Shown: one piece after another, positions 1 through 56,745 of the stretch
How positions within the stretch are numbered: the stretch's first letter is position 1
Layout of the letters: each line of letters starts with the position of its first letter
NCBI GenBank assembly: GCA_021202925.1
Contig: JAJQCD010000015.1
Location: 1 to 56,745, forward strand
DNA from: Clostridiales bacterium
Lineage (GTDB): Bacteria; Bacillota; Clostridia; Lachnospirales; Lachnospiraceae
DNA: 56,745 nucleotides
Reading direction: 5' to 3'
Position numbers and translations under genes: made by a program
Notes under the pieces: generated by a model
Told to the model about the DNA's origin: nothing
What the model saw: the letters and a program-made list of their open reading frames with translations, nothing else
Database searches by the model: none

Positions 1-1772
1 AGGATGATTGCGATAAAATTAAGCGTCATGGAAAATGTCATATTCAGCTTAATTGTGGTCATCATCCGCCTGGACAGGGCGATCAGATGGGGCAGCTCCT
101 TTACCTCATCGTCCACCAGAGCGATGTCTGCCGCATCGACTGCGATGTCGCTGCCTACGCCACCCATTGCAATGCCAACATTCGCTTTTTTCAGGGCGGG
201 TGCATCGTTCACACCGTCGCCAATCATACAGACAACTTCACCTTTCTTTTGATAATCGTCGATCCAGTCCAGTTTGTCCTCCGGTAGACAATCCGCATGA
301 ACTTCTTCAATGTGAAGCTGGGAGGCAATGGCAGCTGCGGCTCTTTCGTTGTCTCCCGTTAAAAGGACAGGCTGCACTTTCAATCCTTTTAGTGCGTCGA
401 TCATACCGGCGCTTTCATCTCGCACCGTATCTGAAAGGATAATATATCCGCTGAGCCGTTCGGATACTGCAAGATAAGTCACGGTACAGCCTTGCGATAG
501 ATATTGATTCGTTTGTGCAAGTACAGTATCCGGTACATCTATCTTTTTTTCTGTGAGTAATTCCAGATTGCCCGCAAGAATTTCCTGCCCGCCAACCTCG
601 GCACAAATGCCGCGCCCCGGCAGCATCTGAAACTTTTCGCAGGGGAGAATGTCAGCACGATTGTCCTGCTGATACGAACGGGCAATCGCTTTACCCAGAG
701 GATGTTCGGAAAGCTGCTCTGCCGAAGCACACAGACGATACAATTCTGTTTCAGAAAAATCATCTGTGGTGCTTGCGACTTTAATGACCTGCGGTGTTCC
801 GTAGGTCAGCGTTCCCGTCTTGTCGAAGGTAATTTTGGTGACAGATGCCAACCGCTCCAGCGCATCGCCTTCCCGTATAAGAAAGCCATGTTTTGTGGCA
901 TTTCCGATTGCCGCCATGATTGCCGTAGGCGTGGCAAGAACCAATGCGCAAGGGCAAAACACAACAAGTATCGTTACAGCACGGATGATCTCGCCACTGA
1001 TGAGCCAGGTTAAGGCAGCGGCAGAGAGGGCAATCACAACAATCCCGGTAGCCCAGCGGTCAGCCACGCCTACAATTTTAGCCTTTCCTGCGTCTGCTGA
1101 CTGCACCAACCGTATCATCCTCTGAATGGAACTGTCCTCACCGACCTTTGTCGCCCGCATCTCAAATGCGCCGAATTGGTTAACCGTGCCGCTGGACACC
1201 TCATCGCCCACTGTTTTGTCCACCGGCAGAGACTCACCGGTCATAACGGCCTGATTGACAGAGGTCTGTCCTGAGGTAATCACGCCATCCACTGGAACCG
1301 TTTCGCCCGGAAGAACACGAAGCAGAGCATCTACGGGGACTTCTTCCGCCGGAACAATCTTTTCTGTTCCGTCTGTAATGAGCCGCGCTGTCTGCGGGGT
1401 CAGATGCACCAGCTTTTCGATTCCGGCTCTTGCCCTTGCAACCGTCAAGTCCTCCAGCAGTCCGCCCAGCTGCATGATAAATGCGACTTCACCGGCGGCA
1501 AAGTCCTCGCCAATGCAGACCGAGGCAATCAGAGCAATAGACACAAGCACATCTGCTTTGATGTCAAAAGCGGTGACAAGTCCTATAATGGCTTCCAGGA
1601 TAATGGGGATACCACAAAGAATAATCGAAATCCACGCCAGGTCGAACGGAAAGGAATTCCATCCTGTCAGACTGAGGATCAGCGAAATGCCGGAGATAAC
1701 GAGCAGCGTAATATCCTTTTTAGTACCGCCTTTCTCCAAAAGTGCTTCCAATTTTTTCATCAGTAATTTCAT
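1..1772 (-). CDS. Heavy-metal-translocating P1B-type ATPase, C-terminus cut by the window edge
   Basis: ATP-driven export of a soft or transition metal ion across the cytoplasmic membrane. About 590 residues are visible and only the extreme C-terminus is missing. The protein begins directly with the membrane helices and has no N-terminal HMA metal-binding domain. It shows the CPC intramembrane metal motif (C273-P274-C275), the phosphorylated Asp in DKTGT (D317) and the hinge GDGVND (from residue 518). The start at 1772 has GGAG seven bases upstream. Its own strong promoter and a dyad related to the one before the neighbouring repressor gene suggest that repressor controls it. Metal identity is not settled by the motif; a CsoR-type partner favours Cu(I), but Cd, Zn or Co are possible. 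Confidence 0.93.
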   Translation of the reverse strand, partial: MKLLMKKLEALLEKGGTKKDITLLVISGISLILSLTGWNSFPFDLAWISIILCGIPIILEAIIGLVTAFDIKADVLVSIALIASVCIGEDFAAGEVAFIMQLGGLLEDLTVARARAGIEKLVHLTPQTARLITDGTEKIVPAEEVPVDALLRVLPGETVPVDGVITSGQTSVNQAVMTGESLPVDKTVGDEVSSGTVNQFGAFEMRATKVGEDSSIQRMIRLVQSADAGKAKIVGVADRWATGIVVIALSAAALTWLISGEIIRAVTILVVFCPCALVLATPTAIMAAIGNATKHGFLIREGDALERLASVTKITFDKTGTLTYGTPQVIKVASTTDDFSETELYRLCASAEQLSEHPLGKAIARSYQQDNRADILPCEKFQMLPGRGICAEVGGQEILAGNLELLTEKKIDVPDTVLAQTNQYLSQGCTVTYLAVSERLSGYIILSDTVRDESAGMIDALKGLKVQPVLLTGDNERAAAAIASQLHIEEVHADCLPEDKLDWIDDYQKKGEVVCMIGDGVNDAPALKKANVGIAMGGVGSDIAVDAADIALVDDEVKELPHLIALSRRMMTTIKLNMTFSMTLNFIAII

Positions 1773-1789
1773 AGTCACGCTCCATCCTT

Positions 1790-1811
1790 ATACCAATAGA
1801 GGTATGTGTAT
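1790..1811 (-). promoter_or_regulatory. Putative CsoR-type operator of the ATPase gene
   Basis: ATACC (1790-1794) and GGTAT (1801-1805) form an inverted repeat with a 6-base spacer just downstream of the -10 box. The block GTATGTGTAT (1802-1811) recurs exactly at 2219-2228 in front of the CsoR-type gene, where a second 5+5 dyad has the same 6-base spacing. The shared block is what suggests a common repressor site. Confidence 0.5.
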
Positions 1812-1815
1812 CTAT

Positions 1816-1844
1816 ATTATACTTATGGGGGTATAGGTTGTCAA
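1816..1844 (-). promoter_or_regulatory. Sigma-70-type promoter of the P1B ATPase
   Basis: On the minus strand there is a consensus TTGACA (-35, 1839-1844) and a consensus TATAAT (-10, 1816-1821) with the ideal 17-base spacer. It lies 44 bases upstream of the ATPase start. Such a perfect promoter would need repression, which fits the repressor-type dyad just downstream. Confidence 0.85.
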
Positions 1845-1850
1845 TAGGTG

Positions 1851-1886
1851 AAAAAAATAAAAGCAACCTGAATCTGGCTGCTTTTA
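1851..1886 (-). terminator. Intrinsic terminator of the CsoR-type gene
   Basis: On the minus strand an 8-bp stem, one mismatch and two more pairs close a 7-base loop (arms 1858-1868 and 1876-1886) and are followed by seven T. It lies 29 bases after the repressor stop and just before the ATPase -35 box, so the two genes are separate transcription units. Confidence 0.85.
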
Positions 1887-1914
1887 TCTCACAGATTTCA
1901 ATTACTATACTGAA

Positions 1915-2190
1915 TTATCCCATGTTGGCGAAGCGCTCTACTGCTTTGGTAAAATCTTCGATGGTCTTGTCTGCGTCTCCGTGTTCGATACCATCTTTCA
2001 CACAATGCTTGATATGTCCCTCCAGAACGACCTTTCCACAACTGTGAAGTGCAGATTTTGCTGCATTGATCTGTGCCAGAATATCCTCACAGGGAACGTC
2101 TTCATCTACCATACGGTCAATCGCCTGAACCTGACCGATTATTTTCTTTAATCTGCGATGCAGATTATCCGCATCCATACACTGTCTCAT
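1915..2190 (-). CDS. csoR: CsoR/FrmR-family metal-sensing transcriptional repressor
   Basis: A 91-residue all-helical repressor of the CsoR/RcnR/FrmR family, which releases DNA on binding metal or reacting with an inducer. The Cys-His-Cys set typical of Cu(I)-sensing CsoR is present as C34, H59 and C63. The start at 2190 follows GGAGG. It has its own promoter and terminator and lies directly upstream of the P1B ATPase on the same strand. Related dyads in both promoters support joint control and autoregulation. Cu(I) sensing is inferred from the ligands. The family name is secure; the exact metal is less so. Confidence 0.93.
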   Translation of the reverse strand: MRQCMDADNLHRRLKKIIGQVQAIDRMVDEDVPCEDILAQINAAKSALHSCGKVVLEGHIKHCVKDGIEHGDADKTIEDFTKAVERFANMG

Positions 2191-2206
2191 TCCATTACCT
2201 CCTGAT

Positions 2207-2257
2207 ATACATAAGGGTGTATGTGTATATAATATAGCACTTTGATTTGATTGTCAA
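2207..2257 (-). promoter_or_regulatory. csoR promoter with putative autoregulatory dyad
   Basis: Minus-strand TTGACA (2252-2257), 17-base spacer and TATTAT (2229-2234). Immediately downstream is the dyad ATACA (2207-2211) and TGTAT (2218-2222) with a 6-base spacer, followed by the block GTATGTGTAT (2219-2228) that is also found before the ATPase gene. Confidence 0.65.
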
Positions 2258-2286
2258 TCGTTCGCCAAAAACCATACCGTTATCTC

Positions 2287-2424
2287 TTATCCACAGAAAT
2301 TCTTGAAACACGGACAACCTCCGATTGAGAAAGCCTCCTGATATGTGGAAATAATTCCGTGAGGGAAAGAAGCATGAAGGCCGTTTTCTTTTGCGATATT
2401 AAAAGGATTGTTTTCTGCATCCAC
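2287..2424 (-). CDS. Small 45-residue ORF with Cys-rich C-terminus
   Basis: The frame opens with GTG, eight bases after a strong AAAGGAGG site (2433-2440), and an in-frame TGA two codons upstream excludes a longer start. The product ends in GGCPCFKNFCG, so three Cys and a double glycine sit near the C-terminus. I do not recognise a family. It lies between a group II intron remnant and csoR. Three readings are possible: a real metal-binding miniprotein; a peptide with a GG-type leader (no transporter or modifying enzyme is nearby); or the start of the intron's lost reverse transcriptase fused to the tail of an interrupted gene. Confidence 0.35.
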   Translation of the reverse strand: MDAENNPFNIAKENGLHASFPHGIISTYQEAFSIGGCPCFKNFCG

Positions 2425-2470
2425 TGCTCATTCCTCCTTTCCGGGTCGTACTTAAGACTCCTATTGATTT

Positions 2471-2605
2471 GGCCCTTCGTCCTTTCGGCTTACTATGGCC
2501 TCTGCTGACTTCTGCATGCTCAGCACTGCCTTCGGCTGTATCCTTCCACTACCGGGCGAATTCGGGACTTGCACCCGTTAGAAACGTGCGCCGTCAGGCG
2601 CACAC
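2471..2605 (-). mobile_element. Group II intron 5' remnant
   Basis: Read on the minus strand it begins with a GTGCG-type intron 5' end (near 2603-2605), continues with GGTGCAAGTCCCG, and ends with the conserved block AGAAGTCAGCAGAGGCCATA that in many bacterial group II introns lies shortly before the reverse transcriptase ORF. No reverse transcriptase or domain V/VI follows, so it is a 5' fragment. It starts directly after the intrinsic terminator of the hydrolase gene, the classic target of class C introns. Identification is from remembered sequence patterns, not an alignment. Confidence 0.6.
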
Positions 2606-2610
2606 GGTTA

Positions 2611-2650
2611 AAAAAAACACCCGATATCGCATGATATCGAGTGCTTTTTA
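2611..2650 (-). terminator. Intrinsic terminator of the 2672-3646 hydrolase gene
   Basis: Minus-strand hairpin with arms 2618-2628 and 2633-2643 (one mismatch, GCAT-type loop), followed by eight T. It lies about 20 bases after the stop codon and directly precedes the group II intron remnant. Confidence 0.85.
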
Positions 2651-2671
2651 CCTCCCGAATCCGGCCTTCGT

Positions 2672-3646
2672 TCAGTTCAGATAAGTTCCGAAGAAGGATT
2701 CCAGCTTATCGAATGGAATAACGTCCATCCGATCGTAAAGGTCCGTATGGACCGCTCCCGGAATGATCATCAGCTCCTTGTTGTCGCCGGTCAGCTTCGC
2801 ATAGGCGTCTCTGCTGAAGTAACAGGAGTGAGCCTTTTCCCCATGAATGATGAGGACGGCATTGCGAATCTCCGCACTGTACTGCAGGATCGGCATATTC
2901 AGGAAGGACTGGCATCCGGTCACATTCCATCCGCCGTTCGAGTTCAGGCTGCGGGGATGATAGCCGCGTCGGGTCTTATAATAATCGTAATAATCCTTCA
3001 CGAAAAACGGTGCATCCTCCGGCAGCGGATCGACGACGCCCCCACCCAGGGCATAGCTGCCGCTCCTGTAATCTGCAATGCGCTGGGCGCAGAGAGCCTT
3101 ACGCTTTTCGTACCGGGCTTCCTCACTGTCCTCGCTGTCAAAGTAGCCGTTGGCGTTCACGCGGGTCATATCGTACATGGTAGAAGCAACCGTTGCCTTA
3201 ATACGGGTATCCAACGCCGCCGCATTCAACGCCATACCGCCCCATCCGCAGATACCGATGATGCCGATTCGTTCCGGATCCACGTTGTCCTGTACGGACA
3301 GGAAATCCACTGCCGCCATAAAGTCCTCCGTATTGATATCGGGAGAGGCCATATAGCGGGGTTCGCCGCCGCTCTCCCCGGTATAGGACGGGTCAAAGGC
3401 AATGGTCAGAAAGCCGCGTTCCGCCATGGTCTGGGCATACAGACCGGAAGACTGTTCCTTCACCGCACCGAAGGGACCGCAGACGGCAATGGTCGGGAAC
3501 CGGCTCTCCGCATGCTTCGGCTCATAGAGATCCGCAGCCAGGGTAATGCCATAGCGGTTGTGGAACGTCACTTTTCTGTGGTTTACTTTGTCGCTTCTCG
3601 GAAATACCTTATCCCATTCCATCGTCAGATTCAATCTTTCTTCCAT
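2672..3646 (-). CDS. Alpha/beta hydrolase, dienelactone hydrolase-like, with Cys nucleophile
   Basis: A cytoplasmic alpha/beta-fold hydrolase of 324 residues. The nucleophile elbow reads GICGWGG with Cys133 in place of the usual Ser, as in dienelactone hydrolases; the catalytic His is probably in AVHTDLYD near the C-terminus. The substrate is unknown. The start at 3646 was chosen because GTGAGG lies nine bases upstream; an alternative ATG lies three codons earlier. The gene follows the flavodoxin-AKR gene by 25 bases and is probably cotranscribed. It is a close paralogue of the lipoprotein at 6650-7870, sharing long identical stretches, but lacks a signal peptide. Confidence 0.85.
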   Translation of the reverse strand: MEERLNLTMEWDKVFPRSDKVNHRKVTFHNRYGITLAADLYEPKHAESRFPTIAVCGPFGAVKEQSSGLYAQTMAERGFLTIAFDPSYTGESGGEPRYMASPDINTEDFMAAVDFLSVQDNVDPERIGIIGICGWGGMALNAAALDTRIKATVASTMYDMTRVNANGYFDSEDSEEARYEKRKALCAQRIADYRSGSYALGGGVVDPLPEDAPFFVKDYYDYYKTRRGYHPRSLNSNGGWNVTGCQSFLNMPILQYSAEIRNAVLIIHGEKAHSCYFSRDAYAKLTGDNKELMIIPGAVHTDLYDRMDVIPFDKLESFFGTYLN

Positions 3647-3671
3647 GTTCCTCATCCTCACTTTCTGCTGT

Positions 3672-5099
3672 TTAATACCAGTCATGTTTCTCATTGCGAT
3701 CCAGGGCACGGATCTGTGCCATTTCCTCATCGGTCAGTTCAAAACCAAACAGGTCGAGATTTTCCCGGATATGCTCCGGGTTGCTGGAGCCGGGGATCAC
3801 GACGACACCCTTCTGGAGGTTCCACCGCAGAATCACCTGAGCAGAAGAAACGCCATGCTTTTCTGCAATGGCTGAGATCGTTTCATCGCCCAGCAGCTCT
3901 GCCGTATGTCCTCGTCCCCCGAACGGGTACCAGCCCTGTACCACAATGCCAAGAGACTGAATATAGGGAATCACATCGTTTTCCTGATAATAGGGATGGA
4001 TTTCGTTCTGCACCAGCGCAGGCGTGATGTTCACCTGCGGCAGAAATTTCTCCAGTTCCTCCACATACCAGTTGGACAGACCGATGGAATGGACTTTGCC
4101 GTCTGCAACCGCCTGTTCCAATGCCAGATACGCTTCTACGTCTCCATCTCCCGGATGGTGCAGAAGAATCATGTCGATGTAGTCCAGCCCCATTCGTTCC
4201 AGTGCCTCATCAATGGCTTCCGGGGCACGGTCAAACTGACTGGGGTAGAGTTTGGTGATCACGAAAATTTCCTCCCGCGGCACATCGGAATCCCGGATCG
4301 CCTGTCCGACAGCCGCCTCATTATGATACATATATGCAGTATCGATCAACCGTCCCCCTGCTTCCAGCAATGCGTCAATGGAAACAGCGCATTCCGCATC
4401 CGTCAGGCTGTAGGTGCCCAGCCCAGCGATGGGCATCTCATAGCCACTGTTCAACATCACAGTCCTCGTCTCAAAATTAAATTCTCTCACGACAGGATCC
4501 TCCCTTTCCGGCAATTCCAGGGTTCTCAGCCACTCGTTCACCATATTTTCTGATGTGTTCCCCGAAAAATGCTGCCCGTCCATCCATGTAACGCGGTCGG
4601 AACAGAGCGTATGCAGATTCTCAGCGCTGGAACCGATGCCGCTGCTGTGAGAAGTACAAAACGGAATGATCGTCACACCGGAAAAATCCCGGCTTTCCAG
4701 AAACGTGCTGATGATCCTCGGCGCCTGCCCATGCCAGATTGGATAACCGAGGAAAATCACGTCATACTGCTCTATCCCTTCCACACTGCCGGAAATCGCA
4801 GGCCGCGCGGAAGCATCCGCCTGTTCCCGGTTGGCCCGGCTGGAGGAATTGTTGTAATTTAAATCCTCCGCTGTGTAAGGCGTTTCCGGTATGATCCGGT
4901 AACTGTCCGCACCAGTCTGGTCAACAATCCACTGTGCGATCTGCTCCGTTGTACCGGTGCAGGAAAAATAAGCGACGAGAACATTACTGCCGGATGAAGC
5001 ATCATCCGCATCCGATGATAACTCGGCGCCTTCCGAGCTGCAGGCTGCCAGCACAGTGATCGCGCAAACCAAAAGGAATAATGAAAGAAACCGTCTCAT
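3672..5099 (-). CDS. Lipoprotein fusing a flavodoxin-like domain to an aldo/keto reductase
   Basis: A 475-residue membrane-anchored oxidoreductase. Residues 1-20 form a lipoprotein signal with LAAC (C20). Residues about 39-195 are flavodoxin-like, with SCTGTT as the FMN-phosphate loop. Residues about 210-475 form an aldo/keto reductase with tetrad residues D253, Y258, K283 and H314. The two activities could pass electrons between FMN and NAD(P)H on one chain, but this is inferred. The start follows AGGAGG and overlaps the upstream 79-residue gene by ATGA. The divergent LysR-type gene is the likely regulator. The fusion outside the cytoplasm is odd because NAD(P)H is cytoplasmic. Confidence 0.88.
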   Translation of the reverse strand: MRRFLSLFLLVCAITVLAACSSEGAELSSDADDASSGSNVLVAYFSCTGTTEQIAQWIVDQTGADSYRIIPETPYTAEDLNYNNSSSRANREQADASARPAISGSVEGIEQYDVIFLGYPIWHGQAPRIISTFLESRDFSGVTIIPFCTSHSSGIGSSAENLHTLCSDRVTWMDGQHFSGNTSENMVNEWLRTLELPEREDPVVREFNFETRTVMLNSGYEMPIAGLGTYSLTDAECAVSIDALLEAGGRLIDTAYMYHNEAAVGQAIRDSDVPREEIFVITKLYPSQFDRAPEAIDEALERMGLDYIDMILLHHPGDGDVEAYLALEQAVADGKVHSIGLSNWYVEELEKFLPQVNITPALVQNEIHPYYQENDVIPYIQSLGIVVQGWYPFGGRGHTAELLGDETISAIAEKHGVSSAQVILRWNLQKGVVVIPGSSNPEHIRENLDLFGFELTDEEMAQIRALDRNEKHDWY

Positions 5100-5335
5100 G
5101 CAAATCCTCCTTTTTTATTCAGCCAGTTTACAAGATAGTCCAGGCAGTCCAGCTTTTTCTGTTCTGCATGGATATGGGACAGCAGATTCCTGCGGCTGCG
5201 TTGCAATGTGAACAGCAGTTCCTGGTCCCGGCCTTCTTTTTGCAACAGGACACAACGGGAGATCATTTCCTCCCCGAAACCGATGTCTTTCAGATTTTCA
5301 TAGAAACATTGCGCTTCATTGTTTGCTTCCGGCAT
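5096..5335 (-). CDS. Small helical protein coupled to the flavodoxin-AKR gene
   Basis: A 79-residue protein, Lys/Glu/Leu-rich and probably helical. Its C-terminal half (HAEQKKLDCLDYLVNWLNKK) resembles the dimerisation coiled coil of MerR-type regulators, but there is no DNA-binding domain. It is first in the operon and its stop overlaps the next start by four bases, so translation is coupled. Function is not known; a partner or effector-binding subunit is possible. A frame remnant of a MerR regulator is an alternative. Confidence 0.6.
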   Translation of the reverse strand: MPEANNEAQCFYENLKDIGFGEEMISRCVLLQKEGRDQELLFTLQRSRRNLLSHIHAEQKKLDCLDYLVNWLNKKGGFA

Positions 5336-5358
5336 AGCTGCTCACCCCCGTTGTCTCT

Positions 5359-5387
5359 ATTTTATATCGAAGAAAAGGGAATGGCAA
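5359..5387 (-). promoter_or_regulatory. Promoter of the flavodoxin-AKR operon
   Basis: Minus-strand TTGCCA (5382-5387), 17-base spacer and TAAAAT (5359-5364), 24 bases upstream of the first gene. It diverges from the lysR promoter. Confidence 0.6.
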
Positions 5388-5410
5388 ATACTTGATTTCT
5401 ATTTCTGGTT

Positions 5411-5443
5411 ATTCTTGAAAAGAATATCTGCTTGCGTTATAAT
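5411..5443 (+). promoter_or_regulatory. lysR promoter overlapped by a LysR-type dyad
   Basis: TTGAAA (5415-5420), 17-base spacer and TATAAT (5438-5443). The dyad ATTCTT-GAA-AAGAAT (5411-5425) covers the -35 box and contains a T-N11-A core, the usual LysR-family site. It lies between the two divergent promoters and could serve both. Confidence 0.6.
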
Positions 5444-5479
5444 GAATCTCAGTTTCATACAGGAAATGGAGAATACAAA

Positions 5480-6373
5480 ATGGAATTGCGGGTTTTGCGT
5501 TATTTTATCGAAGTAGCCAGAGAAGGCAGCATTACAGGCGCAGCCAAAACGCTGCATATTTCCCAGCCCACTTTGTCAAGGCAGCTTAAGGAGCTGGAAT
5601 CTGAGCTTGGATGCAGACTGTTCGTGCGCGGCAATTATAATGTCCATTTGACAGAGGAAGGTATTTTGCTCCGCAAGCGGGCGGAAGATATTCTGGATAT
5701 GGCAGATAAAACCATTGATGAATTTCAGTCTCTGAATGATGTGACCGGCGGAGATGTACGGATCGGCTGTGCAGAATCCTAGCTGATCCACCACCTGGCA
5801 AATGCAATCAGAGAATTCCGTCTGCAATATCCTGGTCTGCGGTTCCATATCACCAGCGGCGATACCCGCGTGGTGGTCAATGATCTGGAACAGGGACTTT
5901 CCGATTTTGCAGTCATTGTCGAGCCGCCGGACCTTTCCAAATACAATTACCTTTCTCTGCCCGGCGGTGACACATGGGGCCTCCTGATGCGAACGGATAA
6001 TCCCCTGGCACAGAAAGCATCCATTTGTCCGGAGGATTTGCAGGGGCTTCCGCTTATCACCTCGCCGCAATCCATTCGTGTGGATCTTCCGAGATGGTGC
6101 GGTGAAGCAGTTGACCATCTGAACATCGTCGGAACCGTCAATCTGTTTTATAATGGTTCTGTTTTCGTCAGAGAAGGCCTGGGCTGCCTGCTGGTCTTTG
6201 ACCGGCTGGCAAATGTCAGTCCTGAAAACGGGCTGTGTTTCCGTCCTTTGTCCCCGGGGCTGGAAACAAAAATGTACATTATCTGGAAGAAATATCAGGT
6301 CTTTACGCCGATCGCGGAGAGACTGGTTGATTTACTGAAACAAAGATTTTCTGAGAATCAGGAGCGAAATTGA
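5480..6373 (+). pseudogene. LysR-family regulator interrupted by an in-frame amber codon
   Basis: Translation from 5480 gives a standard N-terminal winged HTH of a LysR-type regulator and then hits TAG at 5780-5782 (codon 101). The same frame continues without a shift through the whole effector-binding domain to 6373, for a total of 297 codons, the usual family length. The single nonsense codon is thus the only lesion. GGAG lies eight bases before the start. The gene is divergent from the flavodoxin-AKR operon, the usual layout for a LysR regulator and its target. It is either freshly inactivated, a sequencing error, or read through. Confidence 0.88.
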
Positions 6374-6538
6374 TCTCGTCTGCTGCAAGCATGGTTGCCC
6401 TGTTAGAATAATGGATCAAAGAGACGCAGGAATCGGCTATACATGTGCAGGAACTGGCTCAGCGATATGCCCCATAACAGGCGTAAAAGAAACAATATGG
6501 AAACAATATCATGCAAACAGTTATTTGATATAAGAATA

Positions 6539-6589
6539 ACTTGAAATTACTTTTAAGTATTTTACATTTCTTCTCTTTGACTGTACAAT
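6539..6589 (+). promoter_or_regulatory. Promoter and dyad upstream of the lipoprotein hydrolase
   Basis: TTTACA (6561-6566), 17-base spacer and TACAAT (6584-6589). Upstream, 6539-6558 is a 20-base imperfect dyad with ACTT/AAGT ends and AAA/TTT inside, of the kind bound by MerR-type regulators. The rest of 6374-6538 shows no convincing gene. A 19-codon frame with its own AAAGGAG site (6610-6669) overlaps the hydrolase start. Confidence 0.45.
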
Positions 6590-6649
6590 ACCGTTACAAA
6601 GGAGCGAGTATGAAAACAGCTGAAACATCAGACAGGAAAGGAGATTTCT

Positions 6650-7870
6650 ATGAAAAAAAACTGGAGTAACATAATGGCAGGAGTATTGGCACTGACAGTA
6701 TTGATGAGCACAGGATGCTCCGCGCAGAGCAGTCAGACGACCACGGAGGCCCAGACGGCAGAACAGACCGTCTCGACAGAAACAGAGGCAGAAACAAAAA
6801 CGACCGCCGCCGCGGAACCGGAGGAGGCGGCCGCAGACGAATCTGCTGCGCAGAGCACCGGAGCCATCAATTACGGAGAAATCGAGGACACCACGATTCA
6901 AATCGAAGACATCGTGTTGACCGATGAGTGGGATAAAGTCTTTGAACTCAGCGACGAAGTAAACCACCGGAAGGTAACCTTTGTCAACCACTTCGGCAAT
7001 ACACTGGCCGCCGACCTGTATGAGCCAAAGGAATATACCGGCAGGCTGGCGGCTGTCGCGGTCTGTGGGCCGTTCGGTGCGGTCAAGGAACAAAGCTCCG
7101 GCCTTTACGCGCAGGAGATGGCGAAAAGAGGCTTCCTTGCAATCGCATTTGATCCGTCTTATACCGGAGAAAGCTCCGGGTATCCCAGATATTTTAACTC
7201 GCCGGATATCAATGTAGAGGACTACCAGGCAGCGATTGACTTTCTCTCCGTGCAGGATAATGTGGATCCGGAACGGATCGGCATCATTGGCATCTGCGGC
7301 TGGGGCGGCATGGCTCTTCAGACAGCCGCGCTGGATACCAGGATCAAAGCAACAGCGGCAATGACGATGTATGATATGAGCCGGAATACTGCATTGGGAT
7401 ATTTTGATTCCGTTGATGAAGAAGGCAGATATGAGGCTCGTGTCACATACAACAACCAGCGGACAGAGGATTATAAAAATGGTTCCTATACCCTGGCAGG
7501 CGGCGTAGCGGATGAAATACCGGAAGATTCCGCACAGTTCGTGAAGGATTATTATGACTATTATAAGACCGAACGTGGTTATCATCCGCGTTCACTGAAT
7601 TCCAATAACGGATGGGCAGCTACGGCCAGCGGTTCCCTGATGAATATGCGGCTGTTCGAATATGCGCCGGAAATCCGCAGCGCCGTTCTCCTGGTGCATG
7701 GAGAAGAGGCACATTCTCTGATGTACAGCGAAGCGGCTTATGAACTCCTTCAGGGAGACAACAAAGAACTGATGATCATCCCTGGAGCAAACCATACCGA
7801 TCTGTACGATCAGATGGATGTCATCCCCTTTGATAAGCTGGAAAGCTTCTTTACAGAAGCATTTCAGTAA
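6650..7870 (+). CDS. Lipoprotein alpha/beta hydrolase with Cys nucleophile
   Basis: A 406-residue secreted, lipid-anchored hydrolase. Residues 1-23 are a lipoprotein signal (MSTGC lipobox); about residues 24-75 are a low-complexity Thr/Glu/Ala linker; the rest is an alpha/beta hydrolase. The nucleophile elbow GICGWGG has Cys216, and the His is in GANHTDLYD. It is a paralogue of the cytoplasmic enzyme at 2672-3646, so the same chemistry may occur on both sides of the membrane. The start at 6650 follows AAAGGAG. Substrate unknown; dienelactone hydrolase-like is the nearest description. Confidence 0.88.
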   Translation: MKKNWSNIMAGVLALTVLMSTGCSAQSSQTTTEAQTAEQTVSTETEAETKTTAAAEPEEAAADESAAQSTGAINYGEIEDTTIQIEDIVLTDEWDKVFELSDEVNHRKVTFVNHFGNTLAADLYEPKEYTGRLAAVAVCGPFGAVKEQSSGLYAQEMAKRGFLAIAFDPSYTGESSGYPRYFNSPDINVEDYQAAIDFLSVQDNVDPERIGIIGICGWGGMALQTAALDTRIKATAAMTMYDMSRNTALGYFDSVDEEGRYEARVTYNNQRTEDYKNGSYTLAGGVADEIPEDSAQFVKDYYDYYKTERGYHPRSLNSNNGWAATASGSLMNMRLFEYAPEIRSAVLLVHGEEAHSLMYSEAAYELLQGDNKELMIIPGANHTDLYDQMDVIPFDKLESFFTEAFQ

Positions 7871-7884
7871 AGAAACTTTCTCTT

Positions 7885-8335
7885 TCAGGCTCTGCGTCTC
7901 ACCCATTGGTTCCCCCAGGGGAGGCGCCTTTGAACCTGTGATTTCAATCCGCGGAGATTTCCGGTCTTATTGAGCACACGCTCGCTTGCCGGATTCTCCG
8001 TCTCAATCTCACCGGCCGCAATCAGGGATCGCTTGGTCAGCGTCGGTCCGACTAACTCATAGACCAGCACGGAGAACAGCACCACGTTGCAGACGACCGC
8101 GCCATCGGACAGATTGGCCGCCGTCGTTGCCATGCCAAGCGCCACGCCGGCCTGCGGCAGCAGCGTAATTCCCAGATGGTCGGTGACCTTTTTTTCACAT
8201 CCGGTTGCCCTGCAGCTGATATAGGCGCCGGAAATGGCAATCCGCTTTTCTCTGGAATGAAAATATTTCTCAATCCAGTTCATAAACAGGCCAACCAGCC
8301 GCACAATCCCCAGGAAATACAGCCCGGAATCAGTC
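7885..8335 (-). pseudogene. C-terminal remnant of a cation:proton antiporter
   Basis: The minus-strand frame encodes the last membrane part of a monovalent cation/proton antiporter, with the family-typical LPQAGVALGMA segment followed by a helix ending in SVLVYELVGPTL. The N-terminal 250 or so residues are missing and the C-terminus runs into unrelated sequence. No start site or RBS of its own is seen. At its 5' side it is joined to a truncated feoA fragment, so a deletion or recombination removed the sequence between two genes. Confidence 0.65.
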
Positions 8336-8426
8336 CCATATCAAGAATGTGCTGCCTTAATGCGCCTTCGCCGCCAACCTTGCGAATCACAGCACTTTTT
8401 CCGATTTTCAAATCCTTCAGTGTCAT
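8280..8426 (-). pseudogene. Truncated feoA (Fe(II) transport protein A) fragment
   Basis: The first 36 codons (8319-8426) match the start of FeoA, the small SH3-like partner of FeoB, up to the conserved DMGLIPG segment. The frame then crosses into the antiporter remnant and stops at 8280 after 48 residues, where FeoA should continue for about 35 more. It has a start codon and a GGAG site but cannot encode a full FeoA. No feoB is in the window. Confidence 0.65.
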
Positions 8427-8474
8427 ACTGTATGACCACTCCTTTATCACATGTATCGTATCAGGACACTCGAA

Positions 8475-8500
8475 ACGGCGGTTCACACCGGAACCGCCGT
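8475..8500 (-). terminator. Hairpin after the polysaccharide deacetylase gene
   Basis: A perfect 10-bp GC-rich inverted repeat (8475-8484 and 8491-8500) with a 6-base loop, 9 bases after the stop codon. The T-run is short, so it may be a weak terminator or an RNA 3' end stabiliser. Confidence 0.6.
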
Positions 8501-8509
8501 CTTTCTGTC

Positions 8510-9514
8510 TCATCGCATCGCGGAATACATCTGCCCCGCAGAAAGCGTCATACCCCGGGCTGCCGCCATCTCGCTGACCGTAACCATCTGATAGCCTCTG
8601 GCCGCCAGCTCCGGAATGATGCGACAAGCCGCTTCACCGGTCGCACCGTAAAGCTCATGCATCAGGACAATGTCTCCGTTCTGTACCTGATTCAGCACCG
8701 CAGCCACAGTCGCGTCCGCATTTCTCGTCTTCCAGTCCAGCGTATCAATGCTCCACTGGATCATCGGCATACCGGTACTGGCAAGAACGGTCGCATTGTG
8801 ATTGCCGCCTGGCAGGCGCATAATAGTCGGACGTACCCCGCACACGGCCTGAATCGTATCGTTGCACTGATTGACTTCCGCCTGAATCTGGGCTGCGCCC
8901 AGCTTCTGCAGATATCGGTGATTCATCGTGTGGTTCGCAACCTCATGGCCTTCCGCAACCATCCGCTGCACCTCTGCCGCCTGTCCGGGCACCCGGGAGC
9001 CGACCAGAAAAAAGGTCGCTTTCCCGTCATACTGCGCCAGGCAATCCATAATCTGATTGCCAACCGCGGTCTGAGGTCCGTCATCGAAGGTCAGCGCCAC
9101 CATCGGCCTTGAAGGATCGATCACCCGGCCGACTGCCTCCGGCTCGGATTCCTCCTCTGCGCTCAGCTCTTCCTCTGTCCCGGACGCAGGCCCAAGGCTC
9201 TCGCCGCTTCCCACCGTCAGCACCGGGGAACCCGACGTCTGCCCGTCCGAGGCTGGCGCCTCACTCCCAGTCTGTATCTCTTCTGTCTGTGCTAAAGTCT
9301 CTTTTTCTGCCAAAACGGCTTCTTCTGAAGCCTGGCCAGCCTCCTCCGTAATCTGCGTTTCGCTCTCCTGCGCCTGTTGTTCGCGCACGGCTTCTCCGAC
9401 CGTAATCACCGGTGAGGCATTCTGCACCAGAGGCGTCTTAGCCCATGCCGGACAGCTTCCCAGTGCCAGCATCACTGCCGCCAGCACGCCTGTCCTTAAA
9501 AATCGCCTGTTCAT
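8510..9514 (-). CDS. Exported polysaccharide deacetylase (NodB domain, CE4)
   Basis: Removes N-acetyl groups from a cell-wall or extracellular glycan. The 334-residue protein has an N-terminal signal (about 25 residues; an LGSC motif means a lipoprotein cannot be excluded), a low-complexity Glu/Ser-rich linker to about residue 130, then a NodB domain. Metal and catalytic motifs are intact: TFDDGP, HTMNH, RLPGG, and LMHE near the end. The closest family members act on peptidoglycan. It lies 52 bases after the hydrogenase gene on the same strand and may be read through from it. Confidence 0.92.
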   Translation of the reverse strand: MNRRFLRTGVLAAVMLALGSCPAWAKTPLVQNASPVITVGEAVREQQAQESETQITEEAGQASEEAVLAEKETLAQTEEIQTGSEAPASDGQTSGSPVLTVGSGESLGPASGTEEELSAEEESEPEAVGRVIDPSRPMVALTFDDGPQTAVGNQIMDCLAQYDGKATFFLVGSRVPGQAAEVQRMVAEGHEVANHTMNHRYLQKLGAAQIQAEVNQCNDTIQAVCGVRPTIMRLPGGNHNATVLASTGMPMIQWSIDTLDWKTRNADATVAAVLNQVQNGDIVLMHELYGATGEAACRIIPELAARGYQMVTVSEMAAARGMTLSAGQMYSAMR

Positions 9515-9566
9515 CTCATATCCCCTCGTACTATTTTCAAACTCCGGCTGTCTCCCTGGCCGGACA

Positions 9567-11090
9567 TCATCCTTCTACCAGCTTGTCAAGCTCCTTTAAG
9601 TATTCCGTCTCGGCACAGATCTGATGATTGGCCTTGTTCGCGTACTTGCCGACCTCCATCTGCGCCTTCTTGATCGGCAGCATGGTGCCCGCGCCCGCGA
9701 CGCAGCCGCCCGGACACGCCATCCCTTCCAGCAGATAACCCGGATACTTGCCCTTTGTCGCCAGCATCAGCATCTGACGGCATTCCTTCAGTCCCTCTGC
9801 ATTCTGCACATGAACCTCACGGTCCGGATAAATCTCTTTCAGGACATTGACGACCGACTTCGCCACACCGCCCGCAACCGCAAAGTTACGGCCATCGACC
9901 GATACGTCATTGACTCCTTCTTCCTCTTCCATGCTCTCCAGGTCAATGTGTTTCGCCGCAAAGATACCAACCATCTCCTCGAAGGTCAGGACGAAATCGA
10001 CATCGCTGCGGATCTCCGTACTCATCGCTTCCAGCTTCTTCGCCGCGCACGGTCCGATGAACACCACTTTACAGCCCGGATCCTGACGCTTAATCAGACG
10101 GCCGGTCAGTGTCATCGGCGTCAGCGCCATCGATATGCACTTCGCATAATCCGGGAACAACTTCTTCGCCATGGAAGCCCATGCCGGGCAACAGGACGTC
10201 GCCATGAATGGCAGCTTGTCCGGAACCTCCTCAGCAAAGTCGATCGCCTCCTGCGTCGCACAGAGATCCGCACCGATTGCGACCTCCAGTACGTCGGCAA
10301 AACCCAGGGCCTTCATCGCGGCACGCAGCTTGCCAGGGGTTACCTTCGGACCGAACTGGCCGACGAAAGCCGGCGCCACAGCCGCGTACACCCGCTCGCC
10401 ATTCTGAATGGATCGAATCACCTGGAAAATCTGCGATTTGTCCGCAATCGCGCCAAACGGGCAGTTCACCAGGCACTGGCCACAGGACACGCACTTATCA
10501 TAATCAATATCGGCTCTTCCATTCTCATCCGAACGGATCGCGCCCATCCCACAGGACGACGCACAGGGACGCTCCTGGATGATAATCGCATGATACGCGC
10601 AGACATCTGCGCAACGGCCGCACTTGATACACAGATCCTGGTCAATCCGCGAACGGCCGTTCGCACGATCCAGCGTGACCGCCTTCTTCGGACAGACCTC
10701 TACGCAGGGATGCGCCAGACAGCCCTGGCAGCCCTCTGTAATATAAACCCGCTTTTCCGGGCATGCATTGCATGCAAACTTGATTACATTCACAAGCGGC
10801 GGCGTGTAGTACGTCTCCGCCTTGTCCGCCGCTTCGATATTATCCGACAACGGCGCGTGCTCTGCCGCGCTTCTCAGCGGAAGCCCCATCGCCAGGCGCA
10901 GCCGCTCGCCGACCACCGCCCGCTCCAGAAATACGTCGTTGTATCCGATGCTGACCTCGCCCGGAACAATCTTGTACGGCAGTTCTTCGATTCTCTTATC
11001 CACCGGCCATTCCGTGTGGTATGCCATACGCGCCACTTCGCGGAAAACTCTGTGACGAATTTCCTGAATACGTGTCTCTACTCCTCTCAT
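9567..11090 (-). CDS. [FeFe]-hydrogenase, monomeric, group B-like
   Basis: Catalyses H2 evolution or uptake at an H-cluster. The 507-residue protein has an N-terminal segment of unknown role, Cys-rich ferredoxin-like regions at about 107-215, and an H-cluster domain. The ligand motifs are TSCCPAW (C300, and C301 as proton-relay Cys), GPCAAKK (C348) and EGMACPGGC (C459, C463). This pattern fits group B rather than the prototypical group A enzymes. The start at 11090 was chosen for its AGGAGG site; an upstream extension lacks one. It is divergent from ispE and lies 2.9 kb from the regulator-hydF-hydE operon that would mature it. Its electron partner is not evident. Confidence 0.92.
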   Translation of the reverse strand: MRGVETRIQEIRHRVFREVARMAYHTEWPVDKRIEELPYKIVPGEVSIGYNDVFLERAVVGERLRLAMGLPLRSAAEHAPLSDNIEAADKAETYYTPPLVNVIKFACNACPEKRVYITEGCQGCLAHPCVEVCPKKAVTLDRANGRSRIDQDLCIKCGRCADVCAYHAIIIQERPCASSCGMGAIRSDENGRADIDYDKCVSCGQCLVNCPFGAIADKSQIFQVIRSIQNGERVYAAVAPAFVGQFGPKVTPGKLRAAMKALGFADVLEVAIGADLCATQEAIDFAEEVPDKLPFMATSCCPAWASMAKKLFPDYAKCISMALTPMTLTGRLIKRQDPGCKVVFIGPCAAKKLEAMSTEIRSDVDFVLTFEEMVGIFAAKHIDLESMEEEEGVNDVSVDGRNFAVAGGVAKSVVNVLKEIYPDREVHVQNAEGLKECRQMLMLATKGKYPGYLLEGMACPGGCVAGAGTMLPIKKAQMEVGKYANKANHQICAETEYLKELDKLVEG

Positions 11091-11227
11091 ATGACCCTCC
11101 TGATTTCCTGTTGCCAGGCCATTCCCGGCTTTGAAATAAGCTGTCAAACGGCGGTCTTTTCTCCCGTCCGCGGGCAGACTGACGCTCTCCGGAACAGCCT
11201 CCGCAACCAACCCTTCCGTCCTTCTTG

Positions 11228-11256
11228 ATTATAACGGCTTGTGAAGAAAAAATCAA
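11228..11256 (-). promoter_or_regulatory. Promoter of the [FeFe]-hydrogenase gene
   Basis: Minus-strand TTGATT (11251-11256), 17-base spacer and consensus TATAAT (11228-11233). It gives an untranslated leader of about 130 bases before the start at 11090. The 336-base gap 11091-11426 holds only this promoter and the divergent promoter/operator. Confidence 0.65.
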
Positions 11257-11294
11257 ATGGATATCATATATTTCTGCTTTTTCCCAAAAAGAGG

Positions 11295-11339
11295 TTGCCT
11301 TATTACTGCAGAGTGTTTATAATATACTGTATACAGTAT
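11295..11339 (+). promoter_or_regulatory. ispE-gntR promoter with perfect palindromic operator
   Basis: TTGCCT (11295-11300), 17-base spacer and TATAAT (11318-11323) are followed at once by the perfect 16-bp palindrome ATACTGTATACAGTAT (11324-11339). A TGTATACA core is typical of FadR/FCD-type GntR operators, and the operon's second gene is such a regulator, so autorepression by blocking initiation is likely. The site is 68 bases from the hydrogenase -35 box. Confidence 0.7.
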
Positions 11340-11426
11340 CACGAACGTTTCACCGACGACAGCCCCTTCGTCCATACACGGGGCGACGTCGTTCGCATTC
11401 ACCCGATAAAGGAGTGACCGACAGCC

Positions 11427-12356
11427 ATGATCAAACATTACGAACTGAAAGCATATGGCAAAATCAATCTCGGCCTGGACGTCCTTCGCAGAAGAGAAGA
11501 TGGTTACCACGAGGTACGCATGATCATGCAGACGGTCGGCATCTTTGACCGGATTGATCTGCAGCGGGAAGAGACGCCGGGCATCCGCGTCGAGACGAAC
11601 CTCTTCTATCTGCCGACCAACGAAAACAACCTCGTATACCGGGCGGCAGCTCTTCTGATGGATGAATTTCATATCACAGAAGGACTGACCATCCGCCTGA
11701 AAAAATTCATCCCGGTCGCGGCCGGCATGGCCGGCGGCAGCAGCGACGCAGCGGCTGTGCTGTACGGCGTGAACCGGATGTTCCGGCTCGGACTTTCCAC
11801 AGCGGAGCTGATGAAACGGGGGCTTTCCCTTGGCGCGGATGTCCCTTACTGCGTGATGCGCGGCACCGCGCTCTCGGAGGGCATCGGCGAGGTTCTCACC
11901 CCGCTTCCCCCGGTTCCCCAGTGCCAGATTCTGATCGCCAAGCCTCCGCTCAGTGTTTCCACCCGGTCGGTCTATCAGAATCTGCACCTTGATGCATTGT
12001 CCCCGGATGCACACCCCGACATTGACGGACTGATCGGCGCGATTCAGAACAATGATATTTACGGAATCGCCGACTGCATGGGAAATCTTCTGGAGACCGT
12101 CACCATCCCACGGCATCCAGTCATTCAGCAGCTCAAAGAGCGAATGATGGAATACGGCGCAATCGGTTCTCTGATGAGCGGCAGCGGCCCCACGGTCTTC
12201 GGTCTCTTCACCAGTCCCACAGCGGCGCAGAATGCCTTTGAACAGCTGCGTTACGGCGCCGATTCGAAACTGGCCAGACAGGTCTACCTGACCAACTTTT
12301 ACAATCAGAAGAAGGAGGCTATCTATGGAACACGAACTGAAAGTCAATATGAATGA
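11427..12356 (+). CDS. ispE: 4-diphosphocytidyl-2-C-methyl-D-erythritol kinase
   Basis: Phosphorylates CDP-ME in the MEP isoprenoid pathway, cytoplasmic. The 309-residue GHMP kinase shows AYGKINLGL at the N-terminus, the ATP-binding PVAAGMAGGSSDAA loop and the C-terminal SGSGPTVFG motif. The start is preceded by AAAGGAG at a usual distance. The 3' end overlaps the gntR gene by 32 bases, an ispE-regulator pairing that suggests cotranscription from the palindrome-controlled promoter. The product is slightly long for the family because of a tail that overlaps gntR. Confidence 0.95.
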   Translation: MIKHYELKAYGKINLGLDVLRRREDGYHEVRMIMQTVGIFDRIDLQREETPGIRVETNLFYLPTNENNLVYRAAALLMDEFHITEGLTIRLKKFIPVAAGMAGGSSDAAAVLYGVNRMFRLGLSTAELMKRGLSLGADVPYCVMRGTALSEGIGEVLTPLPPVPQCQILIAKPPLSVSTRSVYQNLHLDALSPDAHPDIDGLIGAIQNNDIYGIADCMGNLLETVTIPRHPVIQQLKERMMEYGAIGSLMSGSGPTVFGLFTSPTAAQNAFEQLRYGADSKLARQVYLTNFYNQKKEAIYGTRTESQYE

Positions 12357-12999
12357 ATGTCTCCCACTGCGCGACGTGGTTTTCAACACCTTGCGCCAGG
12401 CGATTTTAAGGGGAGAACTGGAACCAGGCGAACGGCTGATGGAGATTCAGCTTGCGAACCGCCTCGGCGTCAGCCGGACCCCGATCCGGGAAGCCATCCG
12501 CAAACTCGAACTGGATGGTCTGGTTCTGATGATTCCGCGAAAGGGCGCCGAAGTCGCAAAGATTTCCGAGCAGAGCCTTCGGGACGTGCTGGAGGTGCGA
12601 CGTTCTCTCGACGAGCTTGCCATTGAGCTGACCTGCCAGCGCATCACAAAAGAAGGCCTTGAAAAACTGGAACGCGCACATCAGGCCGTGATTGAAGCAG
12701 TGAATGAAGGCGACCCCATGACAATCGCCGAGTCTGACGAGCATTTCCATGATGTGATTTACGAGGGTACCCAGAACAGCCGACTCGTCCAGATCCTCAA
12801 CAACCTGCGTGAAAACATCTACCGCTTCCGCCTGGAATATATTAAGGATGAAGACCATCGGCATATCATGATCGCCGAGCACGAGAACATCCTCCGGACC
12901 ATCCGCGACCGGCACATCCCGGAAGCCAAAATAGCCATCCGCGAGCATGTGGAAAACCAGGAAGTCATGATCCTCAGGAAAATACAGGAATCCAATTAA
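12325..12999 (+). CDS. GntR-family transcriptional regulator, FadR/FCD type
   Basis: A 224-residue DNA-binding repressor: GntR winged HTH at about residues 10-75 (with GVSRTPIREAIRKLELDGL) and an all-helical FCD effector domain at about 85-215. FCD regulators usually bind a small carboxylate, often with a metal ion; the effector here is unknown. The start at 12325 follows AAGGAGG inside the end of ispE. The palindrome in its own promoter fits the GntR core and lies between ispE and the hydrogenase gene, so it may also affect the hydrogenase. Confidence 0.93.
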   Translation: MEHELKVNMNECLPLRDVVFNTLRQAILRGELEPGERLMEIQLANRLGVSRTPIREAIRKLELDGLVLMIPRKGAEVAKISEQSLRDVLEVRRSLDELAIELTCQRITKEGLEKLERAHQAVIEAVNEGDPMTIAESDEHFHDVIYEGTQNSRLVQILNNLRENIYRFRLEYIKDEDHRHIMIAEHENILRTIRDRHIPEAKIAIREHVENQEVMILRKIQESN

Positions 13000-13043
13000 T
13001 CGTTACGGCCACGCATCTTTCCTGCGATCAGAAAATCATACAG

Positions 13044-13087
13044 AAAAACCGGTGAATACCAAAATACTGTACCCACCGGTTTTTTTC
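13044..13087 (+). terminator. Intrinsic terminator of the ispE-gntR operon
   Basis: AAAAACCGGT and ACCGGTTTTTTT are complementary ends separated by about 22 bases. The plus-strand T-run is clear. It lies about 45 bases after the gntR stop and before the convergent YesL-like gene, whose transcripts it may also stop. Confidence 0.75.
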
Positions 13088-13108
13088 ATGCAGAACAGAC
13101 AAAGGCTT

Positions 13109-13801
13109 CTACTCCTGCCCCGTCTCACCGGATATCTCCGCTTCCTCCACGTGCCACTCTCCTTCTCCCTCCCGTTTCGGAGTATATTTGTCAAAAATCC
13201 ACACCAGCGCATATGAATTGATGAACGCCAGCAGCGGAAAACCGAACAGAAACACGAACGGCTGCAAAACAGCGGTCACAAACAACGCCAGCGCCGGGAT
13301 GCCCAGATCAATCACCAGCATACCCAGCATAGCCGGAAAATGGCGCAACGCAATAAACAGCGCATTAAACAGCGTCCGCTTCACCGGGTTGTAAAAACGG
13401 CACTGCAACGGAAACACGAACAGTGTGGTCCCCAGCCAGACAAAAGCAAGCGCCAGGAAAACCGCAATCATGATCGTCCGGAACGTCGATGGCAGCGTCT
13501 GTATCATAATGAAGAAATAGAGGTCAAAGAGAATCACTGCGGCAGAAACCAGCAAAAACAGCCAGATCACCGTCGCCTGCTTAAAATTCTCCTTAAAAGA
13601 TTTAAAAAAGGATTTCACCGTGCTGCCTTCTTCGTCCCGGACCAGCTTCAGCGTCACATAATAAACCGCTGTGGTCGACGCACCCATCGTTACAATCGGG
13701 ATGCTGCAGACCATCCACAGAATATTGAGCAGAAAAATATCCGCGAATTTACCGATAAACCGCCAGACCGGATTGTCATAATTAAAAAGGCCCTGTAACA
13801 T
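13109..13801 (-). CDS. YesL-like (DUF624) membrane protein
   Basis: A 230-residue integral membrane protein of the YesL/DUF624 family, often found near carbohydrate ABC transporters; the molecular role is unknown. About five or six hydrophobic helices span residues 15-210, followed by a short acidic cytoplasmic tail. The opening MLQGLFNYDNPVWRF is typical of the family. The start at 13801 follows GAGGAGG; an upstream in-frame ATG has no RBS. It is a single gene, divergent from the hydF-hydE operon and convergent to gntR. Confidence 0.8.
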   Translation of the reverse strand: MLQGLFNYDNPVWRFIGKFADIFLLNILWMVCSIPIVTMGASTTAVYYVTLKLVRDEEGSTVKSFFKSFKENFKQATVIWLFLLVSAAVILFDLYFFIMIQTLPSTFRTIMIAVFLALAFVWLGTTLFVFPLQCRFYNPVKRTLFNALFIALRHFPAMLGMLVIDLGIPALALFVTAVLQPFVFLFGFPLLAFINSYALVWIFDKYTPKREGEGEWHVEEAEISGETGQE

Positions 13802-13929
13802 AGCCGTCCCCTCCTCAAATGTATCCATAATTTCCCGGACCCGGCCGATGCGAATCCGACAAATCTGCTGCCATTCAGTTTAACATAAAACGTGCGGATT
13901 TTCTATAGAAATATCAAACAGTTTCCTGT

Positions 13930-13958
13930 TTGCTTTTTCTACAGATGGCTGATATACT
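13930..13958 (+). promoter_or_regulatory. Promoter of the TM1266-nitrogenase-like-hydF-hydE operon
   Basis: TTGCTT (13930-13935), 17-base spacer and TATACT (13953-13958), 34 bases before the first start codon. No structured leader is seen here, unlike the second operon. Confidence 0.65.
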
Positions 13959-13992
13959 GGTAAAAGCAGCCTGAGAAGAAGGGGGAGAACGT

Positions 13993-14295
13993 ATGACGAC
14001 AAGAGTTGCTTTGATCGCGATCATTGTGGAGGAAGGCTCATCCACGGAGGAACTGAACCGCATGCTCCACGATGCGGGCAGGTATATCATCGGACGGATG
14101 GGAATTCCCTACCGGGCCAAGGGCGTAAATATCATCAGTGTGGCGATTGACGCGCCGCAGGACGTCATCAGTTCGCTGGCCGGACGCATCGGACGTCTGA
14201 CCGGTATTACGGCGAAAACGGTCTACTCCAATGTGGTATCCGGAGATGACGAACCAGAAGGAGGCAAAGGCAAAGATGCTGCGACCCATATCTGA
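13993..14295 (+). CDS. TM1266-type putative iron-only hydrogenase system regulator
   Basis: A 100-residue protein of the TM1266 family, small ferredoxin-fold/ACT-like proteins related to the NikR C-terminal domain and conserved beside [FeFe]-hydrogenase maturation genes. The family has been proposed as regulatory; no DNA-binding domain is visible. It opens with TTRVALIAIIVE and carries the family-typical RMGIPYRAKGVNIIS segment. The start follows AGAAGGGGGAG. It is the first gene of the operon and overlaps the next gene by 20 bases. Its presence ties the nitrogenase-like pair to [FeFe]-hydrogenase biology. Confidence 0.88.
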   Translation: MTTRVALIAIIVEEGSSTEELNRMLHDAGRYIIGRMGIPYRAKGVNIISVAIDAPQDVISSLAGRIGRLTGITAKTVYSNVVSGDDEPEGGKGKDAATHI

Positions 14296-15637
14296 ACAGG
14301 AAACGGCAGAGAACATGCGGTCCACATATCCGACCGGAAATGTCTCTGTGCGGATGGCGGAGGCCTCTTTCCCCGCACCGTTTTCCCCCGGACTGGAATT
14401 CAATTCTCCCGCTCACGGAACCTGGAACATCGTCCATACGGGAATGCTCGTGCCGGGCGCACAGCAGATCTATGTCTGCGCTTATAACTGCATGCGGGGC
14501 GTGGTACTGACCGCCGCAGAGATGAACGCCTCCGACCGTTTCTCTTTCGTCATTCTCAGCGAACGGGACCTGATCCTGGAGAACCTGGAGGACGTCACCA
14601 TCGAGGGAGTCACAGACGTCATCCGCAAGCTGAACCGGCGTCCTCCGGCTGTGTTTCTGTTTACCGTCTGTGTCCATCATTTCGCCGGATGTGACTTAAG
14701 GCGCATCTACCGGACGCTGGAAACACGTTTCCCGGATATCGTCTTTGTCCGCTGTTATATGGATCCGATTATGCAAAAGCTCAGTCTGACGCCGGATCAG
14801 AAGCTGCGGAAAGCCATGTATGATCCGCTTCCCATGACCGATGCCGACCCCATGTCGGTCAGTCTCATCGGCAGCGATCTGGTACTGGATGAGACCTCGG
14901 ATCTGAAACGCATTCTCCGGCATTGCGGGCGACGGATACGCGAGACGCCGTCCTGCCGGACCTGGGAAGAATATCTGCAGCTGGCCTGCGGATCGCTGAT
15001 TCTCACCATCTGGCCCAGCGCCCATTACGGAGCCGGGAAACTCGCCGAACGACTCGCAAGACCGTATCTCTATCTTCCATCCTCCTTCGGTTACGACGAA
15101 ATCGAACGGGAACTCCAACAAATGGCGAAGGTGCTTGGCGAACCGGAAACCGGCCTCGATTCCGCCGCCGAACAAAATGACTGCGAGCGGGCGTTGCATG
15201 CAGCGCATGCGGTCATCGGTGATACGACCATCGAGCTGGATTATACCTTTCATCCACGTCCGCTCGGCCTGGCCCGGCTGCTTCTTGCGCACGGCTTCCG
15301 GGTAGAAACCGTTTATCTGGATGCCATCAGCCGCGAGGAAGAGGAGGATTATCACTGGCTTCGGGAACACGCGCCGACCCTGCAACTGACCGCAACGAAT
15401 CACGTCCGTTCACGCGTCATCCCGCGCGATGGCGGCGACCGGGTTCTCGCGATCGGTCAGAAAGCCGCCTGGTTTGCCGGAACCAGGCATTTTGTCAATC
15501 TGGTGCAGGGCGGCGGGCTCTGGGGATACGACGGCATCCGGCGTCTGGCCACGCTGATGACCGATGCTTTTCTCCATGAAAAGGACACGGCTGACCTGAT
15601 TATTCGCAAAGGATGGGGGTGCGAAAGCTGCATATGA
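14276..15637 (+). CDS. Nitrogenase component 1-like protein, D-type (copy 1)
   Basis: A 453-residue homologue of the NifD/NifE/BchN superfamily. Potential cluster ligands are C68 and C72 (ICAYNC-like region) and C132 and C139. The C-terminal GGGLWGYDGIRRL matches the GFDG segment near the end of NifD-type proteins. It is not a true NifD: it is shorter and I do not see the FeMo-cofactor Cys and His contexts. The start at 14276 was chosen for AAGGAGG eleven bases upstream. It overlaps the TM1266-type gene and is ATGA-coupled to the K-type gene. It is paralogous to 24139-25527. Confidence 0.85.
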   Translation: MLRPISEQETAENMRSTYPTGNVSVRMAEASFPAPFSPGLEFNSPAHGTWNIVHTGMLVPGAQQIYVCAYNCMRGVVLTAAEMNASDRFSFVILSERDLILENLEDVTIEGVTDVIRKLNRRPPAVFLFTVCVHHFAGCDLRRIYRTLETRFPDIVFVRCYMDPIMQKLSLTPDQKLRKAMYDPLPMTDADPMSVSLIGSDLVLDETSDLKRILRHCGRRIRETPSCRTWEEYLQLACGSLILTIWPSAHYGAGKLAERLARPYLYLPSSFGYDEIERELQQMAKVLGEPETGLDSAAEQNDCERALHAAHAVIGDTTIELDYTFHPRPLGLARLLLAHGFRVETVYLDAISREEEEDYHWLREHAPTLQLTATNHVRSRVIPRDGGDRVLAIGQKAAWFAGTRHFVNLVQGGGLWGYDGIRRLATLMTDAFLHEKDTADLIIRKGWGCESCI

Positions 15638-16794
15638 GACAGTCTTACCGAATCCTGCCGGTTTACACAGCGGATGTATCCGGAATCTGCTCGGCACTCT
15701 ATGAGCTGGGCGGGATGACCGTCATCCATGATCCATCCGGCTGCAATTCCACCTACAACACGCATGATGAAATCCGCTGGTACGACCAGGACAGCCTGAT
15801 CTACATATCAGGACTCTCCGAAATTGACGCCGTCACCGGCAACGACCAGAAGTTCATCGACGCACTTGTGAAAGCTGTGCGGGAATTGCATCCTGCCTTT
15901 CTTGCGCTTGCCAGTTCCCCGATTCCGTTCATGAGCGGAACCGATTTCCCCGCACTCGCACGGATCGTCGGGAAACAGACCGGCGTTCCTTCCTTTTTTA
16001 TTCCTTCAAACGGAATGCATGATTATGTCCGGGGCGCCGGAGCCGCCCTCGCGCAGATCGCCACATCCTTTGTCACCGAAGGAAAACCGGCGGACAAAAG
16101 CCGCATAAACGGACGGGCAGCAAATATTCTCGGTATGACGCCGCTCGATTTTGCCGCTCCCGGACAGGCCGCTTCCCTGAAACGGCTTCTCTCTGCTCAC
16201 GGCTGGCATACGGTCTCCATCTGGGCCATGGGAGACGGACTGGACGCCATCCGGCAGGCCGGAAGCGCAGACGTCAACCTTGTTGTCTCTTCCGTCGGCC
16301 TTGCCGCCGCCAAAGTCCTGCAGCAAAAATTCGGAACGCCCTACGTCGTCGGACTGCCCACCGGCCTGTTTGCCAGGCAGGTCTTTGCCGCCATGGAACG
16401 AGCCATGGAACAGGGACAAAACCAGTATCCCTGCAAAGACCGAAGTGCAGGAAAGCCGGATTCCACCGTCACCATCATCGGCGAACCGGTAACCTGCGCC
16501 AGCATTGCCGCGGCATTCGAACGACGGCACGGCGTTCCGGTGCGACTGCTCTGCCCGCTCGAAGCTCTCGATGAGGTTCTGGCACCCGGCGATATCCCGG
16601 TTCAGGGCGAAGAGGAAGCCGAGCCGTGGCTTGAGCAGGCCAGGGCCGTCATTGCCGATCCGCTCTACCGCCCTGTCTGCAGCCAGGGAGCGGTATTTTA
16701 TCCTTTGCCGCATGTGGCGTTCTCCGGGCGGATTTATCTGAAACAAATGCGTGATCTGACCACATGGGAGGTGGAATACAATGGGAATGAATGA
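15634..16794 (+). CDS. Nitrogenase component 1-like protein, K-type (copy 1)
   Basis: A 386-residue second component 1-like subunit, expected to pair with the upstream D-type protein. C37 in DPSGCNSTYN sits where NifK-type subunits bind the P-cluster. The C-terminal PHVAFSGRIYL matches the PHxAxSGR motif common in nitrogenase-like proteins and shared with copy 2 (25524-26555). The start overlaps the upstream stop (ATGA at 15634). Its stop overlaps hydF by 14 bases. Substrate or cofactor unknown; scaffold or reductase roles are both possible. Confidence 0.82.
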   Translation: MRQSYRILPVYTADVSGICSALYELGGMTVIHDPSGCNSTYNTHDEIRWYDQDSLIYISGLSEIDAVTGNDQKFIDALVKAVRELHPAFLALASSPIPFMSGTDFPALARIVGKQTGVPSFFIPSNGMHDYVRGAGAALAQIATSFVTEGKPADKSRINGRAANILGMTPLDFAAPGQAASLKRLLSAHGWHTVSIWAMGDGLDAIRQAGSADVNLVVSSVGLAAAKVLQQKFGTPYVVGLPTGLFARQVFAAMERAMEQGQNQYPCKDRSAGKPDSTVTIIGEPVTCASIAAAFERRHGVPVRLLCPLEALDEVLAPGDIPVQGEEEAEPWLEQARAVIADPLYRPVCSQGAVFYPLPHVAFSGRIYLKQMRDLTTWEVEYNGNE

Positions 16795-17995
16795 CACACC
16801 GTCCGGCGAACGGATACATATCGGTTTTTTCGGACGCAGAAACGCGGGCAAATCCAGCCTGGTCAACGCCATCACCGGGCAGGATCTGGCGGTTGTCTCC
16901 GACACGCGGGGAACCACGACCGACCCGGTGCAAAAATCCATGGAACTGCTTCCCCTGGGGCCGGTGATGATCATTGATACCCCCGGCTTTGACGATGAAG
17001 GGGAACTGGGTGCGCTGCGTGTCCGCAAAACCTGCCAGGTTTTAAACCGCAGCGACGTGGCCATCCTGGTGGCGGACAGCACCGAAGGACTGGGGGCATG
17101 TGAACAGGAGCTGATCCGCCTTTTCCAGAAAAAGGAGATCCCGTACCTCATCGCCTGGAACAAATGCGACCTGCAGAAACGACTTCCCGTCGATTCCTCT
17201 CAGGAATGCTGCGTCAGCGCGACCGCCCGCACCGGAATTGAATCACTGAAGGAACGAATCGGACGTCTTGCAAAGACCTCCGACGACAAACTGATGCTGG
17301 CAGGCGATCTGGTTCATCCGGGGGACGTTGTCGTCCTTGTGATCCCCATTGACAAAGCTGCCCCGAAAGGACGGCTGATCCTGCCGCAGCAAATGGTGAT
17401 CCGCGATCTGCTGGAAGCGGACGCGGCGGCAGTCTGCGTCAAGGAATACGAACTGCGCGAGGTCATGGAGCAGTTCCGGACGCCGCCCGCACTGGTCATC
17501 ACAGACAGCCAGGTGTTCGCCAAGGTATCTGCCGACGTGCCTCCCTCGATCCCGCTGACCTCCTTTTCCATCCTCATGGCACGCAAAAAGGGACTGCTTG
17601 ACGCGGCGGTCGCCGGTGTCCGCGCAATCGAGGCATGTAAAGACGGCGATACGATTCTGATCGCGGAGGGCTGCACGCATCATCGCCAGTGCGACGACAT
17701 CGGCAGCGTGAAGATTCCCCGCTGGCTGCGCAATTATACCGGAAAACAACTGCGCATCGAAACCTGCTCCGGCATGACCTTCCCGGACGATCTGTCCCGC
17801 TACTCTCTCATCATCCACTGCGGTGGCTGCATGCTGAATGAGCGTGAGGTACGTTACCGCATGAAATGTGCGCAGGATCAGGGGGTGCCGATCACCAATT
17901 ACGGAACCACCATTGCGTATATACAGGGCATTTTGAAACGGAGCATCGCCATGTTCCCCCACCTGCTCGCCGGGTGGGACGAAACACCGCAATGA
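16781..17995 (+). CDS. hydF: [FeFe]-hydrogenase maturation GTPase HydF
   Basis: GTPase and scaffold on which the 2Fe subcluster of the H-cluster is carried before transfer to apo-hydrogenase. The 404-residue protein has G1 GRRNAGKSS (18-26), G3 DTPG (66-69) and NKCD near residue 130. The C-terminal [4Fe-4S] site C298-T-H300 followed by H346-C347-G-G-C350 fits the CxH-x(about 45)-HCxxC signature. The start follows GGGAGG at nine bases and overlaps the K-type gene. All key residues are intact, so an active HydF is expected. Confidence 0.96.
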   Translation: MGMNDTPSGERIHIGFFGRRNAGKSSLVNAITGQDLAVVSDTRGTTTDPVQKSMELLPLGPVMIIDTPGFDDEGELGALRVRKTCQVLNRSDVAILVADSTEGLGACEQELIRLFQKKEIPYLIAWNKCDLQKRLPVDSSQECCVSATARTGIESLKERIGRLAKTSDDKLMLAGDLVHPGDVVVLVIPIDKAAPKGRLILPQQMVIRDLLEADAAAVCVKEYELREVMEQFRTPPALVITDSQVFAKVSADVPPSIPLTSFSILMARKKGLLDAAVAGVRAIEACKDGDTILIAEGCTHHRQCDDIGSVKIPRWLRNYTGKQLRIETCSGMTFPDDLSRYSLIIHCGGCMLNEREVRYRMKCAQDQGVPITNYGTTIAYIQGILKRSIAMFPHLLAGWDETPQ

Positions 17996-18032
17996 TTCCG
18001 CTTCCTTAAGGAGGAAAGAAGGTGCAACGACA

Positions 18033-19394
18033 ATGAGAACCGAACGGGACGCACTGGGCGAACGTACGCTGCCGGATGACGCTCTCTATGGGATCAACAC
18101 CGCGCGCGCCCTGGAGAATTTCGCGCTGGGCGGCCATCCGGTCCGACACAGCCTGATCCGGGCCATGATCCTGGTGAAAAAAGCCGCGGCACAGACTTAT
18201 CTGCACATCGGCGAGGGACGGCCGGACGTCGAACAGGCCATCGTAGCTGCCTGCGACCGGCTGCTCGCTGCCGATCTGACCACTGCCTTTCCCCTGCAGG
18301 CTCTCCAGGGCGGCGCGGGAACCTCCACCCATATGAATGTCAACGAGGTGCTGGCGAACCTGGCTCTGCGGGAGCTCGGATACGAGCCCGGCCGCTACGA
18401 CATCATCCATCCGCTCGACGATGTAAACCGCGGTCAGTCGACAAACGACGTCTATCCGACCGCGCTCCGGATCGCATCCATCTGCCAGCTCGGTCTCCTG
18501 TCTGAACAGTGTGCGAAGCTGCAGACCGCACTCCAGGAAAAGGAGAATGCCTGGGAGACCATTCCCAAGCTGGGGCGGACGGAATGGATGGATGCGGTTC
18601 CCATCACGCTCGGCGGAGAATTCGGCGCTTACGCCCAGGCCATTGCCCGCGACCGCTGGCGGCTCTACAAGGCAGAGGAACGCCTGCGGGTCGTGAACAT
18701 CGGCGGCACTGCCGTCGGCACCTCCCAGGGCGCCGCACGGCGATATCGCTTCGGCGTCATCGAGGAACTGCGCAGACTGACCGGCATCGGGCTTGCGGCT
18801 GCGGAATATCCCATGGATATCACCCAGAATAACGACGTGTTTGTGGAAACATCCGGCCTTGCCAAAGCTCTTGCCGTCAATCTGATGAAAATCGCCGATG
18901 ACCTGCGGCGGATGAATTCCGGTCCTCACGGCGGACTCGGAGAGATTCGCCTGGCGAAGCTGCAGCAGGGAAGTTCCATCATGCCGGGCAAAGTCAATCC
19001 GGTCATCCCGGAGATGACGATCCAGTGCGCCATCAAAGTCATGGCAAATGATTCCGCCATTTCTCAGGCCGCCTCCCACGGGGAGTTTGAGCTGAATGCC
19101 TTCCTGCCCCTGATCGCCGACTGCATGCTGGAAAATCTGGAATTGCTGACGGAATGCACCCGGTTGTTCCGTGAACGGTGCATCGAACCGTTAGCAGCGG
19201 ACGAAGAGAACTGCCGCAGGCATCTGGAAGCGTCCCATGCGCAGTCCATGGCTTGGATGCCGATACTCGGCTATGACACAGTCGCCGCAATCGTAAAGGA
19301 CTATCCGCCCGAAGAAGCCCGGAAGCGACTGCAACGGGAATCGGAGAGCAAACGAAAGGAGACGGAAGGTGAAGGAAAATCAGATTCGCATTGA
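18033..19394 (+). CDS. Aspartate ammonia-lyase-like enzyme of the aspartase/fumarase family
   Basis: Predicted to release ammonium from L-aspartate (or a related substrate). The 453-residue protein has the superfamily signature GSSIMPGKVNPV (residues 313-324) and the GTST and STNDV-type active-site segments. Genes of this kind occur beside hydE and hydF in several anaerobes, where a role in supplying nitrogen for the H-cluster bridging amine has been suggested. It lies 37 bases after hydF, and its end overlaps the hydE start by 26 bases. A housekeeping aspartase or another lyase of the superfamily remains possible. Confidence 0.88.
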   Translation: MRTERDALGERTLPDDALYGINTARALENFALGGHPVRHSLIRAMILVKKAAAQTYLHIGEGRPDVEQAIVAACDRLLAADLTTAFPLQALQGGAGTSTHMNVNEVLANLALRELGYEPGRYDIIHPLDDVNRGQSTNDVYPTALRIASICQLGLLSEQCAKLQTALQEKENAWETIPKLGRTEWMDAVPITLGGEFGAYAQAIARDRWRLYKAEERLRVVNIGGTAVGTSQGAARRYRFGVIEELRRLTGIGLAAAEYPMDITQNNDVFVETSGLAKALAVNLMKIADDLRRMNSGPHGGLGEIRLAKLQQGSSIMPGKVNPVIPEMTIQCAIKVMANDSAISQAASHGEFELNAFLPLIADCMLENLELLTECTRLFRERCIEPLAADEENCRRHLEASHAQSMAWMPILGYDTVAAIVKDYPPEEARKRLQRESESKRKETEGEGKSDSH

Positions 19395-20448
19395 GCGGCT
19401 CGCGCAGGAGCAAAACCTGTCTGATGAAGATTTCCGGGTTCTGTGGCAGACCATGGATCAAGAGGATGAAGCGTTTCTCTATGCGAAGGCCAGGGAAGCC
19501 TGCCAGCGCGTCTACGGCCGCGAGGTCTATCTGCGCGGCCTGATCGAGTTCTCCAGCTACTGCAAAAACAACTGCTATTATTGCGGCCTGCGAAAAAGCA
19601 ACGCCCACGCCGAGCGCTATCGTCTCACGCAGGAGCAGATTCTGGAGTGCTGCGACGAAGGATACCGTCTCGGGTTTCGCACCTTTGTCCTGCAGAGCGG
19701 CGAGGACCCGTACGGCACCGATGACCGCATCTGCCGGATCGTCGCCGCCATCCGCCAGGCTCATCCGGACTGTGCGATCACCCTTTCCATCGGCGAGAAA
19801 AGCCGTGAAAGCTACCAGGCGTATTTTGACGCCGGGGCGGACCGCTACCTGCTGCGCCACGAGACCGCCGATCCCGTTCACTACCGCGCACTGCACCCAC
19901 CGGAGCTTTCCTGCGAAAACCGCAAGCGCTGTCTCTTTGACCTGAAGGACATCGGTTATCAGACCGGCTGCGGCATCATGGTCGGATCGCCGGGACAAAC
20001 CATCGACCAGCTGTTAGCTGATCTGCATTTCATGAAAGAACTCGGCCCGCATATGATCGGCATCGGCCCCTTCATCCCGCACCGGGATACGCCCTTCCAT
20101 GACCGCGCGCCGGGGACACTCACCGATACCCTGCACCTGTTAGGCATCCTGCGCCTGATGTTCCCGCATGCTCTCCTTCCGGCGACGACCGCCCTCGGGA
20201 CCATTCATCCGCGCGGGCGGGAAAAAGGCATTCTCGCCGGAGCAAACGTCGTCATGCCAAACCTTTCTCCCGCGGCCGTCCGCGGAAAGTATCTGCTCTA
20301 CGACGGGAAAATCTGCACCGGCGAGGAAGCCGCTCAGTGCCACGAATGCATGGAGGCGCGCATCCGCACCACTGGCTATGAGGTTGTTGTCAGCCGTGGA
20401 GACTGGCGACCAGAGGACAACGTCCCCTCCCCGCATCGAACGGATTGA
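19369..20448 (+). CDS. hydE: [FeFe]-hydrogenase maturase HydE, radical SAM
   Basis: Radical SAM enzyme that processes the Fe-Cys-CO-CN synthon in H-cluster assembly. The 359-residue protein carries the CxxxCxxC cluster motif at C65, C69 and C72, preceded by the HydE-typical RGLIEFSSYC. It starts with GTG seven bases after AAAGGAG, inside the aspartase-like gene. In the known pathway HydE acts on the product of HydG, which is not in this window. A biotin synthase-like or PylB-like assignment is less likely given the neighbours. Confidence 0.93.
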   Translation: MKENQIRIERLAQEQNLSDEDFRVLWQTMDQEDEAFLYAKAREACQRVYGREVYLRGLIEFSSYCKNNCYYCGLRKSNAHAERYRLTQEQILECCDEGYRLGFRTFVLQSGEDPYGTDDRICRIVAAIRQAHPDCAITLSIGEKSRESYQAYFDAGADRYLLRHETADPVHYRALHPPELSCENRKRCLFDLKDIGYQTGCGIMVGSPGQTIDQLLADLHFMKELGPHMIGIGPFIPHRDTPFHDRAPGTLTDTLHLLGILRLMFPHALLPATTALGTIHPRGREKGILAGANVVMPNLSPAAVRGKYLLYDGKICTGEEAAQCHECMEARIRTTGYEVVVSRGDWRPEDNVPSPHRTD

Positions 20449-20479
20449 CCATCATTCTGGGAAAATGGAGGAATCTGTA

Positions 20480-21880
20480 ATGAAAACCAAAAAGAAAATG
20501 GAAATGCCGGACACCTGGCTGATTGTATTTGCGATTATTGTCGTGATGGCAGTCCTGACATGGGTAATCCCGTCCGGCGCTTATGAGTATCAGACCATCG
20601 ACGTCAACGGCACGTCCCGAAACGTGGCAATCGCCGGTTCCTATCATCTGATTGACAAGGCCGAGACCACGCGCGCATCCCTGCTTGGCGTCTTTGCCTC
20701 TCTCTACCAGGGCTGCTTAAGCGCCGCGGACATCATCTTTGTCATCCTCTGCTGCGCGGCCACCTTTGGCGTCATGGTAAAAACCGGAGCCTTTCACGCC
20801 GGCATCGGCAAGGTCATCCAGAAGGTCGGTGACCGCGAAAAACTGCTGATCCCGATCCTGATGATCCTGTTTGGTCTCGGCGGTTCCGTCTTCGGCATGC
20901 TCAGTGAATTTTACGGATTTTACCCGCTCGTCGTCGGCATCGCCGTCGCCCTCGGCTACGACGCCATGGTGGGATTTGCCATCCTCGCACTGGGCGAATA
21001 CATCGGCTTTACCGCCGGTACTCTGAATCCCTATACCGTAGCCGTCGCCCAGTCGATTGCCGGTGTGGAACTGTATTCCGGCGTTGGATTCCGGGCCGTT
21101 TCTTTCATCGTATTCATGGGAATCTCCATTCTCTATGTGATGCGATATGCGGCAAAGATAAAGAAAAATCCGGAGCTTTCCATCATGAACGGAGTGTCCT
21201 GCATTCATTCCTTCAAACGGGAAGACCTGGATCAGTATGAATTCAATACCCGGCATGCCCTGATCCTGCTGGACGTCCTCGTCACGCTGATCATTCTGAT
21301 GTTTGGCCTTATGCAATGGGGCTGGGGCTACAAGGAATTATGCGGTCTTTTCATTATCATGTCCGCAGTTGCCGCCTGCTTTGCCGGCTGGGATCCCAAC
21401 ACATACTGCAGGGAGATGCTGGCCGGTATGAGAGGCGTGCTCTGGGGCTGTATCCTCACCGGACTGGCAAAGGGAATCGTCGTGATCATGGAGAACGCCT
21501 GTATCCTCGACACCATCATCTATTTCTTAAGCCAGCTTTTGCAGAACGCTCCGTCTGCCGTTTCCGCTCAGCTCATGCTGCTTGTGCAGACCGTGATTAA
21601 CTTCTTTGTCTCCTCCGGTTCCGGACAGGCAGCCGTCACCATGCCCATTATGGCGCCCCTGGCCGATGCCCTTGGAATCAGCCGCCAGGTCGCCTGCCTG
21701 GCCTATCAGTTCGGCGACGGCCTGTCCAACCTCCTGTGGCCTACCTGCGGCATCGTCATTATCTGCGGCCTGGGCGACATTGACTATTCCCGCTGGCTGA
21801 AATGGTTTGCCAGACTGTTTCTCATTCTTCTGGTTGCGCAGATGATCCTCATTGAAGCAGCCGTTGTGATGGGACTGTAA
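20480..21880 (+). CDS. YfcC-family membrane carrier
   Basis: A 466-residue polytopic membrane protein with about 11-12 hydrophobic helices, of the YfcC family (ion transporter-like superfamily that also holds C4-dicarboxylate and basic amino acid carriers). The substrate cannot be read from sequence. The start at 20480 follows GGAGG at eight bases, 31 bases after hydE, and the gene is followed by an M20 amidohydrolase 24 bases later. Carrier and amidohydrolase pairs usually import and cleave an N-acyl amino acid or dipeptide, which could feed the aspartase-like enzyme; this is inference. Confidence 0.85.
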   Translation: MKTKKKMEMPDTWLIVFAIIVVMAVLTWVIPSGAYEYQTIDVNGTSRNVAIAGSYHLIDKAETTRASLLGVFASLYQGCLSAADIIFVILCCAATFGVMVKTGAFHAGIGKVIQKVGDREKLLIPILMILFGLGGSVFGMLSEFYGFYPLVVGIAVALGYDAMVGFAILALGEYIGFTAGTLNPYTVAVAQSIAGVELYSGVGFRAVSFIVFMGISILYVMRYAAKIKKNPELSIMNGVSCIHSFKREDLDQYEFNTRHALILLDVLVTLIILMFGLMQWGWGYKELCGLFIIMSAVAACFAGWDPNTYCREMLAGMRGVLWGCILTGLAKGIVVIMENACILDTIIYFLSQLLQNAPSAVSAQLMLLVQTVINFFVSSGSGQAAVTMPIMAPLADALGISRQVACLAYQFGDGLSNLLWPTCGIVIICGLGDIDYSRWLKWFARLFLILLVAQMILIEAAVVMGL

Positions 21881-21904
21881 TTCATCCATACAGGGAGGCA
21901 ACAG

Positions 21905-23113
21905 GTGAACGTAACAGACAGAATCCAAAACGAAATGGAACAGCTGCAGGCCGCTCCCCGGGCGATTGCTTTCCGGCGCAGCCTGCATATGTACCCGGAA
22001 CTTTCCGAACAGGAATTTCAAGCCATGGAACGAATTGCCGCAGAGCTTGACGCGCTGAAAATCCCTTATGAGAAGGGAATCGCGCAGACGGGAGTGGTCG
22101 CTCTCATTGAAGGAGGACATCCCGGCCCGGTGGTTGGTCTCCGGGCCGATATCGACGCCCTTCCCATCCAGGAAGAAAACAGAGATGCACCCTACTGCTC
22201 CCGGACTCCGGGCGTCATGCACGCCTGCGGCCACGACGCGCATGCCGCCATTCTTCTGGGAACAGCCATGCTGCTGCAGTCCATGCGGCAGGAACTCTGC
22301 GGCAAAGTCAAACTGTTCTTCCAGCCCGCCGAGGAAACCATCGGCGGTGCGGAACGCATGATTGCGGCCGGATGCCTGGAGAATCCCCACGTGGATTACA
22401 CGCTTGGCCTTCATGTCAGCCCGGCGTTACCCGTAGGAGAAGTCGGCATCAAATACGGACAGATGTATGCCGCATCTGATATGCTGGTCTTACGGATCCA
22501 TGGAAAATCCTGCCACGGAGCCCACCCGGATGAAGGCGTGGATGCCATCCTCATTGCGGCAGCCATTCTCAACCAGGTGCAGACCGTAGCCAGCCGCAAT
22601 TTTTCACCGACCGACTCGGTGGTCTGCTCCTTCGGCTCCATCCACGGAGGCAGCGCGGGAAATCAGATCACAGATTATGTGGAACTGAAGGGCATCATCC
22701 GCACCCTCAACCAGGAGCATCGTCTCTATGCCAGAGGACGGGTAAAAACCATCTGTGAGCAGACCGCAGCGCTCATGGGCGGACGGGCGGAACTGGAAGT
22801 CATTCCCAGCTATTCTCCTCTGATCAACGACGATGGCATCACCGATCTGGTGAAGGAAAACGCCGGGCAGCTCCTGGGGCCGGAGCATGTCGTCCTGGAA
22901 ACGGTTCCCTCACTGGGCGTAGAAGACTTCGCTTATTTCGCGATGGCACGCCCGTCCTGCTTTTTCCACCTGGGAAGCGGCGCGCCCGCCGGGAAGGAGC
23001 CGCAGCCCATTCACAGCAGCCGGTTTGATCTTGACGAACGATGTATCCCAATCGGCATGAGGCTGCAGACGCAGAATGTCCTGACCATCCTCAATGGTCT
23101 GACCCGGCCGTAA
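21905..23113 (+). CDS. M20D-family amidohydrolase, hippurate hydrolase-like
   Basis: A 402-residue metal-dependent amidohydrolase that cleaves N-acyl amino acids. It has RRSLHMYPELSEQE at the N-terminus, the metal-binding C108-G-H110-D111 motif, the PAEE catalytic region and a C-terminal HSSRFDLDE. The start is GTG shortly after GGGAGG. It is the last gene of the hydF-hydE operon, downstream of the YfcC carrier. No strong terminator follows in 23114-23185. The physiological substrate is unknown. Confidence 0.9.
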   Translation: MNVTDRIQNEMEQLQAAPRAIAFRRSLHMYPELSEQEFQAMERIAAELDALKIPYEKGIAQTGVVALIEGGHPGPVVGLRADIDALPIQEENRDAPYCSRTPGVMHACGHDAHAAILLGTAMLLQSMRQELCGKVKLFFQPAEETIGGAERMIAAGCLENPHVDYTLGLHVSPALPVGEVGIKYGQMYAASDMLVLRIHGKSCHGAHPDEGVDAILIAAAILNQVQTVASRNFSPTDSVVCSFGSIHGGSAGNQITDYVELKGIIRTLNQEHRLYARGRVKTICEQTAALMGGRAELEVIPSYSPLINDDGITDLVKENAGQLLGPEHVVLETVPSLGVEDFAYFAMARPSCFFHLGSGAPAGKEPQPIHSSRFDLDERCIPIGMRLQTQNVLTILNGLTRP

Positions 23114-23185
23114 GGAAGCCGGTATTTGCCCCCTTCCGGACAAAACGAATGCCCGATTCCAATACTCAGCCTGCATTTTTCCTGG

Positions 23186-23215
23186 TTGACGAACCGGGCA
23201 CTGGTTCGGTATAAT
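23186..23215 (+). promoter_or_regulatory. Promoter of the NifH-like-hyp operon
   Basis: TTGACG (23186-23191), 18-base spacer and consensus TATAAT (23210-23215). The spacer region contains GAACC (23191-23195) and GGTTC (23203-23207), an inverted repeat that could be an operator between the promoter boxes. Transcription would start near 23222, about 160 bases before the first start codon. Confidence 0.75.
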
Positions 23216-23221
23216 GAGAAC

Positions 23222-23380
23222 CAGAATAAGTCACTGACGGGATGACAGCGTCTACCCGAAAGATCGGACCGATTTGTCTGCGGACTGTGACCGCTGCGGC
23301 TTTCGCCGCACGGGAACCTGGAACCGGGAAAGAAAAGGAATGACTCTTTGTGCCGTCTGTGCAGAAAGGGTCATTTTTTT
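23222..23380 (+). ncRNA. Structured 5' leader, candidate riboswitch or attenuator
   Basis: About 160 untranslated bases between promoter and NifH-like start. Likely helices: GTCAC/GTGAC (23230-23234 with 23287-23291) enclosing CGGG/CCCG (23238-23241 with 23255-23258) and ATCG/CGAT (23263-23266 with 23270-23273); then TGCGGC/GCCGCA (23295-23300 with 23305-23310). An intrinsic terminator ends right at the start codon. AGTCA (23229-23233) is complementary to TGACT (23341-23345) in the 5' arm of that terminator, so a closing helix of the folded domain could act as antiterminator. I could not match it to a known riboswitch class. Confidence 0.6.
23339..23380 (+). terminator. Leader terminator directly before the NifH-like start
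   Basis: An 11-bp stem with one G-U pair (23339-23349 with 23365-23375) and a 15-base loop is followed by a run of seven T that abuts the ATG at 23381. The likely Shine-Dalgarno (AAAGGG, 23365-23370) is in the 3' arm, so the hairpin would also hide the ribosome site. Such a placement is characteristic of conditional attenuation. Confidence 0.8.
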
Positions 23381-24142
23381 ATGTTAAAAATTGCAGTTTA
23401 CGGCAAGGGCGGAATCGGCAAATCAACCGTAACCGCCAATCTGGCGGCAGCGTTCTCCCTCCTGGGGAAACGGGTGATTCAGATCGGCTGCGACCCCAAG
23501 GCCGATTCTACGATCAATCTTCTGGGCGGACAGCCGCTCCGCTCTGTGATGGCATACATGCGGGAGGAAAACCGGGAACCGGAACACCTGGACGAGATTT
23601 CCCGGGAAGGCTTTGGCGGTGTGCTGTGCATCGAAACCGGCGGGCCGACGCCGGGACTCGGATGCGCAGGGCGCGGCATCATCGCCACCTTCCAGCTGCT
23701 TGAGGAACTGCAGCTGTTTGAGACCCATGCACCAGATGTGGTCCTCTATGATGTGCTGGGTGACGTGGTCTGCGGCGGCTTCGCCGCCCCGATCCGGGAA
23801 GGCTATGCCGAAGACATTCTGATCGTCACATCCGGAGAAAAAATGGCGCTCTACGCGGCGGACAACATCAACCGCGCAGTGCAGAATTTTGAAGACCGCG
23901 GCTATGCGAAGGTATTCGGCGTCGTCCTCAATCACCGGAACGTAACCGGTGAAAATGAAAAGGTGCAGGCATTCGCCGAGCAGGCCGGCGTTCCCATCGT
24001 CGGGGAGATCCCGAGAAGCGACGAAATTACCTGCTGCGAAGATCAGGGGATGACCGTCATCGAGGGAGCACCCGACGCGCCGGTCAGCCGCTGCTTCCTC
24101 GAACTGGCGCAGAAGCTGCTGAAACGGGAGACGGTTCAATGA
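23381..24142 (+). CDS. NifH-like ATP-dependent reductase (nitrogenase iron protein family)
   Basis: A 253-residue P-loop ATPase that passes electrons to a component 1-type partner. The P-loop is GKGGIGKST (8-16) and CDPKADST follows. The two Cys that hold the intersubunit [4Fe-4S] cluster are present as C95 (GLGCAGRG, with the NifH-type Arg) and C131 (VVCGGFAAP). The start at 23381 leaves the leader terminator intact. Its stop overlaps the D-type gene by ATGA. It is the only NifH-like gene in the window, so it may serve both D/K-like pairs. True nitrogenase reductase is unlikely because no NifD, NifK or NifB is present. Confidence 0.93.
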
Positions 24143-25527
24143 GCCGGCCCGACTCCCGCCTCTGTCCGGCGGCCTCCTGCTTTCCGGAAAGCGGCTCTTC
24201 TCCCCGTCCCACCAACCGCAGGGCATTTTCCATGACAGCCGAAGCGCTGTACGCGGCGGGGCCGGATCACATTCCCGCAGAATTTGTCTCCGCTTCCCAC
24301 CTGATCTACAGTTCTCCGGCAACTCTGGCTTTCAACTCGCCTGGCGCCGAGGGCTTTGGCGTCAAACGGGCCGGTCTCGCCGTCCCCGGTTCCGTCATGC
24401 TGCTGGTCTCCCCGGGCTGCTGTGGGCGCAACACCGCGCTGATTGGCGCCATGGAAGCGTATCGGGACCGTTTTTTTTACCTGCTGATGGACGAGACCGA
24501 CATTGTCACCGGACGACATCTGGAGAAGATCCCGGACGCGGTCTGCGAGGTCTGCCGTTTTCTGGACACACGTCCGTCCGTCGTCATGATCTGCATCACC
24601 TGTGTGGACGCGCTCCTCGGAACCGATATGGAACGGGTCTGCCGTAAGGCAGAGGAACGCGCCGGACTTCCCGTGCGCCCCTGCTATATGTACGCGCTGA
24701 CCCGGGAGGGCCGACGCCCGCCCATGGTACATGTGCGCCAGTCGATCTATTCCCTGCTGGAACCGGCCAGGAAGCATGCGGACGCAGTCAATCTCCTGGG
24801 GCAATTCTCTCCTTACGCAGATTCCACGGAACTCTATTCCCTTCTGCGAAGCATCGGCATCCACCGGATCCGGGAGATCGCGCGTTGCCGGACCTACGAA
24901 GAATATCAGGAGATGGCGCAGGCGAATGTCAATCTTGTCCTCAACCCGGAAGTACGCTTTGCGGCTGCGGATTTTGAAAAACGGCTGCGAATTCCCTCCA
25001 TCGAGCTGCGGCGCATGTACCAGCCTGATAAAATCCGCAACCAGTACGCCGCACTGGGATCCATTCTGGGCGCATCCTTCTCTCAGGACGCATACGAAGA
25101 AGCGGCAAGAACATCCATTGCACGTTTTCGCTCCCTCTGCCCGGACGCCGCCTTCGCCGTCGGCGAATGGATGAATGGCGACGCGTTTGAATTATCCCTG
25201 GCGCTCGTTCGCGAAGGATTTTCCGTAAAAGAAATCTTCGGAACCGTTACCTCCGAAAGCTTCTTTTATTTAAAGCATCTGGCCCGGCTCAGCCCGCAGA
25301 CCGAAATCTTTTCCAATCTGGAGCCGTCGATGCTGTACTACGACGGCCGCGATTCCGGCGTGACCATCACCATCGGCAGGGATGCCGCCTTCCACCATCC
25401 GGACTGCCCTGCTGTACCGTGGAACGACGAAATCCAGCCATTCGGATACGACGGCGTCCGGCGCCTGTTCGACGCATTGTGCGCCGCCCTGTCCGGCGGA
25501 AAAACAACGAGGAGGGATCAACCATGA
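24139..25527 (+). CDS. Nitrogenase component 1-like protein, D-type (copy 2)
   Basis: A 462-residue paralogue of 14276-15637. Candidate cluster ligands are C94 and C95 (SPGCCGRNT) and C152 and C155 ([12 protein letters not shown], the position of the NifD third P-cluster Cys). The C-terminal [14 protein letters not shown] matches copy 1 and the NifD GFDG segment. It is ATGA-coupled to the NifH-like gene before it and to the K-type gene after it. Having two such pairs recalls NifDK with NifEN, where one pair is catalytic and the other a scaffold; which is which here is unknown. Confidence 0.86.
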
Positions 25528-26555
25528 AAGGACTGAGACTGGTTCTCCCGCCATTCGCTCCGGATCAGTCAGGCGCCTCGTCCGTCCTCTACGAAATGGG
25601 CGGACTCCTGGTGATCTGCGACGCGGGCGGATGCGCGGGTAATATCTGCGGATTTGACGAACCGCGCTGGTTTACACAACCCTCCGCAATTTTCAGCGCC
25701 GGACTGCGCGATATGGACGCCATACTCGGGCGGGACGACCGCCTGGTTGAAAAGCTGGCGCAGGCCGCAGAGAAGCTGGACGTTGCCTTTGCCGCCGTGA
25801 TCGGCACGCCCGTCCCCGCTGTCATCGGCACGGATTACCGGGCCCTGAGGCGGATGATCGAAAAGAAAACCGGTCTTCCCACGCTCGCAATCGAGACGAC
25901 TGGCGTCGGGCTCTACGATCAGGGAGAGGAAGCCGCATACCTGGCTCTGTTTCAGACCTTTGCCAGGGAGACTGCGCCGGTCGACACAGGAACCGTCGGC
26001 GTCATCGGCGTCACACCCATGGAATTCGGAGCCCATCATCCTCAGACCAGGATCGCTGACGCACTCCGCGCAGAGTCCTCCGTCTGCTGCTACGGCATGG
26101 GGGCCGGGATCGATGCCGTGCGTCAGGCTTCCCGGGCCAAACGAAACCTTGTCGTCGCTCCTGCCGGTCTCAAAGCCGCGCAATATCTGCAACGCACCTT
26201 TGGGACTCCCTATGAGGTCACCGATCCCTCTGCTCCCGCCCTGCTGCCGCAGACGGATTTCTCCGCGCGGCGCGTGCTGATCGTACACCAGCAGGTGACC
26301 GCAAACACACTGCGGCAGGAACTGATCCGACGCGGCATTACTGATGTCACGGTCGCCAGCTTTTTCATGATGAAGACGGAGCTTTCCGGGCCATGTGACG
26401 TCCATCTGGCCGAGGAAGAGGATTTCATCCGCCTCGTAAATGACGGCCATTTTGACTGTATCATCGGCGATCAGGTGCTCCAACGCCTGGTTCCCGCTTT
26501 CGACGGGATCTGGATCGACACACCGCATTTTGCCATCTCCGGGAGGCTGCTATGA
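25524..26555 (+). CDS. Nitrogenase component 1-like protein, K-type (copy 2)
   Basis: A 343-residue paralogue of 15634-16794, shorter than classical NifK. The N-terminal region CDAGGCAGNIC offers C32, C37 and C42 as ligands. It ends in TPHFAISGRLL, the PHxAxSGR motif of nitrogenase-like subunits. The start follows GAGGAGG and overlaps the upstream stop; its own stop overlaps hypF by ATGA. Direct coupling of a nitrogenase-like subunit to hypF is the most unusual junction of the window. Confidence 0.84.
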   Translation: MKGLRLVLPPFAPDQSGASSVLYEMGGLLVICDAGGCAGNICGFDEPRWFTQPSAIFSAGLRDMDAILGRDDRLVEKLAQAAEKLDVAFAAVIGTPVPAVIGTDYRALRRMIEKKTGLPTLAIETTGVGLYDQGEEAAYLALFQTFARETAPVDTGTVGVIGVTPMEFGAHHPQTRIADALRAESSVCCYGMGAGIDAVRQASRAKRNLVVAPAGLKAAQYLQRTFGTPYEVTDPSAPALLPQTDFSARRVLIVHQQVTANTLRQELIRRGITDVTVASFFMMKTELSGPCDVHLAEEEDFIRLVNDGHFDCIIGDQVLQRLVPAFDGIWIDTPHFAISGRLL

Positions 26556-29083
26556 ATCCGATTTCCATCTCACAGTCAGAAACCATCTGCACCCGACGGA
26601 TCCGTGTCTATGGGATCGTCCAGGGCGTCGGGTTTCGCCCCACCGTCAGCCGGCACGCCGCGGCCGCCGGAATCTGCGGCAGCGTCTGTAACAAAGGCCC
26701 TTATGTCGAAATCATCGCCCAGGGAACTGAGGCGCAGGTAGAAGAGTTTCTTACACGTCTGAAGACGAACCCACCAAAGCGGGCCGCTATTCTCAAGCTG
26801 GATATCAAGCCTGCCGGAAACGTTCCCGAATACCATGATTTCACCATCATGGAGAGTGCAAAAACCAGTGGAGAAATCTTCATTTCCCCGGACATCGCCA
26901 TCTGCGAGGCATGCAGCCAGGAGCTTTTTACCCCGGCCGACCGGCGCTATCAGCATCCGTTCATCAACTGCACCTGCTGTGGGCCGCGCCTGACCATTCT
27001 CGACGCACTGCCCTACGACCGGGAACGGACCAGCATGAAGGAGTTTCCCATGTGCCCGGCCTGTGAAGAGGAATACCACAGCCCGGACAATCGTCGTTAC
27101 GACGCGCAACCGGTCTGCTGCAACGACTGCGGACCGGAGGTTTATCTTCTGGGACGAAAGGAACGGGGGAAAGACGCCATCCGCTACGTCCGCCAGATCA
27201 TAAAAGACGGCGGCATTGTCGCCATCAAGGGAATCGGCGGTTTCCATCTCTGCTGCGACGCCACAAACGAGGACGCAGTGATGCGGCTGCGCGAACGGAA
27301 ATGCCGCCCGGCCAAGCCCTTCGCCATCATGGCACGGAATCTGGAAGCGGCGGCACGGGAATGCGAAATTCCTTCCGATGCGGTCGCCGCCATGCTGGAC
27401 GGCCACCAGAAGCCCATCATCCTCTTAAAGAAACGTCCCGGCGGCCAAATCTGTCAGGCGGTTGCGCCGGACAATCCAAAACTCGGCGTCATGCTCCCTT
27501 ACGCGCCCATCCATCTCCTGCTCTTTTGCTATGACGGCGACTGCTCCATGCCGGACTGCCTGGTGATGACCAGCGGCAACAACTCCGGCGCGCCGATCTG
27601 CAGAGATGACCGTGAAGCGAAGCAGGAGCTTTCCCGTCTGTGCGACTGCATTCTCTCGCACAACCGGCAAATCCGCATCCGTGCGGACGATTCGGTCACC
27701 GATTTCTTTGAAGGAACGCCCTATATGATCCGCCGTTCCCGCGGCTTCGCGCCGCTGCCGGTGCTTCTTGGCGCCCCTTTCTGCGGCTGTGTGGCTGCCG
27801 TCGGCGGAGAACTGAAAAACACCTTCTGCATTGCCTCCGGAAACCTGTTCTATCCGTCTCCCTATATCGGAGATCTGGAGGATCTGCGAACCGTGGATGC
27901 GCTAAAGGAAACCGTCGCGCGCTTCCACACGCTGCTGGAGACGCAGCCGCAGCTCATTGCCTGCGATCTGCATCCCCGCTATCACTCCATGGAGGTCGCG
28001 CATTCATTCGGCCTGCCGGTTTTGCCCATTCAGCACCATTACGCCCACATTGTCTCCTGTATGGCGGAAAACGATGTGAGTGACCCGGTCATCGGCGTCT
28101 CCTTTGACGGCACCGGCTATGGAAGTGACCAGACCGTCTGGGGCGGCGAATTTCTTCTCGCGGATTACCACGGGTTCACCCGTGAGGGCAGCATCGAACC
28201 CTTCTGGCAGGTCGGCGGCGACCGGTCAGCAAAGGAGGGCTGGCGCATTGCGGTTTCCATGATCGGCAGTCTGGAAAAGGATCGCCAGGCGGCTCTGGAC
28301 ACCGCAACGCGCCTCGGCCTTTGCAGCGGCCAGGAAGCGCGGATTCTGATGCGGATGATGGATCAGCATATGAACGCGATCCGCTCGACAAGCGCAGGCC
28401 GACTGTTTGACGCAGTCAGCGCGATCCTCGGCATCCGCCGCGTCTCTACCTTTGAGGGAGAGGCGTCCACTGCCCTGCAGTTTGCCGCCGAACGCTTTCT
28501 GGAAAAAATGAAAGAGCACCCGGTTCGATTCCGGGAGAATCCCAGCAGACACACGGACGAAATCGGAGAGTTACTCCTTAGCGACCAGACCGACAACCGC
28601 CTGCTTCTGGCAACCGGCGCCCTGGTGAGAACGATGTATGAACGCAGACTGGCCGGAGAATCTCCTGAGCAGCTGGCCTGCTTCTTCCATGAAACGCTGG
28701 CCGCACAGATTGCGGCTGCCTGCAGGAAAATCCGCGAGAAGACCGGCGTGACACGCGTGGCACTGAGCGGCGGCGTATTCCAGAATCTGCTGCTGGTACA
28801 CCTGACAAAGGAACGCCTGACCGAAGATGGATTCGACGTACTGCTCCACAGCCTGATCCCGCCAAACGACGGCGGCATCGCACTGGGACAGGCGGTTGTC
28901 GCCATGCAGTATCTGAAAGGCAAAGCAAACCACAATGACACAATCAGCACAAACGAGCCCGAGGGAGCATGCTCACCCGCGGCCAACGGCGAACCGGATC
29001 GTGACATATTTTGTCACAATTCAATGAATACAGGCTTAACGAATACGTTTGCGCATTCATTAAACAACAAATATCAATCGTGA
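26552..29083 (+). CDS. hypF: Carbamoyltransferase HypF
   Basis: Makes a carbamoyl group from carbamoyl phosphate and transfers it to the C-terminal Cys of HypE, the first step to the cyanide ligands of [NiFe]-hydrogenase. The 843-residue protein shows an acylphosphatase domain (VYGIVQGVGFRP, 19-30), paired zinc-finger Cys (C118/C121, C140/C143, C168/C171, about C190/C193), a YrdC-like domain and a Kae1-like domain with H495-H496-x-x-H499. The last 60 or so residues extend beyond the usual end and are encoded by AT-rich, dyad-rich DNA. It is cotranslated with the nitrogenase-like genes. Confidence 0.96.
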   Translation: MNPISISQSETICTRRIRVYGIVQGVGFRPTVSRHAAAAGICGSVCNKGPYVEIIAQGTEAQVEEFLTRLKTNPPKRAAILKLDIKPAGNVPEYHDFTIMESAKTSGEIFISPDIAICEACSQELFTPADRRYQHPFINCTCCGPRLTILDALPYDRERTSMKEFPMCPACEEEYHSPDNRRYDAQPVCCNDCGPEVYLLGRKERGKDAIRYVRQIIKDGGIVAIKGIGGFHLCCDATNEDAVMRLRERKCRPAKPFAIMARNLEAAARECEIPSDAVAAMLDGHQKPIILLKKRPGGQICQAVAPDNPKLGVMLPYAPIHLLLFCYDGDCSMPDCLVMTSGNNSGAPICRDDREAKQELSRLCDCILSHNRQIRIRADDSVTDFFEGTPYMIRRSRGFAPLPVLLGAPFCGCVAAVGGELKNTFCIASGNLFYPSPYIGDLEDLRTVDALKETVARFHTLLETQPQLIACDLHPRYHSMEVAHSFGLPVLPIQHHYAHIVSCMAENDVSDPVIGVSFDGTGYGSDQTVWGGEFLLADYHGFTREGSIEPFWQVGGDRSAKEGWRIAVSMIGSLEKDRQAALDTATRLGLCSGQEARILMRMMDQHMNAIRSTSAGRLFDAVSAILGIRRVSTFEGEASTALQFAAERFLEKMKEHPVRFRENPSRHTDEIGELLLSDQTDNRLLLATGALVRTMYERRLAGESPEQLACFFHETLAAQIAAACRKIREKTGVTRVALSGGVFQNLLLVHLTKERLTEDGFDVLLHSLIPPNDGGIALGQAVVAMQYLKGKANHNDTISTNEPEGACSPAANGEPDRDIFCHNSMNTGLTNTFAHSLNNKYQS

Positions 29084-29097
29084 ACGTTACTCACGAT
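29001..29097. promoter_or_regulatory. AT-rich dyads at the hypF-hypC junction
   Basis: GTGACA (29001-29006) and TGTCAC (29012-29017) form a dyad with a 5-base spacer; ATCGTGA (29077-29083) and TCACGAT (29091-29097) form another across the hypF stop. Base composition drops sharply compared with the flanking genes. It may be an internal regulatory region or RNA processing site; no clear promoter boxes were found. Confidence 0.35.
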
Positions 29098-29123
29098 ACC
29101 ATAACCAGCAGGAGGAAAAGGAA

Positions 29124-29333
29124 ATGTGTGTAGGATTGCCAGCAAGAATCGTAACCATGAATCAGGGAATGGCCCTGGTCGACGCGGGCGGCGCGAGAAG
29201 AGAAGTCTCCGCCCAGCTTCTTGACGATCTGGAGCCGGGCGACTATGTAATGGTTCACGCAGGAATCGCCATCGCAAAAATCACGGAAGAAAACAGCGAC
29301 GAAACCGACCGCATGATGGAGGATCTGTTCTGA
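29124..29333 (+). CDS. hypC: Hydrogenase maturation chaperone HypC
   Basis: A 69-residue HypC/HybG/HupF-family chaperone. With HypD it carries the Fe atom while CN and CO are added, and it delivers the Fe(CN)2CO unit to the client. The N-terminal MCVGLPARI has the essential Cys2 after Met removal. An AGGAGG site lies upstream. The gene lies 40 bases after hypF and overlaps the hypD start by one base. No [NiFe]-hydrogenase large subunit, the usual client, is in the window. Confidence 0.95.
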   Translation: MCVGLPARIVTMNQGMALVDAGGARREVSAQLLDDLEPGDYVMVHAGIAIAKITEENSDETDRMMEDLF

Positions 29334-30376
29334 TGGGCACAAAGAAACCATGCGCACAGGAAATCATTTCCTCTTACGACGGTCCCAGACTCCGGATCAT
29401 GGAAACCTGCGGAACCCACACACACGAAATCTTTCGTCTGGGTATCCGGACGATCCTGCCGCCCAATCTGGAACTGATCTCCGGTCCCGGCTGCCCGGTC
29501 TGCGTGACGCCGGTCAGCTTCATCGATGAAGCGGTCATGCTCGCGCTCGAATACGGGACGACGATCTGCACCTTCGGCGACCTGGTCCGCGTACCGGGAA
29601 CCAGATATTCTCTGGCCGCCGCGCGTGCGCAGGGTGCAAACATCCGCATCGTCTATGCCCCTCTGGATGCGGTATCCTACGCGAAAAAACATCCGCACGA
29701 GTCGGTTGTCTTTCTCTCGGTCGGCTTCGAGACGACGACGCCGGCATCCTGCCTCTCCGTCCGGCTGGCTGCTGCAGAGGAACTGACAAACTTCTCGCTG
29801 CTGACAGCCAACAAAACCATGCCCGGCGCCTATCGCGCACTGAAGGACAGCGCCGATATCTTTCTCTACCCGGGTCATGTCCACGCCATCACCGGCACTG
29901 CGCTCTGCGAAGAAATGGTGAAAGAAGGCGTGAGCGGTGTGATCGCCGGATTCACCGCCGATGAAATTCTCACCGCCCTGGCTGTGGCCATCGTCCGCCA
30001 CTGGGAAGGCAGACCTTTCTTCGTCAACTGCTACCCTCGCGTCGTCCGACCCGAAGGCAATCCAAAGGCTGTCGCGCTGATGGATACGATGATGGACCGA
30101 TGCGACTCCGAATGGCGCGGACTGGGCTGCATCGCCGACTCCGGCATGCGGCTGAAAGACGAATTTGCCGCCTTCGACGCGCGACGCAGATTCCATCTGC
30201 CGCCCGTCACCGGACACGCGAACCCGGCCTGCCGCTGCGGCGACATCCTTCAGGGCAAATGCCGCCCGTGCGACTGTACCCTGTTTGGAAAAACCTGCAC
30301 GCCGGAACACCCGATCGGCGCCTGCATGGTCTCCAATGAGGGCGCCTGCTCCGCCTGGTTTCAATATTCCGTATAA
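29333..30376 (+). CDS. hypD: Hydrogenase maturation factor HypD
   Basis: A 347-residue [4Fe-4S] protein that with HypC is the platform for attaching CN and CO to iron. Key motifs are METCGTHT (C26), GPGCPVC (C54, C57) and a C-terminal Cys-rich segment NPACRCGDI followed by CRPCDC and CMVSNEGAC. All are intact. The start codon overlaps the hypC stop (TGATG). Confidence 0.96.
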   Translation: MGTKKPCAQEIISSYDGPRLRIMETCGTHTHEIFRLGIRTILPPNLELISGPGCPVCVTPVSFIDEAVMLALEYGTTICTFGDLVRVPGTRYSLAAARAQGANIRIVYAPLDAVSYAKKHPHESVVFLSVGFETTTPASCLSVRLAAAEELTNFSLLTANKTMPGAYRALKDSADIFLYPGHVHAITGTALCEEMVKEGVSGVIAGFTADEILTALAVAIVRHWEGRPFFVNCYPRVVRPEGNPKAVALMDTMMDRCDSEWRGLGCIADSGMRLKDEFAAFDARRRFHLPPVTGHANPACRCGDILQGKCRPCDCTLFGKTCTPEHPIGACMVSNEGACSAWFQYSV

Positions 30377-30428
30377 CAACTGCCCCTGCGAATCACCAGA
30401 TATCATATGTAGAAAGGACCCCAGCCAT

Positions 30429-31433
30429 ATGAACCAGACCGTAACGCTGGCCCACGGCGCCGGAGGCAGACAGACCTCCGAGCTGATCGACCAGGTCTTC
30501 AAAACGCATTTTTCCAACCCGGATCTGACTGCCGACGATGCGGCAGTTCTCCCTGCTCCGACCGGGCCGATCGCCATGACGACCGATGGCTTTATCGTCT
30601 CGCCGGCCTTCTTTCCGGGTGGCAACATCGGCAAACTCTCCGTCTGCGGCACGGTCAACGACCTCGCCTGTATGGGTGCGAAGCCTCTTTACCTCTCCTG
30701 CGCCTTCGTCATTGAAGAAGGATTTCCCATGGAACAGCTGGAACAGATCGCCGCTTCCATGGCCGCCACCGCCTCCGAAGTCGGCGTACGGATCGTCTCC
30801 GGCGACACCAAGGTAGCCGGGAAAGGCCAGGTGGACGGAGTCTTTATCACAACAACCGGCATCGGACAGCTCACAGACGGCGTCCGCACCTCCGGCGCCT
30901 TTGCGAAGCCCGGCGACCGCGTCATTGTGACCGGCGACATCGGTCGGCACGGCTGCACCATCCTGCTCGCGAGAGAAGATTTCGGCATTGAGACCGACGT
31001 AACCAGCGACTGCGCGCCGCTCTGGCAGGCTGTCCGCTCCATTCTTGATGTGACGACCGACGTCCATGTGATCCGCGACGCGACCCGCGGCGGCGTCGGC
31101 ACCGTCCTCTACGAAATCGCTGCCCAAAGCCAGGTCGGCATCCGCCTCGACGCAAACGCCATCCCGGTCGCAGACAGCGTCCGCGGCGTCTGCGGTATGC
31201 TCGGCCTCGAACCGCTGTATCTGGCATGCGAAGGAAGACTGGTGATCGTCACCCCGACAGAGCAGACGGACTCGGTTCTGAACGCCCTGCGCCGCATCCC
31301 TGCTTCCAGGGAAGCCACTGTCATCGGCGAGATCACCGCGGATCATCCCGGATATGTCACCCTGACGACAGCCATCGGTGCCCAGACCATTCTCCCCGCT
31401 CCCGGCGGCGAACTCCTCCCCCGCATCTGCTGA
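30429..31433 (+). CDS. hypE: Hydrogenase maturation factor HypE
   Basis: Dehydrates the carbamoylated C-terminal Cys to a thiocyanate and donates CN to HypC-HypD. The 334-residue PurM/AIR synthetase-like protein begins with the family-typical AHGAGGRQT and ends in LLPRIC, so the essential C-terminal Cys is present. The start at 30429 is preceded by AAAGGA. With hypC, hypD and hypF it completes the iron-diatomic pathway, but hypA and hypB for nickel insertion are not here. Confidence 0.96.
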   Translation: MNQTVTLAHGAGGRQTSELIDQVFKTHFSNPDLTADDAAVLPAPTGPIAMTTDGFIVSPAFFPGGNIGKLSVCGTVNDLACMGAKPLYLSCAFVIEEGFPMEQLEQIAASMAATASEVGVRIVSGDTKVAGKGQVDGVFITTTGIGQLTDGVRTSGAFAKPGDRVIVTGDIGRHGCTILLAREDFGIETDVTSDCAPLWQAVRSILDVTTDVHVIRDATRGGVGTVLYEIAAQSQVGIRLDANAIPVADSVRGVCGMLGLEPLYLACEGRLVIVTPTEQTDSVLNALRRIPASREATVIGEITADHPGYVTLTTAIGAQTILPAPGGELLPRIC

Positions 31434-31510
31434 CACAAAGGGAAATCCAGGCGCAAGCGCTCCCCGAAACAATATTTTCTCATCCGAACGATCCTGCTTC
31501 CAAACAGCAG

Positions 31511-31648
31511 TCGCGGAGGAGAAACGATCGGAGGGGGACATTTTTCACGTCGGTACTTAGTGAGCTGAATGCTTTTTCAGCGAACTTAGTACCGCTACGT
31601 GAAAACCCAAGCGCAAGCGGTCCCCCGGAGATCGTTTCCCCTCCGCGA
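31511..31648. repeat. 138-bp near-palindromic element
   Basis: Long inverted repeat centred near 31573. The outer arms (31511-31539 and 31620-31648) pair with one single and one triple mismatch, and the inner arms (about 31541-31568 and 31577-31605) continue with GGTACT/AGTACC to a CTGA/TCAG tip. The right arm has an extra segment containing AAGCGCAAGCG; a related GGCGCAAGCG stands at 31450-31459. It could be a MITE-like repeat or an RNA hairpin in the 3' region of hypE. 31434-31510 holds no gene. Confidence 0.8.
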
Positions 31649-31678
31649 CGTCCCATTTTAAAGAAAAGGAAAGAATCG

Positions 31679-32407
31679 ATGAAAATTACCATAGAATCCA
31701 TGCAGGAACAGCAATCGCCCCCCAAAGCCCCCGCCCCGAAGCCAGAACCAGAACCAAAGAAAACCGAACTGGAAAAACTGAAGGCCATGAGCGGCAAAGA
31801 CCGCGCCTGGTACATCTGGGCCTACTACAAATTCCATATCCTCGCGGTCGTCATCGCCATCGGCCTCATCTGGCAGATCGGCCTTGTCATTTACCACTCC
31901 ACCTTCACAAGCGCCTTCCACTGCATGTACTTAAACAGCTACTCCTCCGAAGGTCCGAATCCCGCGCCCCTGGAGGACCAGCTCCGGGAATACTTAGGCC
32001 TGGGCAAAAAAGAAACCATCACGGTCGAAACCGGCTACATCGCCTTCGGCGATGACGCCACCGAATACAGCTACGCAAATATGGCAAAAATTACGGCACT
32101 GTCCGCTTCCAAAGATCTCGACGTCCTGATCGCGGACACCGCGTGTACCAATCACTATGCCGAACTCGGCGCGTATATGGATCTGGAAACCTTCCTGCCC
32201 GCCGATCTGCTGGAAAAGGTGCGCGATCGTCTCTATTACGCGACCGGAGAAGACGGAACCACAATCGCCTGCGCCATCGATATCAGCGGAACCGATTTTG
32301 TGACGGAATCCAATCTGACCCAGGATGTCCCGCTGCTCGGTATCATCGTCAACAGCGTCCGAACCGATAACGCAGTTGCCCTGATCCGCTGCATCCTGGA
32401 ACCTTAA
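31679..32407 (+). CDS. Membrane-anchored protein of unknown function
   Basis: A 242-residue protein. About residues 1-45 are a Pro/Lys/Glu-rich cytoplasmic segment, then comes one membrane helix (about 50-72, followed by IYHSTFTSAF) and an extracytoplasmic domain of about 165 residues. The outer part has a solute-binding-protein flavour (segments such as DVLIADT and GAYMDLETFLP), but I cannot name a family. The start follows AAAGGAAAG. It follows hypE after the palindromic element, so it need not belong to the hyp operon. Its 3' end overlaps the convergent GNAT gene by 59 bases. Confidence 0.7.
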   Translation: MKITIESMQEQQSPPKAPAPKPEPEPKKTELEKLKAMSGKDRAWYIWAYYKFHILAVVIAIGLIWQIGLVIYHSTFTSAFHCMYLNSYSSEGPNPAPLEDQLREYLGLGKKETITVETGYIAFGDDATEYSYANMAKITALSASKDLDVLIADTACTNHYAELGAYMDLETFLPADLLEKVRDRLYYATGEDGTTIACAIDISGTDFVTESNLTQDVPLLGIIVNSVRTDNAVALIRCILEP

Positions 32408-33029
32408 CAAACCCCAGTTTTTCCAGCAATGCCCTCGATGGGATGTTTGTCTCCCAGACAGACGCCCAGACAGGGCATTCATATTCTTCCGTAATATAAT
32501 TCAGAATCTGCCTGCACGCTTCCTCTGCATATCCCATCCGGCGATATGGCGGAAAGATTTCATATCCGAGCTCCAGGTGCGTCTCTCCGATCTCATCCTC
32601 CCAGTCATACACCCCGGCCGCCCCGATGAGCGTGTCCTCTTCCTTTCGCACCACTGCCCAGACGCCATATTCATAGAACCGATACTGGTTCTGGATATAG
32701 GCTTCCAGCAGCTCCGAATCGGTAAAAATCAGATCGCTGTCCCACCGCAAAAATTCCTCCTGATCCCGTTTCGTGACCTCCCGGATCCGAAGCCGCTCAG
32801 ACTCCGCAATCCGCCAGGGAAGGCCCAGATGGCGACGCACCAGCCGCTCCAAGAACCGTTCGTCCACTGCTTCCACTGTCTCTACCGCATAATCTGCCTC
32901 CGGCAGTCCGCTCCCAATTGCGGCAAAGGCACTCCCTGCCGCCTTCGCGGCAGAGAGTGCCTCCTTTTCATCCGACAGAATGACCGGATAAGCAATGCCC
33001 TCGACCAGGACATCCCGCATCAAAACCAT
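32349..33029 (-). CDS. GNAT-family N-acetyltransferase
   Basis: A 226-residue protein with an N-terminal region of about 85 residues of unknown role and a C-terminal GNAT domain. The acetyl-CoA-binding segment is around EIFPPYRRMGYAEEACRQIL, and NIPSRALLEKLGF is the usual terminal strand motif. RimJ/RimL-like, acceptor unknown. The start is ambiguous between 33029 and 33020; the latter forms a TGATG junction with the cyclophilin gene. Convergent overlap of 59 bases with the upstream membrane protein. Confidence 0.82.
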   Translation of the reverse strand: MVLMRDVLVEGIAYPVILSDEKEALSAAKAAGSAFAAIGSGLPEADYAVETVEAVDERFLERLVRRHLGLPWRIAESERLRIREVTKRDQEEFLRWDSDLIFTDSELLEAYIQNQYRFYEYGVWAVVRKEEDTLIGAAGVYDWEDEIGETHLELGYEIFPPYRRMGYAEEACRQILNYITEEYECPVWASVWETNIPSRALLEKLGFVKVPGCSGSGQLRYRFGRC

Positions 33030-33556
33030 CGTTTATTCTTCACTTTCTCCGGCTCGCCATATTCCTCTCCGAAGGTCTCCGCCGTAATCGACTGAATCTT
33101 CTGCGGCTTCAGCGGCCGGTCGCTGTAGTCCGTGCGGGTCTCCGCAATTCGATTGACCACATCCATTCCCTCCACGACCTTACCGAAGGCCGCATAAGCG
33201 CCATCCAAATGCGGAGAGGTCTGGTGCATGATAAAAAACTGCGAACCAGCGGAATTCGGCATCATGGAGCGGGCCATGGACAGCACACCCTCCGTATGCT
33301 TAAGATCGTTCGCAAACCCGTTCTGGGAAAATTCACCCTTAATCGAATAGCCGGGGCCACCCGTCCCGGTGCCCTGCGGGCATCCCCCCTGAATCATAAA
33401 GCCCTTGATCACACGGTGAAAAATCAGACCGTCATAGAAGCCGCTCTTTACCAGGCTCAGGAAATTCTTCACCGTATTCGGCGCGATCTCTGGATACAGT
33501 TCCGCACGAATCACTCCGCCATCCTCCATTGTAATTGTAATCTCCGGATTCTTCAT
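33020..33556 (-). CDS. Cyclophilin-type peptidyl-prolyl cis-trans isomerase
   Basis: A 178-residue cytoplasmic cyclophilin that speeds proline isomerisation. It shows FHRVIKGFMIQGGCPQGTGTGGPGY-type core residues (the catalytic Arg in FHRV), then SMARS, SAGSQFFI and LDGAYAAFG. There is no signal peptide. The gene lies 88 bases after the ABC permease on the same strand and its stop is fused to the GNAT start. Confidence 0.95.
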   Translation of the reverse strand: MKNPEITITMEDGGVIRAELYPEIAPNTVKNFLSLVKSGFYDGLIFHRVIKGFMIQGGCPQGTGTGGPGYSIKGEFSQNGFANDLKHTEGVLSMARSMMPNSAGSQFFIMHQTSPHLDGAYAAFGKVVEGMDVVNRIAETRTDYSDRPLKPQKIQSITAETFGEEYGEPEKVKNKRWF

Positions 33557-33644
33557 ACTTGTCTCCCTCTTTCTTTTTTCTATTGATTGCTTTTACACAG
33601 TCACGAACTGCATGGAAAGCTGCCTTTTTGAAGCGTCGCTTTGC

Positions 33645-34457
33645 CTACAGCACATCCGAAAAATGCGGCCGCAGCCGTTTAAATATTTTCAGTCCGAGCA
33701 GTCCCACAAGGATGGTGACAACCCAGAAATAAAGCCCCAGTCTGGGTCTCTCCCAGAACCAGTTGCCCGTGAGCATACTGTCACGATAGCCCGCGGAAAC
33801 ATAGTAAAACGGATTCAGTTTCAACAGAGAAACCACCAGCGGATATCGGTCCGCAAACATGCTCTCATCATACATAATCGGCGTCAGCCACATGCCAAAC
33901 TGCAGCAGAATACTGACAATCTGCGCCATGTCTTTGAAAAAAACATTGACCGCTGACGTCAGATACCCCAGCCCCAGCGACAGCATTGACGCCGCAAAGC
34001 TGTAATACAGAATCTGAATCCAGGTCACCATTGGAATCTTCCCGAAGCACAAAAACAGCACCAGCATAATCAGCACAAAGAACGCATGCACAAACAGGCA
34101 GGAGATCAGCTTGATGATCGGCAGAATCTCCACCTGGAACACGACCTTCTTGACCAGATAATTGTATTCCTGCAGGCATCCGGTCACACAGTTGAGCGAT
34201 TCGCTGAAATAAAACCACGGCACGATACCCGGCACCAGCCAGAGTACATATGGGAACCCCGGCACCGGCGGCGTACTCTTGAAACCCAGCTGAAAGACAA
34301 AGAAATAAATCAGCACCGTGACCATCGGCTGCACAATCATCCACACAATGCCGAAATACGAACCGACAAACCGTTTTCTGAAATCCGCCTTCGCCAGATC
34401 CCAGATCAGCCGCCGTTTCCCCATGATCTCACGGAAAAGAGAAATCAGATAAAGCAT
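33645..34457 (-). CDS. ABC-2-type polysaccharide export permease
   Basis: A 270-residue permease with six predicted helices, of the TagG/Wzm type, which moves an undecaprenol-linked glycan across the membrane with an ATPase partner. The N-terminal amphipathic stretch and the FVGSYFGIVWMIVQP segment are typical. It is the last gene of the polysaccharide operon, 28 bases after the rfbC gene. Unusually, no TagH/Wzt-type ATPase gene is adjacent or in the window, while the same operon holds two flippases. Confidence 0.9.
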   Translation of the reverse strand: MLYLISLFREIMGKRRLIWDLAKADFRKRFVGSYFGIVWMIVQPMVTVLIYFFVFQLGFKSTPPVPGFPYVLWLVPGIVPWFYFSESLNCVTGCLQEYNYLVKKVVFQVEILPIIKLISCLFVHAFFVLIMLVLFLCFGKIPMVTWIQILYYSFAASMLSLGLGYLTSAVNVFFKDMAQIVSILLQFGMWLTPIMYDESMFADRYPLVVSLLKLNPFYYVSAGYRDSMLTGNWFWERPRLGLYFWVVTILVGLLGLKIFKRLRPHFSDVL

Positions 34458-34485
34458 ATGATATTCGCCCTCTCTTTTCTGTCGG

Positions 34486-35088
34486 CTAGAAACGGAACGT
34501 GTCCTTTAATCCCAGCCATTTCTGATCCTTGTCACTTAAGTTCAGTGCCGTCCCGTCCTGCAGATGATACCCGGCAGCTGACGCACTCCCCGCATATTCT
34601 CCGACGACCTGCGGCCAGACAATGCCGATCTGCGGGTCATTCCAGGCCAGTCCTCCCTCATCGCCCGGATGATAGAAATCCGTCACCTTATAACAGAATT
34701 TCGCCACCTCAGACAAGACCAGGAAGCCATGCGCAAATCCTTCGGAAATATAAAACTGCTTATGATTCTCCTCGGTCAGCTCTACGCCGAACCACTGCCC
34801 GTAAGTCGGACTTCCCGCGCGCAAATCCACCGCCACGTCAAACACCTCTCCCCGGATCACGCGCACCAGCTTGCCCTGCGGAAACTGCTTCTGAAAATGA
34901 AGCCCGCGCAGCACCCCTTTCGTGCTCATGCTCTCATTGTCCTGAACAAACACCATGTCCAGGCCCGCCTCATGCATATCATTCTGATTGTACGTCTCCT
35001 CGAAATATCCCCGGCTGTCGCCGTGGACGGTCGGTTCGATCACATACAGTCCCTCAATCGGGGCCTTCGTTACCCGAATCTGTCCCAT
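34486..35088 (-). CDS. rfbC: dTDP-4-dehydrorhamnose 3,5-epimerase
   Basis: A 200-residue cupin-fold epimerase of dTDP-L-rhamnose synthesis. It has DSRGYF near the N-terminus, NESMSTKGVLRGLHFQ with the catalytic His, and GFAHGFLVLSE. The start at 35088 follows AAGGAGCG; a longer frame has no RBS. Rhamnose is thus likely in the surface glycan. The rfbA, rfbB and rfbD partners are not in the window, so they must be elsewhere. An epimerase making another dTDP-sugar cannot be excluded. Confidence 0.92.
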   Translation of the reverse strand: MGQIRVTKAPIEGLYVIEPTVHGDSRGYFEETYNQNDMHEAGLDMVFVQDNESMSTKGVLRGLHFQKQFPQGKLVRVIRGEVFDVAVDLRAGSPTYGQWFGVELTEENHKQFYISEGFAHGFLVLSEVAKFCYKVTDFYHPGDEGGLAWNDPQIGIVWPQVVGEYAGSASAAGYHLQDGTALNLSDKDQKWLGLKDTFRF

Positions 35089-35108
35089 AACCGTTCGCTC
35101 CTTATGTC

Positions 35109-36833
35109 TTACACTCTCATACTTATGATGCTGTACAGCCGAAGCAATACATATCCGTCCATACAGCACATCACATACAATATACTACGGTTTGGATTCT
35201 TTGTCAAAACAACCGTATCATTTTTCACCGTCATCAGAAAAACCGGTAGAAATGGCAGGAAATACCGCCCCTGCACGCCGTTGATCACCTTCGAACTGAC
35301 CGGCGTCCAGGCGATCAGCATCGAACCGAGAATCGCCGCCGCACATCCGGCGCAGACAATCAGAATCCAGAGGCGCTGACCCCGGCTGATGGCAAGATTC
35401 TCACCCGGCTTACGCAAGGTCAGCCCCAGCAGACTGAGCGAAAAAGCCACAACCAATGGATAAGGCACATCCAGCACCGGATCCAGACCACCTAACGACG
35501 AACCGATCATCGTCAGATGATAACTCTCCGTCTGCCACAGAAACGTCTGATAAAACATACGGATCAGCACCAGCGGCTGATGAAGCAGCAGCGTCAGGGT
35601 AAATCCCGGCTCCCCTGCCCACATCACATAGGCTTCCGTCTCTTCCACATAAGAAGCAACAACCTGACGATTCACCAGCACCATCGCCGCCACCCACGCG
35701 AAGGCCACCACAGCCGCCGCCAGAAACCAGCGCCGCCAGCCGCCGAACTTTCCCACCGGAATCAGCAGGCAAAGCCCCATCAGCACCGCATAGACCATTT
35801 TACACGGCCCGGCGACTGCGATCAGAACCGCCAGTAACAGAATATCCTTCCACGTCACCTGCTCCTTCTGATATGCCAGATCCAGACAGACCGCGGCAAA
35901 TAGGAAGAAACAGCCCATGATCATCCCATCATAAGAATAGGAGGCGGACAGATGGAGCGTCATCGGCAGCAGCGCCACGCCGAACAGCACTTCCTTTCCA
36001 AACGGAAGACGGCGCATGGCCAGCCACGTCAGTCCCACAAAACACAGCAGGTTCCCAAGCCGTCCCAGAAACAGCATGGGCAGAGTCCCCAGAGAAAGTA
36101 GCCTGGCTGCGCTCATAAGCAGCGCCTGCGGCAGATAGACGAGCGGCGTCGTGACCACCGGCGGATACAGCGAATCTGCCGGTCTCCCGGCCAGTTCACT
36201 CTCCTGCCCCGGCACAAAACCCGAATCTGTGACGAGGTCATGGTAAAACCGATAAGTATCCTCCGTCAGCGTCTCACCCAGAACCGTATTCTGCACCGAA
36301 GAGGCCGCGTCAGCCTTCCAGATCCCCTCCTCCGTCGTTTCATAGACGTAATCCCCGTAAATATCCTCGACCCAGGCATCCCGCGCGTCAAGAAGCACCC
36401 GGCCATAGCGATCCATCGCTTCCTTTCCCATCAGACGGCTGGACAGCTGATATGCGCTGACATAATGGCTGATCTCATCCGGCGCCGACAGCGGCGGAAG
36501 AACAAACGCAAACAGCAGACCCAGAAACAGCCCCGCTGCCGGATAAATCCGCTCCGGCCGCCACGGCGCCCCTGTAGCTCCGTCTCCCCACCCTGCTCCG
36601 GACAGCAGACGCCACCCAAGCATCGCCGTCACAGCCAGAATCGCCACAGCCAGGATCTGATATCCGCTGGAAAGCCAGGCATCACCTGTCGCATACACGG
36701 CAGCCTTCACATCAGTGCCGTGCCAGAGTCCAAAAGCCAGCACAGCCAGCCAGCCGACCGCGATCCGCCGCATCGTGGCAGGCGCCATCCCGGCCGGAAG
36801 ACTCCTTTCGCCGCCGGATCGCCCCCGCTTCAT
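35109..36833 (-). CDS. DUF2142-family multi-spanning membrane protein
   Basis: A 574-residue membrane protein with about 12 hydrophobic helices. The PPLSAPDEISHY segment, with Asp and Glu in an outer loop, is the hallmark of DUF2142 proteins and resembles the catalytic loop of GT-C glycosyltransferases. A lipid-linked sugar transferase role outside the membrane is likely but not shown. It is ATGA-coupled to the DUF2304 gene and followed by rfbC. Confidence 0.8.
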   Translation of the reverse strand: MKRGRSGGERSLPAGMAPATMRRIAVGWLAVLAFGLWHGTDVKAAVYATGDAWLSSGYQILAVAILAVTAMLGWRLLSGAGWGDGATGAPWRPERIYPAAGLFLGLLFAFVLPPLSAPDEISHYVSAYQLSSRLMGKEAMDRYGRVLLDARDAWVEDIYGDYVYETTEEGIWKADAASSVQNTVLGETLTEDTYRFYHDLVTDSGFVPGQESELAGRPADSLYPPVVTTPLVYLPQALLMSAARLLSLGTLPMLFLGRLGNLLCFVGLTWLAMRRLPFGKEVLFGVALLPMTLHLSASYSYDGMIMGCFFLFAAVCLDLAYQKEQVTWKDILLLAVLIAVAGPCKMVYAVLMGLCLLIPVGKFGGWRRWFLAAAVVAFAWVAAMVLVNRQVVASYVEETEAYVMWAGEPGFTLTLLLHQPLVLIRMFYQTFLWQTESYHLTMIGSSLGGLDPVLDVPYPLVVAFSLSLLGLTLRKPGENLAISRGQRLWILIVCAGCAAAILGSMLIAWTPVSSKVINGVQGRYFLPFLPVFLMTVKNDTVVLTKNPNRSILYVMCCMDGYVLLRLYSIISMRV

Positions 36834-37207
36834 GCCGTCTCTCCTTCCGTCTCCTGCCCGGCATCCGCTTCTTCCCGTCTCTTCTCCTCCAGCGCCATCT
36901 CCTGAACCAGTTCCTTCACCCGCGTTTCAAGCTGCGAGATATGAATGGTCATGTAAAATACCTTCACAATCAAGACAAAAATTGCAAACAGGAACAGAAA
37001 ATTCGTCGTCGCGTAAATACCAAGCAGATGTGCGCAGAAATCTGCCACACCAGGGAAAATACTGTAAATGACAAGCACCATTGCCAGTACAATCCAGAAA
37101 ATCGAACTCTCAATCTGCAGCTTCGACCGACGGATCTTATGCATCATCAGATAAAAGGTTCCAAAACTCACCAGAACCAGCGCGACCCGAAGTGTCGTCG
37201 TCATCAT
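36830..37207 (-). CDS. DUF2304-family small membrane protein
   Basis: A 125-residue protein with about three membrane helices in the first 85 residues and a charged coiled-coil C-terminus rich in Glu. DUF2304 genes commonly accompany Dpm1-like glycosyltransferases, possibly as a membrane partner, and such a gene (39490-40185) is in this operon. The start at 37207 overlaps the stop of the preceding glycosyltransferase; its stop overlaps the DUF2142 start. Confidence 0.75.
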   Translation of the reverse strand: MMTTTLRVALVLVSFGTFYLMMHKIRRSKLQIESSIFWIVLAMVLVIYSIFPGVADFCAHLLGIYATTNFLFLFAIFVLIVKVFYMTIHISQLETRVKELVQEMALEEKRREEADAGQETEGETA

Positions 37208-38151
37208 TTCGCTTCCGCCTCCCATCGTTTCTCCCAGTAAAGCGGACTCATACTGCACCACGCAATCACCTTTTTCGGCAGTTTCCGATACCGCTTTCCC
37301 ATCCGGTAACCCAGATACTTCATCCCGCTGGTCACAACCAGCGCGGGCAGCAGCCATGGATGAAAGGTTCGCACCAGGTATCCCGCCGTCTTCCTGACCA
37401 GCCGGATTCCCTCTCCCTCCGACGGCAGACCGTCAAAAATTTCCGGGTGATCTGCCTGCGACACCGCCATGTCGAAATTGCGCCGGAACTGCTGCATCGG
37501 CGACAGATTGTGCGAATGGATCACCTTCGCCTCCGGCACATAAGCGATTGCGTATCCGGCCTGAATGGCCCCGGCCGCATAGATCATATCCTCGTTGAAA
37601 ATCGCATTGGACACAAATCCCTCCAGCCGCTCAAAAATATCCTTCCGATACGCACAGCAGACGTTGGACGCGAAATAGGTCTTGATTCCGAGTCTGGGAA
37701 GGTCCTTCGCCGTCTTAATCTGCGGTTCATCCGGATAATTGAAGTTCCTGGTGAAACGCTCGATCCGCCGACATCCTTTTGCCGGAAGCTGTCTGGCATA
37801 TGCCATCGCCACCGTTTCCCCATCTGGTCCTGTCCGGGAAAGCCCCTCCAGCAGCCGCTCAAGCAGAAAATTGTCCTGCGGCACCGCGTCGTCGGTCATA
37901 AAGACCATCACGTCCGCCTCCGAGTACCAGGCCGCCAGGTTTCTCGTCCCGCCATGGTCGAATGCCAGCTTCGTCACATGACGGACCTCCAGACCAGGCG
38001 TATCCCGATACTTCTCGTCTTTCCAGTAACATTTCTCCGTATTCATCACGATGATTTTCCGCGGCTTCACAGTCTGCTTTCTCAACGCCTGCAGCAGCTT
38101 CGAAAATCGCCGGTCCGGCCGATAGGTCGGAATCAGCACATCCACTGTCAT
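37204..38151 (-). CDS. Family 2 glycosyltransferase, rhamnosyltransferase-like
   Basis: A 315-residue GT-A enzyme that transfers a nucleotide-activated sugar in the cytoplasm. It has the N-terminal DVLIPTYRPD, the acidic metal/nucleotide motif TDDAVP and the late FNEDMIYAAGAI catalytic region. The overall pattern resembles rhamnosyltransferases, in line with rfbC in the operon; acceptor and linkage unknown. It is coupled to DUF2304 downstream. Confidence 0.87.
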   Translation of the reverse strand: MTVDVLIPTYRPDRRFSKLLQALRKQTVKPRKIIVMNTEKCYWKDEKYRDTPGLEVRHVTKLAFDHGGTRNLAAWYSEADVMVFMTDDAVPQDNFLLERLLEGLSRTGPDGETVAMAYARQLPAKGCRRIERFTRNFNYPDEPQIKTAKDLPRLGIKTYFASNVCCAYRKDIFERLEGFVSNAIFNEDMIYAAGAIQAGYAIAYVPEAKVIHSHNLSPMQQFRRNFDMAVSQADHPEIFDGLPSEGEGIRLVRKTAGYLVRTFHPWLLPALVVTSGMKYLGYRMGKRYRKLPKKVIAWCSMSPLYWEKRWEAEAK

Positions 38152-38171
38152 TCTTCACCATTCCCTTTTCT

Positions 38172-39488
38172 TCACCGCGGCGGTTCCCGCCGCACGCCTC
38201 TCACTGCTCTCCCCCCTGTCCGGGCAACCCTGGCCCAGACGCACAATACAAATCCGGCTGTCATTCCTGCCATCAGCAGCAGATAAGCCCAGGCAGCCCC
38301 CGGGATTCCGCCATGGACAACCAGCCGCGGCGCCAGCACGGCCGCCACAGCCGCAGACACCAGGTAAATTCTGAAAATCACGCGCTGTCTTCGCATAATC
38401 ACCAGCGCATAATAATGCAGGTTCAAAAGTGCGTAACATCCGCCTCCCAGAACAATCAGTCCAAACGGCAGATGATACCCCGCCAGTTTCCCGGCATATG
38501 CCGCCCCGAGAATCCGTTCCATCAGCACAAGCACCGGTCGGCCAAGCACAAACACACCGCCGACCGCCAGCACAGTCAGGCTGCCGATGATGCCCGCAAT
38601 CTGCAGCAGTTTCTTCGCGAACGCACGGATCGCCCGCTGATCCCACTGATCCGTCAGCATGGTCAGAAACGGCCGGATCACAAATCCGGCTGCCAGATTG
38701 ATTACCGACGTCGGCATAAAAATCACATTGAAATATCCGGACGCCGCGTCTCCCAGATGCGCATCAATCGCATATTTCGCGGCCGAAAATACATAAAAAT
38801 CCAGAAAAACCGATACAAACAACAGTCCCGTAGACGCCGTCAGTGTACAAAGCCTCGCCCCGGCCCAGGCATAATCCACACCGTCAATGGCCCGCAGCAC
38901 CACCACGTCAAACAGGCAGACCCCGGCAATCTGCGCCAGCACCGCGGCCATACACGCGGTCAGCAGATTCCCGCTCACAAGCAGCGAACACAGAAACACG
39001 CCAACCGAAAGCATCGTGCGGAACGCATTGGATTTCCCGGTCAGGTACAGCCTCCCCTGCCGCTGAAATTCCGACTCATACACATCTGCCAGACCGTCCG
39101 CCACCTTATACCCGACTAACAGCAGGATAATCGTCGCCTTGCGCGTCGTGTACCCGCTCACCAGAAGATAGCCGCCCCCTGCAAGCAATGCCAGCAGACA
39201 GGTCGCATAGCGATGATGCAGGTAGTCGCCAAAGCGGTATTCTCCCTTGCCATCCGTGATTTGAAACGGCCGGATTCCGAAATAGGCAAGCAGAAACATC
39301 TGCTGCCCTACCGTACTGAAGCCAAAGGAAAAGATTCCCCCATCGTCCTCCCCGGCAATCCGCATGACCAGAAAAGAAAGAACCATACTGGCAAACGCAT
39401 AACAGAAGCTTCCGATCATATTCCAGAGAAGATTCGACCGCTCCCGATCCGGTCCCGTTCGGATCAACAGGTTCGTCCACCCTCTCAT
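38172..39488 (-). CDS. Polysaccharide flippase-like membrane protein (first of two)
   Basis: A 438-residue protein with about 12 membrane helices, of the Wzx/MATE-like polysaccharide export superfamily, expected to flip lipid-linked repeat units. It starts one base after the preceding glycosyltransferase stop (TAAGATG). It is diverged from the second flippase at 42453-43904, so the two are probably not a recent duplication. Confidence 0.82.
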   Translation of the reverse strand: MRGWTNLLIRTGPDRERSNLLWNMIGSFCYAFASMVLSFLVMRIAGEDDGGIFSFGFSTVGQQMFLLAYFGIRPFQITDGKGEYRFGDYLHHRYATCLLALLAGGGYLLVSGYTTRKATIILLLVGYKVADGLADVYESEFQRQGRLYLTGKSNAFRTMLSVGVFLCSLLVSGNLLTACMAAVLAQIAGVCLFDVVVLRAIDGVDYAWAGARLCTLTASTGLLFVSVFLDFYVFSAAKYAIDAHLGDAASGYFNVIFMPTSVINLAAGFVIRPFLTMLTDQWDQRAIRAFAKKLLQIAGIIGSLTVLAVGGVFVLGRPVLVLMERILGAAYAGKLAGYHLPFGLIVLGGGCYALLNLHYYALVIMRRQRVIFRIYLVSAAVAAVLAPRLVVHGGIPGAAWAYLLLMAGMTAGFVLCVWARVARTGGRAVRGVRREPPR

Positions 39489-39489
39489 C

Positions 39490-40185
39490 TTACGTTCCCT
39501 TCCTCCTCCGGAAATTCTGAATCAGCAGGATCGAAATCAGAATCCGCGCCATATATTGAGCCGCCACCAATGGCTTTAAATAACTCTTGCCACCCAGGCG
39601 CGGGGCAATGCGCACCGGCACCTCCGCCACCTTCGCCCCCTGCCGGATCAGAAAGGATACGGTATCCGGTTCCGGTCCATAATTGAGATTCCAGGCAAAC
39701 TCCCGGATCATCTCCCGGTTGAACATCCGCATACCGGACGTCGGATCCGCCACATGAACCCCCGTCGTCAGCCGGATGGCCGCCGTAATCAGATGACTTC
39801 CCAGCATCCGCAGGGAAAGCCCCTTCTTCTCATCAAGGAAACGACTTCCAATGACGATGTCATACCCTTCGTCAATCTTTTCCTTCATTGCCCCAATGTA
39901 CTCCGGCTGGTGCTGCCCGTCTCCGTCAAACTGAATCGCGCAGACATAATTCCGTTCATGGGCATATTTCATTCCTGCCTGAAAGCATCCGGCAAGCCCC
40001 AGATTGACCGACAGATCCAACAGATGATAGCCGCGTCTGCGGCAGATTTCCTTCGTATGATCCGTCGAACCGTCGTTCACCACAATATAATCATATTGCG
40101 GATAATCCCGGATCAGTTCATCGACCACCGTCTCGATGTTCGCCTCCTCATTGAAGGCCGGAATGATGATCAGTACCTCATTCAT
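39490..40185 (-). CDS. Dpm1-like family 2 glycosyltransferase
   Basis: A 231-residue GT-A enzyme of the polyprenyl-phosphate mannosyl/glucosyltransferase type, which loads a sugar onto undecaprenyl phosphate. It has IPAFNEEANI, VVNDGSTDHT, the QFDGDGQH metal motif and a TSGMRMFNR segment. Such lipid-sugar donors feed GT-C enzymes acting outside, which suits the DUF2142 protein of the operon. There are no large C-terminal membrane domains. Confidence 0.9.
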   Translation of the reverse strand: MNEVLIIIPAFNEEANIETVVDELIRDYPQYDYIVVNDGSTDHTKEICRRRGYHLLDLSVNLGLAGCFQAGMKYAHERNYVCAIQFDGDGQHQPEYIGAMKEKIDEGYDIVIGSRFLDEKKGLSLRMLGSHLITAAIRLTTGVHVADPTSGMRMFNREMIREFAWNLNYGPEPDTVSFLIRQGAKVAEVPVRIAPRLGGKSYLKPLVAAQYMARILISILLIQNFRRRKGT

Positions 40186-40245
40186 GCCAAGTCATTCTCC
40201 TGTCACAGTTCTTCTTGCGCGATCTGTCCCGCCCCTCCATTCTCC

Positions 40246-41424
40246 TTAACAGGACAGAATCAAACCACAGATCTCATCGACCGTCTCAAGCGGGAGCTCC
40301 GCATACAGCGGCAGAGTAAGCACCTGGGAAGCAATCCGCTGCGCCACCGGCGTCTCCCCCGGGTCATACTGATCCCGGTAACAGGCATAGCTGTTAATAC
40401 AGGGATAAAAATACTTCCGCGCAAAAATATTATGCTCCGCCAGCATCGCGAAAATCTGATCCCGGTTCGCCCGATAGCCGTCAAATACCACCGGCATATA
40501 CGCGTAATTGTACTTCATCCCATCCCTCGGTGCGCACAGGCGGATTCCTGCCACGCCCTCCAGATGTTCGCGGTAACGCTCCGCCAGCCGTTTCCGTTTC
40601 CCGATTTCCCGATCCACATAACGCAGGTTACACAGACCCATCGCTGCCTGGAATTCGTTCATTTTGCCGTTCGCGCCTACATACTCCACGGACTCATACC
40701 CGGTAATCCCGAAATTCTTCAGCTGATACAGGCGGTCCTTCAGCGCCGGATCGCGGAAGGAAGCCGCTCCGCCCTCGATGGAATGAAACACCTTTGTCGC
40801 GTGAAAGCTGAACATGGACACATCCCCGAATTCAGCCACTCCCGTACCTCTCCATTCCTCGCCAAACGCATGAGCCGCATCATAGACCACCTTCAGACGA
40901 TGGCGGTCTGCAATCTCCTGGATCCGATCCACGTCACACAGATTCCCATAGACATGCACCGGCACAATCGCCCGCGTCCGCTCTGTAATCAACGCTTCGA
41001 TCCGATCCACATCGATCGTGTAATCCCGGTCGTTGATATCACAGAATACCGGCTTTAACCCGTTCCTCACAATTGCATGCGTCGTCGAGGAAAAGCTGAA
41101 CGGCGTCGTGATCACCTCCGGCGCGTCTCCCACGCAGAACCGGGGTGTCCGCTCTCCCCCCGGATAGCAGCTGCCATGCGCCGTATGCCCCGTGAGTTCC
41201 AATGCTTGAATCGACAGTTCCAGCGCCGTATGCCCGTTCACAAACAGCTCCAGGTTCGGCGTTCCCAGATATTGCTTCAGTTCCTCCCGGAACCGCTCAT
41301 GGTACTCGCCCATATTGGTCAGCCAGCAGCTGTCCCAGATGGGCTTGAGCATCTCCACATACTCCTGAAACGGAGGCATCGAAGAGCGCGTCACCATCAC
41401 CGGCGTCTCATGCTTCTGTGTCAT
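40246..41424 (-). CDS. DegT/DnrJ/EryC1-family PLP-dependent sugar aminotransferase
   Basis: A 392-residue aminotransferase that makes an amino sugar nucleotide for the glycan. K211 in SFHATK is the PLP Lys and D182 in YDAAHAFG is the pyridine-nitrogen Asp. Residues about 80-102 are an extra Cys/Gly-rich segment (with GSCYPGGERTPRFC) before ITTPFSFSST, which most family members lack. The start at 41424 is inside the end of the ATP-grasp gene, with GGGAG nine bases upstream. Confidence 0.9.
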   Translation of the reverse strand: MTQKHETPVMVTRSSMPPFQEYVEMLKPIWDSCWLTNMGEYHERFREELKQYLGTPNLELFVNGHTALELSIQALELTGHTAHGSCYPGGERTPRFCVGDAPEVITTPFSFSSTTHAIVRNGLKPVFCDINDRDYTIDVDRIEALITERTRAIVPVHVYGNLCDVDRIQEIADRHRLKVVYDAAHAFGEEWRGTGVAEFGDVSMFSFHATKVFHSIEGGAASFRDPALKDRLYQLKNFGITGYESVEYVGANGKMNEFQAAMGLCNLRYVDREIGKRKRLAERYREHLEGVAGIRLCAPRDGMKYNYAYMPVVFDGYRANRDQIFAMLAEHNIFARKYFYPCINSYACYRDQYDPGETPVAQRIASQVLTLPLYAELPLETVDEICGLILSC

Positions 41425-42439
41425 CCTCTCCATCTCCCATGCAATATTCTTCGTATCTCCTGGCAATATACTGCTCCCGGATCTCACTCATCGGCTCGAT
41501 TCCCTTCCCCAGGAAGACATTCAGATGGTTCTTCACCATATCATACCCGGCCAGGCGCGAGAACACGACGCCTCCGGCAAAACGCGGATTGCACTCGAGG
41601 AAACAGTATTCCTGCTCCCCCTGCTCTCCACTGTCGATAAACTCAAAATTGACACAGCCGCGAATATCCAATGCCCCCGCAATCTCCCGGCATTCCCGCT
41701 CCAAAAGCGCATCCCGGAACACATGAACCGACGTTCCCGCACCGTTTTGCGTCCGCAGCAGTTCCCGTCTCGCGACACAGACACAATCTCCGCTTTCCGG
41801 GTCACGAACCACATCGACGGTAATCACGTCGCCCTCAATCTTCGGCTGTACCAGATAACGCGACGAAGTCCGGCGAAGTGCCGTCGACCAGTACGCCATC
41901 TGTGCCGGATCCTGAACGATGTGCAGATCCTGACTGCTACGCCCATCCACCGGCTTAATCACCTGCGGAAATGTCATGTCCCCATATCCGGAAGACGCCT
42001 CCGCAAGAAAAATCCGGGTCAGCCATTTGCCTGGAATCGTCCGGCAGAGCTTCCTCTCCGAGAGAAACTCCTCCATCTTTTCTTTATTGCGGCACCAGGT
42101 GATCGTCTCTGAACCGGACATACAGACAGCAGCCGTCAGACCGCCCATGCCCGGGTCTTCCAGACGCCAAGCCTGAAGCGCATCCACCTCAACATCCGTG
42201 AGCGGAAGAATCCAGGAAACCCGCTCTCTCTCACATACATCCAGCAGAAAATTCCGGTAGGCCGTCTCATCCAGCCCAGACACCGACGGATAGAACACGT
42301 CCACATCACGGGAAGACGCCACCCATTTTGCCGGGTAAATGTCACACCCAACCACCCGGAATCCCATCTGCCGGCAGACGCGGATCACCTCTCCCGCGGA
42401 AAATGAACCGATCGCCGTCACCAACACGGATTGTTTCAT
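41408..42439 (-). CDS. ATP-grasp domain protein
   Basis: A 343-residue ATP-grasp ligase-like protein of the carbamoyl-phosphate synthetase fold. The N-terminal Rossmann-like preATP-grasp domain starts with SVLVTAIGSFS, and the metal-binding end reads YCFLECNPRFAGG. It may add an amino acid or other acyl group to an amino sugar, possibly the product of the aminotransferase it overlaps by 17 bases. The precise substrate is unknown. Confidence 0.85.
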   Translation of the reverse strand: MKQSVLVTAIGSFSAGEVIRVCRQMGFRVVGCDIYPAKWVASSRDVDVFYPSVSGLDETAYRNFLLDVCERERVSWILPLTDVEVDALQAWRLEDPGMGGLTAAVCMSGSETITWCRNKEKMEEFLSERKLCRTIPGKWLTRIFLAEASSGYGDMTFPQVIKPVDGRSSQDLHIVQDPAQMAYWSTALRRTSSRYLVQPKIEGDVITVDVVRDPESGDCVCVARRELLRTQNGAGTSVHVFRDALLERECREIAGALDIRGCVNFEFIDSGEQGEQEYCFLECNPRFAGGVVFSRLAGYDMVKNHLNVFLGKGIEPMSEIREQYIARRYEEYCMGDGEDDTEA

Positions 42440-42452
42440 GCCCTTCGGCCTC

Positions 42453-43904
42453 CTATCTTTTCAGTCTTTCCTTCCCCATCTTCCAGAGGTAAAAGAAACT
42501 CTCCATCCGGCATAGCCACGCCAGAAACACATACACAGCCACGCCAAATATCATCTGCAAGGCAAGCTTCATCCACGCCGACGCTACCGGCGCCCATGCG
42601 CCGAATACCATCACCGCCACGCACATCACCACCGACAGCAAAAGCGACGGCGCCACATCCATCCACTGATGAAGGATACTGTAGCCCAACAGCCTCTGGT
42701 TGGGTGCCGCGTTCACAAACGTGCACAGAAAATCCTGAAACGCTTTCAGACCCACCATAATATATACGTCAAACTGCATTCCTATGACAAGCGCAATCAC
42801 GCTCAGCAGCTTCTTTACGACCTCCAGTGTCAGGAAAATGTCGCTGCGCCCCACCGCATTGACCGCCTGCAGGTTTGTGATGTGAATCGGCCAGAAGCAA
42901 TAGGAAATACACATCATACGAAGAAACGGAACACTGATCATCCATTTCTCCCCCAGGAGCGCCAGCACCAGCGTATCCGCCACCGCAAACAGACCCAGAA
43001 GCATTGGCAGGACCAGAAAGGAGCTGAGCCGAATCGCGCGCCGCATCATGGAGCGCAGGCGCTCTGGGCTGTCCTGCTCGGCGGAAAAAGCCGGCAGCAG
43101 CACCGCCTGAATCGCCGCGCCGAGATTACTCGCAACCAGTTTTGGAAACTGTTCTCCCCGGTTATAGCTTCCCAGCAATTCTTCATTATAGATCTTCCCG
43201 ATCAGAAGTCCATACAGATTATTAAAAATCGTATCCAGAAGCGAAGCGCACAGGAGCTTCCAGCCGAATGCAAACATGGCCTTCACCCGTCTGACCGCAA
43301 AGCACAGCCTTGGTCGCCAGGATACCGTCACAAAAAGCACCGCCATCAGTGCCAGATAATAGCTGATCTGCTGCCAGACCATCGCCCACACGCCAAAGCC
43401 CTCACAGGCCATGCCGATGCTCACCGCGCCCGACACCAGAGAAGCCGTCAGCGTAGAAAAAAACAGCCCGCGAAACTCCATATTCCGCGAAACCCATGCT
43501 GTCTGTACCGAGATCACCGCCCCGGGAAACAACACCAGTGAAAGCGTCCGCACAACCTTAAAAAGCCCGCCAATGCCGTAAAAAGCTTCAATCGATGGAG
43601 CTGCAAGATACAGCAGACCATACAGGACGGCCGCGATCGCCAGTTCAAAATAGCAGACCGACGAAAAATCGATTTCATCCGCTCCGCGCCGCTGAATCAG
43701 CGCCGTGCTGAATCCACTCTGCACAAAGGTGTTCGCGATCGTGATAAAGATCGTGATGATACCCACCACCCCGTATTCGGCCGGTGTCAGCAGACGCGCC
43801 AGGATAATCGCGATCACAAACTGTACGCCCTGGGCGCCGCCATTCTCCAGCAGCTTCCAGAACAGCCCCGCGGCTACCCGGTTCTTCATATCATTCTGAG
43901 CCAC
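42453..43904 (-). CDS. Polysaccharide flippase, WzxC-like (second of two)
   Basis: A 483-residue protein with about 12-14 helices of the lipopolysaccharide/teichuronic acid flippase family. The opening RVAAGLFWKLLENGGAQGVQF and the ARLLTPAEYGVVG segment are typical. The start is a GTG seven bases after GGGGGAGG; an ATG five codons later is an alternative. It follows the glycosyltransferase with one base between the stop and the GTG. Confidence 0.88.
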   Translation of the reverse strand: MAQNDMKNRVAAGLFWKLLENGGAQGVQFVIAIILARLLTPAEYGVVGIITIFITIANTFVQSGFSTALIQRRGADEIDFSSVCYFELAIAAVLYGLLYLAAPSIEAFYGIGGLFKVVRTLSLVLFPGAVISVQTAWVSRNMEFRGLFFSTLTASLVSGAVSIGMACEGFGVWAMVWQQISYYLALMAVLFVTVSWRPRLCFAVRRVKAMFAFGWKLLCASLLDTIFNNLYGLLIGKIYNEELLGSYNRGEQFPKLVASNLGAAIQAVLLPAFSAEQDSPERLRSMMRRAIRLSSFLVLPMLLGLFAVADTLVLALLGEKWMISVPFLRMMCISYCFWPIHITNLQAVNAVGRSDIFLTLEVVKKLLSVIALVIGMQFDVYIMVGLKAFQDFLCTFVNAAPNQRLLGYSILHQWMDVAPSLLLSVVMCVAVMVFGAWAPVASAWMKLALQMIFGVAVYVFLAWLCRMESFFYLWKMGKERLKR

Positions 43905-43905
43905 T

Positions 43906-44910
43906 TCATTTCCTCCCCCGCGTCGTCCCGTGGAAGGCGCCCTGCAACCATCGATAGACTCCCGGATACGCTGCCTCCAGGCGGATAAAAAAACGGGTGC
44001 GCAGATTCAGTTCCCGGTAAAACCCGCGATTCTCTGCAGCCAGAATCTTTGAAAACCGCCTGGTATTTACCCAGGTCAGATACCGCAGCCGCCGCACCGC
44101 GTGCGCCACCGTACCATGGAACCGCCCGCCGTTTCTTTCGTCAAAGCCGCGGTACATCCGCTCCATCGCCTGGGCATACTCACGCTGTTTGCGCTCATAA
44201 TCGCCCTCTTTCATCAGATTCGTCCAGGAAAATGTCCCCCCGAGCCGATAGACACACATGGGCTCGTCCATATAGTATGCCCAGCCCCGCTCCGCCGCAA
44301 GCAGCTGCAGCGGAATATCGGCAATCGGCGCCTGCACATAGAAATCCGGCAGCTGCTCCACCATCTTTCGCCGGAACATCAGCGAAGCTGTCGGGTAGCC
44401 GGATGTCTTGTCTATGATCTCCTCCGGCCGGACCCGTCGGCTGCCCCGGTAAGGACGCATCATCCGCTCCGTAAACGCCCTGCCCTGGACCTCTACCTTC
44501 GCACTGTGAAAACAGAGCGAGCAGTGCGGATGCGCCTCCAGAAAATCTACCTGCTTCTGCAGCTTATCTGCATCCGTCCAGTAATCGTCTCCTTCGCACA
44601 TGGCAATATAGCGGCCACGCGCCCTCGGGAAATTAAAGGTTCCGCTGATATTGGTCATGCCCTTTGAATATTGATTCTCCGTCTGCAGAATCGGAAAAAT
44701 CTGCTCCGGATAGCGCCTGGCGTATTCTTTTATGATCTCTGCCGTCCCATCCGTCGACGCGTCGTCGTGGATCAGTACTTCATAAGCGAAATTCGTCCTC
44801 TGCGTGACAAATCCCTCCAGTGCGTCCCGGATGTATTCCGCCTGGTTGTACGCGATGCAGCAGATACTGACCAGAATCGTTTTCTCATCACCCGGCTGTC
44901 TCATTCCCAT
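43906..44910 (-). CDS. Family 2 glycosyltransferase, first gene of the polysaccharide operon
   Basis: A 334-residue GT-A enzyme. It shows ICCIAYNQAEYI, LIHDDASTDGT and the CEGDDYWTD acidic motif, as in capsule and rhamnan glycosyltransferases. The C-terminal third is basic and probably membrane-associated. It lies about 70 bases after a good promoter, which places it first in the 11-gene operon. Confidence 0.9.
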   Translation of the reverse strand: MGMRQPGDEKTILVSICCIAYNQAEYIRDALEGFVTQRTNFAYEVLIHDDASTDGTAEIIKEYARRYPEQIFPILQTENQYSKGMTNISGTFNFPRARGRYIAMCEGDDYWTDADKLQKQVDFLEAHPHCSLCFHSAKVEVQGRAFTERMMRPYRGSRRVRPEEIIDKTSGYPTASLMFRRKMVEQLPDFYVQAPIADIPLQLLAAERGWAYYMDEPMCVYRLGGTFSWTNLMKEGDYERKQREYAQAMERMYRGFDERNGGRFHGTVAHAVRRLRYLTWVNTRRFSKILAAENRGFYRELNLRTRFFIRLEAAYPGVYRWLQGAFHGTTRGRK

Positions 44911-44986
44911 CAGGCCTTTCTATCTTAAATGATTTTCCCCCGCCAAACATTACATTCCTCTTACTTTTTTCTTGCCAATCCCTTTT

Positions 44987-45015
44987 ATTTTACAATATCG
45001 CCACAAATTTGTAAA
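44987..45015 (-). promoter_or_regulatory. Promoter of the polysaccharide operon
   Basis: Minus-strand TTTACA (45010-45015), 17-base spacer and TAAAAT (44987-44992), giving a leader of about 70 bases. The plus-strand gene at 45088 must start from the same 177-base gap, but its promoter boxes are not clear. Confidence 0.6.
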
Positions 45016-45087
45016 TCTGATATGGCATTTTTCACCGGATTATGCTACATTAACTGTAATAGTTGAGACACAGGAGGGATTTTTCAA

Positions 45088-46788
45088 ATGCACAAGTACA
45101 GAACATACGGACTCTCTCTGCTACTCGCCGGAGCGATGGCTGCCACGACCGTTTTCCCCGCATTCGCGGACGAGACATCCACCGGCACGGTGATCTCCGT
45201 TTCCAGTCCGGGGGCTTCCTCGGACACGGTGACCGGACCATCGGCCAGCGCCGTAATCACTGCCGGTTCCGGTGCGAGCGGATCAGACAGTTCTTCCAAT
45301 ATTTACAGCGGCCCGGGCGCTTCTTCCTCGTCGACAGCTGCGACGACAACCAGCAGCCCCACCGTTGAGGCCGGCGTTGGCGTCAGCCCATCCGGTGACA
45401 GCGCTTCTTCGCAGACCACGACCGTAACGCCGGAGACTTCGGTCTCCACAGGCTCGACGGATACGACCACGACGCCCACCGCAGACTCCGAACTGACGGA
45501 AGCACAGGCAGCGGAACTGGAAGCAGAACAGGCGGCCGCCGCAGAAGAAGCAGCGAATCTGAACAACCCACTGATTGTTCCCGAACGGACGCCTCATCTG
45601 CAGACGACGGTTCTCAGCCTTGATCTCGGCGACTGGTCCAATCCTTATGTGAACAACCAGCAGATTGAAGGAATGACATCCGGTTTCAGCGGTCTGTCTA
45701 CCTTTCTCGAATCCATCCATGGCAACGTACTCTACCGTACCTACAGTGAGTCGCAGGGCTGGACCGGCTGGGCCATGAATGGACAACAGACCGCGAATAC
45801 GATCAGTCTGGTACCGGTCGAAGCGATCCAGTACCGGTTTGCGGGACCCGTCGGCGATCAGTATGATATTTATTATTCCACGATTTTAAGCGACGGCACA
45901 CGCACCGGCTGGGCGAAGAACGGCGAGACGGCCGGAAGCATGGGACAGGGACTTTATCTGACCGGCTACCAGCTTGCCTTCTATAAGAAAGGCAGCGCCG
46001 AGGCCGCAAGTCTTGATACAACGAACGCCCTGATGTCCGCACACGCAGACGGCGTCCAGTATGTAGACGGTGTGCTCCAGTATATCACCGGTACCGGCGG
46101 CGGCTATACCGGCTGGGGCTGGTCCGGCAACGACCGCTATTACTTCCAGGATTCCTATCCGGTGACCGGCTGGCAGTATGTGGACGGCTACAAATATTAT
46201 TTTGCCGAAGACGGCAAGCTGGTCAGTGACGTGGAATCCCTGCTGGAAGGCGACGGACCCTACCTGATCAAGGTCAACAAAGAGATGAACTGCATGACCA
46301 TCTACGCACAGGACGGCGGCAACGGCTACATTATCCCCGTCAAGTCCTTCCTGACCTCCGTCGGCGATGACACACCGATCGGCACCTTCTCCACACCGGA
46401 GAAGTACCGCTGGCGCCTGATGATCCATGATGTGTATACCCAGTACGCAACCCGACTGGGTTCCGGGCTTTCGTTCCTGATCCACTCGATCATCTATGAC
46501 GCCGCAGATCCGTACACCGTATGGGCCAGCACCTACAACAATCTGGGCATCGCCCGCTCCGCCGGCTGCATCCGCCTCGCCTCCGGCGACGCCAAATGGG
46601 TCTACGATCACTGCCCGCTTGGTACAACCATCGTTGTCTACAACAGCTCCGTTGCAGGACCGTTTGAACGGCCAACGATCGCTTACGAGATCCCCTTCGA
46701 ACAGACCTGGGACCCGACCGATCCCAACGTCACCGAAGAAGGCATCGCAGCCGAAACGGCCCGCATCATGGCAGCATTCAACCAGTAA
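45088..46788 (+). CDS. Exported L,D-transpeptidase (YkuD domain)
   Basis: Peptidoglycan cross-linking or remodelling enzyme outside the membrane. The 566-residue protein has a signal peptide (cleavage after about residue 27, AFA), a long Ser/Thr-rich spacer to about 165, Tyr/Trp/Gly-rich cell-wall-binding-like repeats (about 175-385) and a C-terminal YkuD domain. The catalytic Cys is C494 in ARSAGCIRL, with H466 upstream. The start follows AGGAGGG. It is a single gene flanked by the polysaccharide operon and a strong terminator. Confidence 0.92.
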   Translation: MHKYRTYGLSLLLAGAMAATTVFPAFADETSTGTVISVSSPGASSDTVTGPSASAVITAGSGASGSDSSSNIYSGPGASSSSTAATTTSSPTVEAGVGVSPSGDSASSQTTTVTPETSVSTGSTDTTTTPTADSELTEAQAAELEAEQAAAAEEAANLNNPLIVPERTPHLQTTVLSLDLGDWSNPYVNNQQIEGMTSGFSGLSTFLESIHGNVLYRTYSESQGWTGWAMNGQQTANTISLVPVEAIQYRFAGPVGDQYDIYYSTILSDGTRTGWAKNGETAGSMGQGLYLTGYQLAFYKKGSAEAASLDTTNALMSAHADGVQYVDGVLQYITGTGGGYTGWGWSGNDRYYFQDSYPVTGWQYVDGYKYYFAEDGKLVSDVESLLEGDGPYLIKVNKEMNCMTIYAQDGGNGYIIPVKSFLTSVGDDTPIGTFSTPEKYRWRLMIHDVYTQYATRLGSGLSFLIHSIIYDAADPYTVWASTYNNLGIARSAGCIRLASGDAKWVYDHCPLGTTIVVYNSSVAGPFERPTIAYEIPFEQTWDPTDPNVTEEGIAAETARIMAAFNQ

Positions 46789-46803
46789 GAACCGAACCTT
46801 CCG

Positions 46804-46845
46804 GACAGAAAAAGAAGGAGTCAGCCGACTCCTTCTTTTTCTGTC
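46804..46845. terminator. Bidirectional intrinsic terminator
   Basis: A perfect 19-bp inverted repeat (46804-46822 and 46827-46845) with a 4-base loop. The GGAGTC/GACTCC core is followed by a T-rich stretch in both directions. It separates the L,D-transpeptidase from the convergent antiporter operon. Confidence 0.9.
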
Positions 46846-46866
46846 TGAACCACTGCACATCCCTTC

Positions 46867-49047
46867 TTACATCCAGAGAATATAAACCAGTGTCAGGCAC
46901 AACCCCACCCCGGCCAGCATCAGTCCGAAAGACAGGCTCCGGCCAATGATCATTCCGTTCTCCCGCAGTTCCTCATAACGAAGCGCAAGGGTATGCCGGT
47001 GATCCACCTGAAGCGGATGCTTGCGCCGCCAGAGACAGTTCGCCACTGCCTGTGCGGCGTTCATTATACCGCCAAGTGCGTCCGTGAATGGATTTCCCTC
47101 CAGCCGTTCGCGCGGCAGCGGGCTGTCCCGGTAAATACTTTTTCTTAAGCCAACCACCAGACCATCCGGCGCCCGCTCATACGCGCGGGCAAACACTGCG
47201 CCAACCGGAATCAGGACCTGCACGATCCGGTCTGTGAGCCCATCCGGCACCAGACAGCAGGCTCCCAGCACCAGCGGCACGAACTCCATCAGAAGCGGCC
47301 GGTAAATCCGGTTTTCCAGATCCAGCCAGGACGGCCAGCGATTGATATACGCCCCTTCCTTCATCAGAATCTTTCGGATGACAAACAGATAAACCAGGGC
47401 GCCGATGGTGATGGAAACCAGTCCGCCGCAAAGATTAGTCAGGCTGAAATAATGAACCGTTTCGCCAAACCCGGCAAGCCGCATCAGCCCCTGTCCCAGC
47501 GCCGCCGCCCGATCCATCACCGTATGCGGAAACAAACCCCAGATAAACAGCACCAACGCACTTCCGGCCAGGGCAAACGTACTCTCCCCATTCATATAAC
47601 CCGTCTGACTGTCATATTTTTCCTGTCTGGCTCTGTCCCTGTTTTCCTCCACAAATATCGCAACAAACAGCTTCGTCATATAAGCGACCGTCAATCCACC
47701 GGAAAACAGGAATACATATTCCAACGCCCGCATGACTCCGACACTTCCGTACTCCACAATACTCTCATGAAGCAGCGTCTTGCTGATATATCCGCCAAAA
47801 AACGGAATACCGCCGATCGCCAGGGCGCCGGTCAGAAAGATGGCCTTCAGCAATGGCTTTTTCCTGCCGAATCCACGAATCTCGTTCAGATCCAGCGCGT
47901 GCGCATTCCAGTAAATGACGCCCGCCGCCAGAAACAGAACCAGCTTGATCAGAGAATGATTGACCATATGCAGCATGGTTCCATGCACCGCAAGCGCATT
48001 CTCCTCACCAAGCAGGCACTGCATTCCCACCCCGATCAGGATAAAACCAATCTGAGACATGGAGGAACAGGCCAGCGTCCGTTTCAGATCAATGGAACAG
48101 ACCGCAAGCAGGGCGCCAATCAGCATCGTCACCGCACCGATTGCCAGAATCAGATTTCCCCATTTCGCATCGTGCAAAAACAGACCGCAGGTAATAACCA
48201 GCACGCCATAGATGCCCGTCTTCGTGAGGATACCAGACAGCAGCGCAGACGCAGGTGCCGGCGCCACCGGATGTGCCTTCGGCAGCCAGATATGAAGCGG
48301 AAACGCACCCGCCTTCGCCCCAAAACCAACCAGCATACAGGAACCCAGCGCATACAGAACCGTCTTGTTTTCATACCCGGCCGCAGCTTTGGCCAACGCG
48401 GCTATCTCCAGCGTGCCAAGCTCATGCCGGATACCAAAAATCCCCATCAGCATCACCAGGCCACCGATCACCGCCACCGCCAGATAGGTATCCGCGGCTC
48501 GAAGCGCAGGGACTGTTTCCTCCTGTGCGACCCACACATACGAAGTAAAGGACATCATCTCAAAAAATACAAAGGTCGTATACAGGTTTGCCGACAGAAA
48601 CACCCCCATCGTCGCTCCCAGTGTCAGTAGCAAAAACAGATAAAAACGAGGGGTATTTGGATAACCGGTGAAATACTGCCGCGACAGAATTACCGTCATC
48701 ATCCACATGAACGCCACAATCATGGCATATAACAGGCGAAATCCATCCAGTGTAAAGGAAAAGCCAAAACCGCACACCTCGGCCACATGCAGCGACAGAA
48801 CCGCGCCTTCTCCCACCATACCGGCATATCGCACGAACAGCCAGCCCATCGCCAGGCATTCCGTCACTGCAAAGAAATCCGCACAGAATCCGCTGTCCCG
48901 AAGCATCGCATCCGCCATCCGCTGTGCGTCATGCCCGCCGCCGGATGCCATGGCCCGTCGCCCCGCCCACTGACCGGCTATCCAGGAAAGGAAGCCGCCG
49001 ACAAACGGGTAACACACCAGAAATCCCAAAAACCAGGCTTCATTCAT
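46867..49047 (-). CDS. Large antiporter-type subunit, NuoL/HyfB/MrpA-like (fourth)
   Basis: A 726-residue membrane protein with about 16-18 helices, of the proton-conducting NuoL/M/N-Mrp family. Helix 5 has the Glu in FFEMMSF, and GFGAKAGAFPLHIWLPKAHP carries the transport Lys and the broken-helix region. A C-terminal extension beyond residue 550 includes a cytoplasmic stretch and a last helix ending in LVYILWM, as in HyfB/HycC-like subunits. It is the last gene of the operon, 13 bases after the third antiporter-type subunit. No hydrogenase subunit follows. Confidence 0.88.
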   Translation of the reverse strand: MNEAWFLGFLVCYPFVGGFLSWIAGQWAGRRAMASGGGHDAQRMADAMLRDSGFCADFFAVTECLAMGWLFVRYAGMVGEGAVLSLHVAEVCGFGFSFTLDGFRLLYAMIVAFMWMMTVILSRQYFTGYPNTPRFYLFLLLTLGATMGVFLSANLYTTFVFFEMMSFTSYVWVAQEETVPALRAADTYLAVAVIGGLVMLMGIFGIRHELGTLEIAALAKAAAGYENKTVLYALGSCMLVGFGAKAGAFPLHIWLPKAHPVAPAPASALLSGILTKTGIYGVLVITCGLFLHDAKWGNLILAIGAVTMLIGALLAVCSIDLKRTLACSSMSQIGFILIGVGMQCLLGEENALAVHGTMLHMVNHSLIKLVLFLAAGVIYWNAHALDLNEIRGFGRKKPLLKAIFLTGALAIGGIPFFGGYISKTLLHESIVEYGSVGVMRALEYVFLFSGGLTVAYMTKLFVAIFVEENRDRARQEKYDSQTGYMNGESTFALAGSALVLFIWGLFPHTVMDRAAALGQGLMRLAGFGETVHYFSLTNLCGGLVSITIGALVYLFVIRKILMKEGAYINRWPSWLDLENRIYRPLLMEFVPLVLGACCLVPDGLTDRIVQVLIPVGAVFARAYERAPDGLVVGLRKSIYRDSPLPRERLEGNPFTDALGGIMNAAQAVANCLWRRKHPLQVDHRHTLALRYEELRENGMIIGRSLSFGLMLAGVGLCLTLVYILWM

Positions 49048-49060
49048 CGTTGTTCCTCCT

Positions 49061-50596
49061 TCAGTGAATCACATCCACCAGCCGTGTCAGCTCATCGATC
49101 AGCGGCTGCGGATGCAGGCCGAAAGCAATCATCGCGACCACGAATATGCCGATCGGCAGAAGCATCCGCCACCCAGGATCGTGAACCTGGTCATACGGGA
49201 CAGGCGTCGCATGACCGGCTCCCGCAGGCGTCACGCTCACCCGTTCCGTACTCCCACTCCCAGAATCCTTCGCCGGGAAAAAGGCGTGTACCGATACCGT
49301 CAGCATATAAATCGCCGTCAGCAACGCGGAAGCCATCAGCGCGGCAATTCCCACATAGCCCAGCAGATTCCGGCTCTCTATCGCCGCCTTCACCAGATTC
49401 CACTTGCTGATGAAGCCGCATAACCCGGGCACACCCATCAGAGCCAGCCCACACACCGTACAGGCCGCGAAAACCTTTGGCATCCGTCGGCCCAGACCAT
49501 CCAACTGCCAGATATACTCACGCCCGCTCCGGCTGATCACCGCACCCGCACAGAAAAACATGCAAATCTTCATCAGCGCGTGAAAAACCATATGGCTCAG
49601 TGCACCAACCAGACCAGATGGCGTCATCAGCGCGGTGCCGAACAGAATATACGACAGATTGCCGACCGTTGACCACGCCAGTCTCCGTTTCAGGTGCGTC
49701 TCCTTCACCGCGCGGCTGCAACCATAGACGATGGTAACGATCACCGGAATCAACACCACCGTCTGCGCCCAGGTTCCACAAAGGAACTGTGCGCCAAAGC
49801 TGTAATAGGTAATGCGCATAGTCGTAAACGCCCCCGCCTTGACGACCGCCACCGCATGCAGCAAAGCCGTCACCGGAGTCGGCGCCACACCTGCCTTCGG
49901 AAGCCAGCCAGAGAACGGAAACATCGCCGACTTGACGCTGAATCCGAAAAAGCAGAACACATAAATCAGCAGCAGCAGATTTTTGCGGTCACCGATCTTC
50001 ACCAGATCAAGTACCCCGCCCGGCACAAAATCCGCTGTCGTCCCATAGATGAGGATAAAAATAACGCCCATAAATGCGAACGCCGCGCCGCCCAGCGAAT
50101 AGTACAGATACGTCCGGCTTGCCAGAATCGCTTCCCGCGTCAGCGTGTGCATCACCAGCGGCAAGGTAACCAGCGTCAGCATCTCATAAAAGCAGTACAT
50201 GGTCACCACATCCTCCGCCAGAGCGATTCCCATCGTCACTCCATAGGTGACGGTATAGAACAGGAAAAAGGTCACCTCATGTTCCTCCTGCTCCATGTAC
50301 TCAAACGCGTAAAGCGTCGCCAGCGGCCAGAGCACGGCAATGATCCCGACAAACACCGTTCCCAGCCCATCCAGCTTCAGGCTCAGCGTCAGATTACTCG
50401 TAAACCGGAAAATCACGATGCGCTCCTCTGGCCGGTGAAACAGAAGCAGCAGCGCCAGTACCGAAGTCACAAGCACCACACCCTCGATATAGACCTGCCT
50501 CTGCCTCCGGCTCTGAAACGGCAGCAATGGAAGTAACGCACCGCCAAGAACAGGAAGCACCACAACAACTGCCAGCAGAATGGCACTCATTCCCAT
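49061..50596 (-). CDS. Antiporter-type subunit, MrpD/NuoM-like (third)
   Basis: A 511-residue, roughly 14-helix member of the NuoM/MrpD family. It has YEMLTL with the helix-5 Glu, GFSVKSAMFPFSGWLPKAG with the helix-7 Lys, and a further Lys in HALMKICMFF. A hydrophilic loop near the C-terminus (about 445-475) is unusual. The start follows AAAGGGGG; a second ATG two codons later is possible. Confidence 0.88.
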   Translation of the reverse strand: MGMSAILLAVVVVLPVLGGALLPLLPFQSRRQRQVYIEGVVLVTSVLALLLLFHRPEERIVIFRFTSNLTLSLKLDGLGTVFVGIIAVLWPLATLYAFEYMEQEEHEVTFFLFYTVTYGVTMGIALAEDVVTMYCFYEMLTLVTLPLVMHTLTREAILASRTYLYYSLGGAAFAFMGVIFILIYGTTADFVPGGVLDLVKIGDRKNLLLLIYVFCFFGFSVKSAMFPFSGWLPKAGVAPTPVTALLHAVAVVKAGAFTTMRITYYSFGAQFLCGTWAQTVVLIPVIVTIVYGCSRAVKETHLKRRLAWSTVGNLSYILFGTALMTPSGLVGALSHMVFHALMKICMFFCAGAVISRSGREYIWQLDGLGRRMPKVFAACTVCGLALMGVPGLCGFISKWNLVKAAIESRNLLGYVGIAALMASALLTAIYMLTVSVHAFFPAKDSGSGSTERVSVTPAGAGHATPVPYDQVHDPGWRMLLPIGIFVVAMIAFGLHPQPLIDELTRLVDVIH

Positions 50597-50607
50597 CGCC
50601 CCCTTTT

Positions 50608-52131
50608 CTACAGCACAACCGCGGCGATCCCGCTCACGAACCGAATCAACGGATTCGGGAAAATACCGAGCAACAGTGCCAGGGCCGCCAGCACAGCCAA
50701 CGGAACCAGCATCAAAGCCGACGGATCACCCACCTGCTCCGTACCCGTCTCCGCCCCATCAATATGCTCCGCCATTTCTGCCTCAACCAGACCAGCCTTC
50801 GGGAAAAAACCGTTCGTCACAAGCGGCAACAGATACCCGGCCGTCAGCAGTGCGGAAAGAAGCAGAACGGCAGGACCGGCCCAGCCGAACACGCCAATGT
50901 CACCCTCCAGCGCCCCTTCCGCCAGATACCACTTGCTGATAAAGCCGCTCGCCGGAGGAATCCCGATCAGAGCCAGGGAGGCGAAGGTAAAACACCACAG
51001 CGTTACCGGCATCTGCCTGCCAATTCCGCGAAGCTGTTCCACTCTCGTCTTGCCGGCCTGATACAGAAAGACACCCGCCGTAAGGAAAAGCGCCGACTTG
51101 ATGAACGCGTGGAACACCACATGCAGCAGAGCCCCCTCCATCGCCGTCTCCGAAAGCACAGAAAGACCGAACAGAATATACGACACCTGACTGACCGTCG
51201 AATAAGCCAGCCGTTTCTTAAAGACCGGCTCCCAGAACGCAAGCATGGAACCCATAAATACCGTCAGCAGCGCCAGTGACATCCACGCCGTCTGCACCCA
51301 GGTTCCGCGAATGAAATCCGGCCCCACAACAAAATACACCACACGGATGATTGCCAGGACACCTGCCTTGACGATGATGCCGGACATCACCGCGGAAGCC
51401 GGAGACGGCGCCACCGGATGCGCCGTCGGCAACCAGGCATGCATCGGAAACATGCCCGCCTTCGCACCGAAGCCGATCAGCATCGCAAACACTGCAATCA
51501 TCAGAATCGTCTGATTTTCCATCGCCAGTTCCGGGTTCAGCGTCCCACCCGCCGTAAAGGTGAGCGTATCGCAGAACCGATAGAGGAAAAAGATGCCAAA
51601 CAGTCCCAGGTAGGCGCCACACATGGAATAAAACAGATATTTAAGCGCAGCCAGAATGGCTTCCCGCGACCCATTGTGCAGCACCATCGGCATCGAAGTC
51701 AGCGTCATCAGCTCATAGAACAGATACAGCGTGACCAGATTTCCCGCGAAACACAGCGCAATCAGCACCCCGTATACGATCAGATAAAACCCAAAGAAAC
51801 GCCGTTCCTTCCCCTCATGGCTCATGTAGACGAAAGAATAAAATCCGACGAGCACCCAGGTCACGCTGACGACCGTAACAAACAGCCGACTCACATCGTC
51901 AATATGAAAATAGACCGGAATCCTCCGCATCAGTTCAAACCAGGTGCAGGTATCCGCACCGTTCCACGCCGTATACAGCGCCAGAGCGCCTGTGAGCAGC
52001 AGAACCAGGCCGGTCTGTACATGAAGCGCGTGCAGCGACTCTTTCCTCTCATCTCCCCCTGCATCCCGTCCAGCCGACAAAAGCAGAAACACGCCCGCCA
52101 CTACCGGCAGAAGAATCGATAATCCAATCAT
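50608..52131 (-). CDS. Antiporter-type subunit, MrpD/NuoM-like (second)
   Basis: A 507-residue, roughly 14-helix proton-conducting family member. Key features are YELMTLTSMP (helix-5 Glu), GFGAKAGMFPMHAWLPTAHP (helix-7 Lys), and FHAFIKSALFLTAG (helix-12 Lys). It is close in pattern to its neighbours, which suggests duplication within the operon. It follows the first MrpD-like gene by 14 bases. Confidence 0.88.
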   Translation of the reverse strand: MIGLSILLPVVAGVFLLLSAGRDAGGDERKESLHALHVQTGLVLLLTGALALYTAWNGADTCTWFELMRRIPVYFHIDDVSRLFVTVVSVTWVLVGFYSFVYMSHEGKERRFFGFYLIVYGVLIALCFAGNLVTLYLFYELMTLTSMPMVLHNGSREAILAALKYLFYSMCGAYLGLFGIFFLYRFCDTLTFTAGGTLNPELAMENQTILMIAVFAMLIGFGAKAGMFPMHAWLPTAHPVAPSPASAVMSGIIVKAGVLAIIRVVYFVVGPDFIRGTWVQTAWMSLALLTVFMGSMLAFWEPVFKKRLAYSTVSQVSYILFGLSVLSETAMEGALLHVVFHAFIKSALFLTAGVFLYQAGKTRVEQLRGIGRQMPVTLWCFTFASLALIGIPPASGFISKWYLAEGALEGDIGVFGWAGPAVLLLSALLTAGYLLPLVTNGFFPKAGLVEAEMAEHIDGAETGTEQVGDPSALMLVPLAVLAALALLLGIFPNPLIRFVSGIAAVVL

Positions 52132-52145
52132 TGCCCTTTCCTCCT

Positions 52146-53651
52146 CTATGCAAACCGTTCCAGGCCTTCTATCATCAACCGCACAAGCGGCTCCGAACAG
52201 AGCCCGAGGAACAGGTTCAGCATGATAAAACAGACCAGCATGGCCGACTTCAGCGGCTGATCCTTCACGGTAATCTTCGCCTGCGCCACTGTAAGACCTG
52301 CCCGCCAGCCCGGCGTGTAAAGCCGGATCACCGTCTTCATGAAATACACCGCATTCAGAATCGTACTGATTGCCAGGGCCACCAGCGCCAGCAGCATCTT
52401 ATGTCTCGTCTCATAGGCCGCCTGCGCAAACAGAAGTTTCGAAATAAAACCGGAAAACGCCGGAATTCCCACCATCGAAAGCGATCCGACCGTGAAGGCC
52501 AGACCGGCCAGCTTATTCCGGTATCCCGCTCCGGTCAGCCCCAGGAAATCCGTCCGCTCATCAGAAACATCCGTCAACCCGGAAGCCGCCACAAACAATA
52601 GCGATTTTGTCGCCGCATGCGAAAGAATGTGATACAGGCTCGCGATCATCCCGGCTGCCGTCCCGAGACCAAAGCCCATATAGATATAACCGATCTGCGC
52701 AACCGAAGAATACGCGATCATCCGGCGCACATTGTCCTCCTGAATCGCAAACACAGAACCCAGAATCATGCCCAGAATTCCAAAAATAAACAGTACATTG
52801 ACGACCTTGCTCTCGCGGACCACATCGAAGCCGATCACCCGGTAAAATATTTTAACCAGCAGGAAAATATAGCCCTTTGACACCAGCGAAGACAAAATTG
52901 CCGACGAGGAAAGCGTCGAGTATCCATAGGCGTCCGGCAGCCAGGCATGGAACGGAAACAGGGCGCTCTTAATCGCGATTCCTACTGACATCAGGCAGAT
53001 CGCCACCAGAAGCGGGACGTGATACTCCCCGGACGCTGCAAGCGCCGTCACCGATTCCCTGATGTTACTCATTAACAGGTGTCCGGTCAGGTCGTAGAGG
53101 AAACAGAGTCCCATGAGCAGCAGGCCAGACCCCAGAAGGCTCATAATCATATACCGCATCGCCGCTTCCAGCGTGCGCCCGTTCTCGCGGATCATGATCA
53201 GGCCACAGGCAGAGATTGTATTAATCTCCACAAACACATAGGCGGTAAACATATCGTTTGTATAAATCAACGCAAGCAGAGAAGAGAGCAGAAGACCAAC
53301 CATCGCATAATACAGGTTCTGTTTGGTCGGTTCTGTCTCACGCGCCAGCTCCCTGCGTCCACTGAGCATGCAAAGCAGCATGATCACGCAGAAGAACAGC
53401 GCCATCCAGGCCTCCAGCTGACCAAAGCGGATCTCATTGCCCCACGGCGCCGGAAAATGCCCCATCTGGTATACATAAAAATCACCTGTGCGGACAGTAA
53501 AGAGGAGCACTGCAAACGACATCACACCAATCAGCGAGATCACCGCCGTATTCACCCATTTCGCCGCCTGTCTGCCCAAAACCGAACAAAGCGGCCCGGA
53601 GAAGAGTGCCATGATAATGGAGAGAAACGGAAAATTCCGGACCACTTCCAT
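52146..53651 (-). CDS. Antiporter-type subunit, MrpD/NuoM-like (first)
   Basis: A 501-residue, roughly 14-helix subunit. VFVEINTISA supplies the helix-5 Glu, IAIKSALFPFHAWLPDAY the helix-7 Lys, and SHAATKSLLFVAA the helix-12 Lys. By its place after MrpC it is the best candidate for the canonical MrpD. It overlaps the MrpC stop by one base (TAATG). Confidence 0.9.
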   Translation of the reverse strand: MEVVRNFPFLSIIMALFSGPLCSVLGRQAAKWVNTAVISLIGVMSFAVLLFTVRTGDFYVYQMGHFPAPWGNEIRFGQLEAWMALFFCVIMLLCMLSGRRELARETEPTKQNLYYAMVGLLLSSLLALIYTNDMFTAYVFVEINTISACGLIMIRENGRTLEAAMRYMIMSLLGSGLLLMGLCFLYDLTGHLLMSNIRESVTALAASGEYHVPLLVAICLMSVGIAIKSALFPFHAWLPDAYGYSTLSSSAILSSLVSKGYIFLLVKIFYRVIGFDVVRESKVVNVLFIFGILGMILGSVFAIQEDNVRRMIAYSSVAQIGYIYMGFGLGTAAGMIASLYHILSHAATKSLLFVAASGLTDVSDERTDFLGLTGAGYRNKLAGLAFTVGSLSMVGIPAFSGFISKLLFAQAAYETRHKMLLALVALAISTILNAVYFMKTVIRLYTPGWRAGLTVAQAKITVKDQPLKSAMLVCFIMLNLFLGLCSEPLVRLMIEGLERFA

Positions 53652-54028
53652 TACAGTCCCTCCTTCCGCAGGCGTGTGGAAATCTCATCCAGATCCAGCG
53701 TATGATACCGTCGATACAGGCGAATAGTCAGAGAGAGCATCAGCGCCGACACCGAAACGGATACCACAATTCCGGTCAGCACCAGGCCACTGGGGATTGG
53801 ATTGATATAAGCGTCCACACTCTGGATGCCATCCACCACGATCGGCGCCTTTCTCCCTTCAATATATCCTTTCAGTGCCAGAAACAGATAGACCGCCGTA
53901 TCCATGATATTCAGTCCGATGATCTTCTTGATCAGATTATTCTGCAGCAGCAGGTTGGAAAATCCAATCCCAAACAGAATCATCGCCACCGCCTCTTCAT
54001 AATTATGAAACAGGTTCGAGAGATTCAA
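53651..54028 (-). CDS. mrpC: Mrp antiporter subunit C (NuoK-like)
   Basis: A 125-residue protein with three helices of the MnhC/MrpC/NuoK family, part of the ion-translocating membrane module. It begins with an amphipathic segment (NLFHNYEEAVAMILFGIGFSN-like) and has LIKKIIGLNIMD and the PIPSGLVLTGIVVS segment conserved in MrpC. It lies one base after the fused MbhE-MrpB-like gene. Confidence 0.92.
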   Translation of the reverse strand: MNLSNLFHNYEEAVAMILFGIGFSNLLLQNNLIKKIIGLNIMDTAVYLFLALKGYIEGRKAPIVVDGIQSVDAYINPIPSGLVLTGIVVSVSVSALMLSLTIRLYRRYHTLDLDEISTRLRKEGL

Positions 54029-54029
54029 T

Positions 54030-54989
54030 TCAGTATCCTCCTTTCCGGAACATACAGTAAAAGGTATACATCGTCCCGGCTACCACCACGCCGACACAGA
54101 TGTTGAGCACAAAAATCAGGCCACTGCTTAAAATTGCCCCCGGCGTACCCAGCGGAATCGCGCTTTCGATTCCATTCGCTCCGGTATAAAAGGAGTAGCA
54201 TTTGGACAGGGAATAACAGGCCAGAGCGCAAAAGCTCGTCACCCGATAGGTTTTCGCCGTAAAGAATCGTTCCGTCTTCTCAAAACCAAACGCGCAAAGA
54301 TACAGAATCAGACCCGCACCAATAATGGCTCCGCCGGAAAAGCCGCCGCCCGGCCCCAGGTGTCCGCACAGGATCACATAGATTCCAAAAATAATAATCG
54401 GCGGAACCAGCACCCGCGCAGCCGTCTGCAAAATCACGTCATTCTTTGGTTCGTAAAGCCGGTCGCTTTCGATCTCCCTCGCCCGTTTCTTCTTATCCCG
54501 GCGAAGCAGAATCAGCACCGTACAGGTCGCCGCAAACAGCACATGCGACTCGCCAAGCGTATCAAACGCACGATAGTCGAGAATCATGCCGGTGACGATA
54601 TTGACCGCCCCGGTCTCCTGCAGCCCGTTCTCAATGTAACGCGCGGCCACTTCGTTGTTCACCGGACGCTCCTTAGCGCCGACCGTCGGCAGCCAGGATA
54701 CCGCCGTGAGCAGCGCCAGGACCAGAAGCAGGCAGAACAGAACCGAAAATATCTGATAGAGATGATGAAATTCCCGGATTCTGGTATTTCTGCCAACATC
54801 GTACACCCGCTCCAGCATGCGCTCCCGCTCTCTGGCACGACGTTCCTGTACCTCCGGCGTCTCTACATACGGCTGCTTCGGCGTCATCTCCACCTGATCC
54901 AGATAGGGATCTCTCGACCCGTCCAGCCATTGCTTCAGACGGAAGGAAACCGTCCTCCTGTATTCTTCATCGGTTCGTTTTCTGCTCAT
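54030..54989 (-). CDS. Fused MbhE-like and MrpB-like antiporter subunit
   Basis: A 319-residue fusion. About residues 1-75 are a highly charged cytoplasmic segment not usual for the family. Then an MbhE-like part follows (about 80-160, with PVNNEVAARYIENGLQETGA and GMILDYRAFDTLGE). The rest is a MrpB/MnhB-like part with CGHLGPGGGFSGGAI. The start at 54989 follows GAGGAGGGG and overlaps the DUF4040 gene. In Mbh/Mbs-type complexes MbhE and the MrpB-like subunit are usually separate or joined in this order. Confidence 0.86.
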   Translation of the reverse strand: MSRKRTDEEYRRTVSFRLKQWLDGSRDPYLDQVEMTPKQPYVETPEVQERRARERERMLERVYDVGRNTRIREFHHLYQIFSVLFCLLLVLALLTAVSWLPTVGAKERPVNNEVAARYIENGLQETGAVNIVTGMILDYRAFDTLGESHVLFAATCTVLILLRRDKKKRAREIESDRLYEPKNDVILQTAARVLVPPIIIFGIYVILCGHLGPGGGFSGGAIIGAGLILYLCAFGFEKTERFFTAKTYRVTSFCALACYSLSKCYSFYTGANGIESAIPLGTPGAILSSGLIFVLNICVGVVVAGTMYTFYCMFRKGGY

Positions 54990-55314
54990 GATCCGCCCCT
55001 CCTCTCTCCACAGTGACCAGATTCGCAGCGGCAGGCCCCTCCACAGAATCCTGTGAAGGCTCCGCAACATCCTGCTCGTCCACAATCGCGTGAATCTTCT
55101 TGAGCGTCACAAAAAACAGGATACTGGTGATTCCGGCCCCGACAGCCGCCTCCGTAATCGCCAGATCCGGCGATTCCAGCAGGATCCAAAGGATGGACAT
55201 GACCAGGCTGTACGACATATAGATACAGATCGAATTGAGCAGATTCTTCGAAAGACTGACCGAAACCGCACAGACCAGAAGGAACCCCAACAACAGACAG
55301 GTAAATACCTGCAT
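54967..55314 (-). CDS. DUF4040 subunit, MbhD-like / MrpA C-terminal-like
   Basis: A 115-residue protein with three helices. LESPDLAITEAAVGAGITSILF is the DUF4040 hallmark, found at the end of MrpA or as MbhD in membrane-bound hydrogenases. The last 30 residues are hydrophilic. Its separation from an antiporter domain shows the operon has the split Mbh/Mbs-type organisation and not the classical large MrpA. Confidence 0.88.
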   Translation of the reverse strand: MQVFTCLLLGFLLVCAVSVSLSKNLLNSICIYMSYSLVMSILWILLESPDLAITEAAVGAGITSILFFVTLKKIHAIVDEQDVAEPSQDSVEGPAAANLVTVERGGADHEQKTNR

Positions 55315-55317
55315 TCG

Positions 55318-55689
55318 TCACACCTCCTCCCTCTCCCGGGCCAGCTCCTCTTCCAGCTCGTCCAGTTCTATCTGACGGTAATGCGCTTTCTTTTCCTCAT
55401 CCGTTGTATACTCCAGACGGGCAATCAGATGAGAAGACGTCGGAGAAGAAAACCAGAGAAAGGCCACCACCAGAAACAGCTTCAGCGAGGTGAAGGAAAA
55501 CCCGTTCATTACAATCAGGCCAACAATCGAAAAACCGATTCCCAGCGTATCTCCCATTGCCGCCGCGTGCATCCGGTTCAGCACATAACGGAACCGGTAC
55601 ACGCCCACCATTTCAATCGCAAAAATTCCCAGTCCGCACAGCAGCAGAAAGCCGCCGATTATAAACCGAATCCACTCAAATGCCGCCAT
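55318..55689 (-). CDS. mrpG: Mrp antiporter subunit G
   Basis: A 123-residue protein with three helices. It has the MrpG-typical GVYRFRYVLNRMHAAAMGDTLG segment and FSSPTSSHLIAR at the end of helix 3, then a charged tail. It overlaps mrpF by 14 bases. Confidence 0.92.
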   Translation of the reverse strand: MAAFEWIRFIIGGFLLLCGLGIFAIEMVGVYRFRYVLNRMHAAAMGDTLGIGFSIVGLIVMNGFSFTSLKLFLVVAFLWFSSPTSSHLIARLEYTTDEEKKAHYRQIELDELEEELAREREEV

Positions 55690-56035
55690 GTCCCGGCTCC
55701 TCCTTTCCCTGCCGCTGTTCTCTGTTCTCCAGCGCTTTGTGCTCCAGATATACGCCCGTATAAACCTTCGTAAGCAGAATCACCGCCAGAAAACTGAGCA
55801 TCGCATAAATCAGGCAGATATCCGCCAGATATCCTTCTCTCAGCATAACCGTAAGAATCGCGATCATCACCATTACCATGGTTCCCATCATATTGACCGC
55901 CACAACCCGGTCGGCCACCCGCGGGCCGATGATCGCACGGATCAGACAAAGCACCAGCATCACCGCCAGAAAGATCAGTGCTCCCGTAAACAAAATCCTG
56001 TATGCCTGTTCCAGGCCTGCCACTCCTTCACCCAT
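55676..56035 (-). CDS. mrpF: Mrp antiporter subunit F
   Basis: A 119-residue, three-helix subunit. RAIIGPRVADRVVAVNMMGT is the MrpF signature. The start at 56035 follows AAAGGAGG at a good distance and overlaps mrpE by eight bases; a longer frame has no RBS. A short hydrophilic tail follows helix 3. Confidence 0.92.
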   Translation of the reverse strand: MGEGVAGLEQAYRILFTGALIFLAVMLVLCLIRAIIGPRVADRVVAVNMMGTMVMVMIAILTVMLREGYLADICLIYAMLSFLAVILLTKVYTGVYLEHKALENREQRQGKEEPGHGGI

Positions 56036-56534
56036 TGCGGCCTCCTTTCCCGTCCCGGTTCTGCTCCCATTCCTGCGGTCTCTCAAATTCAGAGAGCATC
56101 ACCGCAAACTCGGACTCATCCATCCCCACTGCCAGGCTTTCATCCAGGCAGTGTACGACGAAATCTTCGCCCTCCAGCGACACGGTAATCGTCCCCGGCG
56201 TCAGCGTAATCGCGTCCGCCATCAAAGACCGCGCCATTGGAGTCTTAAGCCGTGAGCGGAAATGGACGACAACCGGTCTCAGCTCCTCCCTTTCAGAGAG
56301 GATCATATGGATCACCGCCATGTTTGCCCTCACAATCTCTGCGATCAGCACATATCCATACATGCAGATGCCGAACAGACGGTGATACAGCCTCCGTTCC
56401 TTCTCCATACTGTAATCCATAAACCGACAGGTAAACGCAAACATCACTGCCGCAACCATGACGCCAAACAGACAAATCTCCGGCGTCACATCCCCCAGAA
56501 AAATCACCCAGAGCATAAAATACAGCAAAATCAT
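56028..56534 (-). CDS. mrpE: Mrp antiporter subunit E
   Basis: A 168-residue subunit: two N-terminal helices and a cytoplasmic domain with RSLMADAITLTPGTITV, the MrpE signature. The start at 56534 lies seven bases after AAAGGAGG. It is the first gene of the ten-gene operon (E, F, G, DUF4040, MbhE-B fusion, C, four antiporter-type subunits). The complex should move Na+ and/or H+; no redox or hydrogenase module is attached in the window. Confidence 0.92.
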   Translation of the reverse strand: MILLYFMLWVIFLGDVTPEICLFGVMVAAVMFAFTCRFMDYSMEKERRLYHRLFGICMYGYVLIAEIVRANMAVIHMILSEREELRPVVVHFRSRLKTPMARSLMADAITLTPGTITVSLEGEDFVVHCLDESLAVGMDESEFAVMLSEFERPQEWEQNRDGKGGRNG

Positions 56535-56577
56535 CGCCATGCCTCCTTTCGCTCTTCTCTGCAATCGAATACTTCCT

Positions 56578-56606
56578 ATTTTAACTCCATCATCCGGCTC
56601 CGTCTA
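56578..56606 (-). promoter_or_regulatory. Putative promoter of the Mrp-like operon
   Basis: Minus-strand TAGACG (56601-56606), 17-base spacer and TAAAAT (56578-56583), 43 bases before the mrpE start. The -35 box is off consensus by one key base. Confidence 0.45.
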
Positions 56607-56691
56607 GTGAAAATAACAACAATCTTTGCTGCAAACAATCGGTCAGTTTTCAGCATCACACCCGATTTTCCTCAACTCCGCCAGGTACACA

Positions 56692-56745
56692 ATAGGGTAG
56701 AGGGAGGCTAATGCCTCGCCCCTCCCGTTGCACCGGACGTACGGT
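56692..56745 (-). mobile_element. 3' end of a group II intron, running off the window
   Basis: On the minus strand the window edge begins with the 3' strand of a domain V-like helix (ACCGTACGTCCGGTGC), followed by a domain VI-like hairpin (about 56699-56727) and a CTACCCTAT end. This is the usual order at the 3' terminus of bacterial group II introns. The intron points toward the Mrp-like operon and ends about 85 bases upstream of its promoter. The body lies outside the window. Confidence 0.65.

Follow-up and report, generated by a model that had tools for sequence, protein, structure and literature searches.

In the accepted pathway, HydG provides the CO and CN ligands of the H-cluster. HypCDEF yields an Fe(CN)2CO unit, and the HydG unit is Fe(CO)2CN. 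Acetogens that encode hydE and hydF without a recognised hydG, and hypCDEF without hypAB, are recorded as unexplained in PMC9431212. Here we analysed a 56,745-nucleotide stretch of a Clostridiales genome (contig JAJQCD010000015.1; hereafter the window) in which the genes for TM1266, DK1a, DK1b, hydF, aspA and hydE are followed by those for a NifH-like protein, DK2a, DK2b, hypF, hypC, hypD and hypE. In the open-access literature, with preprints and most subscription papers outside that scope, we found no description of this gene system; nor did we find there any report of nitrogenase-superfamily proteins together with Hyd or Hyp proteins. This conserved nitrogenase-like gene set probably supplies HydG's job in bacteria that lack HydG.

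Gene content of the cluster

Genes were identified with curated NCBIfam cut-offs and Pfam models. The first half of the cluster, on the plus strand, encodes a TM1266-family protein that may regulate the [FeFe]-hydrogenase system (13993..14295; TIGR03959, 104 bits, cut-off 60.8), and the nitrogenase component 1-like DK1a (14231..15637; PF00148, 58.8 bits, conservation and fold) and DK1b (15613..16794; PF00148, 93.1 bits, conservation). These are followed by HydF, the H-cluster maturation GTPase and scaffold (16781..17995; TIGR03918, 559 bits, cut-off 326), aspartate ammonia-lyase AspA (18033..19394; NF008909, 531 bits, cut-off 510) and the radical SAM maturase HydE (19369..20448; TIGR03956, 573 bits, cut-off 255). 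The second half, on the same strand, begins with a NifH-like ATP-dependent reductase of the NifH2 type, which adjoins DK2 (23381..24142; PF00142, 293 bits, and motifs); no Rfam family matched its leader. Two more nitrogenase component 1-like proteins come next, DK2a (24139..25527; PF00148, 97.9 bits, conservation and fold) and DK2b (25524..26555; PF00148, 75.3 bits, conservation), then the carbamoyltransferase HypF for cyanide synthesis (26552..29083; TIGR00143, 736 bits, cut-off 466), the 69 aa HypC with N-terminus MCVGLP (29124..29333), the Fe(CN)2CO scaffold HypD (29333..30376; TIGR00075, 373 bits, cut-off 193) and HypE (30429..31433; TIGR02124, 426 bits, cut-off 252). HypC was recognised as an open reading frame by its motif and because tblastn finds counterparts at the equivalent position of other loci. 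The gene set that the preliminary description had named for both operons is thus present in full. No HypA or HypB was seen among the cluster genes.

A YfcC-like transporter (20480..21880, plus strand; NF008611, 333 bits, below the cut-off) and an M20 amidohydrolase (21905..23113, plus strand; TIGR01891, 335 bits) lie between the halves and are probably outside the system. Neither these two genes (20480-23113) nor aspA occur in the syntenic cluster of a genome of the same genus (L026).

The maturation proteins carry intact catalytic motifs: CX3CX2C in HydE, the P-loop and CxH..HCxxC in HydF, the P-loop and two cluster cysteines in the NifH-like protein, the MC motif in HypC, CGTHTH and GPGCPVC in HypD, the C-terminal PRIC in HypE, and the acylphosphatase and two zinc fingers in HypF. 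Conserved cysteines are also found in the D/K-like proteins. DK1a conserves C83, C87 and C147 and a C-terminal CxxC (C464, C467) in alignments of 86 and 31 rows, and the Cys of HDxSGCNSTY in DK1b is invariant (91/91 rows), as are six Cys of DK2a (37/37) and C37 and C42 of DK2b (42/42). At the 95% level, no invariant Cys was seen past residue 182 of DK2a or between 147 and 464 of DK1a; the NifD-type cofactor ligands are C275 and H442.

Homology to nitrogenase components 1 and 2 is present (PF00148, PF00142), and all four D/K-like proteins pass PF00148 (59, 93, 98 and 75 bits against 28.6). None of them reached an NCBIfam cut-off for NifD, NifE, BchN, BchB or CfbD (best 60.6 bits against 505), and the NifH-like protein falls under the equivalog cut-offs for NifH, BchL and CfbC (304.5 bits against 394). 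Because no curated cut-off was met, assignment to a known nitrogenase-like family was dropped. In Foldseek searches the top matches are NifN chains for DK1a and NifK and NifD-type chains for DK2a, at 11-19% identity among the top 50; this ranking by fold among nitrogenase-superfamily members does not settle what the proteins do.

HydG and hydrogenases in the source genome

The source genome, reported as 100% complete, has no HydG over the cut-off. Its sole match to the HydG model is HydE (64.7 bits against 312), which rules out an unrecognised HydG. It encodes two [FeFe]-hydrogenases (PF02906) with intact H-cluster motifs. One is inside the window, a monomeric group B HydA (9567..11210, minus strand; TIGR04105, 615 bits, cut-off 450) with the motifs TSCCPAW and EGMACPGGC; it is the likely target of the system and lies outside the span that the preliminary description covered. 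No [NiFe] large subunit (PF00374) was found in this genome, so that service of the Hyp proteins to a [NiFe]-hydrogenase is ruled out here. The preliminary description took the two operons to form one metallocofactor system, for example one feeding an iron-diatomic unit to HydF, or a new nitrogenase-like enzyme with such a unit, and overlooked the absence of HydG alongside [FeFe]-hydrogenases. As HydG is absent and [FeFe]-hydrogenases are present, the product is most likely an ordinary H-cluster assembled by a different route. A single system that delivers an iron-diatomic unit to HydF is the best reading, and the new end enzyme is the part we set aside.

DK1 and HydG across genomes

The class sample comprised 393 genomes, of which 260 have HydF; in its searches at most four first-look candidates per genome were scored. 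HydG occurs in 0/19 genomes with DK1 and in 234/241 without it among the HydF-bearing genomes (Fisher p = 2e-23, relatedness being ignored). DK1 is spread over nine families, eight of which also contain HydG genomes, and the two are swapped inside genera g95, g166 and g215. The HydG search was run at E 1e-80; when 18 of the 19 DK1 genomes were searched again at E 0.001, no match exceeded 222 bits, and the source genome was covered by its own search.

Searching for DK1 at E 1e-20 matched 27 genomes, 19 of which were counted. The eight set aside are four with HydG (G172, G226, G240, G338), two with neither HydF nor HydG (G234, G465) and two that scored 106 and 75 bits (G346 and G130). Based on phylogenetic analysis, all 19 fall inside one clade of 28 rows (100/100), G413 on a long branch; the first six set-aside genomes lie outside this clade, and G346 and G130 are not in the tree. 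Counting the four HydG-bearing genomes as DK1 gives HydG in 4/23 against 230/237 (Fisher 1.6e-19), and omitting G413 gives 0/18 against 234/242 (Fisher 6e-22), relatedness again being ignored in both.

HydG is over the cut-off in 3 of the 50 named-locus DK1 genomes. The 68 distinct DK1 genomes (3 duplicates removed) include 4 with HydG, 65 with HydA and 9 with a [NiFe] large subunit. DK1 and HydG occur together in G015 (the window's genus), G064 (Oliverpabstia), G094 (C. drakei) and G105; no HydA was detected in the DK1 entries G494, G107 and G109; and seven class genomes have HydF without DK1 or HydG. Three of these seven have genus-mates with HydG and may represent assembly gaps, an account that does not apply to G052, G347, G423 and G350. 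All three groups of exceptions count against the route proposed below. Replacement of HydG by the DK1-bearing gene set is nonetheless strongly supported by these genome comparisons.

The D/K-like complexes could themselves be end enzymes with an iron-CO/CN cofactor, served by HydE, HydF and Hyp in place of HydA. A cluster that unites two D/K pairs, NifH and the maturases of both the Hyp and the Hyd type would suit such enzymes, but they do not predict that DK1 and HydG replace each other almost perfectly or that an [FeFe]-hydrogenase occurs in 65/68 distinct DK1 genomes, and TM1266 and AspA are parts of [FeFe] maturation. DK2a moreover shows no invariant Cys past residue 182, the region in which a NifD-like cofactor ligand might be looked for. 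We consider this explanation very unlikely. Similarly improbable is that free CO or cyanide, or a radical SAM enzyme yet to be recognised, supplies the diatomics, with the DK-Hyp cluster unrelated. If HydE is the only other maturase present when HydF is produced, HydF activates HydA to about 1% of the full level, which free CO or CN increases (work cited in PMC9431212), and HydG-like proteins scoring 170-222 bits, below the cut-off, occur in some DK1 genomes. However, matches to the HydG model stay at or below 85 bits in G000, G018, G160, G215 and C. ljungdahlii (G087), and such a supply leaves both the DK1/HydG exchange and the co-location with hydE and hydF unexplained.

Gene neighbourhoods

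Hyp genes share the locus in 62 of the 80 loci kept from the DK1b scan, which rules out chance clustering. hydE or hydF does so in 26 of the 52 loci having at least 6 kb downstream, a proportion that counts against the proposed route. Beyond these, no gene family is shared by more than 10 of the 90 compared loci. In the class sample, 13 of the 19 DK1 genomes carry HypD and with it NifH-DK2-HypFCDE, and DK2a, DK2b and HypF stand side by side in 13/13 of them. The six without HypD gave no second match in the DK1 search and no DK2 in the sequence stretches inspected, and 6/6 have FecCD-type importer genes adjoining DK1. In the tree the importer-type DK1 branches are basal in the DK1 clade, with the hyp-type ones nested among them. 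The co-occurrence of D/K-like genes with both hyd and hyp genes that the preliminary description envisaged was borne out for HydF (19/19) and in part for HypD (just 13/19). The two halves are not a fixed unit: DK1 and DK2-Hyp are on separate contigs in G413, the halves are arranged in a different order in L090, and the importer replaces DK2-Hyp in six genomes.

That HypCDEF serves an undetected [NiFe]-type enzyme, with only DK1-HydE-HydF concerned with the [FeFe]-hydrogenase, would agree with DK1 lacking HypD in six class genomes and with the [NiFe]-hydrogenase that acetogen hosts do possess (also PMC9431212, Table 1), but is extremely improbable given a large subunit in only 9/68 distinct DK1 genomes, hypFCDE adjoining DK2 in 13/13 class genomes with HypD, and the second HypCDE set of C. 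carboxidivorans, separate from the one near the [NiFe] genes (PMC9431212, Table 4; L071).

Proposed route and implications

We regard it as likely, from gene content and distribution, that the cluster encodes a way of making the H-cluster of [FeFe]-hydrogenases that does not depend on HydG, and we infer its chemical steps as follows. HypF and HypE would produce cyanide from carbamoyl phosphate, and HypCD would assemble an iron-CN/CO unit in place of HydG's tyrosine-derived ligands. NifH and DK2, adjoining hypFCDE, would supply low-potential electrons to this Hyp step, and perhaps make CO from CO2 or tune the CN/CO ratio. NifH and DK1 would then act as a NifEN-like scaffold and reductase that accepts the unit and hands it on in a reduced or remodelled form. 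Finally, HydE and HydF would construct the two-iron subcluster and load HydA, with AspA a probable source of ammonium for the dithiomethylamine bridge (role of AspA: PMC11736057). The mismatch between Fe(CN)2CO and Fe(CO)2CN, which would call for a conversion, counts against the route. In genomes without HypCDEF, the FecCD-type importer would stand in for the first two steps.

A bolder proposal, which we hold only tentatively and think rather unlikely, is that NifH2-DK2-HypFCDE (internal synthesis) and the FecCD importer (uptake) both feed NifH-DK1, so that organometallic precursors are salvaged. It draws on the importer in the six genomes without HypD, DK2-HypF in the 13 with it, and the nesting in the tree. 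Members of gut communities would in that case salvage H-cluster precursors, or iron-cyanide and iron-carbonyl compounds that neighbours release, as nutrients; the nitrogenase-superfamily complex would be a general processor of such compounds, and the type C clusters (importer, NifH and DK, without hyd) an older form. Alternatively, the importer may take up plain iron or a corrinoid.

Many gut and acetogenic makers of iron-only hydrogenases that lack HydG carry the nitrogenase-like set, mostly with [NiFe] maturation proteins; the hosts concerned include Blautia, Roseburia, Coprococcus, Clostridium ljungdahlii and Olsenella. If the HydG-independent route is real, it would explain [FeFe]-hydrogenase maturation in acetogens and gut H2 producers, and a second, unrelated CO/CN source would change the textbook H-cluster pathway. 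It would also link the ligand pathways of [NiFe] and [FeFe] enzymes, offer a tyrosine-free route for hydrogenase production and add organometallic cofactor assembly to the tasks of the nitrogenase superfamily. The hydG/hypAB puzzle of acetogens, as presented in PMC9431212, becomes directly testable.

Comparison with known systems

The type C clusters (G014, G027, G172, G226, G234, G240, G465) are the nearest DK1 relatives in the tree and likewise have NifH and two D/K-like genes, with an SBP and a FecCD-type permease and ATPase as common features. They differ in that no TM1266, HydE or HydF was found adjoining, and they lie outside the DK1 clade. With NifEN/NifH and the wider nitrogenase superfamily (NifDK, BchLNB, BchXYZ, CfbCD, methylthio-alkane reductase) the cluster shares a NifH with two cluster Cys and the alpha/beta component 1 fold, but identity in the fold matches is low and the curated cut-offs are unmet. 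Like HydE-HydF-HydG maturation, it has HydE, HydF, TM1266, AspA and HydA over curated cut-offs with intact catalytic motifs, whereas two nitrogenase-like pairs, NifH and HypFCDE take the place of HydG. In common with HypABCDEF maturation of [NiFe]-hydrogenases, it encodes complete HypF, HypC, HypD and HypE with cyanide-forming motifs. In contrast to that system, HypA and HypB are missing among the cluster genes and a [NiFe] large subunit from the genome, and the hyp genes are fused to a nitrogenase-like operon.

Gene content of the window and the missing HydG

Two plus-strand gene groups lie within 13993-31433 of the window. The first comprises TM1266, DK1a, DK1b, hydF, aspA and hydE, and the second a nifH-like gene, DK2a, DK2b, hypF, hypC, hypD and hypE; genes for a YfcC-like transporter and an M20 amidohydrolase separate them, and a group B [FeFe]-hydrogenase is encoded upstream of both (9567-11210, minus strand). 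The Hyd and Hyp proteins score above the curated cut-offs, and their catalytic motifs are intact. The D/K-like proteins fall in the nitrogenase component 1 superfamily (PF00148), and no named member of it among the curated family models fits them. The genome also encodes a third NifH/DK-like set, separate from DK1 and DK2 (locus L031 on contig C11, 9665-12302, plus strand), and the window carries a group II intron domain RNA (RF01998, 2472-2543, minus strand, 44.4 bits).

The genome (3.17 Mb, reported completeness 100%) encodes two [FeFe]-hydrogenase catalytic domains, both with intact H-cluster cysteine motifs. We did not find HydG in this genome (the top match, 64.7 bits against a cut-off of 312, is HydE itself), nor a [NiFe] large subunit. 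Thus, with HydA, HydE and HydF but no HydG, the maker of the CO/CN-bearing iron precursor is missing. Instead, the genome has the complete HypCDEF pathway to cyanide and Fe(CN)2CO, whose usual client is absent.

Exchange of HydG and DK1

Among 393 genomes of the class, each at least 90% complete, HydF occurs in 260 and HydG in 241. HydG is encoded in none of the 19 HydF genomes with DK1 versus 234 of 241 HydF genomes without DK1 (Fisher test, 2e-23, uncorrected for relatedness). The DK1 genomes are spread over nine families, eight of which also contain HydG genomes, and both kinds occur within three genera: g95 (six DK1, four HydG), g166 and g215. Of the 27 matches in the DK1 search 19 were counted as DK1; the exchange persists whether or not the others are included. 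This gene distribution shows HydG and DK1 to stand in for each other, and DK1 to depend on HydF.

Conservation and layout of the loci

A DK1b alignment was scanned against 84,980 species genomes, in which at least 566 stretches encode relatives, some perhaps more distant than DK1. The best 80 were compared; their hosts include Lachnospiraceae (Blautia, Roseburia faecis, Coprococcus comes and Faecalicatena), Clostridium (C. carboxidivorans, C. ljungdahlii, C. drakei, C. luticellarii and C. muellerianum), Oscillospiraceae, Pseudoramibacter and Coriobacteriia. Sixty-two loci are type A (with hyp genes), eight type B (an importer instead) and ten untyped, several for want of flanking DNA. In type A the genes run NifH2-DK2a-DK2b-HypF-HypC-HypD-HypE-(TM1266)-(NifH1)-DK1a-DK1b, frequently with HydF and HydE next. 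DK2 is present in 53 type A loci, and the available sequence of the other nine starts in or at the hyp genes; HydE or HydF shares the locus in 26 of the 52 with at least 6 kb downstream. A second NifH precedes DK1a in 46/62 type A and 8/8 type B loci. Since it is missing from 16 type A loci, and likewise from the window, a single NifH may serve both D/K pairs there. At the start of loci L058, L085, L089, L094, L097 and L113, DK2a appears fused, with one ORF of about 800 aa spanning the DK2b match.

Among 50 of the genomes that carry the 80 loci, HydG exceeded its cut-off in three (C. drakei, Oliverpabstia and an uncultured Clostridiales): 1/39 with type A, 1/8 with type B and 1/3 with untyped loci. 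Within the window's genus, one type B genome (G015) also has HydG; a genome with a cluster syntenic to that of the window (G018) has none. Across 68 distinct DK1 genomes (71 entries less three duplicates recognised by identical coordinates), HydG occurs in 4, HydA in 65 and a [NiFe] large subunit in 9.

Hyp and importer modules

HypD is encoded in 13 of the 19 DK1 genomes of the class and in 49 of 234 genomes with HydF and HydG. DK2a and DK2b adjoin HypF in all 13 (in one, across a contig break), and comparison of the genomes shows DK2 to be coupled to HypF. In the six DK1 genomes without HypD, genes for a binding protein, a permease and an ATPase adjoin NifH1-DK1a-DK1b; in the type B genome from the same genus as the window the permease is of the FecCD family and the binding protein of Peripla_BP_2. 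Phylogenetic trees recover DK1 as a single clade (100/100). Importer-type DK1 branches near its base and the hyp-type is nested among importer-type sequences, so the importer form may be older. DK1 is most closely related to type C clusters, in which importer, NifH and DK genes stand without any hyd genes; they occur in HydG-containing and in HydF-lacking genomes. Loci L144-L148, L028 and L029 are of this type, a FecCD-type importer there accompanying NifH and a pair of D/K-like genes.

Residues, folds and RNA elements

Cysteines of DK1a are conserved across loci (C83 in 82/86, C87 in 85/86, C147 in 86/86 and the C-terminal C464 in 82/86), as are one in DK1b (91/91), six in DK2a (37/37) and two in DK2b (42/42). 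The two NifH types keep both cluster cysteines (62/62 and 21/21). In profile alignments the DK1b cysteine matches the conserved GC in the NifN portion of a NifEN fusion protein, and C155 of DK2a the corresponding cysteine of NifE, a placement that would fit an inter-subunit iron-sulfur cluster. Models of DK1a (pLDDT 86) and DK2a (83) adopt nitrogenase-superfamily folds; the top three DK1a matches are NifN chains, with scores close throughout the superfamily.

The nifH leader of the window (23215-23380) folds well (z -3.65), ends in a terminator-like hairpin and matches no Rfam family up to E 5. In nine loci, a related hairpin (UGAC-SGC-RAGG-nnnn-UCC-RAGC) precedes nifH2 by 43-227 nt. Its model gives no match to the window leader; the only additional matches are weak (18.8 and 18.6 bits) and precede a divergent hydF in loci L104 and L099. 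Pair counts show little covariation. A shared regulatory RNA is possible. A Clostridiales-1 RNA (RF01699, 122 bits) lies between hydE and nifH of a syntenic cluster (locus L026, 7211-7386, plus strand).

HydF genomes with neither HydG nor DK1

Seven HydF genomes of the class lack both HydG and DK1. One of them (G052), which has HydA, encodes a 580-aa B12-binding radical SAM protein after TM1266-hydE-hydF (locus L153, 11556-13298, plus strand), which is a further candidate replacement for HydG; further HydG-free routes beyond DK1 may therefore exist. Two others, of one genus, have HydF and HydA and encode a HydE-like radical SAM protein beside ABC transporter genes (G347, locus L154, 344-3643; G423, locus L156, 5715-9136; both minus strand); that of G347 scores 156 bits, under its 254.6 cut-off.

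Proposed route and comparison with known systems

Tyrosine is the source from which HydG forms CO and CN, as Fe(CO)2CN. In the Hyp pathway, CN comes from carbamoyl phosphate via HypF and HypE, and HypCD carries Fe(CN)2CO; NifH and nitrogenase can reduce CO2 to CO. Judging from gene content, the genes described here probably constitute a HydG-independent route to the H-cluster. HypCDEF would supply an iron-CN/CO unit, NifH-DK2 would supply CO or adjust the ligands, and NifH-DK1 would reduce the unit and pass it to HydE and HydF. We regard HypEF as the likely cyanide source in type A; formation of CO by DK2 is a more tentative proposal, and somewhat doubtful. Ammonium for the bridge can come from AspA (PMC11736057).

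We found no description of a DK-Hyp-HydEF system in the open-access literature searched. The gap in HydG was already visible in a 2011 tally, with fewer HydG (179) than HydF (200) or HydE (189) genomes (PMC3226654). In C. thermocellum, deletion of hydG and ech abolishes H2 production (PMC4355364). A survey reports that eight clostridial acetogens have hydE and hydF, with hydG confined to three of them; all eight have HypCDEF, three have HypAB, and C. carboxidivorans carries HypCDE a second time. Where the survey treats this pattern, it offers no straightforward explanation (PMC9431212). HydG over the cut-off was absent from the C. ljungdahlii (G087) and C. carboxidivorans (G082) genomes searched, and both carry the type A cluster (loci L079 and L071, respectively). 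An active [FeFe]-hydrogenase has been purified from C. autoethanogenum (as cited in PMC9431212).
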